Notes under the pieces: model-generated
The model's database searches: none
What the model was told of the DNA's origin: nothing
What the model saw: the letters and a program-made list of their open reading frames with translations, nothing else
Made by a program: the position numbers and the translations under genes
Shown here: in pieces, positions 1-64,000 of the stretch
Position numbering within the stretch: position 1 is the stretch's first letter
Layout: each line of letters opens with the position of its first letter
Assembly (NCBI RefSeq): GCF_000449425.2
Contig: NZ_AVHW01000028.1
Location: 62,001 to 126,000, forward strand
Reading direction: 5' to 3'
Length of the DNA: 64,000 bases
Source: Clostridioides difficile CD160
Lineage (GTDB): Bacteria; Bacillota; Clostridia; Peptostreptococcales; Peptostreptococcaceae

Positions 1-461
1 AAAACTTGCAAAATGAATTATCTATAGACATTGATTCAATAATAGATAATTATCCACCAATACCAAAATCAAAAGAAGAAATTTTATTTGTTGAGAGACT
101 GACAACAGAAGCTGTTATCAAAGCTATGTTAAGACACTCCGGGAAAATAAGAAATATTTATGGAACAACTGGAAAAGTTAAAATTGCAGAAGGAAAAGAT
201 TTAACAGAAGTAAGATATATAGTTGGTACAGGGGGAGCACTTACTAGGATCCCTAGTAGAATTAAAATATTAAACAATATGCTTAAATACAATAAAAATA
301 AAGAATTACTATTTCCAAAGGAAAAAACAAAAATATTGATAGATAATGACTATATTATGGCATCTATGGGTGTTTTATCTAAAAAATATGAAGAAGCATC
401 TCTTAAGCTCCTATTAAAAAGTTTAAACTTCAAGGAGGAAAGATTATGTACCCTAGATTAG
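1..461 (+). CDS. GlmL/MutL-like mutase accessory protein, C-terminal part (5' truncated)
   Basis: The open frame is already running at the first base, so only the last ~152 codons are present. The motif VGTGGALTRIP is the phosphate-binding glycine loop of the Hsp70/actin-like ATPase fold found in GlmL/MutL proteins, which are encoded next to adenosylcobalamin-dependent amino acid mutases and probably reactivate them. The downstream ornithine racemase suggests the partner is the D-ornithine 4,5-aminomutase (OraS/OraE), which would lie upstream outside the window. The 3' end overlaps orr by 16 bases, so the two are translationally coupled. Family assignment rests on the glycine motif plus context; the exact role is inferred. 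Confidence 0.75.
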   Translation, partial: NLQNELSIDIDSIIDNYPPIPKSKEEILFVERLTTEAVIKAMLRHSGKIRNIYGTTGKVKIAEGKDLTEVRYIVGTGGALTRIPSRIKILNNMLKYNKNKELLFPKEKTKILIDNDYIMASMGVLSKKYEEASLKLLLKSLNFKEERLCTLD

Positions 462-1510
462 AAATAGATATAGAGAAGTTAAAACATAATGTCAAAATAA
501 TTTCACAGAAGTGTCATGAAAGAAATATTAAGGTATCTTTTGTAACTAAATCATTTTGTGCACAAAAAGAGGTAGTAGAATCAGTATGTTGTGAAGGAAT
601 AGACCATATAGCAGATTCGAGGATACAAAACTTAAAAAAATTACAAAATATAAATTTGCCTAAAATGCTGATTAGAATACCCATGATAAGTGAACTAGAA
701 GAAGTTATCAATTATTGTGATATTAGCCTTAATTCAGAACTGGAAACCATAAAGAAACTAAATGAATTGTGTGAAAGTAAAAATATTATTCATAAGATAG
801 TTCTTATGTTTGACTTAGGAGATTTACGAGAAGGATATTTTTATGAAGAAGACTTCTTTAACAGTGTAAGAGAGATAGTAAGATTAAAAAATATTAAAAT
901 AATTGGTATAGCTACAAACTTAACTTGTTATGGAGCTGTTATACCATCTAGGGAAAATACAGGCAGACTAGTAAGTATAGCACGAAAAATGGAAGAAAAA
1001 TTTGGGATAGATACAGAAATAGTATCTGGAGGTAATTCAAGTTCTATGCATCTAATTATGAGTAATACTATGCCAGAAGGTATTACTAACTTGAGGATAG
1101 GTGAATCTATTATACTTGGTAGAGAAACAGCGTACGGTAAAAATATACATGGAACATATCAAGATGCATTTAAATTAGTATGTCAAATAATTGAATGTAA
1201 AGAAAAGCCATCAGTTCCCATTGGAGAAATAGGGGTTGATGCTTTTAGACATAAACCTGTTTATGAGGATAAAGGAATCTTAAAAAGGGCAATCATAGCT
1301 ATAGGTAAACAGGATATAAATATTGACTCTTTAATTCCAATAGACACTTATATAAAAATATTAGGGGCAAGTTCAGACCACATGATATTAGATGTAAGTA
1401 ATACAAAACATGATTATAAAGTAGGTGATAATGTGGAATTCTTATTAACTTATGGAGGTATCATGTCATCTAGTACGAGTGAATATGTTTCAAAAAAAAT
1501 TATAGTGTAG
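446..1510 (+). CDS. orr: Ornithine racemase
   Basis: A 354-residue PLP enzyme with the alanine-racemase N-terminal fold (fold type III). It interconverts L- and D-ornithine, the first step of oxidative/reductive ornithine fermentation in clostridia. Lys35 in the motif FVTKSFC is the expected PLP lysine. The length matches Orr of amino-acid-fermenting clostridia. The ATG at 446 sits 8 bases after AAGGAGG and lies inside the end of the preceding mutase accessory gene. The NhaC-type transporter follows after 29 bases with its own strong ribosome binding site, so the three probably form the end of one operon. The protein lacks the C-terminal domain of a true alanine racemase, which fits Orr rather than Alr. 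Confidence 0.9.
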   Translation: MYPRLEIDIEKLKHNVKIISQKCHERNIKVSFVTKSFCAQKEVVESVCCEGIDHIADSRIQNLKKLQNINLPKMLIRIPMISELEEVINYCDISLNSELETIKKLNELCESKNIIHKIVLMFDLGDLREGYFYEEDFFNSVREIVRLKNIKIIGIATNLTCYGAVIPSRENTGRLVSIARKMEEKFGIDTEIVSGGNSSSMHLIMSNTMPEGITNLRIGESIILGRETAYGKNIHGTYQDAFKLVCQIIECKEKPSVPIGEIGVDAFRHKPVYEDKGILKRAIIAIGKQDINIDSLIPIDTYIKILGASSDHMILDVSNTKHDYKVGDNVEFLLTYGGIMSSSTSEYVSKKIIV

Positions 1511-1539
1511 TGTTCAAATAATTAGGAGGAAATTACCTT

Positions 1540-2961
1540 ATGAAAGAGCGAGAATGTAGAAAAGCAAGTCTGTTTGATGCAATGATACCAATTACTTGTT
1601 TGATATTATTTTTAAGTCTAGGAGTCTTGATATATGGTTCATCACCTCATGTACCATTAATAGGAGCTGCAGCAGTAGCAGGGATTGTAGCTGTATATAG
1701 GCTTGGATTTAAATGGAAAGACTTAGAGTTAAGTATGTTTAATAGTATAAAGATGGCAATGCAAGCAATCTTAATTATAATTATAATAGGCGTACTTATA
1801 GGAACTTGGATAGTAAGTGGAGTAGTTCCATGTATGATTTACTGGGGACTAAAAATTTTATCACCAAATATTTTTTTAGTAGCATCAACACTAGTCTGTG
1901 CAATAGTGTCTCTTGCAACTGGTTCATCATGGAGCACAATGGGGACAGTTGGAGTAGCTCTTTTAGGAATTGGTCAAAGTTTAGGTATGCCAGTTGGATT
2001 GATAGTAGGTTCTATAATATCTGGAGCTTACTTTGGAGATAAATTATCACCTTTATCTGAAACTACTAATTTAGCTCCAGCAATGGCAGGGACAGATTTG
2101 TTTACACATATAAAATATATGTTATATTCAACTATACCATCATTATTAATTTGTTTAGTAATTTATGGTGTAATTGGAATGAAGTATTCAGGTCAAGCAT
2201 TAGATATAAAGCAGATAGAATTAATTAGGTCTACATTAGATTCTACATTTAATACTTTATCACCAGTATTATTATTAGCTCCAGTAGTAGTAATTGGATT
2301 AGTTGTATTTAAAGTGCCTGCTATACCAGGACTTATAGTAGGTGCTGTATTAGGAGTATTGTTTGCAGTAGTTTTCCAAGGAGAATCTATGAGTACAATA
2401 TTAGATGCAGCACAAAATGGATACGTTTCATCGACACAAATAGAAGAGGTAGATGCCTTACTATCTAAAGGTGGTATTATGAATATGATGTCTACTGTAT
2501 CTTTAACAATATGTGCTCTATCTCTTGGAGGTATTTTAGAAAAAACAGGTATGCTTGAAGTAGTAGCATCTTCTTTATTAAGACTAGCAAAGGGTGTATT
2601 TGGAACAGTTTTATGTACGATGGTAACTTGTACAGTTACCAACATAATCGCAGGTGAACAATACTTATCTATAGTTATACCAGGAAGAATGTATAATAAG
2701 GAATATAAAAAAAGAGGTATACATCCTAAAATGTTATCAAGAGCTTTAGAAGATAGTGGAACTTTAACTTCTCCGTTAGTCCCATGGAATACATGTGGAG
2801 CATATATAACAGCAACATTAGGTGTATCAGCATTAACATATGGTCCATATGCATTATTAAATATTATAAATCCGTTGGTATCTCTAGTTTTAATTGCATG
2901 TAAATTTAAAGTAGCAAAAATAGAAGATGAACCTGAAACTTGTTTGAATTTTGATGTCTGA
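1540..2961 (+). CDS. NhaC-family Na+/H+ antiporter or amino acid exchanger
   Basis: A 473-residue polytopic membrane protein with about 11-12 hydrophobic segments. It shows the NhaC features SLATGSSWSTMGTVG and GAYFGDKLSPLSETTNLA, and late in the protein a LEDSGTLTSPLVPWNTCGAY stretch. NhaC proteins exchange Na+ for H+, and some family members exchange organic solutes. Position directly after orr suggests a role in ornithine or product exchange during ornithine fermentation, but this is inference from context only. The start is the ATG after AGGAGGA. The gene ends in a clear intrinsic terminator, which closes the ornithine operon before the van cluster. Confidence 0.85.
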   Translation: MKERECRKASLFDAMIPITCLILFLSLGVLIYGSSPHVPLIGAAAVAGIVAVYRLGFKWKDLELSMFNSIKMAMQAILIIIIIGVLIGTWIVSGVVPCMIYWGLKILSPNIFLVASTLVCAIVSLATGSSWSTMGTVGVALLGIGQSLGMPVGLIVGSIISGAYFGDKLSPLSETTNLAPAMAGTDLFTHIKYMLYSTIPSLLICLVIYGVIGMKYSGQALDIKQIELIRSTLDSTFNTLSPVLLLAPVVVIGLVVFKVPAIPGLIVGAVLGVLFAVVFQGESMSTILDAAQNGYVSSTQIEEVDALLSKGGIMNMMSTVSLTICALSLGGILEKTGMLEVVASSLLRLAKGVFGTVLCTMVTCTVTNIIAGEQYLSIVIPGRMYNKEYKKRGIHPKMLSRALEDSGTLTSPLVPWNTCGAYITATLGVSALTYGPYALLNIINPLVSLVLIACKFKVAKIEDEPETCLNFDV

Positions 2962-2976
2962 TACTAATTATATGAT

Positions 2977-3029
2977 AAAAAAGCTATAAGTAAATTTGTT
3001 ATTATAAAAATCTACTTGTAGCTTTTTTT
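2977..3029 (+). terminator. Intrinsic terminator after the antiporter gene
   Basis: An inverted repeat pairs AAAAAGCTATAAGTA (from 2977) with TACTTGTAGCTTTTT (to 3027), with one G-U type mismatch, followed by a run of T. It lies 16 bases past the antiporter stop codon. Confidence 0.85.
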
Positions 3030-3466
3030 GAGTTTTATATTCGAAGGTTAATTTTATTTTGTTTGCAAGATAATAAATGTAGGTTTTTATTGTGTATTTA
3101 AAATATATAAGCATTTTAATTATTTAACACTCAATAAAATTCCTTGATTATTTAATAAAGGACATTTTTCTTTTGATTTATAAAGGTTTTTTCTCTACCA
3201 TAAACTACTGCATTGGGAACGTTTGTGTAAAACTGTTTTTTTTAGACATCTTTTTATGTAGTCAAATAATTCTATATTATCTTCAATTATCAATATATAT
3301 TACCTCCTTGTACTTAAGTATGCCTTTTAAAAGTAGTATTCATGATAGAAGAGAGTCAAAAAGTAAGTATGTTATACACACAAAGTTGAAAGTTACTATA
3401 TGTTATGCGATAATAACAAGGACATACTAGATAAGTTGTGTTTAAAAGGAGAGTGAAAAATAATAT
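3030..3466 (+). other. Gene-free leader before the van cluster
   Basis: This 437-base AT-rich stretch holds no convincing gene. An 85-codon open frame at 3173-3430 has no ribosome binding site and a biased, low-complexity translation. The only supported element is the putative vanR promoter at 3386-3414. No insertion sequence ends, tRNA gene or obvious attachment repeat is visible at this left edge of the van cluster. Confidence 0.5.
3386..3414 (+). promoter_or_regulatory. Putative vanRS promoter
   Basis: TTGAAA (3386-3391), 17-base spacer, GATAAT (3409-3414), with transcription expected near 3421, about 45 bases before the vanR start. The spacer contains TTACTATAT, which resembles TTACTGTAT repeated around the vanG promoter, so it may belong to a VanR site. 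This is a pattern match only. Confidence 0.5.
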
Positions 3467-4168
3467 ATGAACGAAAATGTCTTAATAGTAGATGATGAAA
3501 AAGAAATAGCCGACTTAATTGAAGTATATTTAAAAAATGAAGGTTTTACTGTATACAAGTTTTACACAGGTAAAGAAGCTCTAGAATGTATTGAATCTAA
3601 AAATTTAGATATGGCTATCTTAGACATTATGCTTCCAGATACTGATGGCTTTCATATCTGTCGAAAAATCCGAGAGAAATACTACTATCCTATCATAATG
3701 CTAACAGCTAAAGTTGAAGACATAGACAAAATAATGGGTTTAACTATAGGTGCTGATGATTATATAACAAAGCCATTTAATCCTTTAGAAGTTGTTGCAA
3801 GAGTGAAAACACAGCTAAGACGATATATGAGATATAATAATTCTTTTGAACAGCAGACGACAACTGTTGATGAATATGATATTAAAGGACTAATTATCAA
3901 TAAAGAAACACATAAATGTAGTTTATTTGGTAAAGAAATATTACTAACACCAATTGAATTTTCTATTCTATGGTACTTATGCAAACATCAAGGGAAAGTT
4001 ATTCCTTCTGAAGTATTATTTGAAGCTGTATGGGGGGAAAAATATTTCGACAATAACAATACAGTTATGTCTCACATTGGACGTATACGTGAGAAATTAC
4101 ATGAACCTTCTAGAAATCCAAAATTTATAAAAACTGTATGGGGAGTAGGTTATACAATTGAAAAATAA
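3467..4168 (+). CDS. vanR: VanR-type response regulator of the vanG cluster
   Basis: A 233-residue OmpR/PhoB-family regulator. The receiver domain has the acidic pair D9/D10, phosphoacceptor D53 in LDIMLPD, and the conserved lysine in ITKPF. The C-terminal winged helix ends in TVWGVGYTIEK. It should activate the vanG-vanXY-vanT genes when phosphorylated by VanS. The ATG has AAAAGGAGA upstream. The last 11 bases overlap the vanS start, as expected for a coupled pair. The name rests on position directly before vanS-vanG; by itself the sequence only shows an OmpR-type regulator. Arginine codons CGT and CGA are used, unlike the flanking genes. Confidence 0.9.
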   Translation: MNENVLIVDDEKEIADLIEVYLKNEGFTVYKFYTGKEALECIESKNLDMAILDIMLPDTDGFHICRKIREKYYYPIIMLTAKVEDIDKIMGLTIGADDYITKPFNPLEVVARVKTQLRRYMRYNNSFEQQTTTVDEYDIKGLIINKETHKCSLFGKEILLTPIEFSILWYLCKHQGKVIPSEVLFEAVWGEKYFDNNNTVMSHIGRIREKLHEPSRNPKFIKTVWGVGYTIEK

Positions 4169-5300
4169 AAATATTAAGAAGAATTCTGACTTTGCTCAAG
4201 TAAAGAATAAAATTTTTATAAAAACAGCTGTAATGGCATTTATATCAACCATATTTATTTGGATTTTATATTCTTTTATATTATATAGGAATTTCTCTGA
4301 ATGGGTAGTATCTTTTTTTGTAAAAGTTTTTCGTATGGAATATAAAGCAGCTTTAAATTTGTATCAGCAGATTTTTCGTAATAATATGGAGATTTTTATA
4401 ATAATAGCTATCACGATTGTATTTTTTATAATATTCCGTTTATATTTAAATTGGTTTACAAAATATTTTAGTGAAATTAATCAAGGTATTGATTCGCTTA
4501 TTAAAGAGGATATTAAAGAAGTTACTTTATCTACAGAGCTTTCTGCTGTGGAAAAAAAGATAAATTCAATTAAACATACACTTGAACAACGTAAGTCTGA
4601 TACACAAATTGCAGAACAACGTAAGAATGACCTTATTGTTTATCTAGCACATGATTTAAAAACACCACTTACCTCAGTTATAGGATATTTAACATTGCTT
4701 CGAGATGAAAATCAGATTTCTAAAGAATTGCGAGATAAGTATCTATCTATTTCACTAGATAAAGCTGAACGTCTTGAGGATTTAATCAATGAATTCTTTG
4801 AAATTACAAGATTTAATCTATCAAGTATAACTCTTGAATACAGTGAGGTAAACTTAACACGTATGCTTGAACAATTAACGTATGAATTTACCCCTATTTT
4901 AACAAGTAAAAATCTAAAATATACATTGAATGTAGCTCCAAATACGATGATAAAATGCGATGTCAATAAAATGCAGCGTGTATTTGATAATTTATTACGC
5001 AATGCTGTTTATTATAGCTATGAAGGTACTATTATTGAAATAACAGCTATGCAGGATGAAAAAAACATAAATCTAAAGTTTATGAATTATGGTAATACAA
5101 TACCAGAAGAAAAAATTAATCGTATTTTTGAACAATTCTATAGATTAGATGAATCTCGTAGTTCAAATAATGGTGGAGCTGGTTTGGGGCTTGCTATATC
5201 AAAAGAAATTGTTGAGCTTCATAATGGGATAATAACAGCATATAGTAAGGATAACATCATTGTATTTGAAGTTATTATTCCCAATTTAAGAAAATATTAA
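4158..5300 (+). CDS. vanS: VanS-type sensor histidine kinase
   Basis: A 380-residue membrane histidine kinase. Two hydrophobic segments (about 21-43 and 78-97) enclose a short external loop. The phosphoacceptor is H165 in LAHDLKTPLTS, followed by the N box (FDNLLRNAVYYS) and a GAGLGLAISKEIVELHNG ATP-lid box. The usual DxGxGI box is replaced by NYGNTIP, a divergence worth noting when judging ATP binding. The only reasonable start is the TTG at 4158 inside the vanR end, with GGAGTAGGT upstream. It should sense a glycopeptide-related envelope signal and phosphorylate VanR. Confidence 0.9.
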   Translation: MKNKNIKKNSDFAQVKNKIFIKTAVMAFISTIFIWILYSFILYRNFSEWVVSFFVKVFRMEYKAALNLYQQIFRNNMEIFIIIAITIVFFIIFRLYLNWFTKYFSEINQGIDSLIKEDIKEVTLSTELSAVEKKINSIKHTLEQRKSDTQIAEQRKNDLIVYLAHDLKTPLTSVIGYLTLLRDENQISKELRDKYLSISLDKAERLEDLINEFFEITRFNLSSITLEYSEVNLTRMLEQLTYEFTPILTSKNLKYTLNVAPNTMIKCDVNKMQRVFDNLLRNAVYYSYEGTIIEITAMQDEKNINLKFMNYGNTIPEEKINRIFEQFYRLDESRSSNNGGAGLGLAISKEIVELHNGIITAYSKDNIIVFEVIIPNLRKY

Positions 5301-5350
5301 GAATTTACGTATAAAAAAATAAGAAATCCTTCAGGATAAATAGATAAAAG

Positions 5351-5402
5351 GCACTCTTGTTATTGATATAATTACTGTATCAAAACAAGAGTGCTTTGTT
5401 TT
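5351..5402 (+). terminator. Hairpin with T tract between vanS and vanG
   Basis: GCACTCTTGT (5351-5360) pairs perfectly with ACAAGAGTGC (5385-5394), followed by TTTGTTTT. The 24-base loop contains the vanG promoter -10 element. The loop can instead pair with downstream DNA at 5404-5427, so this hairpin is mutually exclusive with a second, longer one. It may end vanRS transcripts. Confidence 0.6.
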
Positions 5403-5427
5403 AATACAGTAATTATATCAATGACAA
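5357..5427 (+). repeat. 24-bp inverted repeat around the vanG promoter
   Basis: Bases 5357-5380 and 5404-5427 are inverted copies with a single difference (T opposite G, so still pairable in RNA). The spacer is 23 bases. Each arm carries TGATATAAT, giving convergent copies of the same promoter-like element. The right arm touches the vanG ribosome binding site (AAAGGAGA, from 5426). It could act as an operator, an RNA switch, or both. Confidence 0.75.
5364..5372 (+). promoter_or_regulatory. Extended -10 promoter for vanG-vanXY-vanT
   Basis: TGATATAAT is a perfect extended -10 (TGNTATAAT). No good -35 lies 17 bases upstream (ATAAAA), which fits a promoter that needs an activator such as VanR. 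Transcription would start near 5379. Confidence 0.6.
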
Positions 5428-5440
5428 AGGAGAATTGACT

Positions 5441-6487
5441 ATGAATAAGAAAAAAATTGCAGTTATATTTGGTGGAAATTCAACAGAATATGATGTATCG
5501 TTACAATCATCTTTTGCAGTACTTGAAAATTTAAATGCAGATAAATATGATATTATGCCAATTGGAATTACAAGAGATGGTAATTGGTATCGTTATATAG
5601 GAAATTATGAAAACATCCAAAATGACACTTGGTGTGAAGATTCCACTTATCTAATTCCTGTTGCTGTATCTCATAATCGTGTACAAAATGGTATTATTGA
5701 ATTCTATAAAAACCATATTAAATATACTAAAATTGATTTTGCATTTCCTGTATTGCATGGAAAGAATGGAGAAGATGGTACAGTACAAGGGTTATTTGAA
5801 TTAGCAGGTATACAGGTTATTGGATGTGGTACTCTTTCTTCAGCGTTATGTATGGACAAAGATAAGTCGCATAAACTTGTCCATGCAGAAGGTGTCAAAG
5901 TACCAAAATCAATCATATTAAAACATTCAGATAAATCTAACGTAATTAAATTGTCAAAAGATTTAACTTGTCCATTATTTGTTAAACCTGTGCGTGCAGG
6001 CTCATCATTTGGAATTAGTAAAATTTATAAGAAAGAAGAGTTAGAAATAGCAGTTGACATAGCTTTTGAACATGATAATGAAGTAATAATTGAGGAAAAT
6101 ATTGATGGATTTGAAGTAGGCTGTGCAGTTTTAGGAATTGATGATTTACTAGTTGGAAGAGTAGACGAAATAGAATTATCAAAAGGATTTTTTGATTATA
6201 CAGAAAAGTATACATTAAAAAGCTCAAAAATTCATATGCCAGCTAGAATTAATGCTGATTGTGAGAAAAAAATACAAGAGACGGCAAAAACTATTTATAG
6301 AACGCTTGGATGTTCAGGATTTGCTAGAGTAGATATGTTTCTGACTCCATATGGTGAAATTGTTTTTAATGAGGTAAACACAATTCCAGGATTTACTTCT
6401 CATAGCCGTTATCCAAATATGATGAAAGGTATTGGATTGTCTTTTAAAGAAATCCTAGACAAAATAATTGAGGTGCATGCAAAATAA
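5441..6487 (+). CDS. vanG: D-alanine--D-serine ligase VanG
   Basis: A 348-residue ATP-grasp ligase that makes D-Ala-D-Ser for peptidoglycan precursors with lowered vancomycin affinity. It shows FGGNSTEYDVSLQS at the N terminus, the phosphate loop region RAGSSFGISK, the omega loop motif EKYTLKSSKIH and the metal-binding FNEVNTIPGFTSHSRYPNM. An EKY omega loop fits D-Ser ligases (VanC/E/G) rather than D-Lac ligases, which have a histidine there. The start is set at the ATG at 5441 because AAAGGAGA lies 7-8 bases upstream; a TTG two codons earlier is less likely. The stop overlaps the vanXY start by one base. Confidence 0.93.
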   Translation: MNKKKIAVIFGGNSTEYDVSLQSSFAVLENLNADKYDIMPIGITRDGNWYRYIGNYENIQNDTWCEDSTYLIPVAVSHNRVQNGIIEFYKNHIKYTKIDFAFPVLHGKNGEDGTVQGLFELAGIQVIGCGTLSSALCMDKDKSHKLVHAEGVKVPKSIILKHSDKSNVIKLSKDLTCPLFVKPVRAGSSFGISKIYKKEELEIAVDIAFEHDNEVIIEENIDGFEVGCAVLGIDDLLVGRVDEIELSKGFFDYTEKYTLKSSKIHMPARINADCEKKIQETAKTIYRTLGCSGFARVDMFLTPYGEIVFNEVNTIPGFTSHSRYPNMMKGIGLSFKEILDKIIEVHAK

Positions 6488-7290
6488 TGAATAATATTTT
6501 ATTAATCAAAGATAAAGAATCTAAAGTGATGAATACTATTTCACTAACTAAAGATAAAGTTTATGATGGTAATCTAATTCTTGTAAATGCTTTTTTACCA
6601 ATTAAAATATCTTTCAATGCGGAGTTAATACCTGTAGATACAAAATTTCCAAGTATTCTTATGAAATGTGAAGCTGTAAATGCTTTACAAAATATTTTGA
6701 AAAATATAGGAAGTACAAATGAGATAGTGCCAGTAAGTGGATATCGTACTGCAAATGAACAAAAATATATATATTCAAACTCTCTTTGTGATAATGGAAA
6801 AGAGTTTACTGAAAAGTTTGTAGCACTTCCAAATTGCAGTGAGCATCAGACAGGGCTTGCTATTGATTTAGGTCTTAAGAAAGATGTTATAGATTTTATT
6901 TGTCCAGAATTTCCTTATGATGGTATCTGTAATGAGTTTCGTAAAGTAGCTCCACATTATGGTTTTATAGAGCGTTATCAGTATAAAAAAGAAGAGATAA
7001 CAGGAATATCTCAAGAGCCATGGCATTTTCGTTATGTTGGGTATCCCCATTCTAAAATTATCAGTGAAATGAATTTAGCTCTTGAAGAATACATAGAATA
7101 TATTAAGAGATTTTCTTATGAAGATTGTTTTAAGGTAGAAGATAATGAAAAAATTATAGAGATTTTTTATATACCTCTTGATAATGAAGAAGAGATACAA
7201 TTTTCTATACCTAGACAATATGATTATCAAATGTCAGGTAACAATAGTGATGGTTTTATTATGACACTTTGGAGGAACAAGAATGATTAA
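6487..7290 (+). CDS. vanXY: D,D-dipeptidase/D,D-carboxypeptidase VanXY
   Basis: A 267-residue zinc peptidase of the VanY/VanX family. It removes D-Ala-D-Ala and the terminal D-Ala of normal precursors so that D-Ala-D-Ser precursors dominate. Zinc ligands are visible as H120 and D127 in SEHQTGLAID and H180 in EPWHFR, with E177 as catalytic base. No signal peptide is seen, consistent with cytoplasmic VanXY enzymes. It is slightly longer than typical VanXY-G (about 254 residues), mainly through an N-terminal extension. The ATG overlaps the vanG stop by one base and the 3' end overlaps vanT by 8 bases, so the three are tightly coupled. Confidence 0.92.
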   Translation: MNNILLIKDKESKVMNTISLTKDKVYDGNLILVNAFLPIKISFNAELIPVDTKFPSILMKCEAVNALQNILKNIGSTNEIVPVSGYRTANEQKYIYSNSLCDNGKEFTEKFVALPNCSEHQTGLAIDLGLKKDVIDFICPEFPYDGICNEFRKVAPHYGFIERYQYKKEEITGISQEPWHFRYVGYPHSKIISEMNLALEEYIEYIKRFSYEDCFKVEDNEKIIEIFYIPLDNEEEIQFSIPRQYDYQMSGNNSDGFIMTLWRNKND

Positions 7291-8308
7291 GAATAAATCC
7301 TATGCAGGACTTGATTATTTTAGGATTATAGCTGCATTGCTTATAATTGCAATTCATACATCACCATTATTATCGTATAGTAAAATGAGTGACTTTATAC
7401 TGACTCGTATAATTGCTCGTATTGCTGTGCCATTCTTTTTTATGATATCAGGCTTTTTTCTAATTTCAAGACATAATTACAATTATGATAAGCTGAAAGT
7501 TTTTCTAAAAAATACAGTATTTATCTATGGTATAGCTATCTTTATTTATATTCCATTAAATATTTACAATGGATATTTTTCTATGGATAATTTGCTACCA
7601 AATGTTATTAAGGATATTGTATTTGATGGAACTCTATATCATTTATGGTATCTTCCTGCTTCAATTATTGGTGCAAGTATTGCATATTTTCTTGTAAAAA
7701 ATTTGGGTATAAAGTGGTCATTTATAATTTCTGTTATCCTTTACATAATTGGTATGCTTGGTGACAGTTATTATGGTTTTTTAGAAAAATTACCATTATT
7801 AAAGAATTTTTATGGATATATTTTTGAAGTTTCAGACTATACACGAAATGGTGTGTTTTTTGCTCCAGTATTTTTCATACTAGGTGCCATAATAGCAAAT
7901 AAATCTGTCAGTATATCATCTAAAAATAGCTTGATTGGATTTCTTATATCATTTACTCTTATGTTTTGTGAGGGTATTATTTTACACAATCTAGGCGTAC
8001 AGCGTCATGATAGTATGTATATTATGTTACTACCATGTATGTATTTCTTATTTACAGCTTTAACGTTTTTTAAGGGTAATAGAGTCAGATTTTTACGAAC
8101 ATCATCATTAATTATTTACATTATACATCCTATGATGATTGTTATTATTCGTATGTTTTCTAAAATACTTGGAATACAAACAGTCTTGGTTGACAATAGT
8201 ATTATTAATTATATAGTGGTAAGTATAGCATCTTTTATAACTTCAATAATAATTATATTGATTCTCAACAGGATAAAAGGGAAAAAAGGAAAACATAGAA
8301 AGACTTGA
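7283..8308 (+). CDS. vanT: VanT serine racemase, membrane domain (reading ends at an in-frame TGA)
   Basis: These 341 residues are the N-terminal integral-membrane half of VanT, an acyltransferase-3-type domain with about ten hydrophobic helices (opening GLDYFRIIAALLIIAIHTSP). In VanT it is thought to help L-serine uptake. Translation stops at TGA 8306-8308 after a basic linker. The racemase half continues in exactly the same frame from 8309, so this looks like one ~715-codon gene, matching the usual length of VanT-G (about 712), interrupted by a nonsense codon. The ATG has GGAGG 7 bases upstream and overlaps the vanXY end. Confidence 0.85.
   Translation: MIKNKSYAGLDYFRIIAALLIIAIHTSPLLSYSKMSDFILTRIIARIAVPFFFMISGFFLISRHNYNYDKLKVFLKNTVFIYGIAIFIYIPLNIYNGYFSMDNLLPNVIKDIVFDGTLYHLWYLPASIIGASIAYFLVKNLGIKWSFIISVILYIIGMLGDSYYGFLEKLPLLKNFYGYIFEVSDYTRNGVFFAPVFFILGAIIANKSVSISSKNSLIGFLISFTLMFCEGIILHNLGVQRHDSMYIMLLPCMYFLFTALTFFKGNRVRFLRTSSLIIYIIHPMMIVIIRMFSKILGIQTVLVDNSIINYIVVSIASFITSIIIILILNRIKGKKGKHRKT
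8306..8308 (+). other. In-frame TGA separating the two vanT domains
   Basis: From the vanT ATG (7283) to 8309 is exactly 342 codons, and the frame then continues NVNTNRAWIEVDLNNLEHNV into the racemase domain, the typical start of that domain. The only break is this TGA. One base change (for example from TGG or CGA) would explain it. No ribosome binding site precedes any start codon just downstream. Confidence 0.85.
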
Positions 8309-8353
8309 AATGTAAATACTAACAGAGCTTGGATTGAAGTTGACTTAAATAAT

Positions 8354-9430
8354 TTGGAACATAATGTAAGAGTATTACAAAAAGCTATGCCACAAAATTG
8401 TGAATTGATGGCAGTTATGAAGGCTAATGCGTATGGACATAGCGTTTTTGAAGTAGCAACTTATATAAATCAAATGGGTGTAAAATCATTTGCAGTAGCA
8501 ACAATAGATGAAGCTATTGAACTACGACATTATGGAATATCGGGAGAGATATTAATTCTTGGATATACTAATCCAATAAGAGCGAAGGAGCTTCATAAAT
8601 ACAATCTTATACAGAGCATTGTTGACCTTAATCATGCTGTATGCTTAAATGAGCAAGGATATTATATAAAATCACATATCAAAATTGACACAGGTATGCA
8701 CCGACTTGGTTTTGATGCTAATGACATTGTATCAATATTAAAAGCATTTGAGTTGAAACATTTAGACGTCTGTGGTATATTTACACACTTGTGTGTTTCT
8801 GACAGTATGATAGAAGAAGACATAAACTTTACAAATAGACAAATTGAATATTTTTATAAGTTAATTGATTTGCTATCAAAAAGGGAGATAAAAATTCCTA
8901 AAATACATATTCAAAGTAGCTATGGATTTTTAAACTATCCTAAACTTAAGTGTGATTATGCAAGGATTGGAATTGCACTATATGGGGTACTAAGTTCTCC
9001 AAATGATACAACTAAGCTACAGCTTGATTTACGTCCTGTTTTATCTTTAAAATCACAAGTTGTCCTTATTAGGAGAATACAAAATGGTGAAAGTGTGGGA
9101 TATGGAAGAACTTTTATTGCAAATAGAGATAGTATAATTGCAGTACTATCTGTAGGTTATGCTGATGGGTTACCTAGAAATTTATCTTGTGGAAAAAGTA
9201 ATGTAATAATAAATGGGTGTTTTGCACCAATAATAGGACGAATTTGTATGGACCAACTTATTGTTGATGTTACAGATATTCCTAGTGTAGAGGTTGGGAG
9301 TGTAGGAACACTAATTGGAAAAGATGATTTGTCTGAACTATCTGCTCCTGAAGTTGCAGATGCTTCTGGTAGCATAGCAAATGAGTTGCTGAGTAGAATG
9401 GGGTCTAGATTGAAATTCGTAGAGAAGTAA
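8354..9430 (+). CDS. vanT: VanT serine/alanine racemase, cytoplasmic domain (orphaned by the TGA)
   Basis: This is the C-terminal PLP racemase half of VanT, converting L-Ser to D-Ser for VanG. The PLP lysine codon is at 8420-8422 in VMKANAYGHS; the later motifs VGYADGLPR and GRICMDQLIVDVT belong to the alanine racemase C-terminal domain. The domain truly begins around 8309 (AWIEVDLNNLEHN). The first usable start is TTG 8354, which already removes the first strand and has no Shine-Dalgarno sequence. Whether it is made as a separate protein is doubtful. No terminator is obvious just after the gene. Confidence 0.75.
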   Translation: MEHNVRVLQKAMPQNCELMAVMKANAYGHSVFEVATYINQMGVKSFAVATIDEAIELRHYGISGEILILGYTNPIRAKELHKYNLIQSIVDLNHAVCLNEQGYYIKSHIKIDTGMHRLGFDANDIVSILKAFELKHLDVCGIFTHLCVSDSMIEEDINFTNRQIEYFYKLIDLLSKREIKIPKIHIQSSYGFLNYPKLKCDYARIGIALYGVLSSPNDTTKLQLDLRPVLSLKSQVVLIRRIQNGESVGYGRTFIANRDSIIAVLSVGYADGLPRNLSCGKSNVIINGCFAPIIGRICMDQLIVDVTDIPSVEVGSVGTLIGKDDLSELSAPEVADASGSIANELLSRMGSRLKFVEK

Positions 9431-9604
9431 CAGTATTAAAAATTTATTAATCTTATTGTATTCGTATGGTATCTGATTAGAAGATTGATATAGATTATTT
9501 CACTTTTAAGTATGGTTTTGTATTTTATATAATTTATGATGTTCTGCCGTATAAAATCAATAACATATTGTACTTAAGATGGTTAGGAGATAATACTTGA
9601 TTTA

Positions 9605-9633
9605 TTGTCATACAATTTATAGAGTGGTATAAT
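9605..9633 (+). promoter_or_regulatory. Promoter of the VOC-family gene
   Basis: TTGTCA (9605-9610), exactly 17 bases, then TATAAT (9628-9633). It lies 39 bases before the start codon of the downstream gene. Confidence 0.7.
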
Positions 9634-9671
9634 TTAGGATAAATAAGAGAAGTAGATACAGGAGGAACAAC

Positions 9672-10034
9672 ATGGAGATATATGATATATTAACACGTTT
9701 TTATATTCAAGATATAGAAAAAGCGATATCTTTTTATGAGAATCTTTTAAAAGAAAAATGCTCTTTACGTTTTTCTTATAAAGAAGTTGGATTGGAGCTA
9801 GCGCAGGTTGGAAATGTATTATTATTATCTGGTTCTGATGATGCTCTCAAACCATTTATAGAAACAAAATCTACTTTTATGGTTGACTCTGTTGATGAAT
9901 GGAGAAGTTATCTATTAAATAATGGAGCAGTTCTGATAAGAGATAAGAAAAAAGTTCCTACAGGATATAATATGACAGTAAAACATCCAGATGGTACAAT
10001 TGTAGAATATGTTCAACATACAAAAAAAGATTAG
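9672..10034 (+). CDS. VOC (glyoxalase/bleomycin resistance/dioxygenase) family protein
   Basis: A 120-residue protein with the vicinal-oxygen-chelate pattern: an N-terminal strand and helix (ILTRFYIQDIEKAISFYENLL) and a C-terminal half ending in HPDGTIVEYVQH, where His and Glu would be metal ligands. Members include glyoxalase I and bleomycin-type binding proteins. Substrate cannot be told from sequence. AGGAGG lies 7 bases before the ATG, and a strong promoter precedes it, so it is probably a single-gene unit. Confidence 0.8.
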   Translation: MEIYDILTRFYIQDIEKAISFYENLLKEKCSLRFSYKEVGLELAQVGNVLLLSGSDDALKPFIETKSTFMVDSVDEWRSYLLNNGAVLIRDKKKVPTGYNMTVKHPDGTIVEYVQHTKKD

Positions 10035-10162
10035 TTAAAAATAGACTTTGTCAATAAACAACTAATTATAATCTATATTGACAAGCCAAATTTGTTACTT
10101 TTAGTTTCAATATATTATAAATTAAATTAGTATACTCAAAATAGAATAGAAAGTTATTACAT

Positions 10163-10195
10163 AAAGGTGAACTTTATATAGAGTTCACCTTTTTA
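10163..10195. terminator. Terminator between convergent VOC and MATE genes
   Basis: AAAGGTGAAC (10163-10172) pairs with GTTCACCTTT (10183-10192), followed on the + strand by T residues. It abuts the MATE stop codon and can serve both directions. Confidence 0.8.
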
Positions 10196-11515
10196 TTCTT
10201 TTGAGAGATAGAAAATAATGTACTGAAATAATACAACAAAAACCCAACCTATTCCAGTAGCAAATGCTACAGACTTTAGACCAAATCTTTGAATAAGCAA
10301 ATAAGAAAGAATTACACGAATTGATATATGTAAGATAGTTCCAATTACAGGGATGTTTACCTTTCCACTTCCTCGGTACCAACCAACAAAGGCACTTCCT
10401 ATAAAACATAAGACATAGAAAATAGCGATAGTTTCCATATATTCTGCACCATTTCTCATAATTTCATTATTTGTATTACTCATCATAAGTCCAATAGCAG
10501 TTTCTGAAAAAAAGTACATTATTAAAGATAAACCAATTCCCAGACATACCATGATAATCAATCCTGTATAAAATCCTTGTTTTGCCCTCTTTCTATCTTT
10601 ATTTCCAGTATTTTGTGCAACAAATATAGATATGGCTTCAGCTCCACTATCTCCAAAAGAATTAGCAAAACCTTCAATTCTTGTTGTGGCAGTATATGCT
10701 GTAATCATATCTGTTCCCATTATATTTACAGCACCTTGTACTAGTAGTTTTCCAATATATAAACTAGATTGATGGAGAGCAGATATTAAACTATAAGAGA
10801 TAGTTAATTTTAATAATTTCCATTCAAACTTCATATCTTCTTTTTTAAATAAAAGAAATGAGATATTTTTTCTTATATAAATAAAACAAAGAAGTGATGC
10901 AAGTGTCTGTGATAATACAGTTGCAAAGGCGGCTCCTTGAATTCCAAAATTGCATACTGCAACAAAAACTAAATCTAAAACAGTATTCATTATCATTGAA
11001 AACATTAAGATAATAAGAGCCGATTTGGTATTACCAACAGCTCTCAAAGTTGCTGATAACAGATTATAAAAATATGTTGCAATGAGTCCACAAAAAATAA
11101 TATTTAAATAAGATGTTGCTATACTTGCAACTTCATGTGGAGTATTAATTATGTTTAGTAGTGGAGAGAGTATAAGTATTGAGAATATACTTAATACAAA
11201 AGTCAGCGTAGCTCCGAAAATAGTTGCTAAAAAAGATTCTTTTCTAAATGAAGATAAGTCATTGGCACCATAAAAATGTGCAAAGATAATTGAAATACCT
11301 GTGCAACTTCCGCTTAGTATAAATATAAAAAGATTCATAATAGTACCTGCTACACCTACAGCAGCAAAAGCAGTTTGGCTTACAAATCTACCAACTATAA
11401 TTGCGTCAATAGTATTGTAAAGCTGTTGAAGTATGTTTCCTAAAAGTAATGGGAGCATAAGTATGAATAATTCTCTTTTTATGTTTCCCTCTGTTAAGTT
11501 AGTTGTATATTTCAT
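10193..11515 (-). CDS. MATE-family multidrug efflux transporter
   Basis: A 440-residue protein with about 12 transmembrane helices. The opening LPLLLGNILQQLYNTIDAIIVGRFV and the mid-protein repeat of the same pattern are typical of MATE (MatE/DinF-type) exporters, which use Na+ or H+ gradients to expel cationic drugs. The ATG is preceded by GAGGTG at good spacing. It is divergent from a LysR regulator 120 bases away, which likely controls it. A candidate minus-strand promoter TTGATA-N17-TATCTT lies in the intergenic space. Substrates are unknown. Confidence 0.88.
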   Translation of the reverse strand: MKYTTNLTEGNIKRELFILMLPLLLGNILQQLYNTIDAIIVGRFVSQTAFAAVGVAGTIMNLFIFILSGSCTGISIIFAHFYGANDLSSFRKESFLATIFGATLTFVLSIFSILILSPLLNIINTPHEVASIATSYLNIIFCGLIATYFYNLLSATLRAVGNTKSALIILMFSMIMNTVLDLVFVAVCNFGIQGAAFATVLSQTLASLLCFIYIRKNISFLLFKKEDMKFEWKLLKLTISYSLISALHQSSLYIGKLLVQGAVNIMGTDMITAYTATTRIEGFANSFGDSGAEAISIFVAQNTGNKDRKRAKQGFYTGLIIMVCLGIGLSLIMYFFSETAIGLMMSNTNNEIMRNGAEYMETIAIFYVLCFIGSAFVGWYRGSGKVNIPVIGTILHISIRVILSYLLIQRFGLKSVAFATGIGWVFVVLFQYIIFYLSKE

Positions 11516-11569
11516 AATAGCACCTCGTTAAATTTTAAGATACAACTAGTTTACAGTCATATCAAATAA

Positions 11570-11598
11570 TTGTAAAATGCCGTTTTTAGCCATATAAT
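11570..11598 (+). promoter_or_regulatory. Promoter of the LysR regulator gene
   Basis: TTGTAA (11570-11575), 17-base spacer, TATAAT (11593-11598). The -10 overlaps the palindrome at 11594-11619, suggesting autorepression. Confidence 0.7.
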
Positions 11599-11619
11599 AT
11601 AAATAAATATTTATATTAT
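11594..11619. promoter_or_regulatory. Palindromic operator between MATE and LysR genes
   Basis: A perfect inverted repeat, ATAATATAAATA, two bases, TATTTATATTAT. It overlaps the LysR -10 region. T-N11-A-like AT-rich dyads are usual for LysR-family sites. Confidence 0.6.
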
Positions 11620-11635
11620 GAATTGAGGTGAGTCT

Positions 11636-12532
11636 GTGACAGAACTTGAAATACAAGCATTTTTGACTGTTATAAAGTTAGGAAGTATTTCTGCCGCTGC
11701 TGAAAGTTTATATGTTACTCAGCCCGCATTAAGTAGAAGAATAAATGCGTTAGAAACAGAATTAGGATATAAATTAATTAGACGAAAAAAAGGCATACGA
11801 ATATCAGAGTTGACAGAAGAGGGAAAGGCATTTGTTCCAATTGCAGAAAAATATAAAAGCCTTTTACAAGAAGCCAAGGCTATAACTAAAATGGATAGGA
11901 GTAAAATTCTAAACATATCCTCTATAGGGAGTGTAAGTTCATATATACTTCCAGATGTATTCTCATGCTTTATGAACACATATCCAGAATATAATATAAA
12001 CTTTTACCACTATCATTCTTATGAAGCATATGATTACATTTCAAAGGGAGAAGTAGATATAGCACTTATTTCTGATGATATGTTTTTTAATAATATAGAG
12101 ACAATACCAATCTTTAAAGAAGCTATGTTACTAGTAACAAGCTATGGTTCAAAGTACAAGGGAGAATTGCATCCGTCTATTTTGGATGTTGCTGATGAGA
12201 TAAGGCTTCCGTGGAATCCTGAATATGATTTATGGCATAATTTTTGGTTCCGCTCAACTCTTCAGCCTAAAGTATTTCTAGACCAGATGTCACTTTTGGA
12301 ATACTTTATGAGACAAGAGAATGTATGGGCTATTGTACCAGTGTCAGTGGCATATCATCTTAAAGAAATATCAAATATTGAAATACATTATATAAAAGAT
12401 GCACCTCCAGATAGATTTATTTACTACCTAATTAAGGAATCTAGTAAGACGGAAATAATAAATAATTTTTTAGATTTACTAAATGAAAAGTTATTGAAAA
12501 TTAAAGGGTTAGAGTCTTTAATTAAAAAGTAA
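11636..12532 (+). CDS. LysR-family transcriptional regulator
   Basis: A 298-residue LysR-type regulator. The N-terminal winged helix (LGSISAAAESLYVTQPALSRRINALETELGYKLI) is canonical, followed by a linker helix and the two-lobed effector domain from about residue 90. The start is GTG 11636 with GAGGTG 6 bases upstream; no better ATG exists. Divergent placement next to the MATE gene and the shared palindrome suggest that it controls that exporter and itself. The effector is unknown. Confidence 0.88.
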   Translation: MTELEIQAFLTVIKLGSISAAAESLYVTQPALSRRINALETELGYKLIRRKKGIRISELTEEGKAFVPIAEKYKSLLQEAKAITKMDRSKILNISSIGSVSSYILPDVFSCFMNTYPEYNINFYHYHSYEAYDYISKGEVDIALISDDMFFNNIETIPIFKEAMLLVTSYGSKYKGELHPSILDVADEIRLPWNPEYDLWHNFWFRSTLQPKVFLDQMSLLEYFMRQENVWAIVPVSVAYHLKEISNIEIHYIKDAPPDRFIYYLIKESSKTEIINNFLDLLNEKLLKIKGLESLIKK

Positions 12533-12566
12533 AAGTTATATTAAACTCTTGAACTAAAAATTTATT

Positions 12567-12606
12567 ATGAGGTTAAGACATTATTTATGAGGTTAAGACA
12601 TTATTT
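12567..12606. repeat. Perfect 20-bp tandem duplication
   Basis: ATGAGGTTAAGACATTATTT occurs twice head to tail (12567-12586 and 12587-12606) in the gap between the LysR and AraC genes. No reading frame or promoter is associated with it. Confidence 0.9.
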
Positions 12607-12793
12607 TAGAAATAATTATTATCAGGAGTGGAAAAAATATAAGGAAATTATCAAGTATATGAATTATAAAGTATATGATAGTAAATATAAAGTACATATA
12701 AAAATAAATTTGTTTGAAAAAGAGCAAGATTCATTAAATCTGATTAAGTGATGATTGATATAATGTTGCATGGATAAAAGGAGGAAAGCTGCA

Positions 12794-13648
12794 ATGTCTT
12801 ATAAAGTAATTAATGTCATAACAGCTATTGACTATATAGAAGAACATTTATCAGAAAAATTGGATTTAGATATAGTTGCTAATGCTGTTCATTATTCAAA
12901 ATATCATCTACATAGAACTTTCACATCTTCTGTTGGCTTGACGATGCATGATTATATAAAGCGAAGAAAATTAACAGAAGCTGCAAAACTATTGGTATTT
13001 TCAAAGAAACCAATAATTGAAATTGCGTTAATAGCTGGATATGAAAGTCAACAGGCATTCACTTCTATATTTAAAGCTATGTACAAAAAATCTCCAAATA
13101 AATATCGAAAAGAACAAGAATTTTATCCTTTGCAGCTAAGATTTGTTTTGAAAAAAGACAATTTATTTTCAAAAAATGTGCTAGAGTTAGAAAAAGAAAT
13201 TAAACTTGCAAATAAGTCCGATATACCATTATGGATGAATTTAGTGAGATTAGTCATAGATGGATTTCCAAACTTGCAAGAGGAAGAATATATTTCTCAA
13301 TTGAAACAGTATATTTTAGAAGAAAGAGCTTTGATATTAAAGCTTAATAACACTGCTATTGCCAACATGGTATTTAATAGAGAAACTAGAAGTATTGATT
13401 TTTTTGGGATACATCCACAATATCGTAATTCAGATATTGCACAAGTGTTTTTGAAGAAAGTTATTGAAGATTTCTTGATAGATACAGATATTTCAATTAC
13501 TACCTTTCGAGAGGGTGACAAAGCAGATACAGGGCATAGAGATATGATAAAGAAGTTGGGTTTTGCAGAGGCAGAATTACTTGTGGAGTTTGGATATCCT
13601 ACTCAAAAATTTATCCTGAATTCTGTAGATAAAAAGGAGAATAAATAG
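12794..13648 (+). CDS. AraC-type regulator fused to a GNAT-like acetyltransferase domain
   Basis: A 284-residue protein. Residues ~10-105 form a double helix-turn-helix AraC domain (SKYHLHRTFTSSVGLTMHDY, then IIEIALIAGYESQQAFTSIF). The C-terminal half (from ~170) resembles a GNAT N-acetyltransferase: IDFFGIHPQYRNSDIAQVFL is like GNAT motif A, and KKLGFAEAELLVEFGYPTQKF matches the final strand region. The start at 12794 is preferred because AAGGAGG lies 9 bases upstream; an ATG at 12770 precedes that ribosome binding site. The domain order suggests a sensor or modifying regulator; target unknown. Confidence 0.8.
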   Translation: MSYKVINVITAIDYIEEHLSEKLDLDIVANAVHYSKYHLHRTFTSSVGLTMHDYIKRRKLTEAAKLLVFSKKPIIEIALIAGYESQQAFTSIFKAMYKKSPNKYRKEQEFYPLQLRFVLKKDNLFSKNVLELEKEIKLANKSDIPLWMNLVRLVIDGFPNLQEEEYISQLKQYILEERALILKLNNTAIANMVFNRETRSIDFFGIHPQYRNSDIAQVFLKKVIEDFLIDTDISITTFREGDKADTGHRDMIKKLGFAEAELLVEFGYPTQKFILNSVDKKENK

Positions 13649-13726
13649 CAAGAATGATTAAAAACTTCAAAACACAATTAAGTATAATGATTCAATATAA
13701 GTACTTAATTAACAAGGAGGATTTAA

Positions 13727-15841
13727 ATGTCTGAAAATAAACAGGTAGTAAATTATGATTCTATTGTGTCTGATTATGAACATAACATATATGAAAATGA
13801 TACAGAGTTGTTAACTTTTTTCCCAGATGAGATTGTACATCTAATAGATATAAATAACAAGTTAGAAGATGCTTTTAAGAAAGCTGAAAATCTTGTTGGA
13901 AAACTTGACAGAGACTATATGGAAGCCAAAATGTATATGGTAAAAAATCGGGGAGAAATAGACCCACATGAAATGTTTCAAAATGAACAATCACTAAAAC
14001 AAATAGATAATTATGGAGCTTTTATGGTGAAAGTTCGAGATAAGATTGATAAGATTAAAGATTCTCCGTATTTTGCTAGAATAGATTTTAGATTGAAAGA
14101 TATGGATGATGAATATAAGTACTATATAGGTAGATTTGCATTTGATTATGAAGATGAACTGTTAATACTTGATTGGCGTTCTCCAATTGCCAGTATGTTT
14201 TATGATTATGAAATAGGGAAAGCAGGATATGATGCACCAATAGGATGGGTAGACGGAGAAATAACAAGAAAGCGACAGTTTAAAATTAAAAATGGGAAAT
14301 TGGAATATGCATTAGAAAGTTCTATTAATATACAAGATGATATTCTTCAAAAGGAGCTTAGTCATACTTCAGATGAAAAAATGAAGTCTATTATTTCAAC
14401 AATACAAAAGGAACAAAATCAAATTATTAGAAACGATAAAGCTGATACATTAATTATTCAAGGTGTGGCTGGTTCTGGGAAAACATCTATAGCATTACAT
14501 AGAATTGCATTTCTTCTTTATAGATTTAAAGATAAAATAGAAGCAAACAATGTGATTATCTTATCACCTAATAAAGTCTTTGGAGACTATATTTCCAACG
14601 TTCTACCAGAACTTGGAGAAGAACCATTATGTGAATTAAGTTTTGAAAATATAGCAGAAGTACAATTAGAGAGAATTATTAATTTTGAAAGTGAAAGAGA
14701 CCCATTAGAAATAAATGATGATAAATGGACTGAAAGAGTGCGATTTAAGTCTACGCTCGATTTTGTAAAACTTATGGATAGTTATATAAAACAGATGCCT
14801 AATAAGATTTTTATTCCAGAAGATTATACTTTTGGAAGCTTCATAGCTAAAAGTGATTGGATACAGAGTAGATTTGAGGCATATAATAAATATCCAGTTA
14901 AGAGAAGGCTAGAGAAAGTAGCTGAAGATATTCATTATAGATTTGAAACAGATAATATTATGGAAGAGGATTTACCAAGAGTAAAAAGCATACTTAAGAA
15001 CTTGAATGGAATGTTAACAATAAAAAATACTCTTATGTTATATAAGGATTTTTTTAAACAAATGGATATATCAAATATGTTTGTGATGGCATCAAAGAAA
15101 ACTCTTGAGTGGTCAGATGTATACCCATTTATATATATTCATGCTGCATATGAAGGAATACAAGAAGATAAAGTTATAAGACATATTGTTATTGATGAAA
15201 TGCAAGACTATACACCTATTCAATACGCTGTAATAAACTTACTTTTTAAGTGTAAAAAGACTATTCTTGGAGACTTTGGACAATTAGTTAATCCTAATCA
15301 TACTCATACACTAGATGATATGAGACAACTATATAATGATGGAGAATTAGTTACATTAAACAAAAGTTATCGTTCTACCTTTGAGATTATTAACTTTGCA
15401 AAAAAAATTCAAGACATATCTTCATTAAAACCTATTGAACGACATGGAGAAGAACCAGCTTTATTAAAATGTAATAACGAGCAAGATGAAGTAAATAAGA
15501 TAAAAACAGAAATTGAAGAATTTAAAAAGAGTGATAACGCTACTCTTGGCATTATATTAAAGACAGATAATGACGCTAAAGCTATGTATGATGCATTAAG
15601 AGAAGAATATAGTATTAATCTAATATCTTCTGAAAGTTCTAGTTTTACAAAAGGAGTATCCATAACTTCTGTTAAAATGTCAAAAGGCCTAGAGTTTGAT
15701 GAAGTTATTGTACCTTCAGTAAATAATAAAACGTATTATAGTGATTATGACCGAAGCTTGTTGTATATTGCTTGTACACGAGCTATGCACAAACTTAAGC
15801 TAACATATGTTGGGAAATTAACTCAACTTATAGGTATGTAG
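13727..15841 (+). CDS. helD: HelD-type UvrD/Rep-family helicase
   Basis: A 704-residue superfamily-1 ATPase. A coiled-coil N-terminal arm (to ~110) precedes the Walker A motif GVAGSGKTSIALHR near residue 245, the DExx-type motif HIVIDEMQDYTPIQY, and late motifs KGLEFDEV and LLYIACTRAM. HelD proteins bind RNA polymerase and release it from stalled DNA or nucleic acid complexes; related proteins protect polymerase from rifamycins. The architecture and length fit Gram-positive HelD rather than PcrA. AAGGAGG precedes the ATG at 7-base spacing. It is probably monocistronic and ends at a hairpin shared with the convergent UvrA-like gene. Confidence 0.88.
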   Translation: MSENKQVVNYDSIVSDYEHNIYENDTELLTFFPDEIVHLIDINNKLEDAFKKAENLVGKLDRDYMEAKMYMVKNRGEIDPHEMFQNEQSLKQIDNYGAFMVKVRDKIDKIKDSPYFARIDFRLKDMDDEYKYYIGRFAFDYEDELLILDWRSPIASMFYDYEIGKAGYDAPIGWVDGEITRKRQFKIKNGKLEYALESSINIQDDILQKELSHTSDEKMKSIISTIQKEQNQIIRNDKADTLIIQGVAGSGKTSIALHRIAFLLYRFKDKIEANNVIILSPNKVFGDYISNVLPELGEEPLCELSFENIAEVQLERIINFESERDPLEINDDKWTERVRFKSTLDFVKLMDSYIKQMPNKIFIPEDYTFGSFIAKSDWIQSRFEAYNKYPVKRRLEKVAEDIHYRFETDNIMEEDLPRVKSILKNLNGMLTIKNTLMLYKDFFKQMDISNMFVMASKKTLEWSDVYPFIYIHAAYEGIQEDKVIRHIVIDEMQDYTPIQYAVINLLFKCKKTILGDFGQLVNPNHTHTLDDMRQLYNDGELVTLNKSYRSTFEIINFAKKIQDISSLKPIERHGEEPALLKCNNEQDEVNKIKTEIEEFKKSDNATLGIILKTDNDAKAMYDALREEYSINLISSESSSFTKGVSITSVKMSKGLEFDEVIVPSVNNKTYYSDYDRSLLYIACTRAMHKLKLTYVGKLTQLIGM

Positions 15842-15947
15842 ATTATATATTTAGTCATTATATGTGTTTATGTATTATAAATGTAACTTACTGCTAAAAC
15901 TCATTAATAACTCATTAATAAATCAATAAAAAATACGTATAAAAAAT

Positions 15948-15992
15948 AAAAGCTATAAATCATATTTAAAATTTTATAATTTATAGCTTTTA
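15948..15992. terminator. Bidirectional terminator between helD and the UvrA-like gene
   Basis: AAAAGCTATAAAT (15948-15960) pairs with ATTTATAGCTTTT (15979-15991). T-rich tracts flank it on both strands, stronger for minus-strand transcripts. The rest of 15842-16092 is AT-rich without a gene. Confidence 0.75.
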
Positions 15993-16092
15993 TAATGTTA
16001 ATTTCTCTCAAAGTGAAGTTGCAATTTGAGTTTATAAATTAGAATGAAATAGAAATATATCTATAATAGTTCCTAATTTCTTAATGCTGATA

Positions 16093-18345
16093 TTATATTA
16101 TATATACATTTATTGATTTTCTAAGAAAATCTGATGTTATAGTACGACCTTTTTCCACCATTTCTATTGGAGTACCTTCAAATACGACCTGACCACCATT
16201 TTTACCACCATCAGGACCAATATCAATCACCCAATCCGCTTGTTTCAATACATCTAAATTATGTTCAATTATAATTACAGTATTACCTTTTTCTACTATA
16301 TGCTCAAAAATCAGCATAAGCTTTTCAATATCAGACCCATGGAGTCCTGTAGTTGGCTCATCTAAAATATAGATAGTACCTTTTTTATTGAGGTTTTTAG
16401 CTAACTTAATTCTTTGGCGCTCTCCTCCAGATAGTGTACTAAGTGGTTGACCTAAGGTCATATAAGGTAAGCCAACATCTTTCATAGTTTGTAAGATTTT
16501 ACAAAGCTTCTTTTCTGTAAAAAATTCGAGAGCTTCATCTACTGTCATAGATAGTATATCAACTATATGTTTGTCTTTATATAATTTTGACAAAACTTCC
16601 TTACTATATCTAGTACCTTTGCAAGCTTCACATGTATTAATAATAGGGTCCATGAATACAAGCTCTGTAACAAGTACTCCTTTACCATCACAAACAGGAC
16701 AAGCACCCTTTGAATTAAAACTGAATAAACCTTCTTCAACATTATTTTCCTTAGCAAATACTTTTCTTATTTCATCAAAGAAACCAAGAAATGTAGCAGG
16801 CGTAGAGCGATTTGTAGCTGTAATGGGGCTCTGGTCGATTTTAATAACATCTTTTTCATACTTTTTTGCAAAAACATGAGAAATTAAAGTACTTTTACCA
16901 GAACCAGCTACTCCAGTAACAACAGTCATAATTCCAACTGGTAAGTCTATATCAACATGTTTTAGATTATTTATACAAGCATCTCTAATTGGAAGAATAC
17001 CTTTTGACTGACGAGCATTAGTTTTTATAGGTAATGATAGATTCATTGCATTTGAAGTAAGAGTGTCTGCTAGAAGTAACTTATCATAAGAACCTTGGAA
17101 CACAATATGTCCACCATGTGTACCAGCTTTTGGACCAATATCTATAACTTCATCTGCTATGGATATAACATCTTTATCATGCTCTACGACAAGGACAGTG
17201 TTTCCTCTATCTCTAAGATTTTTTAATAACTGATTCATACGATGTACATCTCGTGGATGCATACCAGTACTAGGTTCATCGAAAATATAAGTCAGACCTG
17301 TGAGGCTACTTCCCATATATCGCACAAGTTTTAATCTTTGAGCTTCTCCTCCAGATAAAGATGATGATTCTCTATTTAGGTGTAGGTAGGGAAGTCCAAT
17401 ATCAATCATCCTTTTTAAACCATCAACAAGAGTTTTTATTACAGTTTCAACTTTTTTATCCTTTATTTGTAACAATAAATCATAAAGGTCGGTAAGTTCC
17501 ATATCACACATATCTGCAATCGAATATCCTAAAATAGTGCAGTTAAGAGTTTCTTTATTTAATCTTTTTCCATGGCATATAGGACATTCTTCATCTGTTA
17601 TAAGTCTCTCTGATTTTTCCTTTGTGTGTTTACTCATATTGCTAATATCTCGATTTAGATATGTTTGATTATATTTGTTAAAAATACCTTCTACTTTGGG
17701 ATTTTCCTGTTTGCCATTTTTATTTTTTGAGCCATAAAGCAATAAATTATATTCTTCTAAAGAATAATCCTTTAGAGGTTTATCTAAGTCAAAAAGTCCA
17801 GACTCTGCATACTGCTTCCAATACCATGAATTAGGTTTAAATAAAGAGTCATTTATACATCCTGTATTCAATGAGTTTTCAGTATTTAGAATAGATTCAA
17901 TATTGATTACCTTAACCCTACCAATTCCAGAACAATTTTTACACATACCATTGGGATCATTAAAAGAAAAATGTGAAGTTGTTCCTATGTAAGGTTCTCC
18001 AATTCTAGAAAATAATAGTCTTAATGATGAATACAAATCACTTATAGTACCAACTGTGGAACGTGCATTGCCACCAAGAGGAGTTTGGTCTACGATTACA
18101 GAAGCAGTTAAATTATCAATCAGCTCTACCTGAGGTTTTCTATATTTAGGCAATCTATTTCTGATAAATGAAGAATATGTCTCATTCATCTGTCTTTGTG
18201 ATTCTGCTGCAATTGTATCAAATACAATACTGGATTTTCCAGAGCCAGAAACTCCAGTAAAAACAACAATTTTATTTTTAGGAATTTTAAATGATATATT
18301 TTTTAGGTTATTTTGTGTAAGCCCTTTTATTATAATATTTGACAT
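16093..18345 (-). CDS. UvrA-like duplicated ABC ATPase (drug-resistance type)
   Basis: A 750-residue protein with two ABC cassettes: Walker A FTGVSGSGKSS and VTGVAGSGKST, signatures SLSGGEAQRLKL and TLSGGERQRIKL, and zinc-finger CxxC pairs (MCKNCSGIG, CPICHGKRL, CPVCDGKG with CEACKGTR). It is about 190 residues shorter than housekeeping UvrA (~940) and seems to lack much of the UvrB-binding insertion. This fits class II UvrA/DrrC-like proteins linked to resistance to DNA-binding drugs rather than core repair. Role is inferred. No uvrB is adjacent. The ATG has AAGGATTT upstream. Confidence 0.85.
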   Translation of the reverse strand: MSNIIIKGLTQNNLKNISFKIPKNKIVVFTGVSGSGKSSIVFDTIAAESQRQMNETYSSFIRNRLPKYRKPQVELIDNLTASVIVDQTPLGGNARSTVGTISDLYSSLRLLFSRIGEPYIGTTSHFSFNDPNGMCKNCSGIGRVKVINIESILNTENSLNTGCINDSLFKPNSWYWKQYAESGLFDLDKPLKDYSLEEYNLLLYGSKNKNGKQENPKVEGIFNKYNQTYLNRDISNMSKHTKEKSERLITDEECPICHGKRLNKETLNCTILGYSIADMCDMELTDLYDLLLQIKDKKVETVIKTLVDGLKRMIDIGLPYLHLNRESSSLSGGEAQRLKLVRYMGSSLTGLTYIFDEPSTGMHPRDVHRMNQLLKNLRDRGNTVLVVEHDKDVISIADEVIDIGPKAGTHGGHIVFQGSYDKLLLADTLTSNAMNLSLPIKTNARQSKGILPIRDACINNLKHVDIDLPVGIMTVVTGVAGSGKSTLISHVFAKKYEKDVIKIDQSPITATNRSTPATFLGFFDEIRKVFAKENNVEEGLFSFNSKGACPVCDGKGVLVTELVFMDPIINTCEACKGTRYSKEVLSKLYKDKHIVDILSMTVDEALEFFTEKKLCKILQTMKDVGLPYMTLGQPLSTLSGGERQRIKLAKNLNKKGTIYILDEPTTGLHGSDIEKLMLIFEHIVEKGNTVIIIEHNLDVLKQADWVIDIGPDGGKNGGQVVFEGTPIEMVEKGRTITSDFLRKSINVYII

Positions 18346-18578
18346 GAATGTTAAATCCTTTCTGAGTATATTTTAGTAAAGTAATTTTATTGTGTAAGCA
18401 TATTGTAATAAAATTAAAAGCTACTTTCTTGATATATTCTGCTATGTTATAGAAAGTATTTCTAAGTTTAAACAGTCTTACACAATCTGAATAAATAGTA
18501 GTTGATAATAGATAAAAAAGTACATAGTAGATAATAACAATTTGATAAATATAAAGATACTTATACAATTAAAACGAC

Positions 18579-18607
18579 TTGACATTTAAAACTTACTATT
18601 GTAATAT
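18579..18607 (+). promoter_or_regulatory. Promoter of the blaX-bla operon
   Basis: TTGACA (18579-18584), 17-base spacer, TAATAT (18602-18607). Both the spacer and the -10 lie within the 50-bp palindrome. The PBP promoter at 33244 has the same layout. The preceding DNA (18346-18578) has no gene. Confidence 0.85.
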
Positions 18608-18634
18608 TTAAATATTACAATAGTAAGTTTTAAA
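18585..18634. promoter_or_regulatory. Perfect 50-bp palindrome with two BlaI-type operators
   Basis: Bases 18585-18609 are the exact reverse complement of 18610-18634. Each arm contains CTTACTATTGTAATATTTAA, matching the TTAC-N4-GTAATAT motif found at the PBP and blaI promoters; here two copies face each other and overlap. BlaI/MecI repressors bind such TACA/TGTA dyads. Binding would cover the -10 and the start site. Confidence 0.85.
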
Positions 18635-18675
18635 AAAGAATAAATTATTACCTCACAAACTGAAAGGAGGACATA

Positions 18676-19392
18676 ATGATATTAATAGTTATATTAAGTA
18701 TCTTCATCATAACTTCAATCAAAATAATTATATTAGGTAAAGAAAATATAAGAGACATTGCTATCCCTTTAATCCTATTTATTGTTAGTGATTTTTTATT
18801 TTTGTGTGGAAACATCATATTTAGGGGAGGATTAATTCTACTATTTATAGGTTTATTTGCAATACCATTGATGTTAATTGCATTTATATGGATTTGTGTA
18901 CATATGGTTAAGCTTTACTATAAAAAAGCTCTAAATAAAAGAAAAATGATTGGATGTATATTTAGTATTTTTATAAGTATAGGTACTATATTTATTCCTA
19001 GTCCAAGTGAAAGTTTTAGATTTAAACTTTATGAAGAAGATTATAATGTAGTAGCTAAAGCTATTTTAAAAGCTTATGATGAAAAAAAGTTAAGCGATGA
19101 ATGTAATTTTTATATTAAATATGATACAAGTGAATTGGAGAAAATATTTTCTAAAGAAGTAATAAAAAAAATAGAAAAATTAAATAGAAATTTAAATGTA
19201 GTTAAAATCTCTGGAGATAAAAATTTAGTCTATTTTTTCTTTGGAGCCGAATTACAATCTGTTGATGGAGTTGTAATTGTTAAAGACTTGAAAGATGCTA
19301 AACCAAAATTAGATTTTATCAACAGAAGTATTCAAGCTCCTAGATTGGAGCATATTACAAACAATGTCTATTATTTTAAAGGTGGACTATAA
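18676..19392 (+). CDS. blaX: BlaX-type membrane protein upstream of the beta-lactamase
   Basis: A 238-residue protein with four hydrophobic segments in the first ~115 residues (ILIVILSIFIITS, IPLILFIVSDFLFLC, GLILLFIGLFAIPLMLIAFIWI, MIGCIFSIFISIGTIF), followed by a soluble C-terminal region probably outside the membrane. It resembles the small membrane protein encoded before the class D beta-lactamase in C. difficile, where the two are co-transcribed; the precise function is not known to me. AAGGAGG precedes the ATG, and bla follows 26 bases later. The name is from recollection of that operon. Confidence 0.75.
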   Translation: MILIVILSIFIITSIKIIILGKENIRDIAIPLILFIVSDFLFLCGNIIFRGGLILLFIGLFAIPLMLIAFIWICVHMVKLYYKKALNKRKMIGCIFSIFISIGTIFIPSPSESFRFKLYEEDYNVVAKAILKAYDEKKLSDECNFYIKYDTSELEKIFSKEVIKKIEKLNRNLNVVKISGDKNLVYFFFGAELQSVDGVVIVKDLKDAKPKLDFINRSIQAPRLEHITNNVYYFKGGL

Positions 19393-19418
19393 CTTATATA
19401 GAGGAGATAGTATAAAGT

Positions 19419-20357
19419 ATGAAAAGAAAAAATAATTTTATTTGGGCAGTTATCTTATTGATTGTTATAGCTATAGGAGTATATTATGTAGGAAAAAAGC
19501 ATAACAATACAAAACAAAAACATGATAAGAATTATATAAACTCTGAATTAAATAAATCTAAAATTGAAAACAATAATCAAAATAAAAAGGAAAAAATTAA
19601 TACAGTTGATTATAGCGATTGTTTTGAAAATATTAGTGGAGGAGCTATTTTTTATAACAGTAAAAATAAAGAATATAATATATATAACAAAGAGTTAATT
19701 GAAACAAGAAGGTCACCATGTTCTACTTTTAAAATAATTTCAACTCTAATTGGTCTAGAAAAAGGGGTAATAAACTCAAAAGAATCAGTTATGGGATATG
19801 ATGGTACAATTTATAAAAATGAAAATTGGAATAGAAATCTTAATTTAGAAGAGGCATTTAAGGAATCTTGTGTTTGGTACTACAAAAAACTATTAAATCA
19901 AGTTGACTCTAAATCTGTTCAAAAAATTCTAGATGATTTAAAATATGGTAATTGTGATATTAGTGAATGGGAAGGCGATTTAAAAAATGGAAAAGGACAT
20001 TTAAATGGATTTTGGTTAGAATCTTCATTACAAATATCTCCAAAAGAGCAAGCGGAAACAGTAGCAAAGATATTTGAAGGAGATACAAGCTTTAAAAAAG
20101 AGCATATTAATATTTTAAAAGATATTATGAAAATAGATGTAAATGATAAAAATATAAATTTGTATGGAAAAACTGGTACAGGATATGATAGAAAAAATCA
20201 ACGTGCAGATGCATGGTTTGTTGGTATGGTAGAAATTAAAGATGATACTTATTATTTTGCTATTAAATCAGATGATTCCAATAAAGAAGTTACAGGTCCA
20301 AAGGTAAAAGAGATTGCAATTAATATAATTAAGAAATACTATAATGTCACAAAATAA
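19419..20357 (+). CDS. bla: Class D beta-lactamase (CDD type)
   Basis: A 312-residue serine beta-lactamase. One N-terminal hydrophobic segment (residues 8-24), with no lipobox cysteine, suggests a membrane-anchored or exported enzyme. A Lys/Asn-rich linker leads to the catalytic domain: S102-TFK-K105, S150-C-V, Y176-G-N and K251-TG. These are the four class D signatures. It hydrolyses penicillins and probably cephalosporins outside the membrane. It shares its domain with the sensor part of BlaR1 at 35846-37645 (same SPxSTxK, WLESSL and KTGT positions). GAGGAGAT precedes the ATG, and a strong hairpin terminator follows at 20517. Confidence 0.93.
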   Translation: MKRKNNFIWAVILLIVIAIGVYYVGKKHNNTKQKHDKNYINSELNKSKIENNNQNKKEKINTVDYSDCFENISGGAIFYNSKNKEYNIYNKELIETRRSPCSTFKIISTLIGLEKGVINSKESVMGYDGTIYKNENWNRNLNLEEAFKESCVWYYKKLLNQVDSKSVQKILDDLKYGNCDISEWEGDLKNGKGHLNGFWLESSLQISPKEQAETVAKIFEGDTSFKKEHINILKDIMKIDVNDKNINLYGKTGTGYDRKNQRADAWFVGMVEIKDDTYYFAIKSDDSNKEVTGPKVKEIAINIIKKYYNVTK

Positions 20358-20516
20358 ACTTAATTTTATTTGCGAGTATAGCCTATTTAGTTATTAAATA
20401 ATTTTACTAAATTAAACATAAATATAGTATAAATTCTATAGTACATAAAATATTTGCTATTGAGTAATAAAATAAATCCTAATATATATTAAAATAAATG
20501 TTAATATCTCTTAGAG

Positions 20517-20568
20517 ACTATGCAATGTATTAAAAGTATAAATAAAATATGTTGCATAGTTTTTATTT
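20517..20568 (+). terminator. Terminator of the blaX-bla operon
   Basis: ACTATGCAA (20517-20525) pairs with TTGCATAGT (20552-20560), followed by TTTTATTTTA. It lies about 160 bases after the bla stop; the AT-rich gap between holds nothing else visible. Confidence 0.8.
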
Positions 20569-20649
20569 TACATTATAATCTTAAATAATATACAAAGATA
20601 TAATAAATGAAATTAAAAAATGAAATAATATTTTAAGGAGCTGAATGTT

Positions 20650-21156
20650 ATGGATAGACTACTAGATATTAGACCTGTATATGATGAAGATATTAAATTG
20701 ATAGAAGATTGGATTGAGCAAGAATATATACTTAAATGGTTTAAAAGTTCTGAAGAATGGATAAAAGAAATTAAAGCTAGATTTGGAGAATTTAGCTTTG
20801 TAAAACACTTTATTGTTATGTATGATAATATGCCAATTGGGTTTTGCCAATATTATGACTGTCTTAGTGCTAATGAAGTTTTTCACCCTGATATACCAAT
20901 TATAGGTACATTTAGTATAGACTATTTAATTGGAGAGGAAGAATATTTAAGGAAAGGTATTGGAAAAGCAATCATTAAATTACTTATACATAAAATATTT
21001 AACGAAACAGAAGCTGAAAGAATAGTAGTGAAGCCAGAAAAAGAAAATCTTGCTTCTTGTAACTCTTTAAGAACGAATAATTTTGAATACGATGAAGAAA
21101 ATGATTTATATTACTTGAGTAAGAGTGATTTTTTGAGCAAAAGTGACTTAGACTGA
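20650..21156 (+). CDS. GNAT-family acetyltransferase, aminoglycoside 6'-acetyltransferase-like
   Basis: A 168-residue GNAT protein. The order RPVYDEDIKLIEDWIEQEYILKW, then FSIDYLIGEEEYLRKGIGKAIIKLLIHKIF (acetyl-CoA loop RKGIGKA) and NNFEYDEENDLYYL resembles AAC(6')-Ib-type enzymes and related streptothricin or aminoglycoside acetyltransferases. The substrate cannot be assigned; many such chromosomal copies are not resistance genes. The C terminus carries a short repeated SKSDF/SKSDL tail. AAGGAG precedes the ATG. Confidence 0.75.
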   Translation: MDRLLDIRPVYDEDIKLIEDWIEQEYILKWFKSSEEWIKEIKARFGEFSFVKHFIVMYDNMPIGFCQYYDCLSANEVFHPDIPIIGTFSIDYLIGEEEYLRKGIGKAIIKLLIHKIFNETEAERIVVKPEKENLASCNSLRTNNFEYDEENDLYYLSKSDFLSKSDLD

Positions 21157-21246
21157 TTAAAAATAATTAAAAATATAAATGTGTTTATAAAATATAATTT
21201 GCCTAATTAAAGCAGGTATTTTAATAGTTGTTTATATTTAGATTTG

Positions 21247-21262
21247 TGTCACTATAATGTCA
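21247..21262 (+). promoter_or_regulatory. Direct repeat upstream of the ABC operon
   Basis: TGTCA occurs at 21247-21251 and 21258-21262, 11 bases apart, about 43 bases before the ABC start. Such helical-turn spacing fits an OmpR-type regulator, possibly the one encoded at 26015-26677. Low-information motif. Confidence 0.3.
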
Positions 21263-21304
21263 TTTTAGGTTGATAAAATTTAACCATAAAGGAGATGATT
21301 GTAT

Positions 21305-21988
21305 ATGGAAATACTAAAATGTGAAAATCTCACAAAAATATATGGTTCAAATCAAACTAGGGTGACAGCCCTAAATAATGTGAATTTATCAGTTCAAAAA
21401 GGGGATTTTGTATCCATTGTAGGAGCATCTGGCTCTGGTAAATCTACATTATTACACATGCTTGGAGGAGTAGATAGACCCACATCTGGGAAAATTTATA
21501 TTGAAGATACAGAAATAGCAAGTTTAAAAGAAGAAGCTCTTGCAGTTTTTCGACGTAGAAAAGTGGGTCTTATCTATCAATTTTATAATCTTATACCAAC
21601 TCTTGATGTTAGGAAAAATATATTATTACCGATGTTACTTGATAAAAGAAAAGTTGATGAAGATAGATTTTCTGAAATTGTATCTATATTGGGATTATCT
21701 GATAGATTAAATCATCTTCCAAGTCAACTTTCAGGTGGACAACAACAAAGAGTATCTATAGCTAGAAGTTTAATCTATAGACCAGCTATCTTATTAGCAG
21801 ATGAGCCAACAGGTAATCTCGACAGAAAAAATTCAGAAGAAATTGTAGATTTACTAAACTTATCGAATAAACGATTTAATCAGACAATACTTCTTATTAC
21901 TCATGATGAGAAAATAGCACTAGAAGCAAATCGTATTGTAACTATGGAAGATGGTGTGATTGTCTCTGAAAAGGTGGTGAAGAAATGA
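21305..21988 (+). CDS. ABC transporter ATP-binding protein (MacB/BceA type)
   Basis: A 227-residue ATPase with Walker A GASGSGKS (40-47), Q loop (IYQFYNLIPTLDVRKN), signature LSGGQQQRVSIARSL, Walker B ILLADEPTGNLD and the H loop (LLITHDE). It powers the FtsX-type permease that follows; the two overlap by 4 bases (ATGA). The ATG at 21305 is chosen because AAAGGAGATG lies about 8 bases upstream. Relatives export or neutralise antimicrobial peptides or lipoproteins. The two-component system at 24834-26677, convergent to it, is the likely regulator. Confidence 0.9.
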   Translation: MEILKCENLTKIYGSNQTRVTALNNVNLSVQKGDFVSIVGASGSGKSTLLHMLGGVDRPTSGKIYIEDTEIASLKEEALAVFRRRKVGLIYQFYNLIPTLDVRKNILLPMLLDKRKVDEDRFSEIVSILGLSDRLNHLPSQLSGGQQQRVSIARSLIYRPAILLADEPTGNLDRKNSEEIVDLLNLSNKRFNQTILLITHDEKIALEANRIVTMEDGVIVSEKVVKK

Positions 21989-24645
21989 ATATTCTTCAAG
22001 AATACACCTTAGACTTTGTACGACGCAATAAACGCAGTAGTATAGCTATAATGCTAGCCATATTACTTACTACAACAATGATGTCTTCTTTATGTGGACT
22101 GTTGTATACTATGTGGAGTGATTTCGTAAGACTTTCAATAGAGAAAGAAGGCAACTGGCATGGCGAATTATTTGATACTACCTATGGAAGCGACCTATCA
22201 TTAATTGAAAATTTTTCTTCAGTTGATGATGTAATGGTAAAAGGGCAATGGTATGTAGGAAAAATTAGTAATGACAAAAGAGATTATATAATTTATAGAA
22301 ATGCTACATCAGAATACTGGAACTCCATGCCAGAAAAAGACACTATACTAGAAGGTCGTCAACCAAAGAATGTTAATGAAATTGCACTTTCAAAACAGTA
22401 CTTTGAAAGTAATCCAAGTACAAAGATTGGCGATAAGATTACTATTCCAATAGGAAATAGAACTTTAAATGGAAATTCTCTTGAACCCGTAGCCCCAAAA
22501 TCAAAAAGCGAGAGTTTTAAAAAAACTTCAGAAATCACATTAACGATAGTAGGAAAAATGGATGTTACAACATCATCAGTTGTACCTGCATACACAGCTT
22601 TAGGATATTTGGACAAAAAAAGTATAAAACCCAATGATAATATAACTGTGTACTTACGATTTAAAAATATAAGAGATACATATAAAGAACTCCCAAAGCT
22701 TGCTAAGTCATTGGGGTGGAAAACTAACGAATATGGAAAATACAATCTTAAATACAATAGCAATTATCTTTTAAAGATGTTAGTCTTTTCTCCAGAACAG
22801 AAAGCATCTATGAATAGTATAGAAAAATTTGCAACTCCAATTATGTACTTTACAATAGCAATTTTTACAGTAGCAGTGTTTGTAATGGTGATTTACAATG
22901 CATTTTCATTATCAGCAAATGCTAGGCTTACTCAATTAGGGATACTATCTAGTATTGGTGCATCACCAAAACAAATTGAAAAATCTGTGGTATTTGAAGG
23001 TTTTTTATTGACTATTATACCTTTGCCAATAGGTTTATTTTTAGGCTGGTTATTGTGTGATAGGCTCATAATTTATATTAATTCAATTAATTCTTCTACA
23101 GGTACTCAAAGTGTAGTATATACTTATGGTATTCCTGCTTTTTTACCAGCAGTTTTACTTACAATAATAACAGTCTGGATTTCTGCACTTATACCAGCAA
23201 GAAAAGTATCAAAGATATCTCCTATAGAAGCAATACGACAAGGAGATAGTATTAAGATAAAAAAATCACATAAATATTCACTAGGAAAGATATTTGGAAT
23301 AGAGGGAGAACTTGCAATAAATGCACTTCATGCACGTAAAAAATCCTATCGTACTGCAACAATATCTTTAACACTATCTTTTCTATTGCTTACAGGGTTT
23401 TTGCATATAATCGCAAATCAAGAAGGAGCAGAAGCCGTCTATGGAAGTGATGTCTATCAAGAACAGAGGGATATATCAATCCATTTAGCAAATGGTGAAT
23501 CTGTAGAGCCTACTTTTATTGAAAAGTTAAGTAAGACAGAAGGTGTAAAGAGTTCATTATATTATCTTAAAATGTCTGCTACTACTTGGCTAACTGAAAA
23601 AGATGCCTCAAAAGAGCTTGCAGAAAATGGTGGATTTAAAGATGTAGTTTCATCTAAAAAATACTCTCCTATAGAACGTAATGGAAAGTTTCGTATATAT
23701 TCAGCTATAATTGGGCTTGATGATGATAGTTTTACAGAATACTGTAGACAAATTTCTGTAGACCCAAAGTTATTCTATGATACAGAAAATCCAACTTCAA
23801 TTGTATATAATAAAGAGGAGGATATTAATCGTAGTACACGAAGAGATAAAGTATATATAGATTATTTAAATCTTTCAATAGGAGACAATCTTAAATTAAA
23901 TGAAAGAATATCTGATGAAGATAAAGGCGATTATACTTTTAATATGAAAGTGGGAGCTATTACAAATACACTTCCTCAAATAATAAATACTAATTCAAGA
24001 TATACATTAATTCAAATAGTACCAATGTCTATAGTACAGGAAATATCTAAAAATTATAATGAAGAAGGTAGATTACGTTCAAATAATATGATGGGATTAT
24101 TTAAAGTAGATAATCGTGAGGATATTCCAAAAGTAAGAGGAAAACTAGAGTCTATTTACAATAAAGCTTATGGGTCTGGAGATTATAGTATTGAAGATGT
24201 CGTAGAAAATGAAGAAAAAGGTGCTAGTGGAAGAAAGACTATGAATTTAATAGTAAGCTTCATTACAGGATTGTTGGCTATGATTGGATTATCTAATGTA
24301 CTGGCTACAGTATCAGGAAATCTTAGAAGCAGACGACAAGAGTTTGCCATGTTACGTTCTGTTGGATTATCACCAGATGGTATAAAAAAGATGCTTGTTT
24401 TAGAAGGCTTATTTTTAGGAATTACACCATTATTACTTAGTATTCCTGTACAAATAGCAATAGTGTATATTTTTCTACGTATAAATGAAATACACTTTAT
24501 AGAGTATCTGCCATTTGCACCTTTATCTACAATAATAGGTTTTACTGTATTGATACTTTTTATTGTAATATCATCATATATGATAGGATATAAGCAATTA
24601 AAGAGTGAAAATATAGTAGAATCTATAAAAAATGAAACAATATAA
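21985..24645 (+). CDS. ABC transporter permease with two FtsX domains
   Basis: An 886-residue permease. A first helix (about 18-40) is followed by a ~240-residue external domain, three helices (about 285-420), another helix near 455, a second large external domain, and three C-terminal helices (about 755-880). This is the duplicated FtsX/MacB-like layout used for mechanotransmission or peptide resistance rather than bulk import. It pairs with the ATPase encoded just upstream. CGT and CGA arginine codons are common here, unlike neighbouring core genes, which may mark transferred DNA. Substrate unknown. Confidence 0.88.
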   Translation: MNILQEYTLDFVRRNKRSSIAIMLAILLTTTMMSSLCGLLYTMWSDFVRLSIEKEGNWHGELFDTTYGSDLSLIENFSSVDDVMVKGQWYVGKISNDKRDYIIYRNATSEYWNSMPEKDTILEGRQPKNVNEIALSKQYFESNPSTKIGDKITIPIGNRTLNGNSLEPVAPKSKSESFKKTSEITLTIVGKMDVTTSSVVPAYTALGYLDKKSIKPNDNITVYLRFKNIRDTYKELPKLAKSLGWKTNEYGKYNLKYNSNYLLKMLVFSPEQKASMNSIEKFATPIMYFTIAIFTVAVFVMVIYNAFSLSANARLTQLGILSSIGASPKQIEKSVVFEGFLLTIIPLPIGLFLGWLLCDRLIIYINSINSSTGTQSVVYTYGIPAFLPAVLLTIITVWISALIPARKVSKISPIEAIRQGDSIKIKKSHKYSLGKIFGIEGELAINALHARKKSYRTATISLTLSFLLLTGFLHIIANQEGAEAVYGSDVYQEQRDISIHLANGESVEPTFIEKLSKTEGVKSSLYYLKMSATTWLTEKDASKELAENGGFKDVVSSKKYSPIERNGKFRIYSAIIGLDDDSFTEYCRQISVDPKLFYDTENPTSIVYNKEEDINRSTRRDKVYIDYLNLSIGDNLKLNERISDEDKGDYTFNMKVGAITNTLPQIINTNSRYTLIQIVPMSIVQEISKNYNEEGRLRSNNMMGLFKVDNREDIPKVRGKLESIYNKAYGSGDYSIEDVVENEEKGASGRKTMNLIVSFITGLLAMIGLSNVLATVSGNLRSRRQEFAMLRSVGLSPDGIKKMLVLEGLFLGITPLLLSIPVQIAIVYIFLRINEIHFIEYLPFAPLSTIIGFTVLILFIVISSYMIGYKQLKSENIVESIKNETI

Positions 24646-24798
24646 ATAAAAGTTATCTGAATTAATTTAAGAGGAGCACGTTAAGACTATCTATAAGTAT
24701 AGTTAAATTATTTATTTAATAAAATGTGATTTATTTGATAAAGTCTAAAATATAACTAGAAATATATTGTTTAAATAATAGATAGAATAATAAATATG

Positions 24799-24835
24799 GC
24801 TGGATTATAGGATTTTACCTATAATCCAGCTTTTT
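24799..24835. terminator. Terminator between the convergent ABC permease and histidine kinase
   Basis: GCTGGATTATAGG (24799-24811) pairs perfectly with CCTATAATCCAGC (24818-24830), followed by TTTTT on the + strand. It ends the ABC operon and abuts the kinase stop. Confidence 0.9.
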
Positions 24836-26015
24836 ATGTATAAAATTTAATTATGAATCTTGCACCACCATTATGACAATTTTCTGCATGTAGAGTACCA
24901 TTTTGACGTTCTATAATAGACCTTGATAGAGCAAGTCCTATACCAATACTGTCTTTATGAGCATTTTTACCACGATAAAATCTATTAAAGATATATGGGA
25001 GTTCTTCCTGAGAAAACCCCTTACCATTATCCTCTATAATAATTTCAGCATATAAAGGGTTTTTGCTGTAATAAGCAATAATATGTCCACCATCTTCTAT
25101 ATGTTCACTACAATTTTTAAAAATATTTAAAAGAGCTTCTAACGTCCAATTAATATCAACTTCAAATTCTATTGAATCGGAACCTTTGATAGAAAGTGTT
25201 TGATGTTTTTCTTTTAAAGAATCTTCTATAGGCTCAACTGCATAAGTAAGGAGAGAATATATATCTATAAGTTTTCTTTCAAATATTAAAGTACTTGCAT
25301 CCAATTTTGATAATATAAGTAAAGATGAAACTAATCTCTCAAGTCTTGAAATTTGATTTGTTAGTCTATTAATATAATCTAGTTCTTCATCTGGACAAGT
25401 TTCTGCAAGTAATTGTGCCATAAGTGACATAGAAGTAATTGGAGTCTTAAGTTGATGTGCAATATCCGCAAGATTATCAGAGAGAGACTGTCTTTCTTTC
25501 AAAGCAAACTCTTTTGAACAACGAAGTTCCCCTACTGTTTTATATATCTCATCTTCAAGGTGAGAAAATTCATCTTCACATCGTACAAGCACAGATTCTT
25601 TTCCTGAATTTACTTCTTCTAAATATCGAGTAAGATTGTTTATTCTAATTATTTTTTGTTTATTCTGCCTACATTTAATTATATATACTACTAGAGCTAT
25701 TGTTGAAATTATAATAAATGAGACTCCTAAAAAGTAAAAAAAGTTTTTGCTCCAAAATGTATTTTTAGAGTATCCATACTTTAATAAAATCTCATTTCCT
25801 ATTTTAAAGTCATTGTTACCAGAATCTTTTAGAGATTTTAGTATATATTCTGTAGACTTAGGATTTAACTCGTATGATGCACCAATAGCTTTAGACATCA
25901 TCTTATATTCATCAAAAGAAGTTACAGTTGTTAGAATTACACTTAACAAAATAGTTATAGCTAAGCAGAATACTATAAAAACAAATGTATTATTGATATT
26001 TTTTGGAGTTTTCAC
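24834..26015 (-). CDS. Sensor histidine kinase
   Basis: A 393-residue membrane kinase with two helices (about 10-32 and 92-114) around a ~60-residue external loop, a short HAMP-like linker, the histidine in DIAHQLKTPITSMS, an N box (LLNIFKNCSEH), DNGKGF and GIGLALSR. The start is GTG 26015, overlapping the response regulator stop by one base with GGAGGAC upstream. Gene order (regulator then kinase, convergent to an ABC/FtsX exporter) suggests that it senses a substrate or stress handled by that exporter. Confidence 0.9.
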   Translation of the reverse strand: MKTPKNINNTFVFIVFCLAITILLSVILTTVTSFDEYKMMSKAIGASYELNPKSTEYILKSLKDSGNNDFKIGNEILLKYGYSKNTFWSKNFFYFLGVSFIIISTIALVVYIIKCRQNKQKIIRINNLTRYLEEVNSGKESVLVRCEDEFSHLEDEIYKTVGELRCSKEFALKERQSLSDNLADIAHQLKTPITSMSLMAQLLAETCPDEELDYINRLTNQISRLERLVSSLLILSKLDASTLIFERKLIDIYSLLTYAVEPIEDSLKEKHQTLSIKGSDSIEFEVDINWTLEALLNIFKNCSEHIEDGGHIIAYYSKNPLYAEIIIEDNGKGFSQEELPYIFNRFYRGKNAHKDSIGIGLALSRSIIERQNGTLHAENCHNGGARFIIKFYT

Positions 26016-26677
26016 TAGCTGTCCTCCATTCTATATCCTATGCCTCTCAATGTTTTTATACAAGGTGGATTTTTTAATTTTTCCCTAAGACGCTTTATTG
26101 TGACAGTAAGAGTGTTGTCATTGACAAAGTTGCCATCTACATCCCATAGCATTTCTAATAACTTTGTGCGAGTCATAGCTTTATTTTTATTTTCCATCAA
26201 GCTCAAAAGAAGTTTATATTCTCCTGCAGTCAAAAGCACTTCAACATTATCTAAATATACTTTGACTTCAACTTTATTCAATTTTATATTTTCGCATGTA
26301 ATAGTATTGTTAGTCTCAAAATGAGTTCGTCTAAGAACTGCATTAATTCTAGATTGGAGTACTGAAAGCAAAAATGGTTTAACCACATAGTCATCTGCTC
26401 CCATATCTAATCCATGTATAATATCTTTTTCATCATCACGGACTGTCAAAAATATCACTGGAGTATTTTCTATACTTTTGATATACTGACAAAATTCATA
26501 TCCAACACCATCAGGTAAATTTAAATCAAGCAGAACCAAATCAATAGTTTTATCGAAGTTTTTCTTAGCTTCAGCAATTGTATTATAACAACATATTGTG
26601 TGATTTTTCTTTTCAAGAGACGTTTTTATCCCAAATGTAATTGTATCATCATCTTCTAGAAGTAGTATTTTAGCCAT
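26015..26677 (-). CDS. OmpR-family response regulator
   Basis: A 220-residue regulator: acidic residues D9-D11, phosphoacceptor D51 in LLDLNLPDG, the lysine in VVKPF, and a C-terminal winged helix (NDNTLTVTIKRLREKL, TLRGIGYRME). It is the first gene of a two-gene minus-strand operon with the kinase. The upstream gap to the TetR gene (26678-26793) has no strong promoter pattern; a 10-bp inverted repeat (TTAGACTTAA at 26714 and its complement at 26788) may act as the TetR gene terminator. Confidence 0.9.
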   Translation of the reverse strand: MAKILLLEDDDTITFGIKTSLEKKNHTICCYNTIAEAKKNFDKTIDLVLLDLNLPDGVGYEFCQYIKSIENTPVIFLTVRDDEKDIIHGLDMGADDYVVKPFLLSVLQSRINAVLRRTHFETNNTITCENIKLNKVEVKVYLDNVEVLLTAGEYKLLLSLMENKNKAMTRTKLLEMLWDVDGNFVNDNTLTVTIKRLREKLKNPPCIKTLRGIGYRMEDS

Positions 26678-26793
26678 TTACTTTAAATCCTTTCTTAGTT
26701 TAAATTAGCAGCTTTAGACTTAATATTTTATCATACTGGAAATAGGGAAAAATATCATTTAAGTAATATAAAATTTATTTTACAAACTTAAGT

Positions 26794-27432
26794 CTAAGCT
26801 TTAAGTGAATCTATCAAAAGAAAAAGTGTTGTTTCAATAAATTTATCCTCATCTATATTAAAATTGTTTAGGTATGATTTTCCTGTTACAGATAATAAAT
26901 TAAAAAATCCTGTAAGTGTAAATATTGATGAATACATAAGAATAGGTATTTCAATATCATACCTAATACTTCCATCATTTTTTCCAACTTCAAACATTTC
27001 TTGAATTTCATTAAACATAAATTTATTAAAAGAAAAAAACTTATTCTTAAATGGTATTTCTGTATCTGAGTTTTTAGATTTTACAATACCAATCATTCCC
27101 ATAAGAGATAGAAGGGATGGATTCGTACAATAAAATTTGTGAAATGCAAAGTATGAAAGCTTTATTTTTTCAAAACCTGTTTTACCCTTTGCACTTTCTA
27201 TTTCAATACTATCCCAAAGTCTCTTATATCCTCTTAAAACAACAGCAAAAAATAAATCCTCTTTACATGAGAAATATTTATATATGGTGCGTTTAGTATA
27301 TTCAACTTCTTTTGCCAATTCGTTCATAGTTGTATTATCAAATCCATTAAGACAAAATAATATTTCTGCTTTATTAATAATATCATTTTCTTTTTGTATT
27401 TTTTCTTTATCTCTTCTTGATAATTCTGACAT
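26794..27432 (-). CDS. TetR-family repressor
   Basis: A 212-residue TetR-type regulator with an N-terminal helix-turn-helix (ILFCLNGFDNTTMNELAKEVEYTKRTIYKYFSCKEDLF) and a helical ligand domain. AAAGGAAC precedes the ATG. It is divergent from a metallo-hydrolase gene, and two copies of GTATACC-GAT-GGTATAC-type dyads lie between them, so it probably represses both itself and that gene. Ligand unknown. Confidence 0.88.
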   Translation of the reverse strand: MSELSRRDKEKIQKENDIINKAEILFCLNGFDNTTMNELAKEVEYTKRTIYKYFSCKEDLFFAVVLRGYKRLWDSIEIESAKGKTGFEKIKLSYFAFHKFYCTNPSLLSLMGMIGIVKSKNSDTEIPFKNKFFSFNKFMFNEIQEMFEVGKNDGSIRYDIEIPILMYSSIFTLTGFFNLLSVTGKSYLNNFNIDEDKFIETTLFLLIDSLKA

Positions 27433-27461
27433 ATAAATTGTTCCTTTCTATTGATAATAAT

Positions 27462-27516
27462 GTATACCGATGGTATACTTATGTAACTGCAATATATTTA
27501 TATACTGATGGTATAC
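27462..27516. promoter_or_regulatory. Tandem TetR operators
   Basis: GTATACC-GAT-GGTATAC at 27462-27478 is a perfect dyad; a second copy, ATATACT-GAT-GGTATAC, lies at 27500-27516, with centres 38 bases apart. Both sit between the TetR gene and the divergent hydrolase gene. Confidence 0.8.
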
Positions 27517-27611
27517 TTTTATAAAAATAAAATTGATATCAGGGATTATAGATATTTATAACTTCACTAATTAATTATATAGGCAAAATACTAAATAGGG
27601 GGAATTTATTT

Positions 27612-28217
27612 ATGAAAATAACAGAAAATGTATTAATGTTGGATAGTACTCGTGGCTCAAATTGTTTTATTGTGTTTGATGAAGAAATTACTCTTATAGA
27701 CACAGGACTTCCTTTTATGGGTAATAATATGATTAAAGAATTAAAAAGACTTGGGATTCAACTTACAGATATTAAGCACATTTTACTAACACATCATGAT
27801 GTTGACCACATATCTAATATTAAGTTATTAAAAGAACATACAAGAGCAGAAGTGTGGGCTCATATAGAAGATATACCTTTTATTACAGGAGAGAAGGATA
27901 GACCTGGATTTAAAAAGTTTATTGGAAAGACAATTTCTAGAAGAATTATTAAGGATATTAAACCTTATGGAGAAAATATGAAGGTTGGAAATATACAAAT
28001 TATCCATACTCCTGGTCATACGCCGGGACATGTATGTATGATTTTTGAAGATGTATTATTCGCAGGGGATTTAGTTAAAAATAAGAATGGCAGTATAATT
28101 CCTTATCCTAATCTTTGGAATTGGGATTCTAAAAAGATGATGAAATCTATAAAAGAGTTAGATAATTTAAAATACAAATGGATATGTATGTCTCATGGGA
28201 CTCCTTGTATTAAATAA
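27612..28217 (+). CDS. Metallo-beta-lactamase-fold hydrolase
   Basis: A 201-residue protein with the metallo-beta-lactamase fold: THHDVDH (the first metal motif in its HHDxDH variant), the histidine in HTPGHTPGH, the aspartate in LFAGDLV and a C-terminal MSHGTP. Such proteins include lactonases, thioesterases and glyoxalase II relatives; nothing here points to true beta-lactamase activity. It is divergent from, and probably controlled by, the adjacent TetR repressor. A GGGGGA sequence precedes the ATG. Confidence 0.85.
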   Translation: MKITENVLMLDSTRGSNCFIVFDEEITLIDTGLPFMGNNMIKELKRLGIQLTDIKHILLTHHDVDHISNIKLLKEHTRAEVWAHIEDIPFITGEKDRPGFKKFIGKTISRRIIKDIKPYGENMKVGNIQIIHTPGHTPGHVCMIFEDVLFAGDLVKNKNGSIIPYPNLWNWDSKKMMKSIKELDNLKYKWICMSHGTPCIK

Positions 28218-28316
28218 AAAATAGTAATTTATCAGACATATACTATATTATCTATTGACTATATCCAACATTGGTGATAATATAATATCCAAGATAGAGT
28301 ATAGGTGGTGAATTTC

Positions 28317-29042
28317 ATGATACGCACTTTAATTTTATATTATTTAAATATTAAACCAACACATGGGTATGAGATTCAAAAGTTTCTACAGGTGTCTGGT
28401 GCAGATAGATGGACTAAAATACAGTCTGGGTCAATATATTATGCGTTGACAAAATTAGAAAAAGATGGAGCAGTTAGAGTTTTAAGAGAAGAAAAAACTG
28501 GTGCTAGAATTCGTAAAATCTATGAGATTACCCAAAGTGGCAAACTAGAATTAAAGGAAGAAATACAAAAAGAACTTCAGATGCCAATAGTTCCAACGGG
28601 TTCAAATAAATTTCTGTTACATAATATTTTGGATATATTACCTAAGGATACTTTACAAAAAAATCTTGAAAAGCATATAAAATATTTGATAGAGCAGAAG
28701 AGGTATTGGGAAAATTGGAAAGAGATTAAAAAAATTGATAGCAAGAGTCTTGCAACAGAAAAAATTGCATTTGATATGACAATAGACAATCTAAATTATC
28801 AAATCCTATGGCATGAAGAAATACTAAATAATCTTGATAAGTATATATCTGTTGGTTGTGAAACGCAGAACATAATTAAATCTATAGACTTTTCAAATAT
28901 AGAAGAAAATTTTTTATTTACATCTGAAACAACAAATGAGTTACTCGAAGTTCAGAGACTTAGGGATGAAATAATTGATAATCCAGATAAAGCTATAGAA
29001 AACATAGATAAAATAATATTAAAATTACAAAATAAGCAGTAA
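28317..29042 (+). CDS. PadR-family transcriptional regulator
   Basis: A 241-residue regulator. The N-terminal winged helix has the PadR pattern (ILYYLNIKPTHGYEIQKFL, GSIYYALTKLEKDGAV, RKIYEITQSGK), followed by a long helical region as in PadR subfamily 1. The start is ATG 28317 with AGGTGG 8 bases upstream. It precedes an ABC-2 exporter operon, separated by a terminator, and likely represses it, as many PadR proteins control drug exporters. CCAA-N2-TTGG dyads occur upstream of both units (28264-28273 and near 29100). Confidence 0.88.
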   Translation: MIRTLILYYLNIKPTHGYEIQKFLQVSGADRWTKIQSGSIYYALTKLEKDGAVRVLREEKTGARIRKIYEITQSGKLELKEEIQKELQMPIVPTGSNKFLLHNILDILPKDTLQKNLEKHIKYLIEQKRYWENWKEIKKIDSKSLATEKIAFDMTIDNLNYQILWHEEILNNLDKYISVGCETQNIIKSIDFSNIEENFLFTSETTNELLEVQRLRDEIIDNPDKAIENIDKIILKLQNKQ

Positions 29043-29055
29043 ATTTCATTATAAT

Positions 29056-29081
29056 AACACGAGTACAATACTCGTGTTTTA
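29056..29081 (+). terminator. Terminator after the PadR gene
   Basis: AACACGAGTA (29056-29065), loop CAA, TACTCGTGTT (29069-29078), then TT. The stem is perfect. Confidence 0.85.
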
Positions 29082-29144
29082 AAAAAGTAAGATATACAAC
29101 ATTGGATATATAATATTGGTTAAATATTGAGGAGGATTTTATAA

Positions 29145-29903
29145 ATGAGTAATGTATTGTTAGAGATTGAAAATTTATGTAAGAAGTATAACGATAAAGA
29201 AGTTGTATCAGGAGAAAGTTTTAAGGTATTGGAAGGAGATATTTTAGGTTTTATTGGACCAAATGGAGCAGGTAAAAGTACATCTATAAATATGTTTACT
29301 ACAATTGTATCTCCAGACACTGGGAATATATATTATAAAGGAAAAGATATTGATAATCAACAAAATACTTTTAAGCATTCACTTGGTGTTGTCCCACAGG
29401 AATTAGCTATATATGAAGATTTAAGTGCATATGATAATGTTAAATTTTTTTGCTCATTATATGGATTTAGAGGTAGTGAACTTAAAAGTCGAACTAAAGA
29501 AGCTTTGGAGTTTGTTGGACTATGGGAGAGATATAAGGAGTTTCCAGCAAAATTCTCTGGCGGAATGAAGCGTAGACTAAATATAGCTTGTGCAATTGCA
29601 CATAGCCCAAAAATTCTCATCATGGATGAACCAACAGTAGGCATCGACCCTCAATCAAGAAACAAAATTATGCAAACAATCAAAGACCTTAATGCTAGTG
29701 GCACAACAGTTATATATACTAGCCACTATATGGAAGAGATTGAAACTTTATGTAATAGAATTGTTTTAATAGATAAAGGGGTGATTATAGAAGATTTAGA
29801 TAAGAGTTTATATAAAAATAAATATTTAAAATTTGGTTGTAAGACATTAGAAGATATTTTTCTATATCTTACAGGTACAGATTTAAGAGACTTGGAGGGA
29901 TAG
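29145..29903 (+). CDS. ABC-2 exporter ATP-binding protein
   Basis: A 252-residue ATPase of the DrrA/NatA class: Walker A GPNGAGKS, signature FSGGMKRRLNIACAIAHSP, Walker B ILIMDEPTVGIDP and an H loop in YTSHYMEE. It energises the two permease genes that follow. GAGGAGG precedes the ATG. Linkage to a PadR regulator suggests a drug or peptide efflux role, inferred from context. Confidence 0.9.
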   Translation: MSNVLLEIENLCKKYNDKEVVSGESFKVLEGDILGFIGPNGAGKSTSINMFTTIVSPDTGNIYYKGKDIDNQQNTFKHSLGVVPQELAIYEDLSAYDNVKFFCSLYGFRGSELKSRTKEALEFVGLWERYKEFPAKFSGGMKRRLNIACAIAHSPKILIMDEPTVGIDPQSRNKIMQTIKDLNASGTTVIYTSHYMEEIETLCNRIVLIDKGVIIEDLDKSLYKNKYLKFGCKTLEDIFLYLTGTDLRDLEG

Positions 29904-29907
29904 AGAG

Positions 29908-30648
29908 ATGAGATGTTTTTTACCATTATTCAAATTAGGAGTGAAACGAAGAAGTAAAGATTTTTTTGTTTTATTTTACAATATTGTTTTTCCAATAATA
30001 ATTATAGTGTTATTAGGCTATTTGACATCAAAATCTTATGGTGAGGATTTTACATCATATAACTATTATACTATTGTCACAATACCATTTTGTGTTCTTA
30101 TGGGAATCATTAGTGTATCCTATGCAGCACAAGATGAAAAAATTTCTAGCACATCATATCGTTATATGATTTCTCCTATTTCAATAGCAGATTTAGTTCT
30201 TTCAAAACTTTTCTCTTGCACAATAGTACTTTCACTATGTAATTTGCTAACCTTGGTGTTATTAAGAGGTATATTTCAGATGAGTTTTGGAGGAAATTTT
30301 TTAGCTGTTATTTTTCTATTAATGTGTGAATCAATTGTAGTATCATCTATGGGTTTGTTTTTGGGACTTGTTTGTAAAAATTTAGATATGTTACGTAATA
30401 TCATTAATATACCAATAGTGATTTTTGGTTTTTTGGGAGGAGTATTTTTTCCAGTTAGCTCTCTAAATTCAGTCATTTCATTAATAATCCATATATCACC
30501 ATTAACATGGATTAATAGAGCTATAGTTGCTTGTATCTATGATAATAATTTACATCTCCTTTTTAATATATCATGTATATTTATAATCATAAGTATATTG
30601 ATGACTATATTTACAATTAAGTTTTTTAAGAAGGAGGTCTTTATATAG
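29908..30648 (+). CDS. ABC-2 type permease, subunit 1
   Basis: A 246-residue permease with six hydrophobic segments and the ABC-2 pattern near the C-terminal half (FGFLGGVFFPVSSLNSVISLIIHISPLTWINRA). It starts five bases after the ATPase stop and overlaps the second permease by one base (TAGTG), so the three genes form one transporter operon. Confidence 0.88.
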   Translation: MRCFLPLFKLGVKRRSKDFFVLFYNIVFPIIIIVLLGYLTSKSYGEDFTSYNYYTIVTIPFCVLMGIISVSYAAQDEKISSTSYRYMISPISIADLVLSKLFSCTIVLSLCNLLTLVLLRGIFQMSFGGNFLAVIFLLMCESIVVSSMGLFLGLVCKNLDMLRNIINIPIVIFGFLGGVFFPVSSLNSVISLIIHISPLTWINRAIVACIYDNNLHLLFNISCIFIIISILMTIFTIKFFKKEVFI

Positions 30649-31697
30649 TGAATTTAATAAATATTTTTAAGAATAATTTAAGAAGGAATATGAATAAAAG
30701 ATTGGTTTTTCTAGTTACAATTTTATTTCCTATAATTGTAGTAATTTTCGGGGTATTGGCAAATTACATAAGTAAACCATCTTTCAACATTGGTATTTTA
30801 AATGATTATAAAAATGAACAAGTTCTAAATGCATCTGAAAAAAGAATATATGAAAATACAATAATAGCTCTAAAAAATACTCAAGGAATAAATGTAGAGA
30901 CTGCAGACCTTAAAACAGTTAAAACTGATATTATAACTGGAAAGTATTCAGCTGTTATACATTTTAATAAAAATGATTTTAAATTATACTCTATAAAAGA
31001 TAAAGATACAAATAATACATTAAAGTATTTAATAGAAAGATATAAAAAAGAACCAACGACTATAGATATAAATAAACTACAAGAAATTTCTTTAGGAGCT
31101 TTACAAAGAATAATTGCATTTATTGTGTTGTTTTTAATGATAACATCTACTGTAACAGCATCTATGATTATTAAAGATAAAAAATCAGGTACATTTACAA
31201 GAATACTCTATTCTCCGCAAAATATAAAAGGATATGTGTTAGGGAATATGTTATACAACTTTACAATAACATATTTTCAGTACATAGTTTCAATATCCAT
31301 AATTAAGTTACTTAATATTGATATTGGAATGGATTACATAGAACTAATTTTTATAGGGGTGTGGGTATCAGCTTTAGCAACTTCTTTTGGAACATTTGTA
31401 TCTTCTTTATTCAATAAAGAGATGTATGCAAATTTATTTTCTACATGTATATCACTTATATTATCACTTATTGGTGGTTCATTCATTCCAATTGAGAAAA
31501 TGCCAACAATGTTACAAAAAATTAGTATTATAAGTCCAATGCGATGGTTTATCAGTTTTGTGACTTATGTAGAAGAGAGAAAAGGAAGTTTTTTCAATAT
31601 GAATTATATTTACATTTTAACATTCATGATAGTAGTTTTAATTTTATTAGCTATGAAACTTACTCAAACAAGTAAGTATTCAAGTCGTAATAATTGA
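30648..31697 (+). CDS. ABC-2 type permease, subunit 2
   Basis: A 349-residue permease starting at GTG 30648 with AAGGAGG upstream. One N-terminal helix (about 17-41), a ~120-residue external domain and five C-terminal helices give the YhgE/LinB-like ABC-2 layout; IGGSFIPIEKMPTMLQKISIISPMRW matches the same region of subunit 1. The operon ends at the hairpin at 31723. Confidence 0.88.
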   Translation: MNLINIFKNNLRRNMNKRLVFLVTILFPIIVVIFGVLANYISKPSFNIGILNDYKNEQVLNASEKRIYENTIIALKNTQGINVETADLKTVKTDIITGKYSAVIHFNKNDFKLYSIKDKDTNNTLKYLIERYKKEPTTIDINKLQEISLGALQRIIAFIVLFLMITSTVTASMIIKDKKSGTFTRILYSPQNIKGYVLGNMLYNFTITYFQYIVSISIIKLLNIDIGMDYIELIFIGVWVSALATSFGTFVSSLFNKEMYANLFSTCISLILSLIGGSFIPIEKMPTMLQKISIISPMRWFISFVTYVEERKGSFFNMNYIYILTFMIVVLILLAMKLTQTSKYSSRNN

Positions 31698-31722
31698 CTA
31701 ATATAAAACTTTGTATAATACA

Positions 31723-31766
31723 AAAAAGCCAATAAACTTTAATTTTTAAAAGTTATTGGCTTTTAG
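31723..31766. terminator. Terminator between the ABC-2 operon and the acetyltransferase gene
   Basis: AAAAAGCCAATAAACTTT pairs with AAAGTTATTGGCTTTT across a short AT loop, with one bulge. Poly-A/T on both sides suits both convergent transcripts. Confidence 0.8.
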
Positions 31767-31815
31767 TATTGTATCTAAGCCTTTTATTTAATTTAAAATA
31801 ATAGAATATAAATTC

Positions 31816-32475
31816 TTAGTATAACCATGACTTAGTATCAAAGCACATTTTTTGGATATCATCAATAAAGCAACTTACATGGTATCCATCAGTAGATGCA
31901 TGATGTACGGTTATAGAAAGAGGTAGAAGTATTTTTTCATCTTTTTGATAGTATTTACCTGCTTCAATTGTAGGGAAAAAATAATTTTCAAGACCATGAT
32001 TGTGTACAGTAAAACTCTTAAAACTAATCCACGGAATACAAGAAACTGTATAGCAATTTTTGGGTGGATTTGGTTTTGCTAGAAAACCATGATTTTTTCC
32101 GTACTCTTTAATGTCTGCCAAATAATTTTCATAGAATATCGAAAAATCTTTATCATATTCTGTCCATATTGATGAAAAAGTATTATTATCATCATGAAAA
32201 ATTGCATAGAATGGTGTTAATGTACTCCAATAGCCAAGTTCATTTTCATCATATGCAATTTTTAATTCTTTATATAGATTCAAGCAAGTTGTTATTATGT
32301 ATAAATATGCTGGATAAAATTTGATATTTCTTTTTTTCGTTTCATTAAGTAAATTGGTAATATCTATTTCTATAGTCAAATCAAATCCTACATTTGTCAT
32401 TTTTGAGAAATAGTAAAAATGTGTATATCGTTCCCAGTTTTGTAAATCAATTTTATGGAATTCTTGTTTACTCAT
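31816..32475 (-). CDS. Chloramphenicol acetyltransferase-like protein (type A CAT fold)
   Basis: A 219-residue protein matching CatA-type enzymes in length and order: opening FHKIDLQNWERYTHFYYF, and the catalytic motif VHHASTDGYHV (canonical HHxxxDG with the active-site histidine). These trimeric cytoplasmic enzymes acetylate chloramphenicol, although distant members may have other acceptors. It overlaps the preceding TetR gene by 8 bases and so shares its autorepressed promoter. This TetR control differs from the leader-peptide attenuation usual for plasmid cat genes. Confidence 0.85.
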   Translation of the reverse strand: MSKQEFHKIDLQNWERYTHFYYFSKMTNVGFDLTIEIDITNLLNETKKRNIKFYPAYLYIITTCLNLYKELKIAYDENELGYWSTLTPFYAIFHDDNNTFSSIWTEYDKDFSIFYENYLADIKEYGKNHGFLAKPNPPKNCYTVSCIPWISFKSFTVHNHGLENYFFPTIEAGKYYQKDEKILLPLSITVHHASTDGYHVSCFIDDIQKMCFDTKSWLY

Positions 32476-33046
32476 ATAAAATCACCATATTCTTTATAAT
32501 ATTTATTTGATTATCAATATCTTCATTTGTAAGTTTCAAAACAGGAGAAGATGTTTTCATACTATCGAATAAAAACATTATGTGTATTGCAATTGTTTTA
32601 GAATCACATTTTTTAAATTCACCTTTAGATTGTCCATAATCGATTAAATTTGAAAGCATTGTGATAGCTGAATTATATCTTTTATTCATATAATCACGTT
32701 GGTCTTTTTCTACAAAAGCAAATTCATGTATTGCAAAATTTAAACCACAATATTTATTATTTATATCATTTTTTTGTTGTTGTAAAAAATATTCTAATAT
32801 ATGCTTAGCTGATATATTTTCTTTGATACTTTTATCTAATAAACTTTGAGAATTGTCTTTATGAGTATTTAATATACTGATAAAAATTTCTTTTGTTGAA
32901 TTAAAGTGTCTATATAGTCCACCACGACTTAAGTTACATGCTTCACAAATATCTTTCATTGTTACATTGCTGTATCCTTTCTCAGAAAATAACATTATTG
33001 ATGTATCAATGATAAATTGTTTGGTTTGTTCTCCTTTTGTTGACAT
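32468..33046 (-). CDS. TetR-family repressor of the CAT-like gene
   Basis: A 192-residue TetR-type repressor (IDTSIMLFSEKGYSNVTMKDICEACNLSRGGLYRHFNSTKEIF). The start is ATG 33046 because AAGGAGGT lies 7 bases upstream; an upstream extension in the same frame is untranslated operator DNA. It is the first gene of a two-gene operon with the CAT-like gene. Its promoter is flanked by two GACAC-NN-GTGTC dyads, strong evidence for autorepression. Confidence 0.9.
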   Translation of the reverse strand: MSTKGEQTKQFIIDTSIMLFSEKGYSNVTMKDICEACNLSRGGLYRHFNSTKEIFISILNTHKDNSQSLLDKSIKENISAKHILEYFLQQQKNDINNKYCGLNFAIHEFAFVEKDQRDYMNKRYNSAITMLSNLIDYGQSKGEFKKCDSKTIAIHIMFLFDSMKTSSPVLKLTNEDIDNQINIIKNMVILYE

Positions 33047-33067
33047 ATCTTGTACCTCCTTTTTAAC

Positions 33068-33115
33068 GACACGAGTGTCTCTTTTAATTATGAGACACTT
33101 GTGTCGTTTTGTCAA
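33068..33115 (-). promoter_or_regulatory. Promoter and paired operators of the TetR-CAT operon
   Basis: On the minus strand, TTGACA (33115-33110), 17-base spacer and CATAAT (33092-33087). Dyads GACACTTGTGTC (33094-33105, in the spacer) and GACACGAGTGTC (33068-33079, just downstream of the start site) bracket the -10. Together they form a 16-bp inverted repeat with one mismatch. Confidence 0.85.
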
Positions 33116-33243
33116 TGCAAATTTATTTACTTTAAAATGACTGGATAATACTGTAATATTAATTTATAAAATGACTGGACAATGCAATAGGATTGATTTA
33201 CTTTTAAATTGATGTAAAGAGTAATTAAATACTAATAATATTA

Positions 33244-33276
33244 TTGACTTTTAAAACTTACGTGTGTAATATATAA
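33244..33276 (+). promoter_or_regulatory. PBP promoter overlapped by a BlaI-type operator
   Basis: TTGACT (33244-33249), 17-base spacer, TAATAT (33267-33272). The operator CTTACGTGTGTAATATATAA covers 33257-33276, in the same register over the -10 as at the bla promoter. Confidence 0.8.
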
Positions 33277-33376
33277 GTTACTATTAATTATATACTGCTT
33301 ACATATTTTGAGGGATAATTAAAACATAATAAAACCATAGAGCAGTTATATTCATAAGATTATTTTGAATTTAAAG

Positions 33377-33396
33377 ATTACATGTGTAATATATTA
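33377..33396 (+). promoter_or_regulatory. Second BlaI-type operator in the PBP leader
   Basis: ATTACATGTGTAATATATTA, matching TTAC-N4-GTAATAT, ends 7 bases before the PBP ribosome binding site. It lies about 100 bases into the transcript and could act as a roadblock. Confidence 0.7.
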
Positions 33397-33415
33397 AATA
33401 GTAAAGGTGGTTTGT

Positions 33416-35494
33416 ATGAGAAAAAATAAAAAAACAAGAAGAATGATAGTTTTTGGTTTTCTAATTTGTCTATTTACAGTTATTGTTGCTTTTTCAGCAA
33501 AATTTATATTAAATGGACTCAATAAAAGCAAACCAGATGAAGTATTTAAGCAATATATATCTTTTGCAAATGAAAGAAAATATGAAAAAATGTATGATTT
33601 GTTAGATGAAAAGAGTAAGTCAGAAAATAAAAAAGAAGATTTTATTTTAAGAAATAAAAAGATATATGAAGGAATTAACTCACACAATATGAGTGTCAAG
33701 ATTAATGATATTAAAAAAGAAAAAGGTAATGACAAAATAATAAAATATGATTCGAAGATGGATACTTTAGCAGGAGAAATTTCATTTTCAAATGAAGTAC
33801 TACTAACTAGAGATAGACATAAAAATTATAGAATAAAATGGCAGTCAGATGTTATATTTCCAGAACTTGAAGAAGATAATACTGTAAGAATATCAAAGCT
33901 TAAAGCTAAGAGAGGAAGTATTTTAGACAGAAATGGTGTAATGATTGCTGGTCAAGGTCTTGCATCTATGGTAGGGTTAGTTCCTAAAAAAATGAGTGAT
34001 AATATAGAGGACTTAAAAAAATTATCTGCTTTACTAAATGTACCAGTTGAACAAATTCAAAAGAAATTAAATGCATCTTGGGTAAAAGAAAATTCAATGG
34101 TACCTATAAAAACCATTGAAAAAATAGAAGAAAATGCGGATGGAACTGTAAAAGAAAAAGATAAAGAGTTGCAAGACTCACTTCTTAGTATTCCAGGAGT
34201 TAAGATATCTAATACAGAAGTCAGAGTGTATCCATTGGGTGAAAAAGCTGGTCATTTAACTGGATATGTTCAAAATGTAAACGCAGAGATATTAAAGGAA
34301 AAAGAAGGTAAGAGATATAATTCTAATAGTATAATTGGTAAGATTGGTTTAGAGAGTTTATTGGAAGATAGGATACGTGGTATTGATGGATATGAGATTA
34401 TCATAGCTGATAGATATGGAGATAAGAAAAAAACTCTAGTAACTGAGCCTAAAATAGATGGAGAAAATGTAAAGCTAACTATAGATTCAAAACTACAAAG
34501 TAAACTATATGAGCAAATGAAAAATGATAAAGGTTGTGCAGTAGTTATGAATCCTAAAACAGGAGAGATTTTATCACTTGTAAGTAGTCCATCGTATAAT
34601 CCAAATGAGTTTATATTGGGGATGTCAGGAGATAGATGGAAGGAAGTCAATGAAAATGAAAACAAGCCAATGTACAATAGATTTAAAGCACGATTGTGTC
34701 CTGGGTCTTCTTTTAAACCAGTTACTGCTGGTATTGGTATAACAACAGGAAAGATTAATCCAAATGAAAACTTTGGGCATAGTGGTCTTAGTTGGCAAAA
34801 AGATTCTAGTTGGGGGAGTTATAAGGTAACCACATTAAAAGATTATGGGAATACTGTAAATATGAAGAATGCGCTAATTTATTCTGACAATATTTATTTT
34901 GCTAAAGCAGCATTAAAAATAGGTGGAGATGTATTATCAAAAGAGTTGTTAAAACTTGGATTTGAGGAAAACATGCCATTTGAATTTGGATTATCTTCTT
35001 CAAGGTTTGGTACGGACAATAAATTTGATACTGAGATACAATTAGCAGATAGTGGATATGGGCAAGGTAAGGTTCTTGTAAATCCAGTACACATGGCATC
35101 AATATACTCAACTTTTGTTAATGATGGAGACATGATAAAGCCTTACCTTGAATTTAAAGAGAATCCACATGCTGAGTTTTGGAAAAAAGGTGTGTTTTCT
35201 AAGGAATCTGTAAAAATTATTCGTGATGACTTGATTCAAGTTGTTGAAAGTCCTAATGGTACAGGTCATAGTGCTGTGACTAAGGGAATTACTATTGCTG
35301 GGAAAACTGGTACAGCAGAAATTAAAGAATCTAAAGATGATGTTACAGGGACAGAACTTGGATGGTTCAATGCTTTTACTGTAGATGAAAACAGTGATAA
35401 ACAGTATATGGCAATTGCTATGGTTGAAGACGTAAAGAATCGTGGAGGAAGCCATTATGTTATACCTATTGTTAAATCAATATTTGAAGAGTAA
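33416..35494 (+). CDS. MecA-type (class B) penicillin-binding protein
   Basis: A 692-residue transpeptidase. One N-terminal membrane anchor (9-30), then an NTF2-like MecA_N domain (about 39-150, DEVFKQYISFANERKYEKMYDLL), a dimerisation domain (about 160-335) and the transpeptidase domain with S431-SFK, S490-DN and KTGT near residue 623. This order is that of low-affinity class B3 PBPs (PBP2a, Enterococcus PBP5), which crosslink peptidoglycan on the outer face of the membrane. ATG 33416 is chosen for AAAGGTGG 5 bases upstream. BlaI-type operators at the promoter and in the leader suggest beta-lactam induction. Actual drug affinity cannot be read from sequence. Confidence 0.88.
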   Translation: MRKNKKTRRMIVFGFLICLFTVIVAFSAKFILNGLNKSKPDEVFKQYISFANERKYEKMYDLLDEKSKSENKKEDFILRNKKIYEGINSHNMSVKINDIKKEKGNDKIIKYDSKMDTLAGEISFSNEVLLTRDRHKNYRIKWQSDVIFPELEEDNTVRISKLKAKRGSILDRNGVMIAGQGLASMVGLVPKKMSDNIEDLKKLSALLNVPVEQIQKKLNASWVKENSMVPIKTIEKIEENADGTVKEKDKELQDSLLSIPGVKISNTEVRVYPLGEKAGHLTGYVQNVNAEILKEKEGKRYNSNSIIGKIGLESLLEDRIRGIDGYEIIIADRYGDKKKTLVTEPKIDGENVKLTIDSKLQSKLYEQMKNDKGCAVVMNPKTGEILSLVSSPSYNPNEFILGMSGDRWKEVNENENKPMYNRFKARLCPGSSFKPVTAGIGITTGKINPNENFGHSGLSWQKDSSWGSYKVTTLKDYGNTVNMKNALIYSDNIYFAKAALKIGGDVLSKELLKLGFEENMPFEFGLSSSRFGTDNKFDTEIQLADSGYGQGKVLVNPVHMASIYSTFVNDGDMIKPYLEFKENPHAEFWKKGVFSKESVKIIRDDLIQVVESPNGTGHSAVTKGITIAGKTGTAEIKESKDDVTGTELGWFNAFTVDENSDKQYMAIAMVEDVKNRGGSHYVIPIVKSIFEE

Positions 35495-35582
35495 TTTTAC
35501 TCAATTTGAAGATTAATCTAATTGGCTTGGGGGATAGTATTGTAGAGGTATTATTTTCGAATTTGTTGGTAAATTTTAAAAT

Positions 35583-35619
35583 AAAGAGTCTGTCTTAAAA
35601 TAGAGAAGAGTCTCTTTTT
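35583..35619 (+). terminator. Probable PBP terminator
   Basis: AAAGAGTCT pairs with AGTCTCTTT apart from one mismatch, with further T residues after it. It lies about 90 bases past the PBP stop. Confidence 0.6.
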
Positions 35620-35664
35620 CATTGTTGAAATGATGAAAATATATTTGATTTCATACAAAAAATT

Positions 35665-35712
35665 AAAATAGTGGCAACAATTGAGGATGTGAGGGAGAGT
35701 TGCCACTATTTT
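35665..35712. terminator. Perfect 14-bp hairpin, probable bidirectional terminator
   Basis: AAAATAGTGGCAAC (35665-35678) and GTTGCCACTATTTT (35699-35712) pair perfectly around a 20-base loop. A/T tracts flank both sides; it may end both the PBP and blaR1 transcripts. Confidence 0.75.
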
Positions 35713-35845
35713 GTATAGGGTATTATATTATGTTTTTAAGCTAGTTTTACTATCTTCTATGTTTATATAATAACTCTTGTGTGTGAATTTAATAGATAAT
35801 TCATATGAAAATTATGTGAAGTTTTTGTACTTTATAGTAAAGGTA

Positions 35846-37645
35846 TTAGGGGTTATAGATTTTTTTGTCATTTAATATAGATAGTGTTATTTCAGCTGCT
35901 GAACTACCATTAGAATAATCTTTACTTTGAATATTTGTAGCAAAGAAATAAGTATTTTCATTTTTTTCTACATAACCTATAAACCAACCATTTACATCTT
36001 TTCCATTTATAGTAGCAGTGCCTGTTTTACCAGAAAGTGATACTCCATCTTTTTTTGATACTAGCAATGAATCTTTTACAGTTTTTATATCTTTGTCTTT
36101 AAATTTAAACTCATTTGTATAAAAATCTTTAAGTAATTTCACCTGTTCAATAGGTGAGATTTTTAATGAGGATTCTAGCCAAAAGCGTGATATGCCTCCT
36201 GAAACATCGTAATTACCATACTTAATTTGTTTAAGATAAGTTTGTATATCTTTTATTCCTGTTTTTTTATCTATATATTGAAAATACCAATTTACAGAGT
36301 TTTCCATAGCAGAAAATAGGTCTTGGTCTTTATTCCATGAGCTGTTAGAATGATGTTTTCCGTCCCAAGGAATATATGAATTATTTCTTGTTATTATCCC
36401 ATTTTCTAATCCCAACAAAGCACTATATATTTTATATGTAGAATTTGGAGAAACTCTTTTTTTACTTTTTTCTTCATTGTAAATATGATATTGATTGGAT
36501 TTTAAATCATACATAACAAAACTACCATCAAAACCTTCAAAGTAGTTACTTAGGTCTTCATATATAGTTTGATTATTTATAGGTTTATATTCTTCATTAA
36601 CATCTGCCACAATGGATAGTGTAGGGCTGTTTCCAAATACAATTAAAGCAATCAATGTAAAAATTAAAATGCTTTTAAACTTTAAAAATTTTGATTCAGC
36701 ATGAAAATTTGCTATCTTTAATAATCTTCTTTTTATCTGTTTTTTTGACCCACTGATATTTGATGTAAGTGTGAGATTATATGGTCTTGAAATATTATCT
36801 ACAAAATTTATTAGTGTTTGTCCATATTCTATATAATTTTCTTTATCAAGTTTTTTCAAAACTGAAATGTCACATGCAATTTCACGGTCTACTCGCATTT
36901 CTTTAAGTGCACACCACACAAGAGGATTAAACCAGTACAATATTTGGAAGAAGCACATTATATAATTTACCAATATATCTCTGTTTTTAGAATGTTGTAA
37001 TTCATGAAGTAAAATATATTTTATATCATTTGAAGATAATTTAGATATAGACTCATCTGGTAATATAATATGTGGTTTAAAGTATCCAAATGTAATGGGT
37101 GTATTTATGATGTAGGATTTACATAATATAAAATTCTTATTTATCCCAATATCTTTTTTACACTGTTGAAATATTGAAACTATCTCATCATCTTCTAAAA
37201 TTTGTGCAGATTTTTTTATATTTCTTATTTTAAAATTACAATGAATAGCAATAACTATCATTATTGAAATACCAACTATCCATAATATTAATAATAAAAT
37301 ATTTAAACTGTCAAAATTAGATTGATTCAGAGATACTGAAAAATCTTTTAATGCATTTGAGTTATTAATAATACTACTTGAGCTATTTTTTATTGTAGAA
37401 GTATTAGCAGTATTGTTTTCAAATTGAGTAAAACCATGTAGATAGTTAAACATATTTCCGAGATTAATATATTTAAGAGGTATAAATGGAATTATTAATG
37501 TTATAAGCAATATAAATCCAATATTATATTGGTATTTTGCAGAAATGTGCTTATTAAATATTTTTTTAGTAAATAAAATTACAATAATCAACAATGATAG
37601 GGTTAATGTACTAAATAAGAATCGGATAAAGAATGGAGCATACAT
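35846..37645 (-). CDS. blaR1: BlaR1-type beta-lactam sensor-transducer
   Basis: A 599-residue membrane receptor. Helices in the first ~135 residues frame an M56 metalloprotease domain with the zinc motif H214-ELQH-218; a helix near 323-340 leads to an external class D-like sensor domain with S402-TYK-405, YGN and KTGT. Acylation of the sensor serine by a beta-lactam should activate the protease and lead to BlaI removal. The gene starts 3 bases after blaI, with a ribosome binding site inside the blaI end. Its sensor domain closely resembles the beta-lactamase at 19419-20357, suggesting a shared origin. Confidence 0.93.
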   Translation of the reverse strand: MYAPFFIRFLFSTLTLSLLIIVILFTKKIFNKHISAKYQYNIGFILLITLIIPFIPLKYINLGNMFNYLHGFTQFENNTANTSTIKNSSSSIINNSNALKDFSVSLNQSNFDSLNILLLILWIVGISIMIVIAIHCNFKIRNIKKSAQILEDDEIVSIFQQCKKDIGINKNFILCKSYIINTPITFGYFKPHIILPDESISKLSSNDIKYILLHELQHSKNRDILVNYIMCFFQILYWFNPLVWCALKEMRVDREIACDISVLKKLDKENYIEYGQTLINFVDNISRPYNLTLTSNISGSKKQIKRRLLKIANFHAESKFLKFKSILIFTLIALIVFGNSPTLSIVADVNEEYKPINNQTIYEDLSNYFEGFDGSFVMYDLKSNQYHIYNEEKSKKRVSPNSTYKIYSALLGLENGIITRNNSYIPWDGKHHSNSSWNKDQDLFSAMENSVNWYFQYIDKKTGIKDIQTYLKQIKYGNYDVSGGISRFWLESSLKISPIEQVKLLKDFYTNEFKFKDKDIKTVKDSLLVSKKDGVSLSGKTGTATINGKDVNGWFIGYVEKNENTYFFATNIQSKDYSNGSSAAEITLSILNDKKIYNP

Positions 37646-37647
37646 AT

Positions 37648-38034
37648 TTACTTATCCTCCTTAGTCACCCTTTTGTTTAAAATCTCTCTCAATTCCTCAA
37701 TATCATCTTCAGAGAGTTTATCATTTTCTAAAAAGTTTAGTACCATAGAATTAAGAGCACCATTATAAAAACGATTTAAAAAAGAACGACTTTCTTTAGC
37801 TACATATTCTTCTTCCTCAACAAGTGGAGTATAAACGAACACTCTACTATTTTTTTCATATGTCAAAGCTCCTTTTTTAACTAATCTTAACAACATTGTC
37901 TGAATTGTTTTAGGACTCCATGTACTTATTTCTACTAGTTTTTCAATTACTTCATTAGTGCTAATAGGAGCATATTTCCAAATAATCTTCATCACTTGAT
38001 ATTCTGCTTCTGAAATTTGTGGTAATTTTTTCAT
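37648..38034 (-). CDS. blaI: BlaI/MecI-family repressor
   Basis: A 128-residue repressor with the BlaI winged helix (ISEAEYQVMKIIWKYAPISTNEVIEKL, WSPKTIQTMLLRLVKKGALTYEK) and a C-terminal dimerisation helix pair. It should bind TTAC-N4-GTAA dyads and be inactivated through BlaR1. AAGGAGG precedes the ATG. Matching operators lie at its own promoter, at the PBP gene and at blaX-bla, defining a three-operon regulon in this window. Confidence 0.93.
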   Translation of the reverse strand: MKKLPQISEAEYQVMKIIWKYAPISTNEVIEKLVEISTWSPKTIQTMLLRLVKKGALTYEKNSRVFVYTPLVEEEEYVAKESRSFLNRFYNGALNSMVLNFLENDKLSEDDIEELREILNKRVTKEDK

Positions 38035-38050
38035 GATATACCTCCTTATA

Positions 38051-38099
38051 CTTACATTTGTAATATATAAAGTATATTATCATTAATTTGGTTTGTCAA
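38051..38099 (-). promoter_or_regulatory. blaI-blaR1 promoter and BlaI-type operator
   Basis: On the minus strand: TTGACA (38099-38094), 17-base spacer, TATACT (38076-38071). The operator, read on the + strand as CTTACATTTGTAATATATAA (38051-38070), directly follows the -10 and covers the transcription start. Confidence 0.85.
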
Positions 38100-38204
38100 T
38101 TCTTAAAGATAATTCATTTATAGTTGTTTAAGTAAGTGTACATAGTTAAATAGAATTATTAATTAAGCTGTATAAATACACATTTAAGTTAAATAGAATT
38201 TATA

Positions 38205-38250
38205 TTGACAGCTAAAAATATAGTTGATATACTTATTGTTGATATAACAA
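38205..38250 (+). promoter_or_regulatory. Promoter and putative MarR operator of the flavoprotein operon
   Basis: TTGACA (38205-38210), 17-base spacer, TATACT (38228-38233). TTGATATA occurs at 38224 and 38239, and TTGTT-GATAT-AACAA (38236-38250) is a dyad. The MarR protein encoded in the same operon is the likely ligand-responsive repressor. Confidence 0.7.
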
Positions 38251-38271
38251 CTAAAATAAGGGGGTATAGAA

Positions 38272-38949
38272 ATGATAATTACAGTTATAAATGGGAGTCC
38301 TAGAAAAAATGGAGCTACATCAAAAGTTTTGACTTATTTATATAAAGATATAGAAAGATTAATACCAAATGTAAAAATTAATTATTTCGATTTAAGTGAA
38401 GTTAATCCATCATACTGTATTGGTTGTTTAAATTGTTATAAAATGGGGAAATGTATTAATCAAAGTGATAAAGTAGAGTATATTCATGATATAATTACTA
38501 AGAGTGATGGTGTTATATTTGGTAGCCCGACTTATGGAAGCAGTGTAACTGGGCTTTTCAAGGTATTTACAGATAGAGCACATATGATGTTGGAAAGGTT
38601 ATTGTACTGTAAGCCATGTATAGCAGTTACTACATATGAAAATGCTCGAGGTTCAAAAGCGATTTCTTTTATGAAATCAATGGTCTTAGATTCTGGAGGT
38701 TACGTTTGTGGTAATTTATCTATAAAAACTGGATTTAATCAAAATCCTATAACTGAAAGCGTAGAATTAAAGATACAAAAGGTATCTAAAAAATTTATTT
38801 ATTGCATAGAGGAAAAGAAAAATCCACCTGTGTTTTCTCAAATCTATAACTTTATTGCTATGAATGTTTTTTTAAAGCCAATGGCATTTAAAAGTATTGA
38901 GCAGTATAAAGGAATAATTGATAGATGGGAGGCGCAAGGGATTATTTAA
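38272..38949 (+). CDS. NADPH-dependent FMN reductase / iron-sulfur flavoprotein-like
   Basis: A 225-residue flavodoxin-fold protein: NGSPRKNGATSKVL is the FMN phosphate loop, SPTYGSSVTGLFKVFTDRA the isoalloxazine side. CIGCLNCYKMGKC resembles the cluster-binding cysteines of iron-sulfur flavoproteins. It probably reduces a quinone, nitro or metal substrate in the cytoplasm. The gene is the first of an operon with a MarR regulator, starting 11 bases after its stop. Confidence 0.82.
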   Translation: MIITVINGSPRKNGATSKVLTYLYKDIERLIPNVKINYFDLSEVNPSYCIGCLNCYKMGKCINQSDKVEYIHDIITKSDGVIFGSPTYGSSVTGLFKVFTDRAHMMLERLLYCKPCIAVTTYENARGSKAISFMKSMVLDSGGYVCGNLSIKTGFNQNPITESVELKIQKVSKKFIYCIEEKKNPPVFSQIYNFIAMNVFLKPMAFKSIEQYKGIIDRWEAQGII

Positions 38950-38960
38950 ATGGAGGTAAA

Positions 38961-39386
38961 ATGAAAGATTTTGAGAAACTATATGAGGTTACAAATAAGT
39001 TAGTAAGTACTTCATTGAAAGTAAAAGATGATTTGAAAAAAATGTTTAAACAAAATGGATATGATATAACAGCTGATCATTATGCGTTATTAAGATTTCT
39101 ATGGGAACAAGATGGAATTTCTCAGATAGATTTATGTGAAAAATCATGTAAGGATAAATCTAATACGACAAGAATCTTAGATGTTATGAAAAATAAAGGA
39201 TTGATTGTCCGTAAAGTAGATATTAAAGATAGACGTAAATTTCAAATATTTTTAACAGATTTAGGCAAAGAATTAGAAGAGCCTTTAAATGAAATTGCAA
39301 GTATATACGCAGTAGAGACATTTAAATCTATTTCTGATGAAGAGTTGCCTTTGTTTGCTGAGATTTTAGATAGAATTGGAAAGTAA
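38961..39386 (+). CDS. MarR-family transcriptional regulator
   Basis: A 141-residue winged-helix MarR protein (HYALLRFLWEQDGISQIDLCEKSCKDKSNTTRILDVMKNKGLIVRKVDIKDRRKFQIFLTDLGKEL with the conserved DxRxxxxxLT wing). GGAGG lies 4 bases before ATG 38961; an in-frame ATG at 38925 lies inside the flavoprotein gene and is less likely. Two cysteines in the recognition region could sense oxidants. It likely autoregulates the operon through the TTGATATA sites. Confidence 0.88.
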   Translation: MKDFEKLYEVTNKLVSTSLKVKDDLKKMFKQNGYDITADHYALLRFLWEQDGISQIDLCEKSCKDKSNTTRILDVMKNKGLIVRKVDIKDRRKFQIFLTDLGKELEEPLNEIASIYAVETFKSISDEELPLFAEILDRIGK

Positions 39387-39455
39387 ATACAGACTCTATT
39401 TATAGGAAGTCTTTTTAACTATTAATGATACAAAATGATAGAAAGAGGGATAAGA

Positions 39456-40235
39456 ATGAGTTCTAAGATTTATTATTTTTCTGGGACAGGGAATTCTCTA
39501 GTAGTTTCAAAGACTTTAAAAGAAATGTTGAATGAAAGTAAAGAAATAATACCTTTAGCAATACATAGAAAGAAGCAAAATATAGATATAAATGAAGATA
39601 TATTAATAATTGTTTTTCCTGTTTATTTTGCTGATGCTCCTGATATAGTAAAATTTTTTGTAGAGAAATTAAATTTCAATAATAATACTCATATATACGC
39701 TATAGCCACTTGTAATGGAGTAGCTGGGCATAGTTTGTTTACTATAGATAAACTACTTAAGAAAAAGGGTAAAAAATTATCTGCTGGTTTTATAATTGAT
39801 ATGCCTGGAAATGCTTTGACAACACCTCTAGATGTTGAAGAAGAAAGATTGAAAAATGTAACTGATAGAGTATACGAGGTCGCAAAATGTATCAATAACT
39901 TGGAGAAGGGAAGTATAGAGGGGAAAAATAATTTGAAGTCATATATAGATAGTTTTATGCTTCGTTTGGTAGGAAAGAATATGCAAATTGCAACTACTAA
40001 ATTTTTTGCAGAAAACAAATGTAATGGATGTGGGACATGTAAAAGAGTTTGTCCTGTAGATAATATAAGTATGGTCGATAAAAAGCCAAAGTGGGGTAAT
40101 GAGTGTGAAAGATGTCTAGCTTGTTTTCACTGGTGTCCAAAAGAGGCTATCAATATAAAAAAATCATTTTTAACAGATAGAAAGAAGTATCATCATCCAA
40201 ATGTTACTGTTAAGGATATATTTTTATATAAATAG
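39456..40235 (+). CDS. EFR1-family flavodoxin-ferredoxin fusion
   Basis: A 259-residue protein: an N-terminal flavodoxin-like domain (SSKIYYFSGTGNSLVVSKTL, FMN loop) and two 4Fe-4S motifs (CNGCGTCKRVCPVDN and CERCLACFHWCPKEA) near residues 190-240. The EFR1 family is annotated for this fusion; the physiological partner is unknown. Start at ATG 39456, with AAAGAGGG 6 bases upstream. It follows the MarR gene by 69 bases and may belong to the same redox operon. Confidence 0.85.
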   Translation: MSSKIYYFSGTGNSLVVSKTLKEMLNESKEIIPLAIHRKKQNIDINEDILIIVFPVYFADAPDIVKFFVEKLNFNNNTHIYAIATCNGVAGHSLFTIDKLLKKKGKKLSAGFIIDMPGNALTTPLDVEEERLKNVTDRVYEVAKCINNLEKGSIEGKNNLKSYIDSFMLRLVGKNMQIATTKFFAENKCNGCGTCKRVCPVDNISMVDKKPKWGNECERCLACFHWCPKEAINIKKSFLTDRKKYHHPNVTVKDIFLYK

Positions 40236-40409
40236 ATATATTTTATTTGTATTAATAATTATCTTATCAAATAAAATTTTAGAGCAATAGAGAGAAACAT
40301 ATAGCAATCTTATGGAAATATTGTAAAGAGTAATATGTAATGATACTAAGTATATTAGAGATTAAAAATAATAATAAATAAATATATAGTGATATTAATA
40401 TAAAAATAA

Positions 40410-40447
40410 AAGTGCCTCATAAATAAAAATTTTTGAGGCACTTATTA
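40410..40447. terminator. Bidirectional terminator after the EFR1 gene
   Basis: AAGTGCCTCA (40410-40419) pairs with TGAGGCACTT (40434-40443); A- and T-rich tracts lie on both sides. It separates convergent genes. Confidence 0.85.
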
Positions 40448-40464
40448 TTTGTTTAACCTAGCAT

Positions 40465-41091
40465 CTATCCTTTTATAAGTTCAACCATTTTCTTTATATC
40501 ATCTGATGCCATTTCAAACTTTGATTTTTCAATCAATATATTTCCACCAGTCATGATATACGATGGAAATATTCTTAATTTATCATAATAAAGTTCATTG
40601 TTACGAAGTTTATATGTTGAGATAGAAGGGATAGCATTCTTTTTTGTATGTTTTTTAGTAATCATATTAAAAGATTTCTTTGCAACATCTCCCATCAACA
40701 TTACTACTTTTAGATTATTAAATAATTGAATTTCTTTTTCTAAAATAGGCATATGCAATTTAATTGTATCACTAGTTATTGTATATTCTGATTTAGGAAG
40801 TTTTACTGCATTGGTTACATAGATACCCATATCTAATATATCATTTATAGTAGATACTTCTATGCCTGCATTGTTAAATAAAGGGAGAGTAGTTTTCAAG
40901 TAATCTGCATCTTCATTTATACTATAAAAATCGTCATTGGGGTTATTTGGTACAACCTCATTAATCATTATAGTTTTTATGGAGTCTGTGTCTATTGTTA
41001 TATTGGGAAGATATGATACTATTTTGTCTTCATTGAAAAGATTATTCTGCTTAATAAATTCATTTAAAGTTGATTTTATATTTATTTTCAT
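40465..41091 (-). CDS. Uracil-DNA glycosylase superfamily-like protein
   Basis: A 208-residue protein. The early segment MINEVVPNNPNDDFY and the later LDMGIYVTNAVKLPKS resemble the water-activating and nucleotide-pocket regions of UDG-superfamily proteins; IFPSYIMTGGN takes the place of the usual HPS motif. Key catalytic residues are not clearly conserved, so activity on DNA is uncertain. AAGGAGATTT precedes the ATG. Confidence 0.55.
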   Translation of the reverse strand: MKINIKSTLNEFIKQNNLFNEDKIVSYLPNITIDTDSIKTIMINEVVPNNPNDDFYSINEDADYLKTTLPLFNNAGIEVSTINDILDMGIYVTNAVKLPKSEYTITSDTIKLHMPILEKEIQLFNNLKVVMLMGDVAKKSFNMITKKHTKKNAIPSISTYKLRNNELYYDKLRIFPSYIMTGGNILIEKSKFEMASDDIKKMVELIKG

Positions 41092-41173
41092 ATGATAAAT
41101 CTCCTTAGTTTGAAGCTTTAAGTACTCTAAAAAATAGTCTTAAAGCATGTAGTTTTAAAAATATAATAACATA

Positions 41174-41203
41174 TCAAACATGACAACAGAATGTCATGTT
41201 TGA
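41174..41203 (-). terminator. Perfect hairpin after the 85-residue protein gene
   Basis: TCAAACATGACA (41174-41185) pairs with TGTCATGTTTGA (41192-41203) around a 6-base loop. It lies 9 bases past the stop of the minus-strand gene, but the T tract is weak. Confidence 0.6.
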
Positions 41204-41211
41204 TTGATAAA

Positions 41212-41469
41212 TTATCTAAACTTAGAATTTATTAGAGCATCTGCTTGTTCATAATCATCTTTATGTACATAAATTGAATACTCGTAAGAAAAATCTTCCT
41301 TTTGTCCTAAATTTCCAAGAATCATTTTACTGGAAAAAGGTCTTTTAGAGTAATTATTATTTTTCACTTTATACTTATATTTAATTTTGTTTACTGATAA
41401 TATACTGCATATCTCATTAAATCTATCTAAAGAATATCCTCGGAAAAGCTCAGTTCTATTTAAAATCAT
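41212..41469 (-). CDS. Small conserved-looking hypothetical protein
   Basis: An 85-residue basic protein with a strong ribosome binding site (AAGGAGG) before the ATG. The C-terminal half EYSIYVHKDDYEQADALINSKF resembles the alpha/beta ending of DUF2007-type signal-transducing proteins, with a strand followed by an 'A-L-I' helix. This is only a loose resemblance. No membrane segment is present. Confidence 0.6.
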   Translation of the reverse strand: MILNRTELFRGYSLDRFNEICSILSVNKIKYKYKVKNNNYSKRPFSSKMILGNLGQKEDFSYEYSIYVHKDDYEQADALINSKFR

Positions 41470-41673
41470 AAAGACAACCTCCTTGTAAAAGTAATTTATC
41501 GAAATTAGAGGAGAAAAGGACTATAAGTTGTTATAAATAAAAGGTAGCAAAATTAAATTGATTTGTAAAGTTTTTAAGAGTATTATACTAGTAATAAAAT
41601 AAATAAGTTTCAGATGTAGAGTTTAAAGAAAATATGTAAATGAGATTATATAGATATTGAAGGAGAAATTTAA

Positions 41674-42186
41674 ATGAAAAAAATATCACAAGAAAAAGTA
41701 AGCACGTATACTCAAGAAGTATCTCAAGAAAAAATTGAGCAGTGGAAATCTGTATATGAAAAATATAAAGATATCTTAAAAGTAAATTCTAAGCCTATTT
41801 TAGAAGTAATAGAATTTTTAAAACAAAAATATACAGTAAGAGAAGAAACTTCAGAAGAATTCAAGGATGTAATTATCCATAATATTAAATTAAATAAACC
41901 TTTTTCAGAAAAAATCCCCAATAATGCAGAATTAAAACCTGTTGCATTTATAATTCAAAATGAAGGGAATGCAAAAAAATTATACGATACACAAGAGGAA
42001 GTGTATAGTGGTTGTCCAATTATGGTTTGGATGGAATTTGAAACAGGATGTGTATTTGTAGAGGGTAGTGATGAACTTAATGATGAGATAACTGCATTTA
42101 AAGGATTAGATAAATATGATATAAATAATTATTATTTAGTAGCAAACTATGTTAGATGTCTAAAGAAATATGAATTAATAGATTAG
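41674..42186 (+). CDS. Hypothetical protein
   Basis: A 170-residue acidic soluble protein that I do not recognise. It starts with a repeat-like SQEKVSTYTQEVSQEK stretch and has a mixed alpha/beta composition without signal peptide or membrane helices. AAGGAG precedes the ATG, and a hairpin terminator follows at 42309, so it looks like a genuine single-gene unit. Confidence 0.7.
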   Translation: MKKISQEKVSTYTQEVSQEKIEQWKSVYEKYKDILKVNSKPILEVIEFLKQKYTVREETSEEFKDVIIHNIKLNKPFSEKIPNNAELKPVAFIIQNEGNAKKLYDTQEEVYSGCPIMVWMEFETGCVFVEGSDELNDEITAFKGLDKYDINNYYLVANYVRCLKKYELID

Positions 42187-42308
42187 TATATGAATTAAAG
42201 ATTATAAAATAAATTTGAAGCCAGTATAATTATGAAATATCAGCTTAAGTCTAATACAACTAAGTTTAAATCTAATATAAATATGAAGCATAAAGAAGCG
42301 TAAACTTG

Positions 42309-42348
42309 AATAGAGTTGCCAAAATAAAATTGGTAACTCTATTTTTAA
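42309..42348 (+). terminator. Terminator before the lantibiotic-type ABC operon
   Basis: AATAGAGTTGCCAA (42309-42322) pairs with TTGGTAACTCTATT (42330-42343), with one G-U pair, followed by TTT. Confidence 0.8.
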
Positions 42349-42401
42349 TTTTATATTTCATTAAAATTTCTAGCTGTTATAGAATTGTTATTTTTTCATG
42401 T

Positions 42402-42418
42402 TAGTATTTTCTTAGTAA
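42402..42418 (+). promoter_or_regulatory. Direct repeat upstream of the ABC operon
   Basis: TTAGTA occurs twice, 11 bases apart, about 40 bases before the ABC start. This may be a site for the OmpR-type regulator encoded at 44768-45460. Low-information motif. Confidence 0.3.
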
Positions 42419-42454
42419 TAGAATTTAATGCATTACAAGAAAGGAGAAATATAC

Positions 42455-43177
42455 ATGAAAGATTTAATTCTTGAAACAAAAAAATTATCAAAAAAATATG
42501 GAGAACAAATGGCGGTTAACAACGTTTCTCTGCAAATTGAACGAAATAGTATCTATGGACTTTTGGGACCAAATGGTGCAGGAAAATCGACAACACTTAA
42601 AATGCTTGTTGGGCTTCTTCGTCCAACACATGGGCGTATTATTTTTGATAGGAAACCTTGGAAAAGAGAGTCTCTTGCAAATATTGGTGCCTTAATAGAA
42701 TCCCCTTCTTTGTATGGAAACCTTACAGCAGAAGAAAATTTACTAGTACATACAAAACTTTTGGGATTACCTAAAGATAAAATTTATGAGGTGCTAGAAA
42801 TAGTCAACTTGAAAAATACAGGTAAAAAGAGAGCTTCACAATTCTCTATGGGTATGAAACAAAGGTTGGGAATTGCTATTGCGCTTTTGAGTGACCCAGA
42901 ATTGTTGATACTGGATGAGCCAACTAATGGGCTTGACCCCTTTGGAATTCAAGAACTTCGTGAGTTGATTGCTTCTTTTCCAAAAAAAGGTATAACTGTG
43001 ATTCTTTCTAGTCATATTCTGTCAGAAGTTGCTCAAGTTGTAGATAATATTGGGATTATAAGTGGAGGACGACTACTATTTCAAGGAGCACCTGACCCTA
43101 ATGAAAATCTAGAAGAATTCTTTTCAAATGTTATTCTTAAAGGAGGGCAAATAAAGGAGGGAAAAAAAGATGAATAG
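42455..43177 (+). CDS. ABC transporter ATPase, lantibiotic-immunity type
   Basis: A 240-residue ATPase: GPNGAGKS Walker A, FSMGMKQRLGIAIALLSDPELLILDEPTNGLDP (signature and Walker B) and SSHILSE H loop. The signature SMGMKQRL is typical of NisF/SpaF/CprA-like immunity ATPases. AAGGAG lies 8 bases before ATG 42455. It forms a five-gene operon with two permeases, a response regulator and a sensor kinase, like the cpr-type and lantibiotic self-protection systems, so a role in defence against cationic peptides is likely. Confidence 0.9.
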   Translation: MKDLILETKKLSKKYGEQMAVNNVSLQIERNSIYGLLGPNGAGKSTTLKMLVGLLRPTHGRIIFDRKPWKRESLANIGALIESPSLYGNLTAEENLLVHTKLLGLPKDKIYEVLEIVNLKNTGKKRASQFSMGMKQRLGIAIALLSDPELLILDEPTNGLDPFGIQELRELIASFPKKGITVILSSHILSEVAQVVDNIGIISGGRLLFQGAPDPNENLEEFFSNVILKGGQIKEGKKDE

Positions 43178-43940
43178 TCTACAATCTGAACTTTTAAAAT
43201 ATAAAAGAACATTTATGGGGAAACTGATTGTTTTTTTTCCAGTATTCTTTGCAGCATATGCACTTATAATGCAAGGAACACTTATGCAAAATCCATTGTC
43301 CCAATCAGATTCTTGGGAGTGGCAAAATCTTTTAGCATTAGTTTTTAACTGGTGGTCATTTATGTTCTTGTCTGTTGGATTTGCATTGTTTGCTACTTTA
43401 GTAGCTGCACAGGAAAGAAAAGCTGGAAATTATCGTGCTTTACGTACACACAATGTATCTCCTATGGTACTTTGGATTAATAAAGTTATAGCTATGGCAG
43501 TCTACAGTTTGATTTCAACATTAATTTTAATAGTTGTAACAATTATAACTGGTTTAATATTGAAAGCTGGACCAATTCCTTTTGGACAGATTATAGGGGC
43601 AAGTATTGTATGTTGGGTTGTCTCTCTTGCTATACTTCCAATTCAGTTATTGATTGCTACGTGGAAAGGTATGTTCTTAAGCATGGGAGTTGGATTTTTA
43701 GGAATGATATTGGGTGTCCTTGCTGCGACACAACCATTTTGGATTGCAGTACCATGGAGTTGGGCAGTTAGAATGGTGTGTCCAATCATTAACATACATC
43801 CTAATGGTACTATATTACAAGCTGGAGACCCTCTTTTGAATACTTCAGTAATTCCTATTGGTATTGTTGTTTCTTTGGTTGTGTTTCTAGTATTAACAGC
43901 ACTTACTGCAGTTTGGTTTAGTAGGAGGGATGACAAATGA
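43170..43940 (+). CDS. Lantibiotic-immunity type ABC permease (EpiE/NisE-like)
   Basis: A 256-residue six-helix permease. The opening LKYKRTFMGKLIVFFPVFFAAYAL and middle AAQERKAGNYRALRTHNVSPMVLWINKV match the MutE/EpiE group. It overlaps the ATPase gene by 8 bases and the next permease by 4. CGT and CGA codons and a higher G+C content than neighbouring genes suggest acquired DNA. Confidence 0.88.
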   Translation: MNSLQSELLKYKRTFMGKLIVFFPVFFAAYALIMQGTLMQNPLSQSDSWEWQNLLALVFNWWSFMFLSVGFALFATLVAAQERKAGNYRALRTHNVSPMVLWINKVIAMAVYSLISTLILIVVTIITGLILKAGPIPFGQIIGASIVCWVVSLAILPIQLLIATWKGMFLSMGVGFLGMILGVLAATQPFWIAVPWSWAVRMVCPIINIHPNGTILQAGDPLLNTSVIPIGIVVSLVVFLVLTALTAVWFSRRDDK

Positions 43941-44716
43941 TAAAACTATTATCATCAGAATGGCTTCGAGCAAAGAGAACAGCTGTCCGATGGCTTACTC
44001 TTTTTATGCCTGTTATTTTTTCATTATGTGTGGTTGCCTATCTTGCAATCAAATCTGGAAGTACACAAGCATTTGCTTTTGAAGGATTTTTCACAGTATG
44101 GACTGTATTCATTATTCCTATTGGAGTAGGTATTCTGTCAGGATTTATAGTGTATGAGGAAGAACTTGCTGGAAATTTTAATGGTTTTTTATGCATAGGT
44201 ATTTCTCGTGTTAGATTATATCTTGGAAAATTTCTTTTTCTCCTTTTTTGTTTAGCTGTATGTACATTTATTGCTACGTTAATACTCTGCATAGGTATGA
44301 ATATTGCAGTGCCATCTGGTGCATCAATAGGGCTATTTATGGCAGCCGCCGCTCTTGTGGTAATCGGGTCACTTCCAATATTAGCTATTCACCTTTGGAT
44401 GAGTTTTGCATGGGGAATGGGTGCATCAATTGGTATTAGTGTTGGTGGGATTTTAATGGCTGCAATACTTGGGTTAACAAGTATTGGTTCAACAGTTGGC
44501 CCATTTGTTCCATGGACATGGCCAGTAAAATTGGGTATGCTTCCAGGCACTTACTTTATTAAAGGAGATGGAATTATTCCAACTGAAGAGATTTATTCTG
44601 GAATGATACAATCAGCTACTATACATTTTGTAGCAGTGGCAATAGGTCTAATTATATTCTTGATAGGAGGAGTTGTTTGGTTTAAAATATGGGAGGGAAG
44701 GAAGAGCTACGAGTAG
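43937..44716 (+). CDS. Lantibiotic-immunity type ABC permease (EpiG/NisG-like)
   Basis: A 259-residue six-helix permease (SSEWLRAKRTAVRWLTLFMPVIFSL, EEELAGNFNGFLCIGISRVRLYLGKF), homologous to the preceding subunit. With it and the ATPase it should form a heteromeric exporter that removes peptides from the membrane. The stop is followed after 51 bases by the response regulator. Confidence 0.88.
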   Translation: MIKLLSSEWLRAKRTAVRWLTLFMPVIFSLCVVAYLAIKSGSTQAFAFEGFFTVWTVFIIPIGVGILSGFIVYEEELAGNFNGFLCIGISRVRLYLGKFLFLLFCLAVCTFIATLILCIGMNIAVPSGASIGLFMAAAALVVIGSLPILAIHLWMSFAWGMGASIGISVGGILMAAILGLTSIGSTVGPFVPWTWPVKLGMLPGTYFIKGDGIIPTEEIYSGMIQSATIHFVAVAIGLIIFLIGGVVWFKIWEGRKSYE

Positions 44717-44767
44717 ATGGATATTGCTTTAATAACTAACTTCCCATAATATAAAGGAGGTGTTATA

Positions 44768-45460
44768 TTGAGCAAAATATTGATTATTGATGATGAAATA
44801 GACTTAGTAATGTTACTTGAAGATGAATTGAAAGAAAAAGGTCATGAAGTATTGGTAGCTTCTGATGGGCAAAAAGGTATAGAGTTATCAAAAATGGAGC
44901 CTGACCTTATTATACTGGATATTATGATGCCTAAAATGGATGGTTTTGAGGTATGCCAGGCAATTCGAGATGATGTTTTGTGTCCGATTATATTTTTGAG
45001 TGCAAAGCAATCGGAAACTGACAAAATCAAAGGATTAACTTTTGGAGGAGACGATTATGTAACAAAACCCTTTGGATTGCGTGAATTGATGGCAAGAATT
45101 GAAGCCAATCTGCGTAGAGAAAAGCGGTCACAGTATATCAATGAAGAAAATAAACGGTCTACATTGTATTTTGGAAAGTTGTGCCTATATATGAGAGAGC
45201 GTACAGTTAAAATTGATGGCAAGGATATTGACTTAACAAAAATAGAGTATGATATTGTTGAACTACTAGCACTTCATGCAGGACAAGTTTTTTCCAGAGA
45301 ACAGGTCTATGAAAAAGTATGGGGATGTGATTCTGAGGGCGATTCTGCAACTGTTGTTGAACGAATCAAAAAAATACGAGCTAAGTTTGCCGCTGTGATG
45401 CCAGAAAAAGAATATATTTCTACAGTTTGGGGAATTGGATACAAGTGGAACAAAATGTAA
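44768..45460 (+). CDS. OmpR-family response regulator of the peptide-immunity operon
   Basis: A 230-residue regulator: D8/D9, phosphoacceptor D51 in IILDIMMPKMDG, VTKPF lysine and winged helix ending STVWGIGYKWNKM. The start is TTG 44768, with AAGGAGGTG upstream and no competing ATG. It belongs to the same operon as the transporter and kinase and probably activates it. Confidence 0.9.
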   Translation: MSKILIIDDEIDLVMLLEDELKEKGHEVLVASDGQKGIELSKMEPDLIILDIMMPKMDGFEVCQAIRDDVLCPIIFLSAKQSETDKIKGLTFGGDDYVTKPFGLRELMARIEANLRREKRSQYINEENKRSTLYFGKLCLYMRERTVKIDGKDIDLTKIEYDIVELLALHAGQVFSREQVYEKVWGCDSEGDSATVVERIKKIRAKFAAVMPEKEYISTVWGIGYKWNKM

Positions 45461-45478
45461 GGGAGGAGAAATTATTAA

Positions 45479-46903
45479 ATGAAAAATCAATCACTTACGA
45501 CCCAGTTCAGGCATACCTTTATTTTCATTATAATAGCTAGTATAGTCTCCACAGTAATTACTTATGTCTTTGCTATTTACTTGTTTATATATTCAGCAGA
45601 TAAGGATATTTATCAATCAAATTATTATGAGAGACAAGTTCCTGGAATTGAAAAATACATTAATGAAAAAAACATAGACTGGTTATCTCAATCGAATGAA
45701 AAAGAATTAAAAAGTATTATTCATGGAGATGGGCTTTTATATCAAGTTGTGGATGATAATGGCAATGTATTGTATAGTACTAATCCACGAAAACCATTCA
45801 AGACAAAAGAAGAACTATTTAGCAATTTTAGCAAAAAAATTGCTCGTAAAGGAGGTTACATCTATACTATTCCTATTAAAGATGATAATGGAAAGGTTGA
45901 AGGAGCTGTTATTCTGACCTATCAAGTAAAAGTGACATTTGCAAATAATAGGGGAAGATTTATAGGTGTAATTATTGTAATAGCTTTATTCTCTCCATTT
46001 TTATATATTATTGGGTTTACTGTATGGTTTTCTAAACGCTTTGTAAAAAATATCAATAAACCAGTGCATTTATTAATTGATGCTTCCAAGAAGATAAGAG
46101 AAAAAGACCTTGATTTTGAAATCGACTATTATTCAGATAATGAACTTGGAAAACTTTGCAGTGCTTTTTCTGAAATGAAAGATGAACTAAAAAAATCTTT
46201 ATCTGTACAGTGGAAAATAGAACAAGAACGTGTTGAAATGGTAGAAGCTCTAGCGCATGACTTGAAATCTCCCCTTTCTGTTATTTTGGGATATACAGAT
46301 GCACTTATTGATAATAATTTAGATGGTAACGAAAAATTACACAGGTATCTCACAGTTATAAGAGAAAATACAGAAAAAAGTGCTTCTCTTGTTCAGAAAA
46401 TGCAATACACATCTGATTTGGAAAAATCGAATATACAATTAAACCTTGTCCCTGTAAATTTACCTGATTTTTTGAAACAAAAGGTACAAGACTATGAATT
46501 ACAGGCTCATCAAAAAGAAATAAAGCTTGTCATGAAAATGCAGGGTAATATGCAGTTTCCAATTCAAATAGATGTGGATAGATTGACACGAATTTTTGAT
46601 AATATTATATCCAATAGTCTGCAATACACTCCAGTAGGTGGTAGTATTAACATCAGTGTAGAGTCTGAAAAAAATTGTATCTATTATAAGATTTGCGATT
46701 CTGGTAGTGGGTTTAGCCCTAAAGATTTGAAAAAGGCTCTTGATAAGTTTTATAGAGGCGATGAAGCTAGACAAACCAAAGGTGGTCATTCTGGTCTTGG
46801 GCTTTATATTGTAAAGCAATTAGTGGAACAGCTTGGAGGTTCTGTCAAAATAGAAAATTCAAAATCAGGTGGAGCATGTGTGACATTTTGGCATGGCACT
46901 TAA
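45479..46903 (+). CDS. Sensor histidine kinase of the peptide-immunity operon
   Basis: A 474-residue kinase. Two helices (about 13-33 and 163-186) bracket a ~130-residue external sensor domain, unlike the short-loop BceS kinases. A HAMP region, ALAHDLKSPLSVILGY (phosphoacceptor His), FDNIISNSLQYT, DSGSGF and GLGLYIVKQL follow. The large sensor domain suggests direct peptide or ligand sensing, as in CprK/NisK-like kinases. AGGGAGGAG precedes the ATG. Confidence 0.9.
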   Translation: MKNQSLTTQFRHTFIFIIIASIVSTVITYVFAIYLFIYSADKDIYQSNYYERQVPGIEKYINEKNIDWLSQSNEKELKSIIHGDGLLYQVVDDNGNVLYSTNPRKPFKTKEELFSNFSKKIARKGGYIYTIPIKDDNGKVEGAVILTYQVKVTFANNRGRFIGVIIVIALFSPFLYIIGFTVWFSKRFVKNINKPVHLLIDASKKIREKDLDFEIDYYSDNELGKLCSAFSEMKDELKKSLSVQWKIEQERVEMVEALAHDLKSPLSVILGYTDALIDNNLDGNEKLHRYLTVIRENTEKSASLVQKMQYTSDLEKSNIQLNLVPVNLPDFLKQKVQDYELQAHQKEIKLVMKMQGNMQFPIQIDVDRLTRIFDNIISNSLQYTPVGGSINISVESEKNCIYYKICDSGSGFSPKDLKKALDKFYRGDEARQTKGGHSGLGLYIVKQLVEQLGGSVKIENSKSGGACVTFWHGT

Positions 46904-46946
46904 TTACTTAAAAGTTTTATGAATATAACTTATATATTTTAAATCA

Positions 46947-46978
46947 AAAGAGGAGGACTATTATGCCTCCTCTTTATT
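46947..46978. terminator. Terminator between convergent kinase and permease
   Basis: AAAGAGGAGG (46947-46956) pairs with CCTCCTCTTT (46966-46975) around a 9-base loop. Confidence 0.85.
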
Positions 46979-46983
46979 AAATT

Positions 46984-49443
46984 TTAATTAATATCTATAC
47001 AATCAATTATATTCATATTTTTAACTTTTCTTAATGGAATAAGAGTAGCTATTATACATGCAAGTATAGAAACAAGTGTAACTTGTGAAATTGAAAGAAT
47101 TGGTATATTAGTAAAATCAAGCTTTTCTATAGTTGCCATGTTTATGATAACAGCACTGGCATATCCAGCAATAGAGCCAAATATGGATGCAAAAATTCCA
47201 TAGTAAGCACCTTCCCATAAAAACATCTTATATAGACTACTATTACTCATACCAATAGCTCTTTTAACTCCAATCTCATTAATTCTAGTATTTATATTTG
47301 TATTAGTTGTGTTAATTATATTTAAAGTACCAATCAAACCCACAAACAGTATTACTGCCCATGCTAGAAATTCTATTTGTTCAAAACTCTCTTTAAGTTG
47401 CTTGTCTGATTCGATGTATGATATCCAATGAGAGCCTGGATTGTTTTTACAAATCTGCTCTATAGATAATCTTATTTGTTCTAAATCTGATTTATCTTTA
47501 GCATAAATATTTATTTGATTAAACTTGTCTTTATTTGTCAAGGTGTCATAAACAGAATCATATACAATAACATCAACACCATTTAACCAACCATTACCTT
47601 GTAAAAAAAACATTTTATCTATTGTACTATATATTTCTAGTTGATTTTTATTGATTGTAATATTATCTTTAGGTTTTAGATTTGTATATTTAGTTTTTAC
47701 ACCTAGTGTAGAAATAGCAACTGGATTTTTTATAAAGCAAATAGAGCCATTTTTAAAATCTTCTAATGTGGAATTTGTAATAGAAGGTATTGAGTCTTTT
47801 AAAATATTTTCATCAATTCCAATGATTTTTAACATCTCACCACTATTTTCAAAATGGATATTTGTATCTATTTCGCCCTGTTTATATTCAGAGTATTTTA
47901 TAAAAGAAGTACGGTCGATATTTTTTATGCTCTTTATTTTATCTAGAGTGGACTTATCAAAACCAGATACTTCGCTTGTTAAGGAAAAATCTCCTTCTTT
48001 TAAATTGCTTACTGACTTAGATACATCTAATACATTGGAAAACTCACTCAGTGCGACGAATACTGTTATACTCATAAATAAAGAGAGTATAGTTATTATA
48101 GTTCTTCCTTTATTTCTTTTTAAGTTTAGCCATGCGAGATGCCTTTCAAAGTTTTTTATTGTTTTTTCTCTTTTAATCTTTCTTTTGATTTTAGTAGTAC
48201 TACCAGCCATAGCAATTTTTGGAGAGACATGTGAAGCATATATTGCTGATGGTAGGGCAGAAATAAATGAAAAAATCAATGACATACTAGCACTTAATAA
48301 TAATGGGAATAGATAAGCAGTTGAGTTTTTATGTATAAGCTCAGTTATTTCTTTACTATTATTTGCTAGAAGTATATCTGGGTTTAAGATATTAGTTACC
48401 ATTCCAGTTATGCCCTTAGAAGATATAATTCCAACTATAGCTCCAATAGGTATGGCAATAGCACATAAGATTAAAATTTGTAAAATAATAATCTTATATA
48501 GTTGATTTGGTTCAGCACCTATTGCTCTTAGGCTTCCATATTCCTTAATTTTCTTTGTAACAGATATTTTTAAAATGTTGTAGATTACAAGTCCCGAAGC
48601 CAATAAAACTAATAAAGCAATGAATAAAGATACCAATATAATAATAGATATACCGTCATTGTCAGAATTATCTTTTTCAAACTGTATTCCAAGTGCATTT
48701 AAATAAATCCAATTATACTGAATTGAATTATGGGAAAAACCTATATCTTTGGCTAATTGATTTACTATTTCTTGGAACTTGTCTTGTTGTTTTATTTTAA
48801 AATCCAATGAGGATAAAGTATATCTTTTAGGCAGAAAATTTTCTGATGTACCTTTACCTACAATACCATTTACTGTACCACTTGCATATCCAGTATAATC
48901 ATCTTCTAAAATACCACTCAATTTAAAATTGGCCGTGTAATTATATGCTGGTATAGTGTCCTTTAAAAGTGAAATATCTAAATTCATAGGTATTGTCATA
49001 CCTAGTTTTGGTTTTATGCCCATAAGTTTTAGTGTATTTTCATCTAAAGCTATTTCATTCTCATTTTTAGGAAGATTTCCAGACTTTAATTTCATTAACT
49101 TTGGGTAGTTGGAAAGTCCTGTTTTATCATATTCTTTTACAAGTACAGAGATGCCAGAATCTTTTATTTTACTAGTACCAAGGGCTACTGAAGTACCTGC
49201 TTGATAAATTCTATTATCCTTCTTTATTTTATCAACTTGATTTTTAGTAAGTTGGTGAAAGGATACATGTCTATCACCATTAAAAGAACGAGCTTGTTCA
49301 ATTCTTAAATTTTGAAGTATAGCAATTGACTGCCCAATCACAGTCGTCATAATGGTTGATAGTACTATTGCTATAATAATAAGTGTAGTCATAAGTTTTT
49401 GTTTTTTTAATTCTTTTATTGAAAGTGAAAGGTAACTCTTCAT
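46984..49443 (-). CDS. ABC transporter permease with two FtsX domains
   Basis: An 819-residue permease: first helix about 17-38, external domain to ~265, three helices about 270-410, one near 460, a second external domain, and three C-terminal helices. It resembles in layout the permease at 21985-24645 but the sequence is distinct. It follows the ATPase gene after two bases. The pair is probably an antimicrobial-peptide or envelope-stress exporter controlled by the upstream kinase-regulator genes. Confidence 0.88.
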   Translation of the reverse strand: MKSYLSLSIKELKKQKLMTTLIIIAIVLSTIMTTVIGQSIAILQNLRIEQARSFNGDRHVSFHQLTKNQVDKIKKDNRIYQAGTSVALGTSKIKDSGISVLVKEYDKTGLSNYPKLMKLKSGNLPKNENEIALDENTLKLMGIKPKLGMTIPMNLDISLLKDTIPAYNYTANFKLSGILEDDYTGYASGTVNGIVGKGTSENFLPKRYTLSSLDFKIKQQDKFQEIVNQLAKDIGFSHNSIQYNWIYLNALGIQFEKDNSDNDGISIIILVSLFIALLVLLASGLVIYNILKISVTKKIKEYGSLRAIGAEPNQLYKIIILQILILCAIAIPIGAIVGIISSKGITGMVTNILNPDILLANNSKEITELIHKNSTAYLFPLLLSASMSLIFSFISALPSAIYASHVSPKIAMAGSTTKIKRKIKREKTIKNFERHLAWLNLKRNKGRTIITILSLFMSITVFVALSEFSNVLDVSKSVSNLKEGDFSLTSEVSGFDKSTLDKIKSIKNIDRTSFIKYSEYKQGEIDTNIHFENSGEMLKIIGIDENILKDSIPSITNSTLEDFKNGSICFIKNPVAISTLGVKTKYTNLKPKDNITINKNQLEIYSTIDKMFFLQGNGWLNGVDVIVYDSVYDTLTNKDKFNQINIYAKDKSDLEQIRLSIEQICKNNPGSHWISYIESDKQLKESFEQIEFLAWAVILFVGLIGTLNIINTTNTNINTRINEIGVKRAIGMSNSSLYKMFLWEGAYYGIFASIFGSIAGYASAVIINMATIEKLDFTNIPILSISQVTLVSILACIIATLIPLRKVKNMNIIDCIDIN

Positions 49444-49445
49444 TA

Positions 49446-50114
49446 TTATTCCACCTCCATAAGCACACCATCAATAATTGAAAGTCTTCTATCAGCAAGT
49501 TTTGCAATTCTATCATCATGGGTGATTACTACTAAAGTTTTACCAAACTGCTTTGAAGATTTGATAAGAAGATTCATAACCTCACTACCACTTTTACTGT
49601 CTAAGTTCCCTGTGGGTTCATCAGCAAATACTATATTTGGTTTTGCAATAAGTGCTCTAGCAATTGCAACTCTTTGTTGTTGACCACCTGAAAGCTCATG
49701 AGGAAGATGGTGAAGCCTATCTGTGATTCCAAGTAATGACGAGATTTCATTTAAGTATTTTTTATCAGGTTGTTTCTTATCTAGAAGTACAGGCATTGAA
49801 ATATTTTCAGATGCTGTAAGAACAGGTAAAAGATTAAACTGCTGAAAAACGAATCCAAAGGACTTTCTTCTAAGAGCAGATAGTTCTTTTTCACTATATT
49901 TATATATATCTTTATCATCAAGTAACACTTGCCCAGAGGTAGGGTTATCTAAACCACTTAAAATATGTAAAAGTGTACTTTTTCCACTTCCAGAAGGTCC
50001 AATTATAGAAACAAATTCACCTGATTTTATTTCTAAATTGACATTATTGAGTGCAATAACTTTATTGTTGCCAGAACCATATATCTTTGATAATTGCTTT
50101 GCTTTTATAATCAT
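49446..50114 (-). CDS. ABC transporter ATP-binding protein (MacB/BceA type)
   Basis: A 222-residue ATPase with GPSGSGKST, LSGGQQQRVAIARALIAKP, VFADEPTGNLD and VITHD motifs. ATG 50114 is chosen since AAGGAGAG lies about 8 bases upstream. It pairs with the downstream FtsX-type permease. Paired CTCAA/TTGAG repeats upstream link it to the regulator encoded at 51429-52103. Confidence 0.92.
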   Translation of the reverse strand: MIIKAKQLSKIYGSGNNKVIALNNVNLEIKSGEFVSIIGPSGSGKSTLLHILSGLDNPTSGQVLLDDKDIYKYSEKELSALRRKSFGFVFQQFNLLPVLTASENISMPVLLDKKQPDKKYLNEISSLLGITDRLHHLPHELSGGQQQRVAIARALIAKPNIVFADEPTGNLDSKSGSEVMNLLIKSSKQFGKTLVVITHDDRIAKLADRRLSIIDGVLMEVE

Positions 50115-50160
50115 AAAAAACACTCTCCTTTTCTATATAAGAAGAGTGTAAGTTTTAAAA

Positions 50161-50176
50161 CTCAATTTTTTCTCAA
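50161..50176 (-). promoter_or_regulatory. Putative response-regulator site before the ABC gene
   Basis: On the minus strand TTGAG appears twice, 11 bases apart (complements at 50161-50165 and 50172-50176). The same TTGAG-N6-TTGAG pattern lies upstream of the regulator gene at 52162-52177. Confidence 0.55.
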
Positions 50177-50280
50177 CTTTCTAATTTTATTTATTTAAGA
50201 GTTTATTTCAAAAGGATATACTTTATAAATTCTAATTAACAAAATTTATAGAAGAGAAGTAATAATCTTATAAAATTGTT

Positions 50281-51441
50281 TTAATTTGTTGTTGAGAATT
50301 TAGCTGTAATTTTAGCACTATTGGCTGAGTTATTTTCAACGTAAATAGAGCCACCATGTTTTTCACATAATATTTTAGATATATAAAGACCCATACCAAA
50401 GTGCATGTTGTTGTTATTTGAAATCTTATCTCTATAGAAAGGTTTTAAGGCTGATTTTAGAGATTCTTCACTAAATCCTATACCATCATCTTCAATTATA
50501 AATGTAAGGAGCTCTTGTTCAAGATATATAAGTATGGATATATTATTTTTCGCATATCTAAAAGCATTTGATATTATATTTTCAATAACTCTAAGAATAA
50601 TATTTTCATCAAACAATAGGTTTATATTATTTATTTTGTTTGTAAGTGTAAAAGATTTTTTCTCTTGTTCAGCAATAATAGATAGATTTCTATCTAAGTT
50701 TTTTATAAACTTGTCTATACTTGATAAAGATTTTGAAACAACCCAATCTTCTAATCGTTGAGAACTACTCATATTTTCCACATAACATTCGATTCTGTTA
50801 ATATGTTCAGACATAAGTTGAGTAGTTGATAAAATTTTTTCGTCAGTAAGTTTTCCTGTTGGTATGTATTTTGTTAAATAATTTGAGTAACCTTTTAGAA
50901 CTGTTAGAGGATTTCTTAAATCATGAGAAAAAGCAGTATTAAGCTGTTTTCTATCATTAATCATAGTCCACATATTTATATTGTTTTTCTTTAGTTCTGA
51001 CCTCATTTTATCAAAAGCATTGCATAGATTACCTAATTCATCATTACTCTTGTATTCTAAGCAAAAGTCTAAGTTATTATTGGATATTTCCATTGCACCC
51101 TTATTGAGTATTTCAATAGGTGTTTTCAATTTTATCTTATAAAAAATTATATCCGCCAATAATAAAAACCCTATAAAAAATACAAGTGGAAGCACAAACT
51201 GAAGTGTACTAATTATATTAAGGAATGTTTTATCATAATCACTGAACTGGTTAATATTATTCTGCATTATGGTTATAGTTCCTGTATGTAGAGGTGTTCC
51301 CAAATATTTATCTTGTATAGACTTATATATATTATTAAGTAAAATGTATGATAGAGCTGTAAGTATTGATGCTATAATTAGAGAAGATAAGGTAAGAACA
51401 AAGAAAGATTTTTTTAGTGACATATCATTTATTTTATCCAT
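50281..51441 (-). CDS. Sensor histidine kinase
   Basis: A 386-residue kinase: two helices (about 12-35 and 78-100), HAMP, FSHDLRNPLTVLKGY phosphoacceptor, FDENIILRVIENIISNAFRYA, DDGIGF and FGMGLYISKILCEKHGG. It overlaps the response regulator by 13 bases. The ABC pair follows after a ~165-base gap with its own promoter region, so kinase and transporter are likely linked in function. Confidence 0.9.
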   Translation of the reverse strand: MDKINDMSLKKSFFVLTLSSLIIASILTALSYILLNNIYKSIQDKYLGTPLHTGTITIMQNNINQFSDYDKTFLNIISTLQFVLPLVFFIGFLLLADIIFYKIKLKTPIEILNKGAMEISNNNLDFCLEYKSNDELGNLCNAFDKMRSELKKNNINMWTMINDRKQLNTAFSHDLRNPLTVLKGYSNYLTKYIPTGKLTDEKILSTTQLMSEHINRIECYVENMSSSQRLEDWVVSKSLSSIDKFIKNLDRNLSIIAEQEKKSFTLTNKINNINLLFDENIILRVIENIISNAFRYAKNNISILIYLEQELLTFIIEDDGIGFSEESLKSALKPFYRDKISNNNNMHFGMGLYISKILCEKHGGSIYVENNSANSAKITAKFSTTN

Positions 51442-52103
51442 TTATAACCAACTCCCCATACTGTTTCTATGTAATTTTCAAGAGTATATTTTGATAATTT
51501 GATTCGTATTTTTCTAATATGTTCCATTATAACATCGCTATTACCATTACTATTGTATCCCCAGATTCTATCATAAATTCTTTCTCTATCAAATACTTGA
51601 CCAGGATTCATGGAAAGAAGCTCCACTATATCAAATTCTTTTTTTGAAAGGGAGACTAGATTATTATCTATAGAAATCGACTTTTTCTCATAATCTATTA
51701 CTAAATCATTATAAAATTTAATTTTAGTTTGATTTGATTTTCTTTGTTCACGTCTTAGATGAGCAGATACTCTAGCTCCAAGTTCATCTAAGTCGAAAGG
51801 TTTTACAATGTAATCATCAGCACCAGCACGAAAACCATTTATCTTATCGGTATTTTCAATCTTAGCAGTAAGAAACAAAATAGGGCATGATACATAATCT
51901 CTAACTCTATTACAGACCTCAATCCCATCTATTTCAGGCATATTTATATCAAGTAAAATAATATCTGGATTTATAGATATTTTTTCTAATGCAATTTTTC
52001 CACTTTGAGCAGTGTAGACCTCATAATCATTCATTTCAAAGTAATCTTTTAAGAGTGTTATTATGCCTTCCTCATCATCTACAACAAGTATTTTATTGTT
52101 CAT
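51429..52103 (-). CDS. OmpR-family response regulator
   Basis: A 224-residue regulator: D9/D10, phosphoacceptor D52 in LLDINMPEIDG, VKPFD lysine, winged helix ending ETVWGVGYKWIK. It is the first gene of the kinase operon. AGGAGAA precedes the ATG. Repeats in front of it and of the ABC gene suggest that it regulates both. Confidence 0.9.
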   Translation of the reverse strand: MNNKILVVDDEEGIITLLKDYFEMNDYEVYTAQSGKIALEKISINPDIILLDINMPEIDGIEVCNRVRDYVSCPILFLTAKIENTDKINGFRAGADDYIVKPFDLDELGARVSAHLRREQRKSNQTKIKFYNDLVIDYEKKSISIDNNLVSLSKKEFDIVELLSMNPGQVFDRERIYDRIWGYNSNGNSDVIMEHIRKIRIKLSKYTLENYIETVWGVGYKWIK

Positions 52104-52161
52104 AAAAATTCTCCTTTCTAAATAAAAGTATTTAAAGTATGTTTAATTTTAGTATAAAAAT

Positions 52162-52177
52162 CTCAATAAATTCTCAA
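52162..52177 (-). promoter_or_regulatory. Putative autoregulatory site of the response-regulator operon
   Basis: TTGAG repeats 11 bases apart on the minus strand (complements at 52162-52166 and 52173-52177), next to TATACT. The pattern matches that at 50161-50176. Confidence 0.55.
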
Positions 52178-52459
52178 ATTTTTAGGTATATGCCAAAACT
52201 TAATCATTAAAGTTAGTATATTTTGATATATTAAATAAATCAAGCATATGATTGTTGGTAATTTTAAATGAAGATATATTTTATATTTAATACTTGTAAA
52301 TGTAAAACTTTAACTGATGAAGCCTTATAATTTAAATGGAAAACAGATATTTAGAATGGAGGATAGATATATAGAAAGGAAAAGATTTAACTAAGTAAGG
52401 CGATTGATTAAAAATCAGATAAATTATAAAAACTTATAAAAACGAATGAATATACATTA

Positions 52460-52527
52460 ATTAGTTGATATATCAATTATTATTGCTTTTTATATTGGAT
52501 TAAAATATAATTGACATACCAACTAAT
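52460..52527. repeat. 21-bp imperfect inverted repeat with MarR-like dyad
   Basis: Bases 52460-52480 and 52507-52527 are inverted copies (19 of 21 match). The left arm contains the palindrome TTGATATATCAA (52465-52476), similar to the TTGATATA elements at the flavoprotein/MarR promoter (38224-38250). The right arm overlaps a TTGACA -35. Confidence 0.65.
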
Positions 52528-52540
52528 TTTGTTTTATATA
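52511..52540 (+). promoter_or_regulatory. Orphan promoter-like sequence
   Basis: TTGACA (52511-52516), 18-base spacer, TATATA (52535-52540). No gene on the + strand follows for about 1 kb except a 29-codon frame. Confidence 0.4.
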
Positions 52541-52750
52541 GTTTTAAATAAGAGAATAATAAATTCAAATGAGCCTAAAAGAGCAAGTATCTACAAAAAA
52601 TAATATTTGTTTAGGCATTATAATAACACCAAATAAAGTATTCATAATTCAAATGTAAAGTTGGAAGGTATGATGAAAGAAAATATTAAGGATATCTAAT
52701 AATATAATGATATATATTTATTAGTGGATAGATTAGTAATCAAGAGGGAA

Positions 52751-52796
52751 GTTACGTACTATAAAAAGAGTGTGGTGCTATTTTCTAGTACGTAAC
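52751..52796. repeat. Hairpin downstream of the Rrf2 gene
   Basis: GTTACGTACTA (52751-52761) pairs perfectly with TAGTACGTAAC (52786-52796), extended by partly matching purine/pyrimidine flanks. No strong T tract on either strand, but its position suits the end of the minus-strand Rrf2 transcript. Confidence 0.6.
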
Positions 52797-52808
52797 CTCT
52801 CTAATAAA

Positions 52809-53312
52809 TCATTTTTCAGTATTTTTAAACCATTCTATTGTAGCTTTTTCCATCTCTTTAGGAAGTATATTATTATATACTTGATTATATAACCATGATA
52901 AAGTCTTATTATTCAAGTAATTTTTCATTTCATTTTCAGCTTCTAACATTACTACTTTTATTAAACAAGGACACTTAGTATGTGTATCTGGTAAATTTTC
53001 CTTATCTAATAATATGTTATTTTGTCTAATTTCTGCACATTGGAAGAATGATTCCTTTCCCTCTACTGCTTCAATAACATTCCAAAATGTTATATCTTTT
53101 GCATCACGAGCTAATGTATACCCACCTTTTACTCCTGGAACAGATTTTACTATTCCTGATTTACTTAATTTAGCATATATTTTCGATAGATAAGTCTCTG
53201 ATATTCCTTGAAATGTTGCCAAATCTCTGATTCCAACAGATTTACCTTCTTCTAAATTTACCATATATAATAAACAATGTAGTGCATATTCTACTCCTAT
53301 TGAAAACTTCAT
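52809..53312 (-). CDS. Rrf2-family regulator with cysteine cluster
   Basis: A 167-residue Rrf2 protein (GVEYALHCLLYMVNLEEGKSVGIRDLATFQGISETYLSKIYAKLSKSGIVKSVPGVKGGYTLAR). Three cysteines in the C-terminal half (FFQCAEIR and THTKCPCLIK) match the spacing idea of IscR/NsrR cluster ligands, so it may carry an Fe-S cluster and sense NO, oxygen or cluster status. It is divergent from a flavin-binding protein and a ferredoxin, its likely targets. Confidence 0.85.
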   Translation of the reverse strand: MKFSIGVEYALHCLLYMVNLEEGKSVGIRDLATFQGISETYLSKIYAKLSKSGIVKSVPGVKGGYTLARDAKDITFWNVIEAVEGKESFFQCAEIRQNNILLDKENLPDTHTKCPCLIKVVMLEAENEMKNYLNNKTLSWLYNQVYNNILPKEMEKATIEWFKNTEK

Positions 53313-53426
53313 TACAGCAAAACTCCTTCTCTAAAATAATATCTTTAATAATACATTATTATTAATTATCATTCAACCCATTACCTTATTATCAAATCTT
53401 ATAAAATAATATAATTTTTATCATTG

Positions 53427-53456
53427 ACATAGTATAAAAACTATTATATTATAATT
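53427..53456 (+). promoter_or_regulatory. Promoter of the flavin protein gene
   Basis: TTGACA, 17-base spacer, TATTAT. The spacer carries the dyad ATAGT-N6-ACTAT, a possible site for the divergent Rrf2 regulator. Coordinates are read from the text and could be off by a base or two. Confidence 0.55.
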
Positions 53457-53554
53457 AAAGACAAGATATATCGGCGATAATAAATATCTTTAATATATCT
53501 TTTAAATATTCATCAATTTAAAAATTATTCTTAATATACAGGAGGAAATATAAG

Positions 53555-53926
53555 ATGTTTACAGAAAAGTTTTTCGAAGTATTAAATAATGAAGGCGTAG
53601 TTTCCATAGTAACTTATAACAATAGCGAGGCTCATGTATCTAATACTTGGAATAGTTATATAGTTCTTGCTGATGAAAATAAAATTTTAATTCCAGCAGC
53701 TGCAATGATTAAAACAGAGGAAAATATAAATATCAACTCTAAAGTTAAATTGACTATTGGTAGTCACGAGGTAATGGGATATAGATACATGGGAACAGGA
53801 TTTTTACTTGAAGGAAAAGCCAGATTCTTAAAAGAAGGAAGTGATTTTAAAATGATGGCAGATAAATTTCCTTTTTTAACAAGAGTGTTAGAAATTACAG
53901 TTGAGTCTTGTAAACAAACTTTATAA
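53555..53926 (+). CDS. Pyridoxamine 5'-phosphate oxidase-like FMN-binding protein
   Basis: A 123-residue split-barrel protein (FFEVLNNEGVVSIVTYNNSEAHVSNTWNSYIVLADENKILIPAAAM). Such proteins bind FMN and act in redox reactions or haem/NO chemistry; this one is not a biosynthetic PNPOx. AGGAGG precedes the ATG, and a ferredoxin follows 28 bases downstream, suggesting an electron-transfer pair. Confidence 0.8.
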   Translation: MFTEKFFEVLNNEGVVSIVTYNNSEAHVSNTWNSYIVLADENKILIPAAAMIKTEENININSKVKLTIGSHEVMGYRYMGTGFLLEGKARFLKEGSDFKMMADKFPFLTRVLEITVESCKQTL

Positions 53927-53954
53927 AACATATTTTAAGTTTAAGGAGAGAATT

Positions 53955-54131
53955 ATGCCAAGAAGAATCAATAAATCTAATTGTATAGGTTGTGGCTCTT
54001 GCGAGAGAGTGTGTAAGGTTGGGTGTATAACAAAATTAGAAGAAAAAAGAATAATCAATGAATCTGTATGTGTTGACTGCGGAGCTTGTCAACTTATATG
54101 CCCTAAAAAATGTATATCTTCAAAGCAATAG
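53955..54131 (+). CDS. Two-cluster 4Fe-4S ferredoxin-like protein
   Basis: A 58-residue protein with CIGCGSCERVCKVGC and CVDCGACQLICPKKC. The first cluster has Lys after the fourth cysteine instead of the usual Pro. ATG 53955 is chosen for AAGGAGA upstream; the open frame before it is untranslated. Basic N terminus MPRRINKSN. Probably an electron carrier for the preceding flavin protein. Confidence 0.85.
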   Translation: MPRRINKSNCIGCGSCERVCKVGCITKLEEKRIINESVCVDCGACQLICPKKCISSKQ

Positions 54132-54240
54132 AAATGTTATTAAGTAAATAGAATTGACAGTAAAATAATAATTTATTTGTTAAGTTAGAACTATGAAGTG
54201 TAGTGAAGAGAATAGTATTTGTTAGTATACAAGCAGAAAG

Positions 54241-54268
54241 AGCTATTGCAGAAGAGCTATTGCAGAAC
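54241..54268. repeat. 14-bp tandem duplication
   Basis: GAGCTATTGCAGAA is repeated head to tail at 54241-54254 and 54255-54268, in the non-coding space between the convergent ferredoxin and amidase genes. Confidence 0.9.
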
Positions 54269-54312
54269 AAATTTAATTTGCTCATGCGACAGCCTCTTCT
54301 ATTATATGTTTA

Positions 54313-55140
54313 TTATTTCAAAGTTTTAAGTTCATATAAGTCTGTTCTTCTATGTTTAAGCAATGGTAATTGCTGTCTTATGTCAGGAATTAAATCTCTA
54401 TCAATATCAGCATAAATAATACATTCCTTTTCATCAGCTTGAGCAATAATTTTTCCCCAAGGGTCTGAAATTCTTGAATTACCATAAGCTATGTAGGAAG
54501 CATCTTTATTTCTAGCAGGTGCAGCACCAACATAGAATATTTGATTATCTAAAGCACGCATTCTTATAGATAACTCCCAATGAGCAGGGCCAGTAGTCAT
54601 ATTAAACGCAGCAGGTAAGATAACGATTTCAGCACCTTTAAGAGCCATTAAACGTGATAATTCAGGGAATCGAATGTCATAACAAATAGCTATACCAACT
54701 TTTCCATACTCAGTATCTATTACAGTAACATCATTTCCTGCTGTAAGAGTATCGGATTCTTTAAAGCTAACCTTTCCTGTAACTTCAATATCAAATAAGT
54801 GCATTTTACGGTGTTTTCCAATTAGAGTTCCATTTTTATCAAATACATAGCAAGTATTATAGATTTTTCCATCTTCTAATTCTGGTATACTACCAGAAAC
54901 TAGATAGATTCCATGTTTTTCGGCTAGCTTACTCAATACCGCTGTTGTTTCACCTGGATATTCTTCAGCAAATTTAGGAAAATATTTATTTTCATATGGA
55001 CAGTTAAACATTTCTGGCAAAATCACAATTTTAGCTCCATTGATGGCAGCTTCTGTTACCATTTCTACAGCATGATTGATATTTTCAATTTTATTTTCTG
55101 TAGTTATCATCTGACATACTGCAATTTTATAAGAATTCAT
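54313..55140 (-). CDS. Nitrilase-superfamily amidase (omega-amidase-like)
   Basis: A 275-residue carbon-nitrogen hydrolase with the Glu-Lys-Cys triad: E in VILPEMFNCPY, K in GKHRKMHLFD, C in VGIAICYDIRFPEL. The NIT2-like pattern suggests omega-amidase activity on 2-oxoglutaramate or similar deaminated amides. ATG 55140 is chosen because AAAGGAG lies 9 bases upstream. It stands alone on the minus strand. Confidence 0.85.
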   Translation of the reverse strand: MNSYKIAVCQMITTENKIENINHAVEMVTEAAINGAKIVILPEMFNCPYENKYFPKFAEEYPGETTAVLSKLAEKHGIYLVSGSIPELEDGKIYNTCYVFDKNGTLIGKHRKMHLFDIEVTGKVSFKESDTLTAGNDVTVIDTEYGKVGIAICYDIRFPELSRLMALKGAEIVILPAAFNMTTGPAHWELSIRMRALDNQIFYVGAAPARNKDASYIAYGNSRISDPWGKIIAQADEKECIIYADIDRDLIPDIRQQLPLLKHRRTDLYELKTLK

Positions 55141-55354
55141 AGAAATTACTCCTTTCAATATTTTTATGTTATTATAACATATTAAATAAAAATTAGATAT
55201 TCTTAGATTTCCATAAAGAGGTAAGAAAAGGACTTATAAGTATATCTAAAAAAGTACATAGATATTATTATAATTATCTGTTGTATCCATATATTGACTT
55301 TTCTTATATATGTTGATAGTATTATTATAAATACAATAGAATAATTAATAGAGT

Positions 55355-55452
55355 TTTATAGGGTTCCGCAATTATTAATGATTGGTCTGGTCCAAGATAA
55401 AACCCACAGCATAGTTTTACTGTGAACACGGAAGGATAAAAACCTGGGAGAT
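55355..55452 (+). ncRNA. Guanidine-I (ykkC) riboswitch aptamer
   Basis: The conserved elements appear in order: GGGTTCCG (55361), GGTCTGGTCCAAG (55384), ACACGG (55426) and GGATAAAAACCTGGGAGA (55434). Together with the downstream SMR guanidinium exporter this is the classic ykkC class I arrangement. Guanidinium binding should prevent the overlapping terminator from forming. Confidence 0.93.
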
Positions 55453-55484
55453 ATTTTAGAATATTTCTCAGGTTATTTTATTTG
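55441..55484 (+). terminator. Riboswitch-controlled terminator
   Basis: AACCTGGGAGATATT (55441-55455) pairs with AATATTTCTCAGGTT (ending 55474) and is followed by ATTTTATTT. The 5' arm is part of the aptamer's final stem, so ligand binding and termination are mutually exclusive (an ON switch). Confidence 0.85.
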
Positions 55485-55519
55485 TAAAAAATGAGAAATT
55501 TGATGAGAGGGATGATTTT

Positions 55520-55840
55520 ATGAAATGGTTATTTTTATTTATTGCAGGTTTGTTTGAGGTTTTTTGGGCTTTTCAACTAAAAAATTCGCATGGATTTTCT
55601 AGATTGACTCCAAGTATACTTACTATTGTTGGAATGATTATAAGTTTTTACTTTTTATCATTAGCACTTAAACATCTTCCACTTGGAACTTCATATGCTA
55701 TATGGACTGGAATTGGTACCGTTGGTACAGCTATTGTGGGGATTGCTATATTAAATGAGCCTATCAGTATAGCTAGAATTGCATGTATAGGTCTTATTGT
55801 GGTAGGGATTGTAGGTTTAAAGTTACTGTCTACTAATTAG
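55520..55840 (+). CDS. gdx: SMR-family guanidinium exporter Gdx
   Basis: A 106-residue four-helix protein of the small multidrug resistance family. E13 in GLFEVFWA is the central proton/substrate carboxylate, and [16 protein letters not shown] is the Gdx/SugE-type helix 3 motif. It exports guanidinium in exchange for protons. Expression should rise with guanidinium through the upstream riboswitch. GAGAGGG precedes the ATG. Confidence 0.93.
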
Positions 55841-55857
55841 AATGAATTAATTTAAAT

Positions 55858-55938
55858 AAGCTATGAAAGTAAAGATTTTTTAAATATTTTAAAATAATTA
55901 ATATTGAAAAAGTCTTCATTTCATAGCTTTTTTTATAA
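55858..55938 (+). terminator. Terminator after gdx
   Basis: AAGCTATGAA (55858-55867) pairs with TTCATAGCTT (55920-55929) at the base of a longer AT-rich hairpin, followed by TTTTTTT. Confidence 0.75.
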
Positions 55939-55976
55939 GTTTATTATATTTGAAAATTATATGTATATACTATGTA

Positions 55977-56657
55977 TTATTTTGCTAATAAAAGAGCAGT
56001 TAAATCCATAGGGTCAACTATTACACCATCTTTATAAACACGCATATTTCCAGATGCTATTTCATCTATTAATATTACTTCATCATTGTAGAATCCAAAT
56101 TCAAATTTGATATCATAAAGCTCAAGTCCTTTTTCAGCTATAGTATCACGAACTATATTAGAAATTTTTTGAGTCATACTTTTCATTGAATCAAATTGAG
56201 CTTGAGTCATAATATTTAAAGCTTCTAAACCTTCAGATGTTATAAGTGGGTCACAACGGTCATCGTCTTTTAAAGTTGCTTCTACATAACAATCTAGTTT
56301 AGCACCTTCTTCAACGCATGAACCATAACGACGTAAGAAACTACCAACAGCTCTATAACGACAAATAACTTCTAATCCATTACCAAAAACTTTTGCTGGT
56401 AGAACTTCCATAGTTGCTTCTTCTAAGTTAGCACCTACATAATGAGTTTTAATTCCAGCATTGTTTAGAATTTCAAAAAACTTAACAGATGTCTCTAAAT
56501 TAGCTCTACCAATTCCATCTATACTTAGACCTACACTATTTTCACCTGGGTCAAATACACCATCTTTACCAGTTACATCGTCCTTAAATTTAAGTAAGTA
56601 ATTTCCATTATCTAGTTCAAAAACATCTTTAGTCTTTCCTTGATACACTTTTTTCAT
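55977..56657 (-). CDS. purC: SAICAR synthase PurC (stand-alone copy)
   Basis: A 226-residue phosphoribosylaminoimidazole-succinocarboxamide synthase: [14 protein letters not shown] start, [25 protein letters not shown], and the C-terminal [27 protein letters not shown]. It ligates aspartate to CAIR in purine synthesis. It stands alone here, outside any pur operon. ATG 56657 is chosen for GGAGG 6 bases upstream. It may be a second copy of the enzyme in this genome. Confidence 0.9.
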
Positions 56658-56862
56658 AAACAACCTCCAAAAAGTTAAATTATTATATTGAATAAGGCAT
56701 TAGTGTCAAAAAAGTTCTGATATTCGCATGAAAATTTATATTGATACCTTATATTTAATATTATATCACAAATAGAAGTAAAATTTCCGAACATTTTTAT
56801 AAAAATAATAAAAAAAGTACATTTTATAGATTTTATAATAAAAGACTTAGTGTAGAAGGTGA

Positions 56863-56881
56863 GTGTCATTTACATTGACAC
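56863..56881. promoter_or_regulatory. Putative sigma-54 activator site
   Basis: GTGTCA-N7-TGACAC (56863-56881) is a perfect dyad about 95 bases upstream of the -24 box. A related TTTGACACAC...AACACACATT element lies between. Enhancer-binding regulators of the LevR type use such upstream sites; none is encoded in this window. Confidence 0.6.
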
Positions 56882-56973
56882 ACATAGGCTTTAATATAAA
56901 TAATTTTTGACACACTTTAACACACATTTAATGATAATTTGACAAACCGCATGAAAACAGTATTTACATATAT

Positions 56974-56989
56974 TGGCATGAAAATTGCT
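56974..56989 (+). promoter_or_regulatory. Sigma-54 (-24/-12) promoter of the PTS operon
   Basis: TGGCATGAAAATTGCT matches TGGCA-N7-TTGCW exactly, with GG at 56975-56976 and GC at 56987-56988 (10 bases apart). Transcription should start near 57000, 55 bases before the first start codon. Confidence 0.88.
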
Positions 56990-57054
56990 CTATATATTTA
57001 ACATATAAAAATGAATGTATATTTAAATAGAATAAATAATAGGGGTGATTAATA

Positions 57055-58107
57055 GTGAAGTCAGTTAGATTCTATGGTATAAGAGACACAAGAATTGAAG
57101 ATGTAGAGGTACCAAAAATATTAGAAAAAGATGATGTAATAGTTAAAGTAAAAGTAGCTGGAATATGTGGTTCTGATATATCGAAGTACTCAAAGACAGG
57201 TCCACATATGGTAGGCGAAATTTTAGGTCATGAATTTTCTGGAGAAGTAGCTCAGGTTGGTTCAGAAGTAAAAAATTTTAAAATAGGAGATAGAGTTGCT
57301 GTTTGCCCAGCGATGCCATGCTTTAAGTGTGATGAATGTAAAAAAGGATTATATTCGAGATGCAATAATGTATCGATAATAGGAAATAAAGAACTTGGAG
57401 GGTGTTTCGCTGAGTATACAAAGGTAAAAGAAAGAAATTTAATAAAAATACCAGATGAAATAAGCTATGAAACAGCTGCTGCTTTAGAACCAGTATGTAT
57501 AGCAGGACATGGTCTTTTCAGGTCAGAGACTAGAGTTGGAGATACTGTTGTGGTACTTGGAACAGGACCAATAGGATTATTCTCAATACAATGGGCAAAG
57601 ATATTTGGTTCTACAAAAATAATAGCTGTGGACGTATTTGATGAGAAATTAGAATTAGCAAAAGAGTTAGGAGCAGATATTTGTATAAATGCAAAAGACA
57701 AGAATCTTATAAATGAAGTAAAAAATTTAACTAATGGGGCTGGAGCAGATGTTGTTATTGAATCAGCAGGAACTCCAATGACATGCGGTCAAGTATTGTT
57801 GTTAGCCAAAAAAGGAGGGACAGTACTGTATGCAGGTGTACCATATGGAGATGTAGCTTTGACTAGAGAACAATTTGAGAAGATAGTAAGAAGTGAATTA
57901 ACCGTAAAGGGAACTTGGTTTGGAAATTCATTCCCATTTCCAGGAAAAGAATGGAGTACTGGGTTATATCACATGGAGAAAGGGGACATGAATGTTGAAA
58001 AATTAGTAACACATAGAATAAACTTGGACGAAGTGCCATCTTATTTTGAAAAAATATACAAAAGAGATATCTTCTTTGGTAAGATAATGATTAATGTAGC
58101 TAATTAG
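57055..58107 (+). CDS. Zinc-dependent sugar-alcohol (phosphate) dehydrogenase
   Basis: A 350-residue medium-chain dehydrogenase: catalytic zinc region CGSDISKYS and GHEFSGEV, structural zinc cysteines in CPAMPCFKCDECKKGLYSRC, and NAD-binding VVLGTGPIGLFSIQWAK. It resembles galactitol-1-phosphate 5-dehydrogenase. It probably oxidises the sugar-alcohol phosphate brought in by the PTS encoded downstream. The start is GTG 57055 after AGGGGTGA. It is the first gene of the sigma-54 operon. Confidence 0.88.
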   Translation: MKSVRFYGIRDTRIEDVEVPKILEKDDVIVKVKVAGICGSDISKYSKTGPHMVGEILGHEFSGEVAQVGSEVKNFKIGDRVAVCPAMPCFKCDECKKGLYSRCNNVSIIGNKELGGCFAEYTKVKERNLIKIPDEISYETAAALEPVCIAGHGLFRSETRVGDTVVVLGTGPIGLFSIQWAKIFGSTKIIAVDVFDEKLELAKELGADICINAKDKNLINEVKNLTNGAGADVVIESAGTPMTCGQVLLLAKKGGTVLYAGVPYGDVALTREQFEKIVRSELTVKGTWFGNSFPFPGKEWSTGLYHMEKGDMNVEKLVTHRINLDEVPSYFEKIYKRDIFFGKIMINVAN

Positions 58108-58174
58108 ATTAGAATGCTAGAGTAATAATCTATAATCTATATAAAAAAGTTTAGTTAAGAAAGGTATGATTCAT

Positions 58175-58582
58175 ATGGCAGGAATAGTTATAGCTGCACA
58201 TGGAAATATGGCTAAAGCAATGTTAGAAAGTGCTGAATTAATAGTAGGTAAACAGGAAAAAGTAGAAACTTTAGGATTAAACCATGGTGACAGTATAGAT
58301 GATTTTAGTAAAAGATTAGAAAATGAAATTGAAAAATATAAAGATGAAGGTGTTTTATTATTGCTTGACTTTTATGGTGGAACTCCATTTAATACATCTG
58401 CGATTGTAATAAATAAGTTTGCTAAAGTATGTGACTTGGAATGTTTAACAGGTGTAAATTTACCTATGCTTTTAGAATTATTTTTAAATAGAGAGAACAT
58501 GAAGTTAATAGAGTTAAAGAATCTATGTGAAGAAGTTGGAGTATCAGGGATTAAAGATGTAAAAGCAGCTTTAAATATATAA
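58175..58582 (+). CDS. Mannose-family PTS component IIA
   Basis: A 135-residue EIIA of the mannose/sorbose type, with H9 in IAAHGNMAKAM as the phosphorylated histidine and LLLLDFYGGTPFNTS downstream. The start is ATG 58175, since AAGAAAGG lies 10 bases upstream; the earlier ATG at 58166 is too close. It takes phosphate from HPr and passes it to IIB. Confidence 0.88.
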   Translation: MAGIVIAAHGNMAKAMLESAELIVGKQEKVETLGLNHGDSIDDFSKRLENEIEKYKDEGVLLLLDFYGGTPFNTSAIVINKFAKVCDLECLTGVNLPMLLELFLNRENMKLIELKNLCEEVGVSGIKDVKAALNI

Positions 58583-58609
58583 AATAAATTAAAAACTGGA
58601 GGAATTATT

Positions 58610-59083
58610 ATGAGTAATATAGCATTAACAAGAATTGATGATAGATTGATACATGGTCAGGTGATTACTGCTTGGTGTAAGATTACATCAGCAAAAAGGA
58701 TAGTAATAGTGGATGATTTGGTTGTAAAAGACCCATTCATAGTTCAAGTTTTACAAATGGCAGCACCATCAACTGTTAAGGTTGAGGTACATGATGTAGA
58801 GTCAGGTGCTGAGGTATTAAAATCATATAATGGGGATGAAAATTTAATCGTCTTAGTTAAATACCCTAAAACTGTTTTGGGTTTAGTAAACAATGGAGTA
58901 GATTTAAAAGAGCTAAACGTTGGGGGTATGGGAGCTGGACTTGGGAGAAGAAGTTTTTATAAAAATATATCTGTATCAGATGAAGAAAAAGAAATATTTA
59001 AAGAACTAATATCAAAGGATATTAAGTGCTTTATACAAATAGTACCAGATGCAAAAAAAATTGATGTAGGAACTTTATTATAA
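58610..59083 (+). CDS. Mannose-family PTS component IIB
   Basis: A 157-residue EIIB of the sorbose/mannose family. H15 in RIDDRLIHGQVITAW is the phosphocarrier; VGGMGAGLGRRSFYKNISVSDEE is the typical C-terminal segment. It passes phosphate to the sugar at the IIC-IID channel. It is the third gene of the operon. Confidence 0.9.
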   Translation: MSNIALTRIDDRLIHGQVITAWCKITSAKRIVIVDDLVVKDPFIVQVLQMAAPSTVKVEVHDVESGAEVLKSYNGDENLIVLVKYPKTVLGLVNNGVDLKELNVGGMGAGLGRRSFYKNISVSDEEKEIFKELISKDIKCFIQIVPDAKKIDVGTLL

Positions 59084-59128
59084 AAATAATATCTTTTGAA
59101 TCTTTAGAAATAAATAAGGAGGAAGTCT

Positions 59129-59887
59129 ATGCAAATTTCACTAATTCAAGCAGTATTAATAGCAATTTTTTATTATCTTTCTTGGAGTCCATGGCTGACT
59201 TATGTTGGATTTTTTACATGGAATAGACCTTTGTTAGCAGGATTTGTGACAGGAATTATATTAGGAGACCCTGTCCAAGGAGCAATTATAGGAGCGGGTA
59301 TAAATATGATATATTTAGGTTTTATATCAGCAGGAGGGGCACAGATGGGAGACCCAGCTTTTGCAGGATATGTGGGGACTGCTTTAGCTATAGCATCTAA
59401 GCTAGATGTAAGTACTGCAATGGCAATAGCTGTCCCATTAGGTACTGTCGCAACTGTACTTTGGATTGGAAAAATGACAGTAAATTCTTTTTTTGCACAT
59501 TGGGCTGATAAGGAAGTTCAAAAGGGTAATGTCGACAAGGTAGCGTTTATAAATATAGTTCCACCACAGATACTATTATTTGCAATGAGTTTTATACCTG
59601 CATTATTAGTGGTTTATTTTGGTCCAAATGCTATAGATGGTATGTTGGAAGTAATGAATGAGAATGTACTTCATGTATTTAATGTAATTGGAGCGATGTT
59701 ACCAGCACTTGGAATTGCTATGAATTTAAAATTGATTGGAAATAAATTTACTATGCCCTTTTTCATATTAGGAATATTGATGGCTGTTTATTTTAAAGTG
59801 GATATAATAGTAATATCTGTTATTGGGGTAATACTTGCTCTTACGATTACTTCAATTAAGTACGGAAAAGATAGTGCTACATTTTAA
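59129..59887 (+). CDS. Mannose-family PTS component IIC
   Basis: A 252-residue membrane protein with about six to seven helices (SWSPWLTYVGFFTWNRPLLAGFVTGIILGDPVQGAIIGAGINMIYLGFI), matching the EII-Sor IIC family. With IID it forms the sugar channel. AAGGAGGAAG precedes the ATG. Confidence 0.92.
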   Translation: MQISLIQAVLIAIFYYLSWSPWLTYVGFFTWNRPLLAGFVTGIILGDPVQGAIIGAGINMIYLGFISAGGAQMGDPAFAGYVGTALAIASKLDVSTAMAIAVPLGTVATVLWIGKMTVNSFFAHWADKEVQKGNVDKVAFINIVPPQILLFAMSFIPALLVVYFGPNAIDGMLEVMNENVLHVFNVIGAMLPALGIAMNLKLIGNKFTMPFFILGILMAVYFKVDIIVISVIGVILALTITSIKYGKDSATF

Positions 59888-59910
59888 ATACATGAGAGGG
59901 GGAAAATATT

Positions 59911-60750
59911 ATGTCAGATACAAAAAGTGAAGTGTCTAAGAAAACGTTAAGTAAGAGGGATGTAATAAAATCATGGCTAAGATGGTTTTTCTTTGCACAG
60001 TCTAATTATAATTATGAAAGGTTACAATCAACTGCATTTTCACATTCAATGTTACCAGTACTTAAAAAATTATATCCAGATAAGGAAGAGTTAAAACAAG
60101 AAGTTGAAACTCATCTGGCTTTTTTTAATACAGAACCTATATGTGGATGTGTTATACATGGAATAACAATAGCAATGGAAGAAGAAAAAGCTAATGGTGC
60201 AGATGAGATAAGTGGCGATGGTATGAATGCCATAAAAACAGGCCTGATGGGTCCATTAGCAGGTATTGGTGATACTCTAACTCAGGGAGTTATAACACCA
60301 ATAGTATTAGCTGTTTGTATTGGTTTAACTGAAGGAGGAGCGTCAATCGCAGGACCTATACTATTTGTAATAGCTCAATATGCAATAATGACTTCAATTT
60401 CTTTTGGAATGTGGACAAGTGGATATAAGTATGGGAAAAAAGCTGTTGAAAGTATACTTCAAGGTGGAATAGTAAATAAGGTTATAGAAGGAGCTTCTAT
60501 ACTAGGGACTTTAGTTATGGGAGGACTTGTAGGTAGATTTATTAATTTATCTACACCAATCAGTTATACTAGTGGAGATTTTAAGTTTAGTCTTCAAACA
60601 GATTTACTTGATAAGATATTCCCAGGATTAATTCCTTTGGTGCTTACCTTATTAGTACTTTTTGCTTTAAAGAAAGGGCTTTCTCCAATAAAAATAATGT
60701 TTATATTAATAGTAGTGGGAGCTATTACAGGTATTGTGGGATTATTTTAA
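59911..60750 (+). CDS. Mannose-family PTS component IID
   Basis: A 279-residue IID: a soluble N-terminal part (WLRWFFFAQSNYNYERLQSTAFSHSMLPVLKKLYP) and a C-terminal membrane part including GLMGPLAGIGDTLTQGVI. The set IIA-IIB-IIC-IID is complete. The dehydrogenase suggests a polyol or aminosugar-alcohol substrate, but the sugar is not decided by sequence. Confidence 0.92.
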   Translation: MSDTKSEVSKKTLSKRDVIKSWLRWFFFAQSNYNYERLQSTAFSHSMLPVLKKLYPDKEELKQEVETHLAFFNTEPICGCVIHGITIAMEEEKANGADEISGDGMNAIKTGLMGPLAGIGDTLTQGVITPIVLAVCIGLTEGGASIAGPILFVIAQYAIMTSISFGMWTSGYKYGKKAVESILQGGIVNKVIEGASILGTLVMGGLVGRFINLSTPISYTSGDFKFSLQTDLLDKIFPGLIPLVLTLLVLFALKKGLSPIKIMFILIVVGAITGIVGLF

Positions 60751-60893
60751 ATATATATACTATATAGTCAAAGAGGATTATAAATAGGTTGATTAAATTT
60801 ATAAGAGAGTAGTAAAAAGTATAGTGATTAGGGTAATTAAATTTATAATAGATTGATTTTTAAGGTTATACAAGCTACACTATATAATCTTTT

Positions 60894-60941
60894 AAAAAGT
60901 ATCTCAGAAAGATTTTTAATCTAGATGAGGTACTTTTTTAT
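60894..60941 (+). terminator. Terminator of the PTS operon
   Basis: AAAAAGTATCTCA (60894-60906) pairs with TGAGGTACTTTTT (60926-60938), with an inner AGATTT/AATCT stem. The surrounding gap 60751-61096 (about 350 bases) holds only this and a putative regulator site. Confidence 0.8.
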
Positions 60942-61008
60942 TTGGATATAAAATTTTAAGTTGATTCAAAAAGATAGCAATTATATGTAATTAATATATT
61001 ATAAATAA

Positions 61009-61025
61009 TTGTAAACTTCTTGTAA
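61009..61025 (+). promoter_or_regulatory. Direct repeat upstream of the response regulator
   Basis: TTGTAA occurs at 61009-61014 and 61020-61025, 11 bases apart, with TATAAT near 61037. This suits an OmpR-type autoregulatory site. Low-information motif. Confidence 0.35.
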
Positions 61026-61096
61026 CATGTATTTTATATAATTGAAACAATGGATATAATATGAAATATGATAATAAATTTTAGGGGTGTGAATAG

Positions 61097-61744
61097 ATGA
61101 ACATATTAATTGCTGATGATGAAGTTAGCATGCTTAAGATACTTTGTGCATATTTTAAAAAGGAAAACTTTAATGTACTTACTGCAAAAAATGGAGAAGA
61201 AGCATTAGATATTTTTTATGAGAATAAGATAGACCTAGCAGTACTAGACTGGATGATGCCAGTAATTGATGGAATAGAGGTCTGCAAAGAGATAAAGGAA
61301 AATAGTAATACAAAAGTTCTTATGTTGACGGCCAAAAGTCAGAGTGAAGATGAAATAGAAGCACTCAATATAGGAGCAGATGAATATATTAAAAAACCAT
61401 TTGACCCTAGAGTTTTGATAATAAGGGCTAAGAAATTAGTAAATTATAAAGATACAATTAATATTAAAGATTTAAAAATAGATTTTAGTGCAAATAAAGT
61501 TTTTAAAAATGAGAAAGAGCTGATATTGACTAAAAAAGAATTAGAATTAATGCGTTGTTTAATTAATAATAAGGGGATTGTTTTATCTAGGGAGAAACTT
61601 TTAGATTTAGTATGGGGCTTGGATTATGATGGGGATTTTAGAACAGTAGATACTCATATAAGAAGGTTAAGGGCGAAAATAGGGGAGGACATAATAAAAA
61701 CTTACAGAGGGTTAGGGTATAGTCTGGAGGATTTTGATGACTAA
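61097..61744 (+). CDS. OmpR-family response regulator
   Basis: A 215-residue regulator: D7/D8, phosphoacceptor D51 in AVLDWMMPVIDG, IKKPF lysine and winged helix (RTVDTHIRRLRAKIG, TYRGLGYSLE). It overlaps the kinase gene by 8 bases. Target genes are unknown; no transporter is linked. A GGGGTG sequence precedes the ATG. Confidence 0.9.
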   Translation: MNILIADDEVSMLKILCAYFKKENFNVLTAKNGEEALDIFYENKIDLAVLDWMMPVIDGIEVCKEIKENSNTKVLMLTAKSQSEDEIEALNIGADEYIKKPFDPRVLIIRAKKLVNYKDTINIKDLKIDFSANKVFKNEKELILTKKELELMRCLINNKGIVLSREKLLDLVWGLDYDGDFRTVDTHIRRLRAKIGEDIIKTYRGLGYSLEDFDD

Positions 61745-63131
61745 ACTAAACAAAAAATTGTCCATAAGCATATCTATAGTAGTTGTAGCTGTTTATATAA
61801 TGTCTATAACTATAAATAGTATGTTTATTCATAGATATTATTTACACGAGAAAAGAAATGTATTGGATAATATTGCAGATAAAATCAAACATAACGATAT
61901 AAATAAATTAAAATCAGATATTGATTCGATTGAAGCAAAAAATAATACAGCTATTGTATATATAGAATTAGATAAGAATTACAAAGATAAAGGTAATATA
62001 GATAAAATAAATCAAGATTTGTTAAGTGAATTTTGGAAGAAAGGTCTAAGTTTAAATAAATTTTGGATTGAAGAAGATAGCTTAAAAAATATTGATAATA
62101 AAAGTATAAATAAAATATATAATCAGGGTAAAACGAAATATAGTCTACTTGTAAAATTTATGAAGAAAGATAATTACTTGTTTGCCATATCTATACCTAT
62201 AGAACATTCTGAAGAAACTATTGGGATTGTAAATAGATTTAATATAATCATGGGAATTTTTTCAGTAGTCATAATGACTATACTTATATTTATATTATCA
62301 AACAGGATTATAAGACCTATGGAAAAATTAAAGCTTCTATCTAAAGATATATCTGAATTAAATTTTAGGACTGAAGCAATAAAAACTAATGATGAAATAG
62401 AGGAATTAGCTTATAGTATAAACATAATGAGTGTAAAACTTGAAAAAGCACATAATGAATTGAATAAGAGAAATAAGAATCTAAAATCTTTTATATCAGA
62501 TGCATCTCATGAAATGAAAACTCCAATAGCACTCATAAAAGCATATGCGATAGGGATGAAAGATGGGTTGGATGATGGTACCTATACTGATACGATAATT
62601 GAGCAGGCAGAAAATATGACTAATACAATAAATACTCTTTTATATTGGGCAAAATATGAGAAAAGAGAAGTTAATTTGCATCCAGTGGACTTAAAGGAGA
62701 GATTGTATAAAAGTTTAAAAAACTATGAGCTTTTAATTGATAGAGGTAGTATAAAAGTTAAGTGTAGTATAGATGATAAAGAACTTAGAATAAGTTCAGA
62801 TAAAGATAGTATAGATATGGTATTTAATAATTTGATTAGCAATGCGATAAAGTATACTAGTAATAATGAAATAGAGATTAATCTTTTTAAAGAGAATGAG
62901 AATGTTGTGTTATCTATAAAAAATGGTATAGATTATGATATGGAAGATGATATTGAGAATATATGGAAGCCTTTTTATGTTTTAGAGAAGTCGAGAAGTA
63001 AAGAACTTTCTGGCACGGGTCTTGGTCTTACTATAGTGAGAACTATACTTGAAGAAAATAATTTTGGATACAGGGTTGAAATTTGTGATGGAATGATAGA
63101 ATTTTATATTATCTTTATAAAAGCAATTTAA
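61737..63131 (+). CDS. Sensor histidine kinase
   Basis: A 464-residue kinase: helices about 12-32 and 166-188 around a ~130-residue external domain, HAMP, DASHEMKTPIALIKAY phosphoacceptor, FNNLISNAIKYT and GTGLGLTIVRTIL. The usual DxGxG box is weak (IKNGIDYDMED), a divergence in the ATP lid. The start is ATG 61737, with CTGGAGG upstream. Confidence 0.9.
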   Translation: MTKLNKKLSISISIVVVAVYIMSITINSMFIHRYYLHEKRNVLDNIADKIKHNDINKLKSDIDSIEAKNNTAIVYIELDKNYKDKGNIDKINQDLLSEFWKKGLSLNKFWIEEDSLKNIDNKSINKIYNQGKTKYSLLVKFMKKDNYLFAISIPIEHSEETIGIVNRFNIIMGIFSVVIMTILIFILSNRIIRPMEKLKLLSKDISELNFRTEAIKTNDEIEELAYSINIMSVKLEKAHNELNKRNKNLKSFISDASHEMKTPIALIKAYAIGMKDGLDDGTYTDTIIEQAENMTNTINTLLYWAKYEKREVNLHPVDLKERLYKSLKNYELLIDRGSIKVKCSIDDKELRISSDKDSIDMVFNNLISNAIKYTSNNEIEINLFKENENVVLSIKNGIDYDMEDDIENIWKPFYVLEKSRSKELSGTGLGLTIVRTILEENNFGYRVEICDGMIEFYIIFIKAI

Positions 63132-63562
63132 ATTTAAATTAAAATATAAAGAATAATTAAAAAAACATCATAATTATTTATTTTTCATATGGATAAAATT
63201 GGTTATTTAATATATAATTACAAGTATAAATAATAAAATTTATTTGCAAATAAAGTAGTACTTTTAATTCTAAAGGCTACTTTTTTTGTGCAAAATTCTC
63301 TTTTTTACCACAATTCATTAACAAAAAAATTAAATTCACTTTAAAATCTAAATTTACTAATTTTTCAATTAATTAGAAAACTTCTTTATTCCTTTATGAT
63401 AACTGCAATATAAAAAAATAGTAAATAAATTATATATTAATTATGAAATCATTATAGTTAGAAAACCTCTTTAAAATTAGGCATTAAGTATCCCTTAGAA
63501 TTAGAACGGGAACAAAGCTGAAAAATTTAAGTGTTATCAAATGGACAAGGGGGAAAAATACA
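63132..63562. other. Long leader before the cell-wall protein gene
   Basis: About 430 AT-rich bases. Besides a terminator (63252-63287) it holds two related segments, TTAGAAAACTTCTTTA near 63373 and TTAGAAAACCTCTTTA near 63459. Long leaders are common before surface-protein genes. I see no riboswitch consensus. Confidence 0.55.
63252..63287 (+). terminator. Terminator downstream of the histidine kinase
   Basis: AAAGTAG (63252-63258) pairs with CTACTTT (63277-63283) around an AT loop, followed by TTTT. Confidence 0.6.
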
Positions 63563-64000
63563 ATGAAAATACCAAAGAAGATTGCTGCTATGCTTACAGT
63601 TACAATGATAGCTGGAAGTTCAACAGCAGGGATAGCTAGTGCACAAACTGTAGCAACAAATTTAACAGGACAAGAAAGATATGAGACTGCTGTTAAAATA
63701 AGTCAAGATGGATGGAAAAATGCTGATGAAATAGTAGTAGTAAATGACTCATCTATAGCAGATGCCTTATCTGCAACACCATTTGCAAAGGCAAAAAATG
63801 CTCCAATACTTTTAACAGGTAAAGATAAATTAAATGATAAGACAAAAGCAGAAATACAAAGATTAAAAGCTAAAAAAATATACTTAATAGGTGGAACTTC
63901 TGTATTAAGTACAAATATAGAAAAACAAATAAAAGATTTGAAAATATCTTTTGAAAGAATCTCTGGAGCTGAAAGATACCAAACATCTTTAGAATTAGCT
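63563..64000 (+). CDS. Cell-wall protein with CWB2 repeats, N-terminal part (runs off the window)
   Basis: The first 146 codons of a surface protein. A signal peptide (MKIPKKIAAMLTVTMIAG, cleavage likely after ASA near residue 27) is followed by a CWB2 cell-wall-binding repeat (LTGQERYETAVKIS, IADALSATPFAKAKNAPILLTG, KKIYLIGGTSVLS) and the start of a second (ISGAERYQTSLELA). CWB2 modules anchor C. difficile Cwp proteins to the anionic polymer PSII. The functional domain lies beyond 64000, so the Cwp number cannot be given. AAGGGGG precedes the ATG. Confidence 0.92.
   Translation, partial: MKIPKKIAAMLTVTMIAGSSTAGIASAQTVATNLTGQERYETAVKISQDGWKNADEIVVVNDSSIADALSATPFAKAKNAPILLTGKDKLNDKTKAEIQRLKAKKIYLIGGTSVLSTNIEKQIKDLKISFERISGAERYQTSLELA

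What the first reader, a model, noticed from the sequence alone, without database searches (positions are those of the whole stretch)
18579..38099. A BlaI regulon that appears to include a MecA-type PBP
The motif TTAC-N4-GTAATAT lies on the promoters of blaX-bla (18585-18634), the class B3 PBP gene (33257-33276, plus a leader site at 33377-33396) and blaI-blaR1 (38051-38070). Three promoters have TTGAC(A/T)-N17 layouts with the motif over or just after the -10. Established: BlaI/MecI repress beta-lactamase and mecA through such dyads. Inference: this organism co-induces a beta-lactamase and a low-affinity transpeptidase, a native analogue of mecA control.
Basis: partly seen in the sequence, partly recalled or inferred. 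Interest (0 to 1): 0.75.

Follow-up and report, generated by a model that had tools for sequence, protein, structure and literature searches.

The report
Penicillin-sensor switch controls spare wall enzyme
In the Clostridioides difficile group, the switch that turns on a penicillin-destroying enzyme appears from its DNA sites also to control a neighbouring spare cell-wall-building enzyme (PBP5), an inherited counterpart of the control circuit of MRSA that has yet to be tested at the bench.

Summary
Exact TTAC-N4-GTAATAT dyads lie at the promoters of blaX-bla (two, inverted), a class B3 PBP gene (promoter and leader) and blaI-blaR1. The PBP corresponds to C. difficile PBP5 (pbp5), a variably present gene whose role in imipenem resistance was left open in 2018. 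Its regulation was not found in the papers searched.

Comparative tests support control by BlaI. The pbp5 operator pair is present in 6 of 6 pbp5-bearing Clostridioides genomes. Operator cores are invariant in 26 of 30 columns, flanks in 80 of 232. The leader operator matches a published MecI/BlaI consensus perfectly. A matrix trained only on blaX and blaI sites ranks the two pbp5 sites next in the window. None of 16 comparable PBP loci from other genera of the family, nor 18 from a phylum sample, has such an operator nearby. PBP5 is under purifying selection (dN/dS 0.11-0.16), keeps its place beside the same genes, and is a relic in one species. The motif count alone is no evidence: it does not exceed controls.

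This is a native one-repressor regulon joining a class D beta-lactamase and a MecA-fold transpeptidase: a new member of a known kind. Induction, BlaI binding and low drug affinity are inferred, not shown.

The parts
18579..18607 (+). blaX-bla promoter: -35 TTGACA, 17-nt spacer, -10 TAATAT
   Evidence: sequence
18590..18629 (.). blaX-bla operator: two inverted BlaI dyads
   Evidence: upstream of bla both dyads exact in 6 of 7 genomes with bla, one exact in the seventh, G004
18676..19392 (+). blaX, putative membrane protein
19419..20357 (+). blaCDD class D beta-lactamase
   Evidence: NCBIfam blaCDD 667.6 bits, cut-off 600
33244..33272 (+). pbp5 promoter: -35 TTGACT, 17-nt spacer, -10 TAATAT
   Evidence: 45 of 50 columns of 33243-33292 invariant in 6 genomes
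33255..33272 (+). pbp5 operator 1, over spacer and -10
33375..33392 (+). pbp5 operator 2 in the leader, just before the ribosome-binding site; perfect published MecI/BlaI consensus
33416..35494 (+). pbp5, class B3 penicillin-binding protein (ORF tool start 33407)
   Evidence: motifs SSFK 434, SDN 493, KTGT 633 in 33407 numbering
35846..37645 (-). blaR1, beta-lactam sensor and M56 protease
   Evidence: NCBIfam blaR1_generic 798.4 bits, cut-off 400; HELQH 214, STYK 402
37648..38034 (-). blaI, repressor
   Evidence: Pfam Penicillinase_R; aligns to MecI and BlaI structures; Asn100-Phe101
38049..38066 (-). blaI-blaR1 operator, just after the -10
38071..38099 (-). blaI promoter: -35 TTGACA, 17-nt spacer, -10 TATACT
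   Evidence: kept in the 7 genomes with blaR1-blaI

Best explanation
One BlaI-BlaR1 pair controls three promoters: its own, that of blaX-blaCDD, and that of pbp5. Without drug, BlaI dimers sit on dyads over the -10 regions (blaX, pbp5), just after the -10 (blaI) and on a second dyad in the pbp5 leader, and block transcription. A beta-lactam acylates the BlaR1 sensor (STYK), its protease domain (HELQH) cuts BlaI at Asn100-Phe101, and beta-lactamase and PBP5 are induced together: one destroys the drug, the other supplies a spare transpeptidase. Shown here: the sites, their conservation, the genes and their catalytic motifs. Inferred: binding, induction, cleavage and the spare-transpeptidase role.
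For: Operator pair upstream of pbp5 in 6 of 6 genomes, core starts 149-163 and 28-29 nt before the codon aligned with 33407. Operator cores invariant in 26 of 30 columns against 80 of 232 flanking columns, Fisher p 4e-8. Published MecI/BlaI consensus (quoted in PMC5341023, passages seen): leader site 0 mismatches in the window and 0-1 in 5 of 5 relatives, blaX and blaI sites 1, pbp5 promoter site 2 in the window and 0-1 in 4 of 5 relatives. Matrix trained on blaX and blaI sites only: pbp5 sites rank directly after the training sites; 0 and 12 as good in 3.0 Mb of random sequence, both strands. Exact sites outside this contig lie on contigs without any Penicillinase_R match, so the motif fits this repressor rather than its paralogs. 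blaR1-blaI follows pbp5 on the contig in 5 of 6 genomes; the sixth contig ends there. dN/dS of pbp5 0.11-0.16 in 15 of 15 pairs. Beta-lactams induce the class D beta-lactamase in two C. difficile strains (PMC6299217, passages); C. difficile has BlaR1-pathway components controlling it (PMC9834060, passages, citing Sandhu 2019, which was not held).
Against: No binding or expression data for pbp5. The promoter operator in the window departs from the published consensus at 2 positions. The exact motif is no commoner in the genome than its reversed control, and the leader site alone scores only moderately by matrix. The operator spacing varies (120-135 bp), so a DNA loop of fixed phase is unlikely. 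Low affinity of PBP5 is untested. The gene is dispensable for the group: reduced to a fragment in G003, absent in G007 and absent in strains 630 and R20291 (PMC10128037, passages).
Confidence: 0.82

Rival explanations
1. A different BlaI/MecI/CopY-family paralog binds the pbp5 sites, so pbp5 answers another signal than beta-lactam.
For: The genome holds 24 Penicillinase_R matches, 22 over the family cut-off and one more with its neighbours in the frame, and the wider family shares a TACA/TGTA core that is by itself a poor predictor of binding (PMC7253601, passages).
Against: The same motif stands at the blaI promoter and at bla in the 7 genomes that have them (one change in the last core base at blaI in 3 of 7). 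Exact sites elsewhere in the genome are on contigs without a paralog. The best-scoring paralog in this genome is 35% identical to BlaI.
Confidence: 0.1
2. The sites are chance likeness of A+T-rich promoters with TAATAT -10 boxes.
For: Exact matches in the genome do not exceed the reversed-pattern control, 11 against 16; 12 random places in 3.0 Mb score as well as the leader site.
Against: Both sites kept in 6 of 6 genomes amid diverged flanks; 0 of 16 and 0 of 18 comparable PBP loci elsewhere carry such a site; by eye no -35 box is conserved before the leader site.
Confidence: 0.03
3. pbp5 is BlaI-controlled but is not a resistance enzyme: an inducible repair transpeptidase, itself inhibited by clinical beta-lactams.
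For: The best-matching solved sequence is an entry named Penicillin-binding protein 3, ahead of PBP2a; all RT017 isolates of PMC5875251 carry pbp5, 3 of 25 of them imipenem-susceptible; the gene is lost in some lineages.
Against: PBP2a and the enterococcal PBP5 entry named low affinity are among the next matches, and the gene is kept under the switch of a beta-lactamase.
Confidence: 0.4

Closest known systems
S. aureus BlaR1-BlaI control of blaZ and mecA
   Same: One sensor and one repressor control a beta-lactamase and a MecA_N-type transpeptidase (PMC9834060, passages) through dyads of a shared consensus
   Different: There mecA is acquired on SCCmec; here the PBP gene keeps one chromosomal place through the genus, the beta-lactamase is class D, and there is a second operator in the PBP leader
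Macrococcus mecD with mecR1m-mecIm
   Same: A mec PBP with an operator of the same published consensus (PMC5341023, passages)
   Different: Divergent genes with one shared operator, own MecI pair, no beta-lactamase gene in those strains
C. difficile beta-lactamase under BlaRI (Sandhu 2019, not held; cited in PMC9834060)
   Same: Same beta-lactamase and regulator genes
   Different: pbp5 as a further target; strains 630 and R20291 lack pbp5 (PMC10128037)
C. difficile PBP5 (PMC5875251, PMC10128037)
   Same: M68 PBP5 spans 2088 bp, as does the GTG-started ORF here; orthology rests on length, class and being the one such extra PBP of the genus, its sequence was not compared
   Different: Neither text, as far as seen, mentions BlaI or its regulation
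Enterococcal PBP4(5)
   Same: Best NCBIfam model, 577.7 bits
   Different: Below the model cut-off of 700; that these lack BlaI control is recalled, not tested by name

Membership tests
BlaI/MecI regulon | BlaI-family repressor with BlaR1 partner in an operon | tested here: met
BlaI/MecI regulon | Asn-Phe cleavage site in the repressor, HExxH and SxxK in the sensor | tested here: met
   NF 100, HELQH 214, STYK 402; cleavage between N101 and F102 in PMC3305447 (passage)
BlaI/MecI regulon | Dyad operators at the target promoters matching the published consensus | tested here: met
   0-1 mismatches except the promoter-proximal pbp5 site, 2 in the window
BlaI/MecI regulon | Repressor binds and beta-lactam induces | not testable with these tools
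   needs EMSA and mRNA measurement
Class B3 (MecA-fold) PBP | MecA_N, PBP_dimer and transpeptidase domains with SxxK, SxN, KTG | tested here: met
MecA/MecB/MecC/MecD proper | Score over the curated NCBIfam cut-off | tested here: not met
   443.1 bits against 750 for the PBP2a family, and 359-394 against 1450-1525 for the single mec models
Enterococcal PBP4(5) equivalog | Score over the curated cut-off | tested here: not met
   577.7 bits against 700
Low-affinity PBP | Slow acylation by beta-lactams | not testable with these tools
   none

The most novel reading that the evidence does not exclude
The C. difficile group carries a native, vertically inherited counterpart of the MRSA circuit: drug-induced PBP5 is a low-affinity transpeptidase that, with the co-induced class D beta-lactamase, sets the beta-lactam response of pbp5-bearing lineages. 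This would have been missed because the common model strains 630 and R20291 lack pbp5.
Probability: 0.45. Interest if true: 0.68.

Novelty: new member of a known kind. Interest (0 to 1): 0.52.

Why it matters
PBP5 occurs in C. difficile lineages ST3(001), ST11(078) and ST37(017)/ST81(369) (PMC10128037, passages), and Isidro 2018 left its part in imipenem resistance open. Control by BlaI would explain when it is made and why uninduced tests could miss it. It would also show that joint control of a beta-lactamase and a B3 PBP by one repressor, known from MRSA, exists as an old chromosomal system in Clostridia.

Tried and rejected
Listing further regulon members: the 15-mer is too common to find them (11 exact against 16 reversed-control matches; 317 against 277 for a longer pattern with up to 3 mismatches). 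Of the 6 exact sites outside the three promoters, 5 are inside long frames and 1 is unassigned. The weaker matches were looked at only in part (loci L131-L147). No further member is claimed.

BlaI control of B3 PBPs as a general rule: not supported. 0 of 16 MecA_N PBP loci (open frames of 671-687 codons, 15 genomes, two loci being identical contigs of one genome) of other genera in the family have TTACN4GTAA in the 300 bp upstream; L118, a 323-codon frame, fell below the script's length limit, and L121, a 308-codon frame, was given only to and showed none. 0 of 18 further loci from a 299-genome phylum sample (E up to 1e-100) have a core dyad within 350 bp, with 4 or more mismatches to the published consensus. 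Where such a gene sits inside an operon, its promoter may lie outside these stretches.

pbp5 as recent mobile cargo (PMC5875251 says it is encoded in a mobile element, inserted in distinct contexts): not supported across the genus. In 6 of 6 genomes it follows the same TetR-CAT pair, and blaR1-blaI follows it in 5 of 6, the sixth contig (G002) ending first; in G005 about 6 kb lies between. The scan of viral contigs confirmed no relative, megablast of 32400-38100 found none in phages, and in plasmids 490 of 490 records with a match stay below 60% identity. PMC10128037 already argued for gradual loss.

The genome-contig scan with the genus alignment gave 8 loci: two Clostridioides records (HC132, CD10-165) and six distant Bacteroidota PBPs; it served for naming. 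No structure prediction was run. Sandhu 2019 and the Isidro technical appendix could not be read, so either may hold remarks on pbp5 regulation.

Full report
Identity of the place. The window lies in a 4.76-Mb genome of a genus of which 8 genomes, this one included, were searched. The own record is unnamed. The class D beta-lactamase passes the blaCDD cut-off.

Sites. Exact TTACN4GTAATAT matches are confirmed at three promoters with TTGACA/T, 17-nt spacers and TAATAT or TATACT boxes. At blaX and the PBP the -10 box is the right end of the operator; at blaI the operator begins 4 nt after the -10. The count alone proves nothing: 90 two-mismatch matches against 73 expected in the window, 11 exact against 16 reversed controls in the genome.

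Independent tests. (a) The published MecI/BlaI consensus, quoted in PMC5341023 (passages seen), finds the leader site with 0 mismatches, the blaX and blaI sites with 1 and the pbp5 promoter site with 2; the only other window place with at most 1 is 32385, inside the CAT coding sequence. With 2 mismatches allowed, 15 matches against 9.5 expected are no clear excess. In the five relatives with pbp5 the promoter site has 0-1 mismatches in 4 (L052, L056, L058, L060; not L054) and the leader site in 5. (b) A matrix from 4 distinct blaX and blaI sites, pbp5 left out, ranks the pbp5 sites directly after the training sites (19.7 and 14.9 bits, next 13.2); 3.0 Mb of random sequence gave 0 and 12 as good. 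The leader site alone is thus only moderately rare. (c) Both sites stand in 6 of 6 genomes with pbp5; operator cores are invariant in 26 of 30 columns, flanks in 80 of 232, p 4e-8 (the columns of related genomes are not independent, so the p is a guide). The block 33243-33292, from the -35 to 20 nt after the -10, is invariant in 45 of 50 columns.

Specificity. There are 24 Penicillinase_R matches in the genome. The exact sites outside this contig lie on C6, C61, C95 and C110, which carry none of them. The blaI operator is present in 7 of 7 genomes with blaR1-blaI, four exactly and three with one change in the last base of the core. The dyads before bla are an exact pair in 6 of 7 genomes with bla; G004 has one exact and one altered dyad.

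The PBP. Domains are MecA_N, PBP_dimer and Transpeptidase; the SSFK, SDN and KTGT motifs are invariant in 6 sequences. Identity to the window protein in the genus is 84-92% and dN/dS 0.11-0.16 in 15 of 15 pairs. C. difficile PBP5 of M68 spans 2088 bp and is given as 696 aa (PMC10128037, passages seen); the ORF here is 2088 bp. [quoted passage not shown] Neither text, as far as seen, mentions BlaI. Searches for BlaI with C. difficile or PBPs (0, 12, 3 and 27 papers, all listed) and for pbp5 or PBPs with C. difficile (4 listed; 25 of 73 listed; 25 of 654 listed) showed no title or abstract on pbp5 regulation; most subscription papers are outside the library.

Gain and loss. pbp5 is full-length in 6 of 8 genomes; G003 has a fragment (residues 596-649) between the TetR gene and a full-length blaR1-blaI; G007 lacks bla, blaR1 and pbp5 and keeps a blaI frame without its promoter or first codon beside the end of the next gene. 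Gene order around is broadly shared, with differences: G001 lacks the GNAT, PadR and ABC2 genes and most of blaX and has about 6.5 kb of other DNA there; no GNAT match in G004 and G006; about 6 kb between pbp5 and blaR1 in G005; a contig end there in G002. This favours an old locus with losses, as PMC10128037 suggested, rather than recent arrival.

How unusual. 0 of 16 MecA_N PBP loci from other genera of the family and 0 of 18 from a phylum sample have such an operator in the stretch examined. BlaI control of a chromosomal B3 PBP is therefore a particular trait of Clostridioides among those sampled, with mec loci as the known parallel.

Mechanism. Shown: sites, conservation, catalytic motifs of sensor and repressor. 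From established work: BlaR1 cleaves BlaI after sensing beta-lactam and induces blaZ and mecA in S. aureus (PMC9834060, passages); cleavage between N101 and F102 (PMC3305447, passages); beta-lactams induce the class D beta-lactamase of two C. difficile strains (PMC6299217, passages). Inferred: the same switch here for pbp5, with the leader operator as a roadblock. Its distance from operator 1 (120-135 bp between genomes) does not keep a helical phase, which speaks against a fixed DNA loop. The function of PBP5 under drug is a separate, open question.

Noticed in passing
window 33066-33107: Inverted repeat (ACGACAC...GTGTCGT arms) before the TetR-CAT pair, largely kept in the 6 aligned genomes; a likely TetR operator for a chloramphenicol-acetyltransferase-like gene.
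   Followed up: partly
L076 (G003) 1041-1202: pbp5 reduced to a fragment beside full-length blaR1-blaI.
   Followed up: yes
L078 (G007:C1), blaI at 482527-482907 of the contig: blaI frame kept without promoter, start codon, blaR1, bla or pbp5.
   Followed up: partly
L001 (G000:C6:28477-28491): A dyad identical to the blaI operator core, in no long reading frame and with no evident gene start.
   Followed up: partly
window 33273-33292: Highly conserved stretch after the pbp5 -10 (ATAARTTACTATYAATTATA in the 6 genomes) that resembles a degenerate second dyad, as at blaX.
   Followed up: no
own genome, 24 places: 24 Penicillinase_R (BlaI/MecI/CopY-family) matches in this genome; with BlaI as query 20 here and 9-18 in the seven other genomes of the genus.
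   Followed up: no
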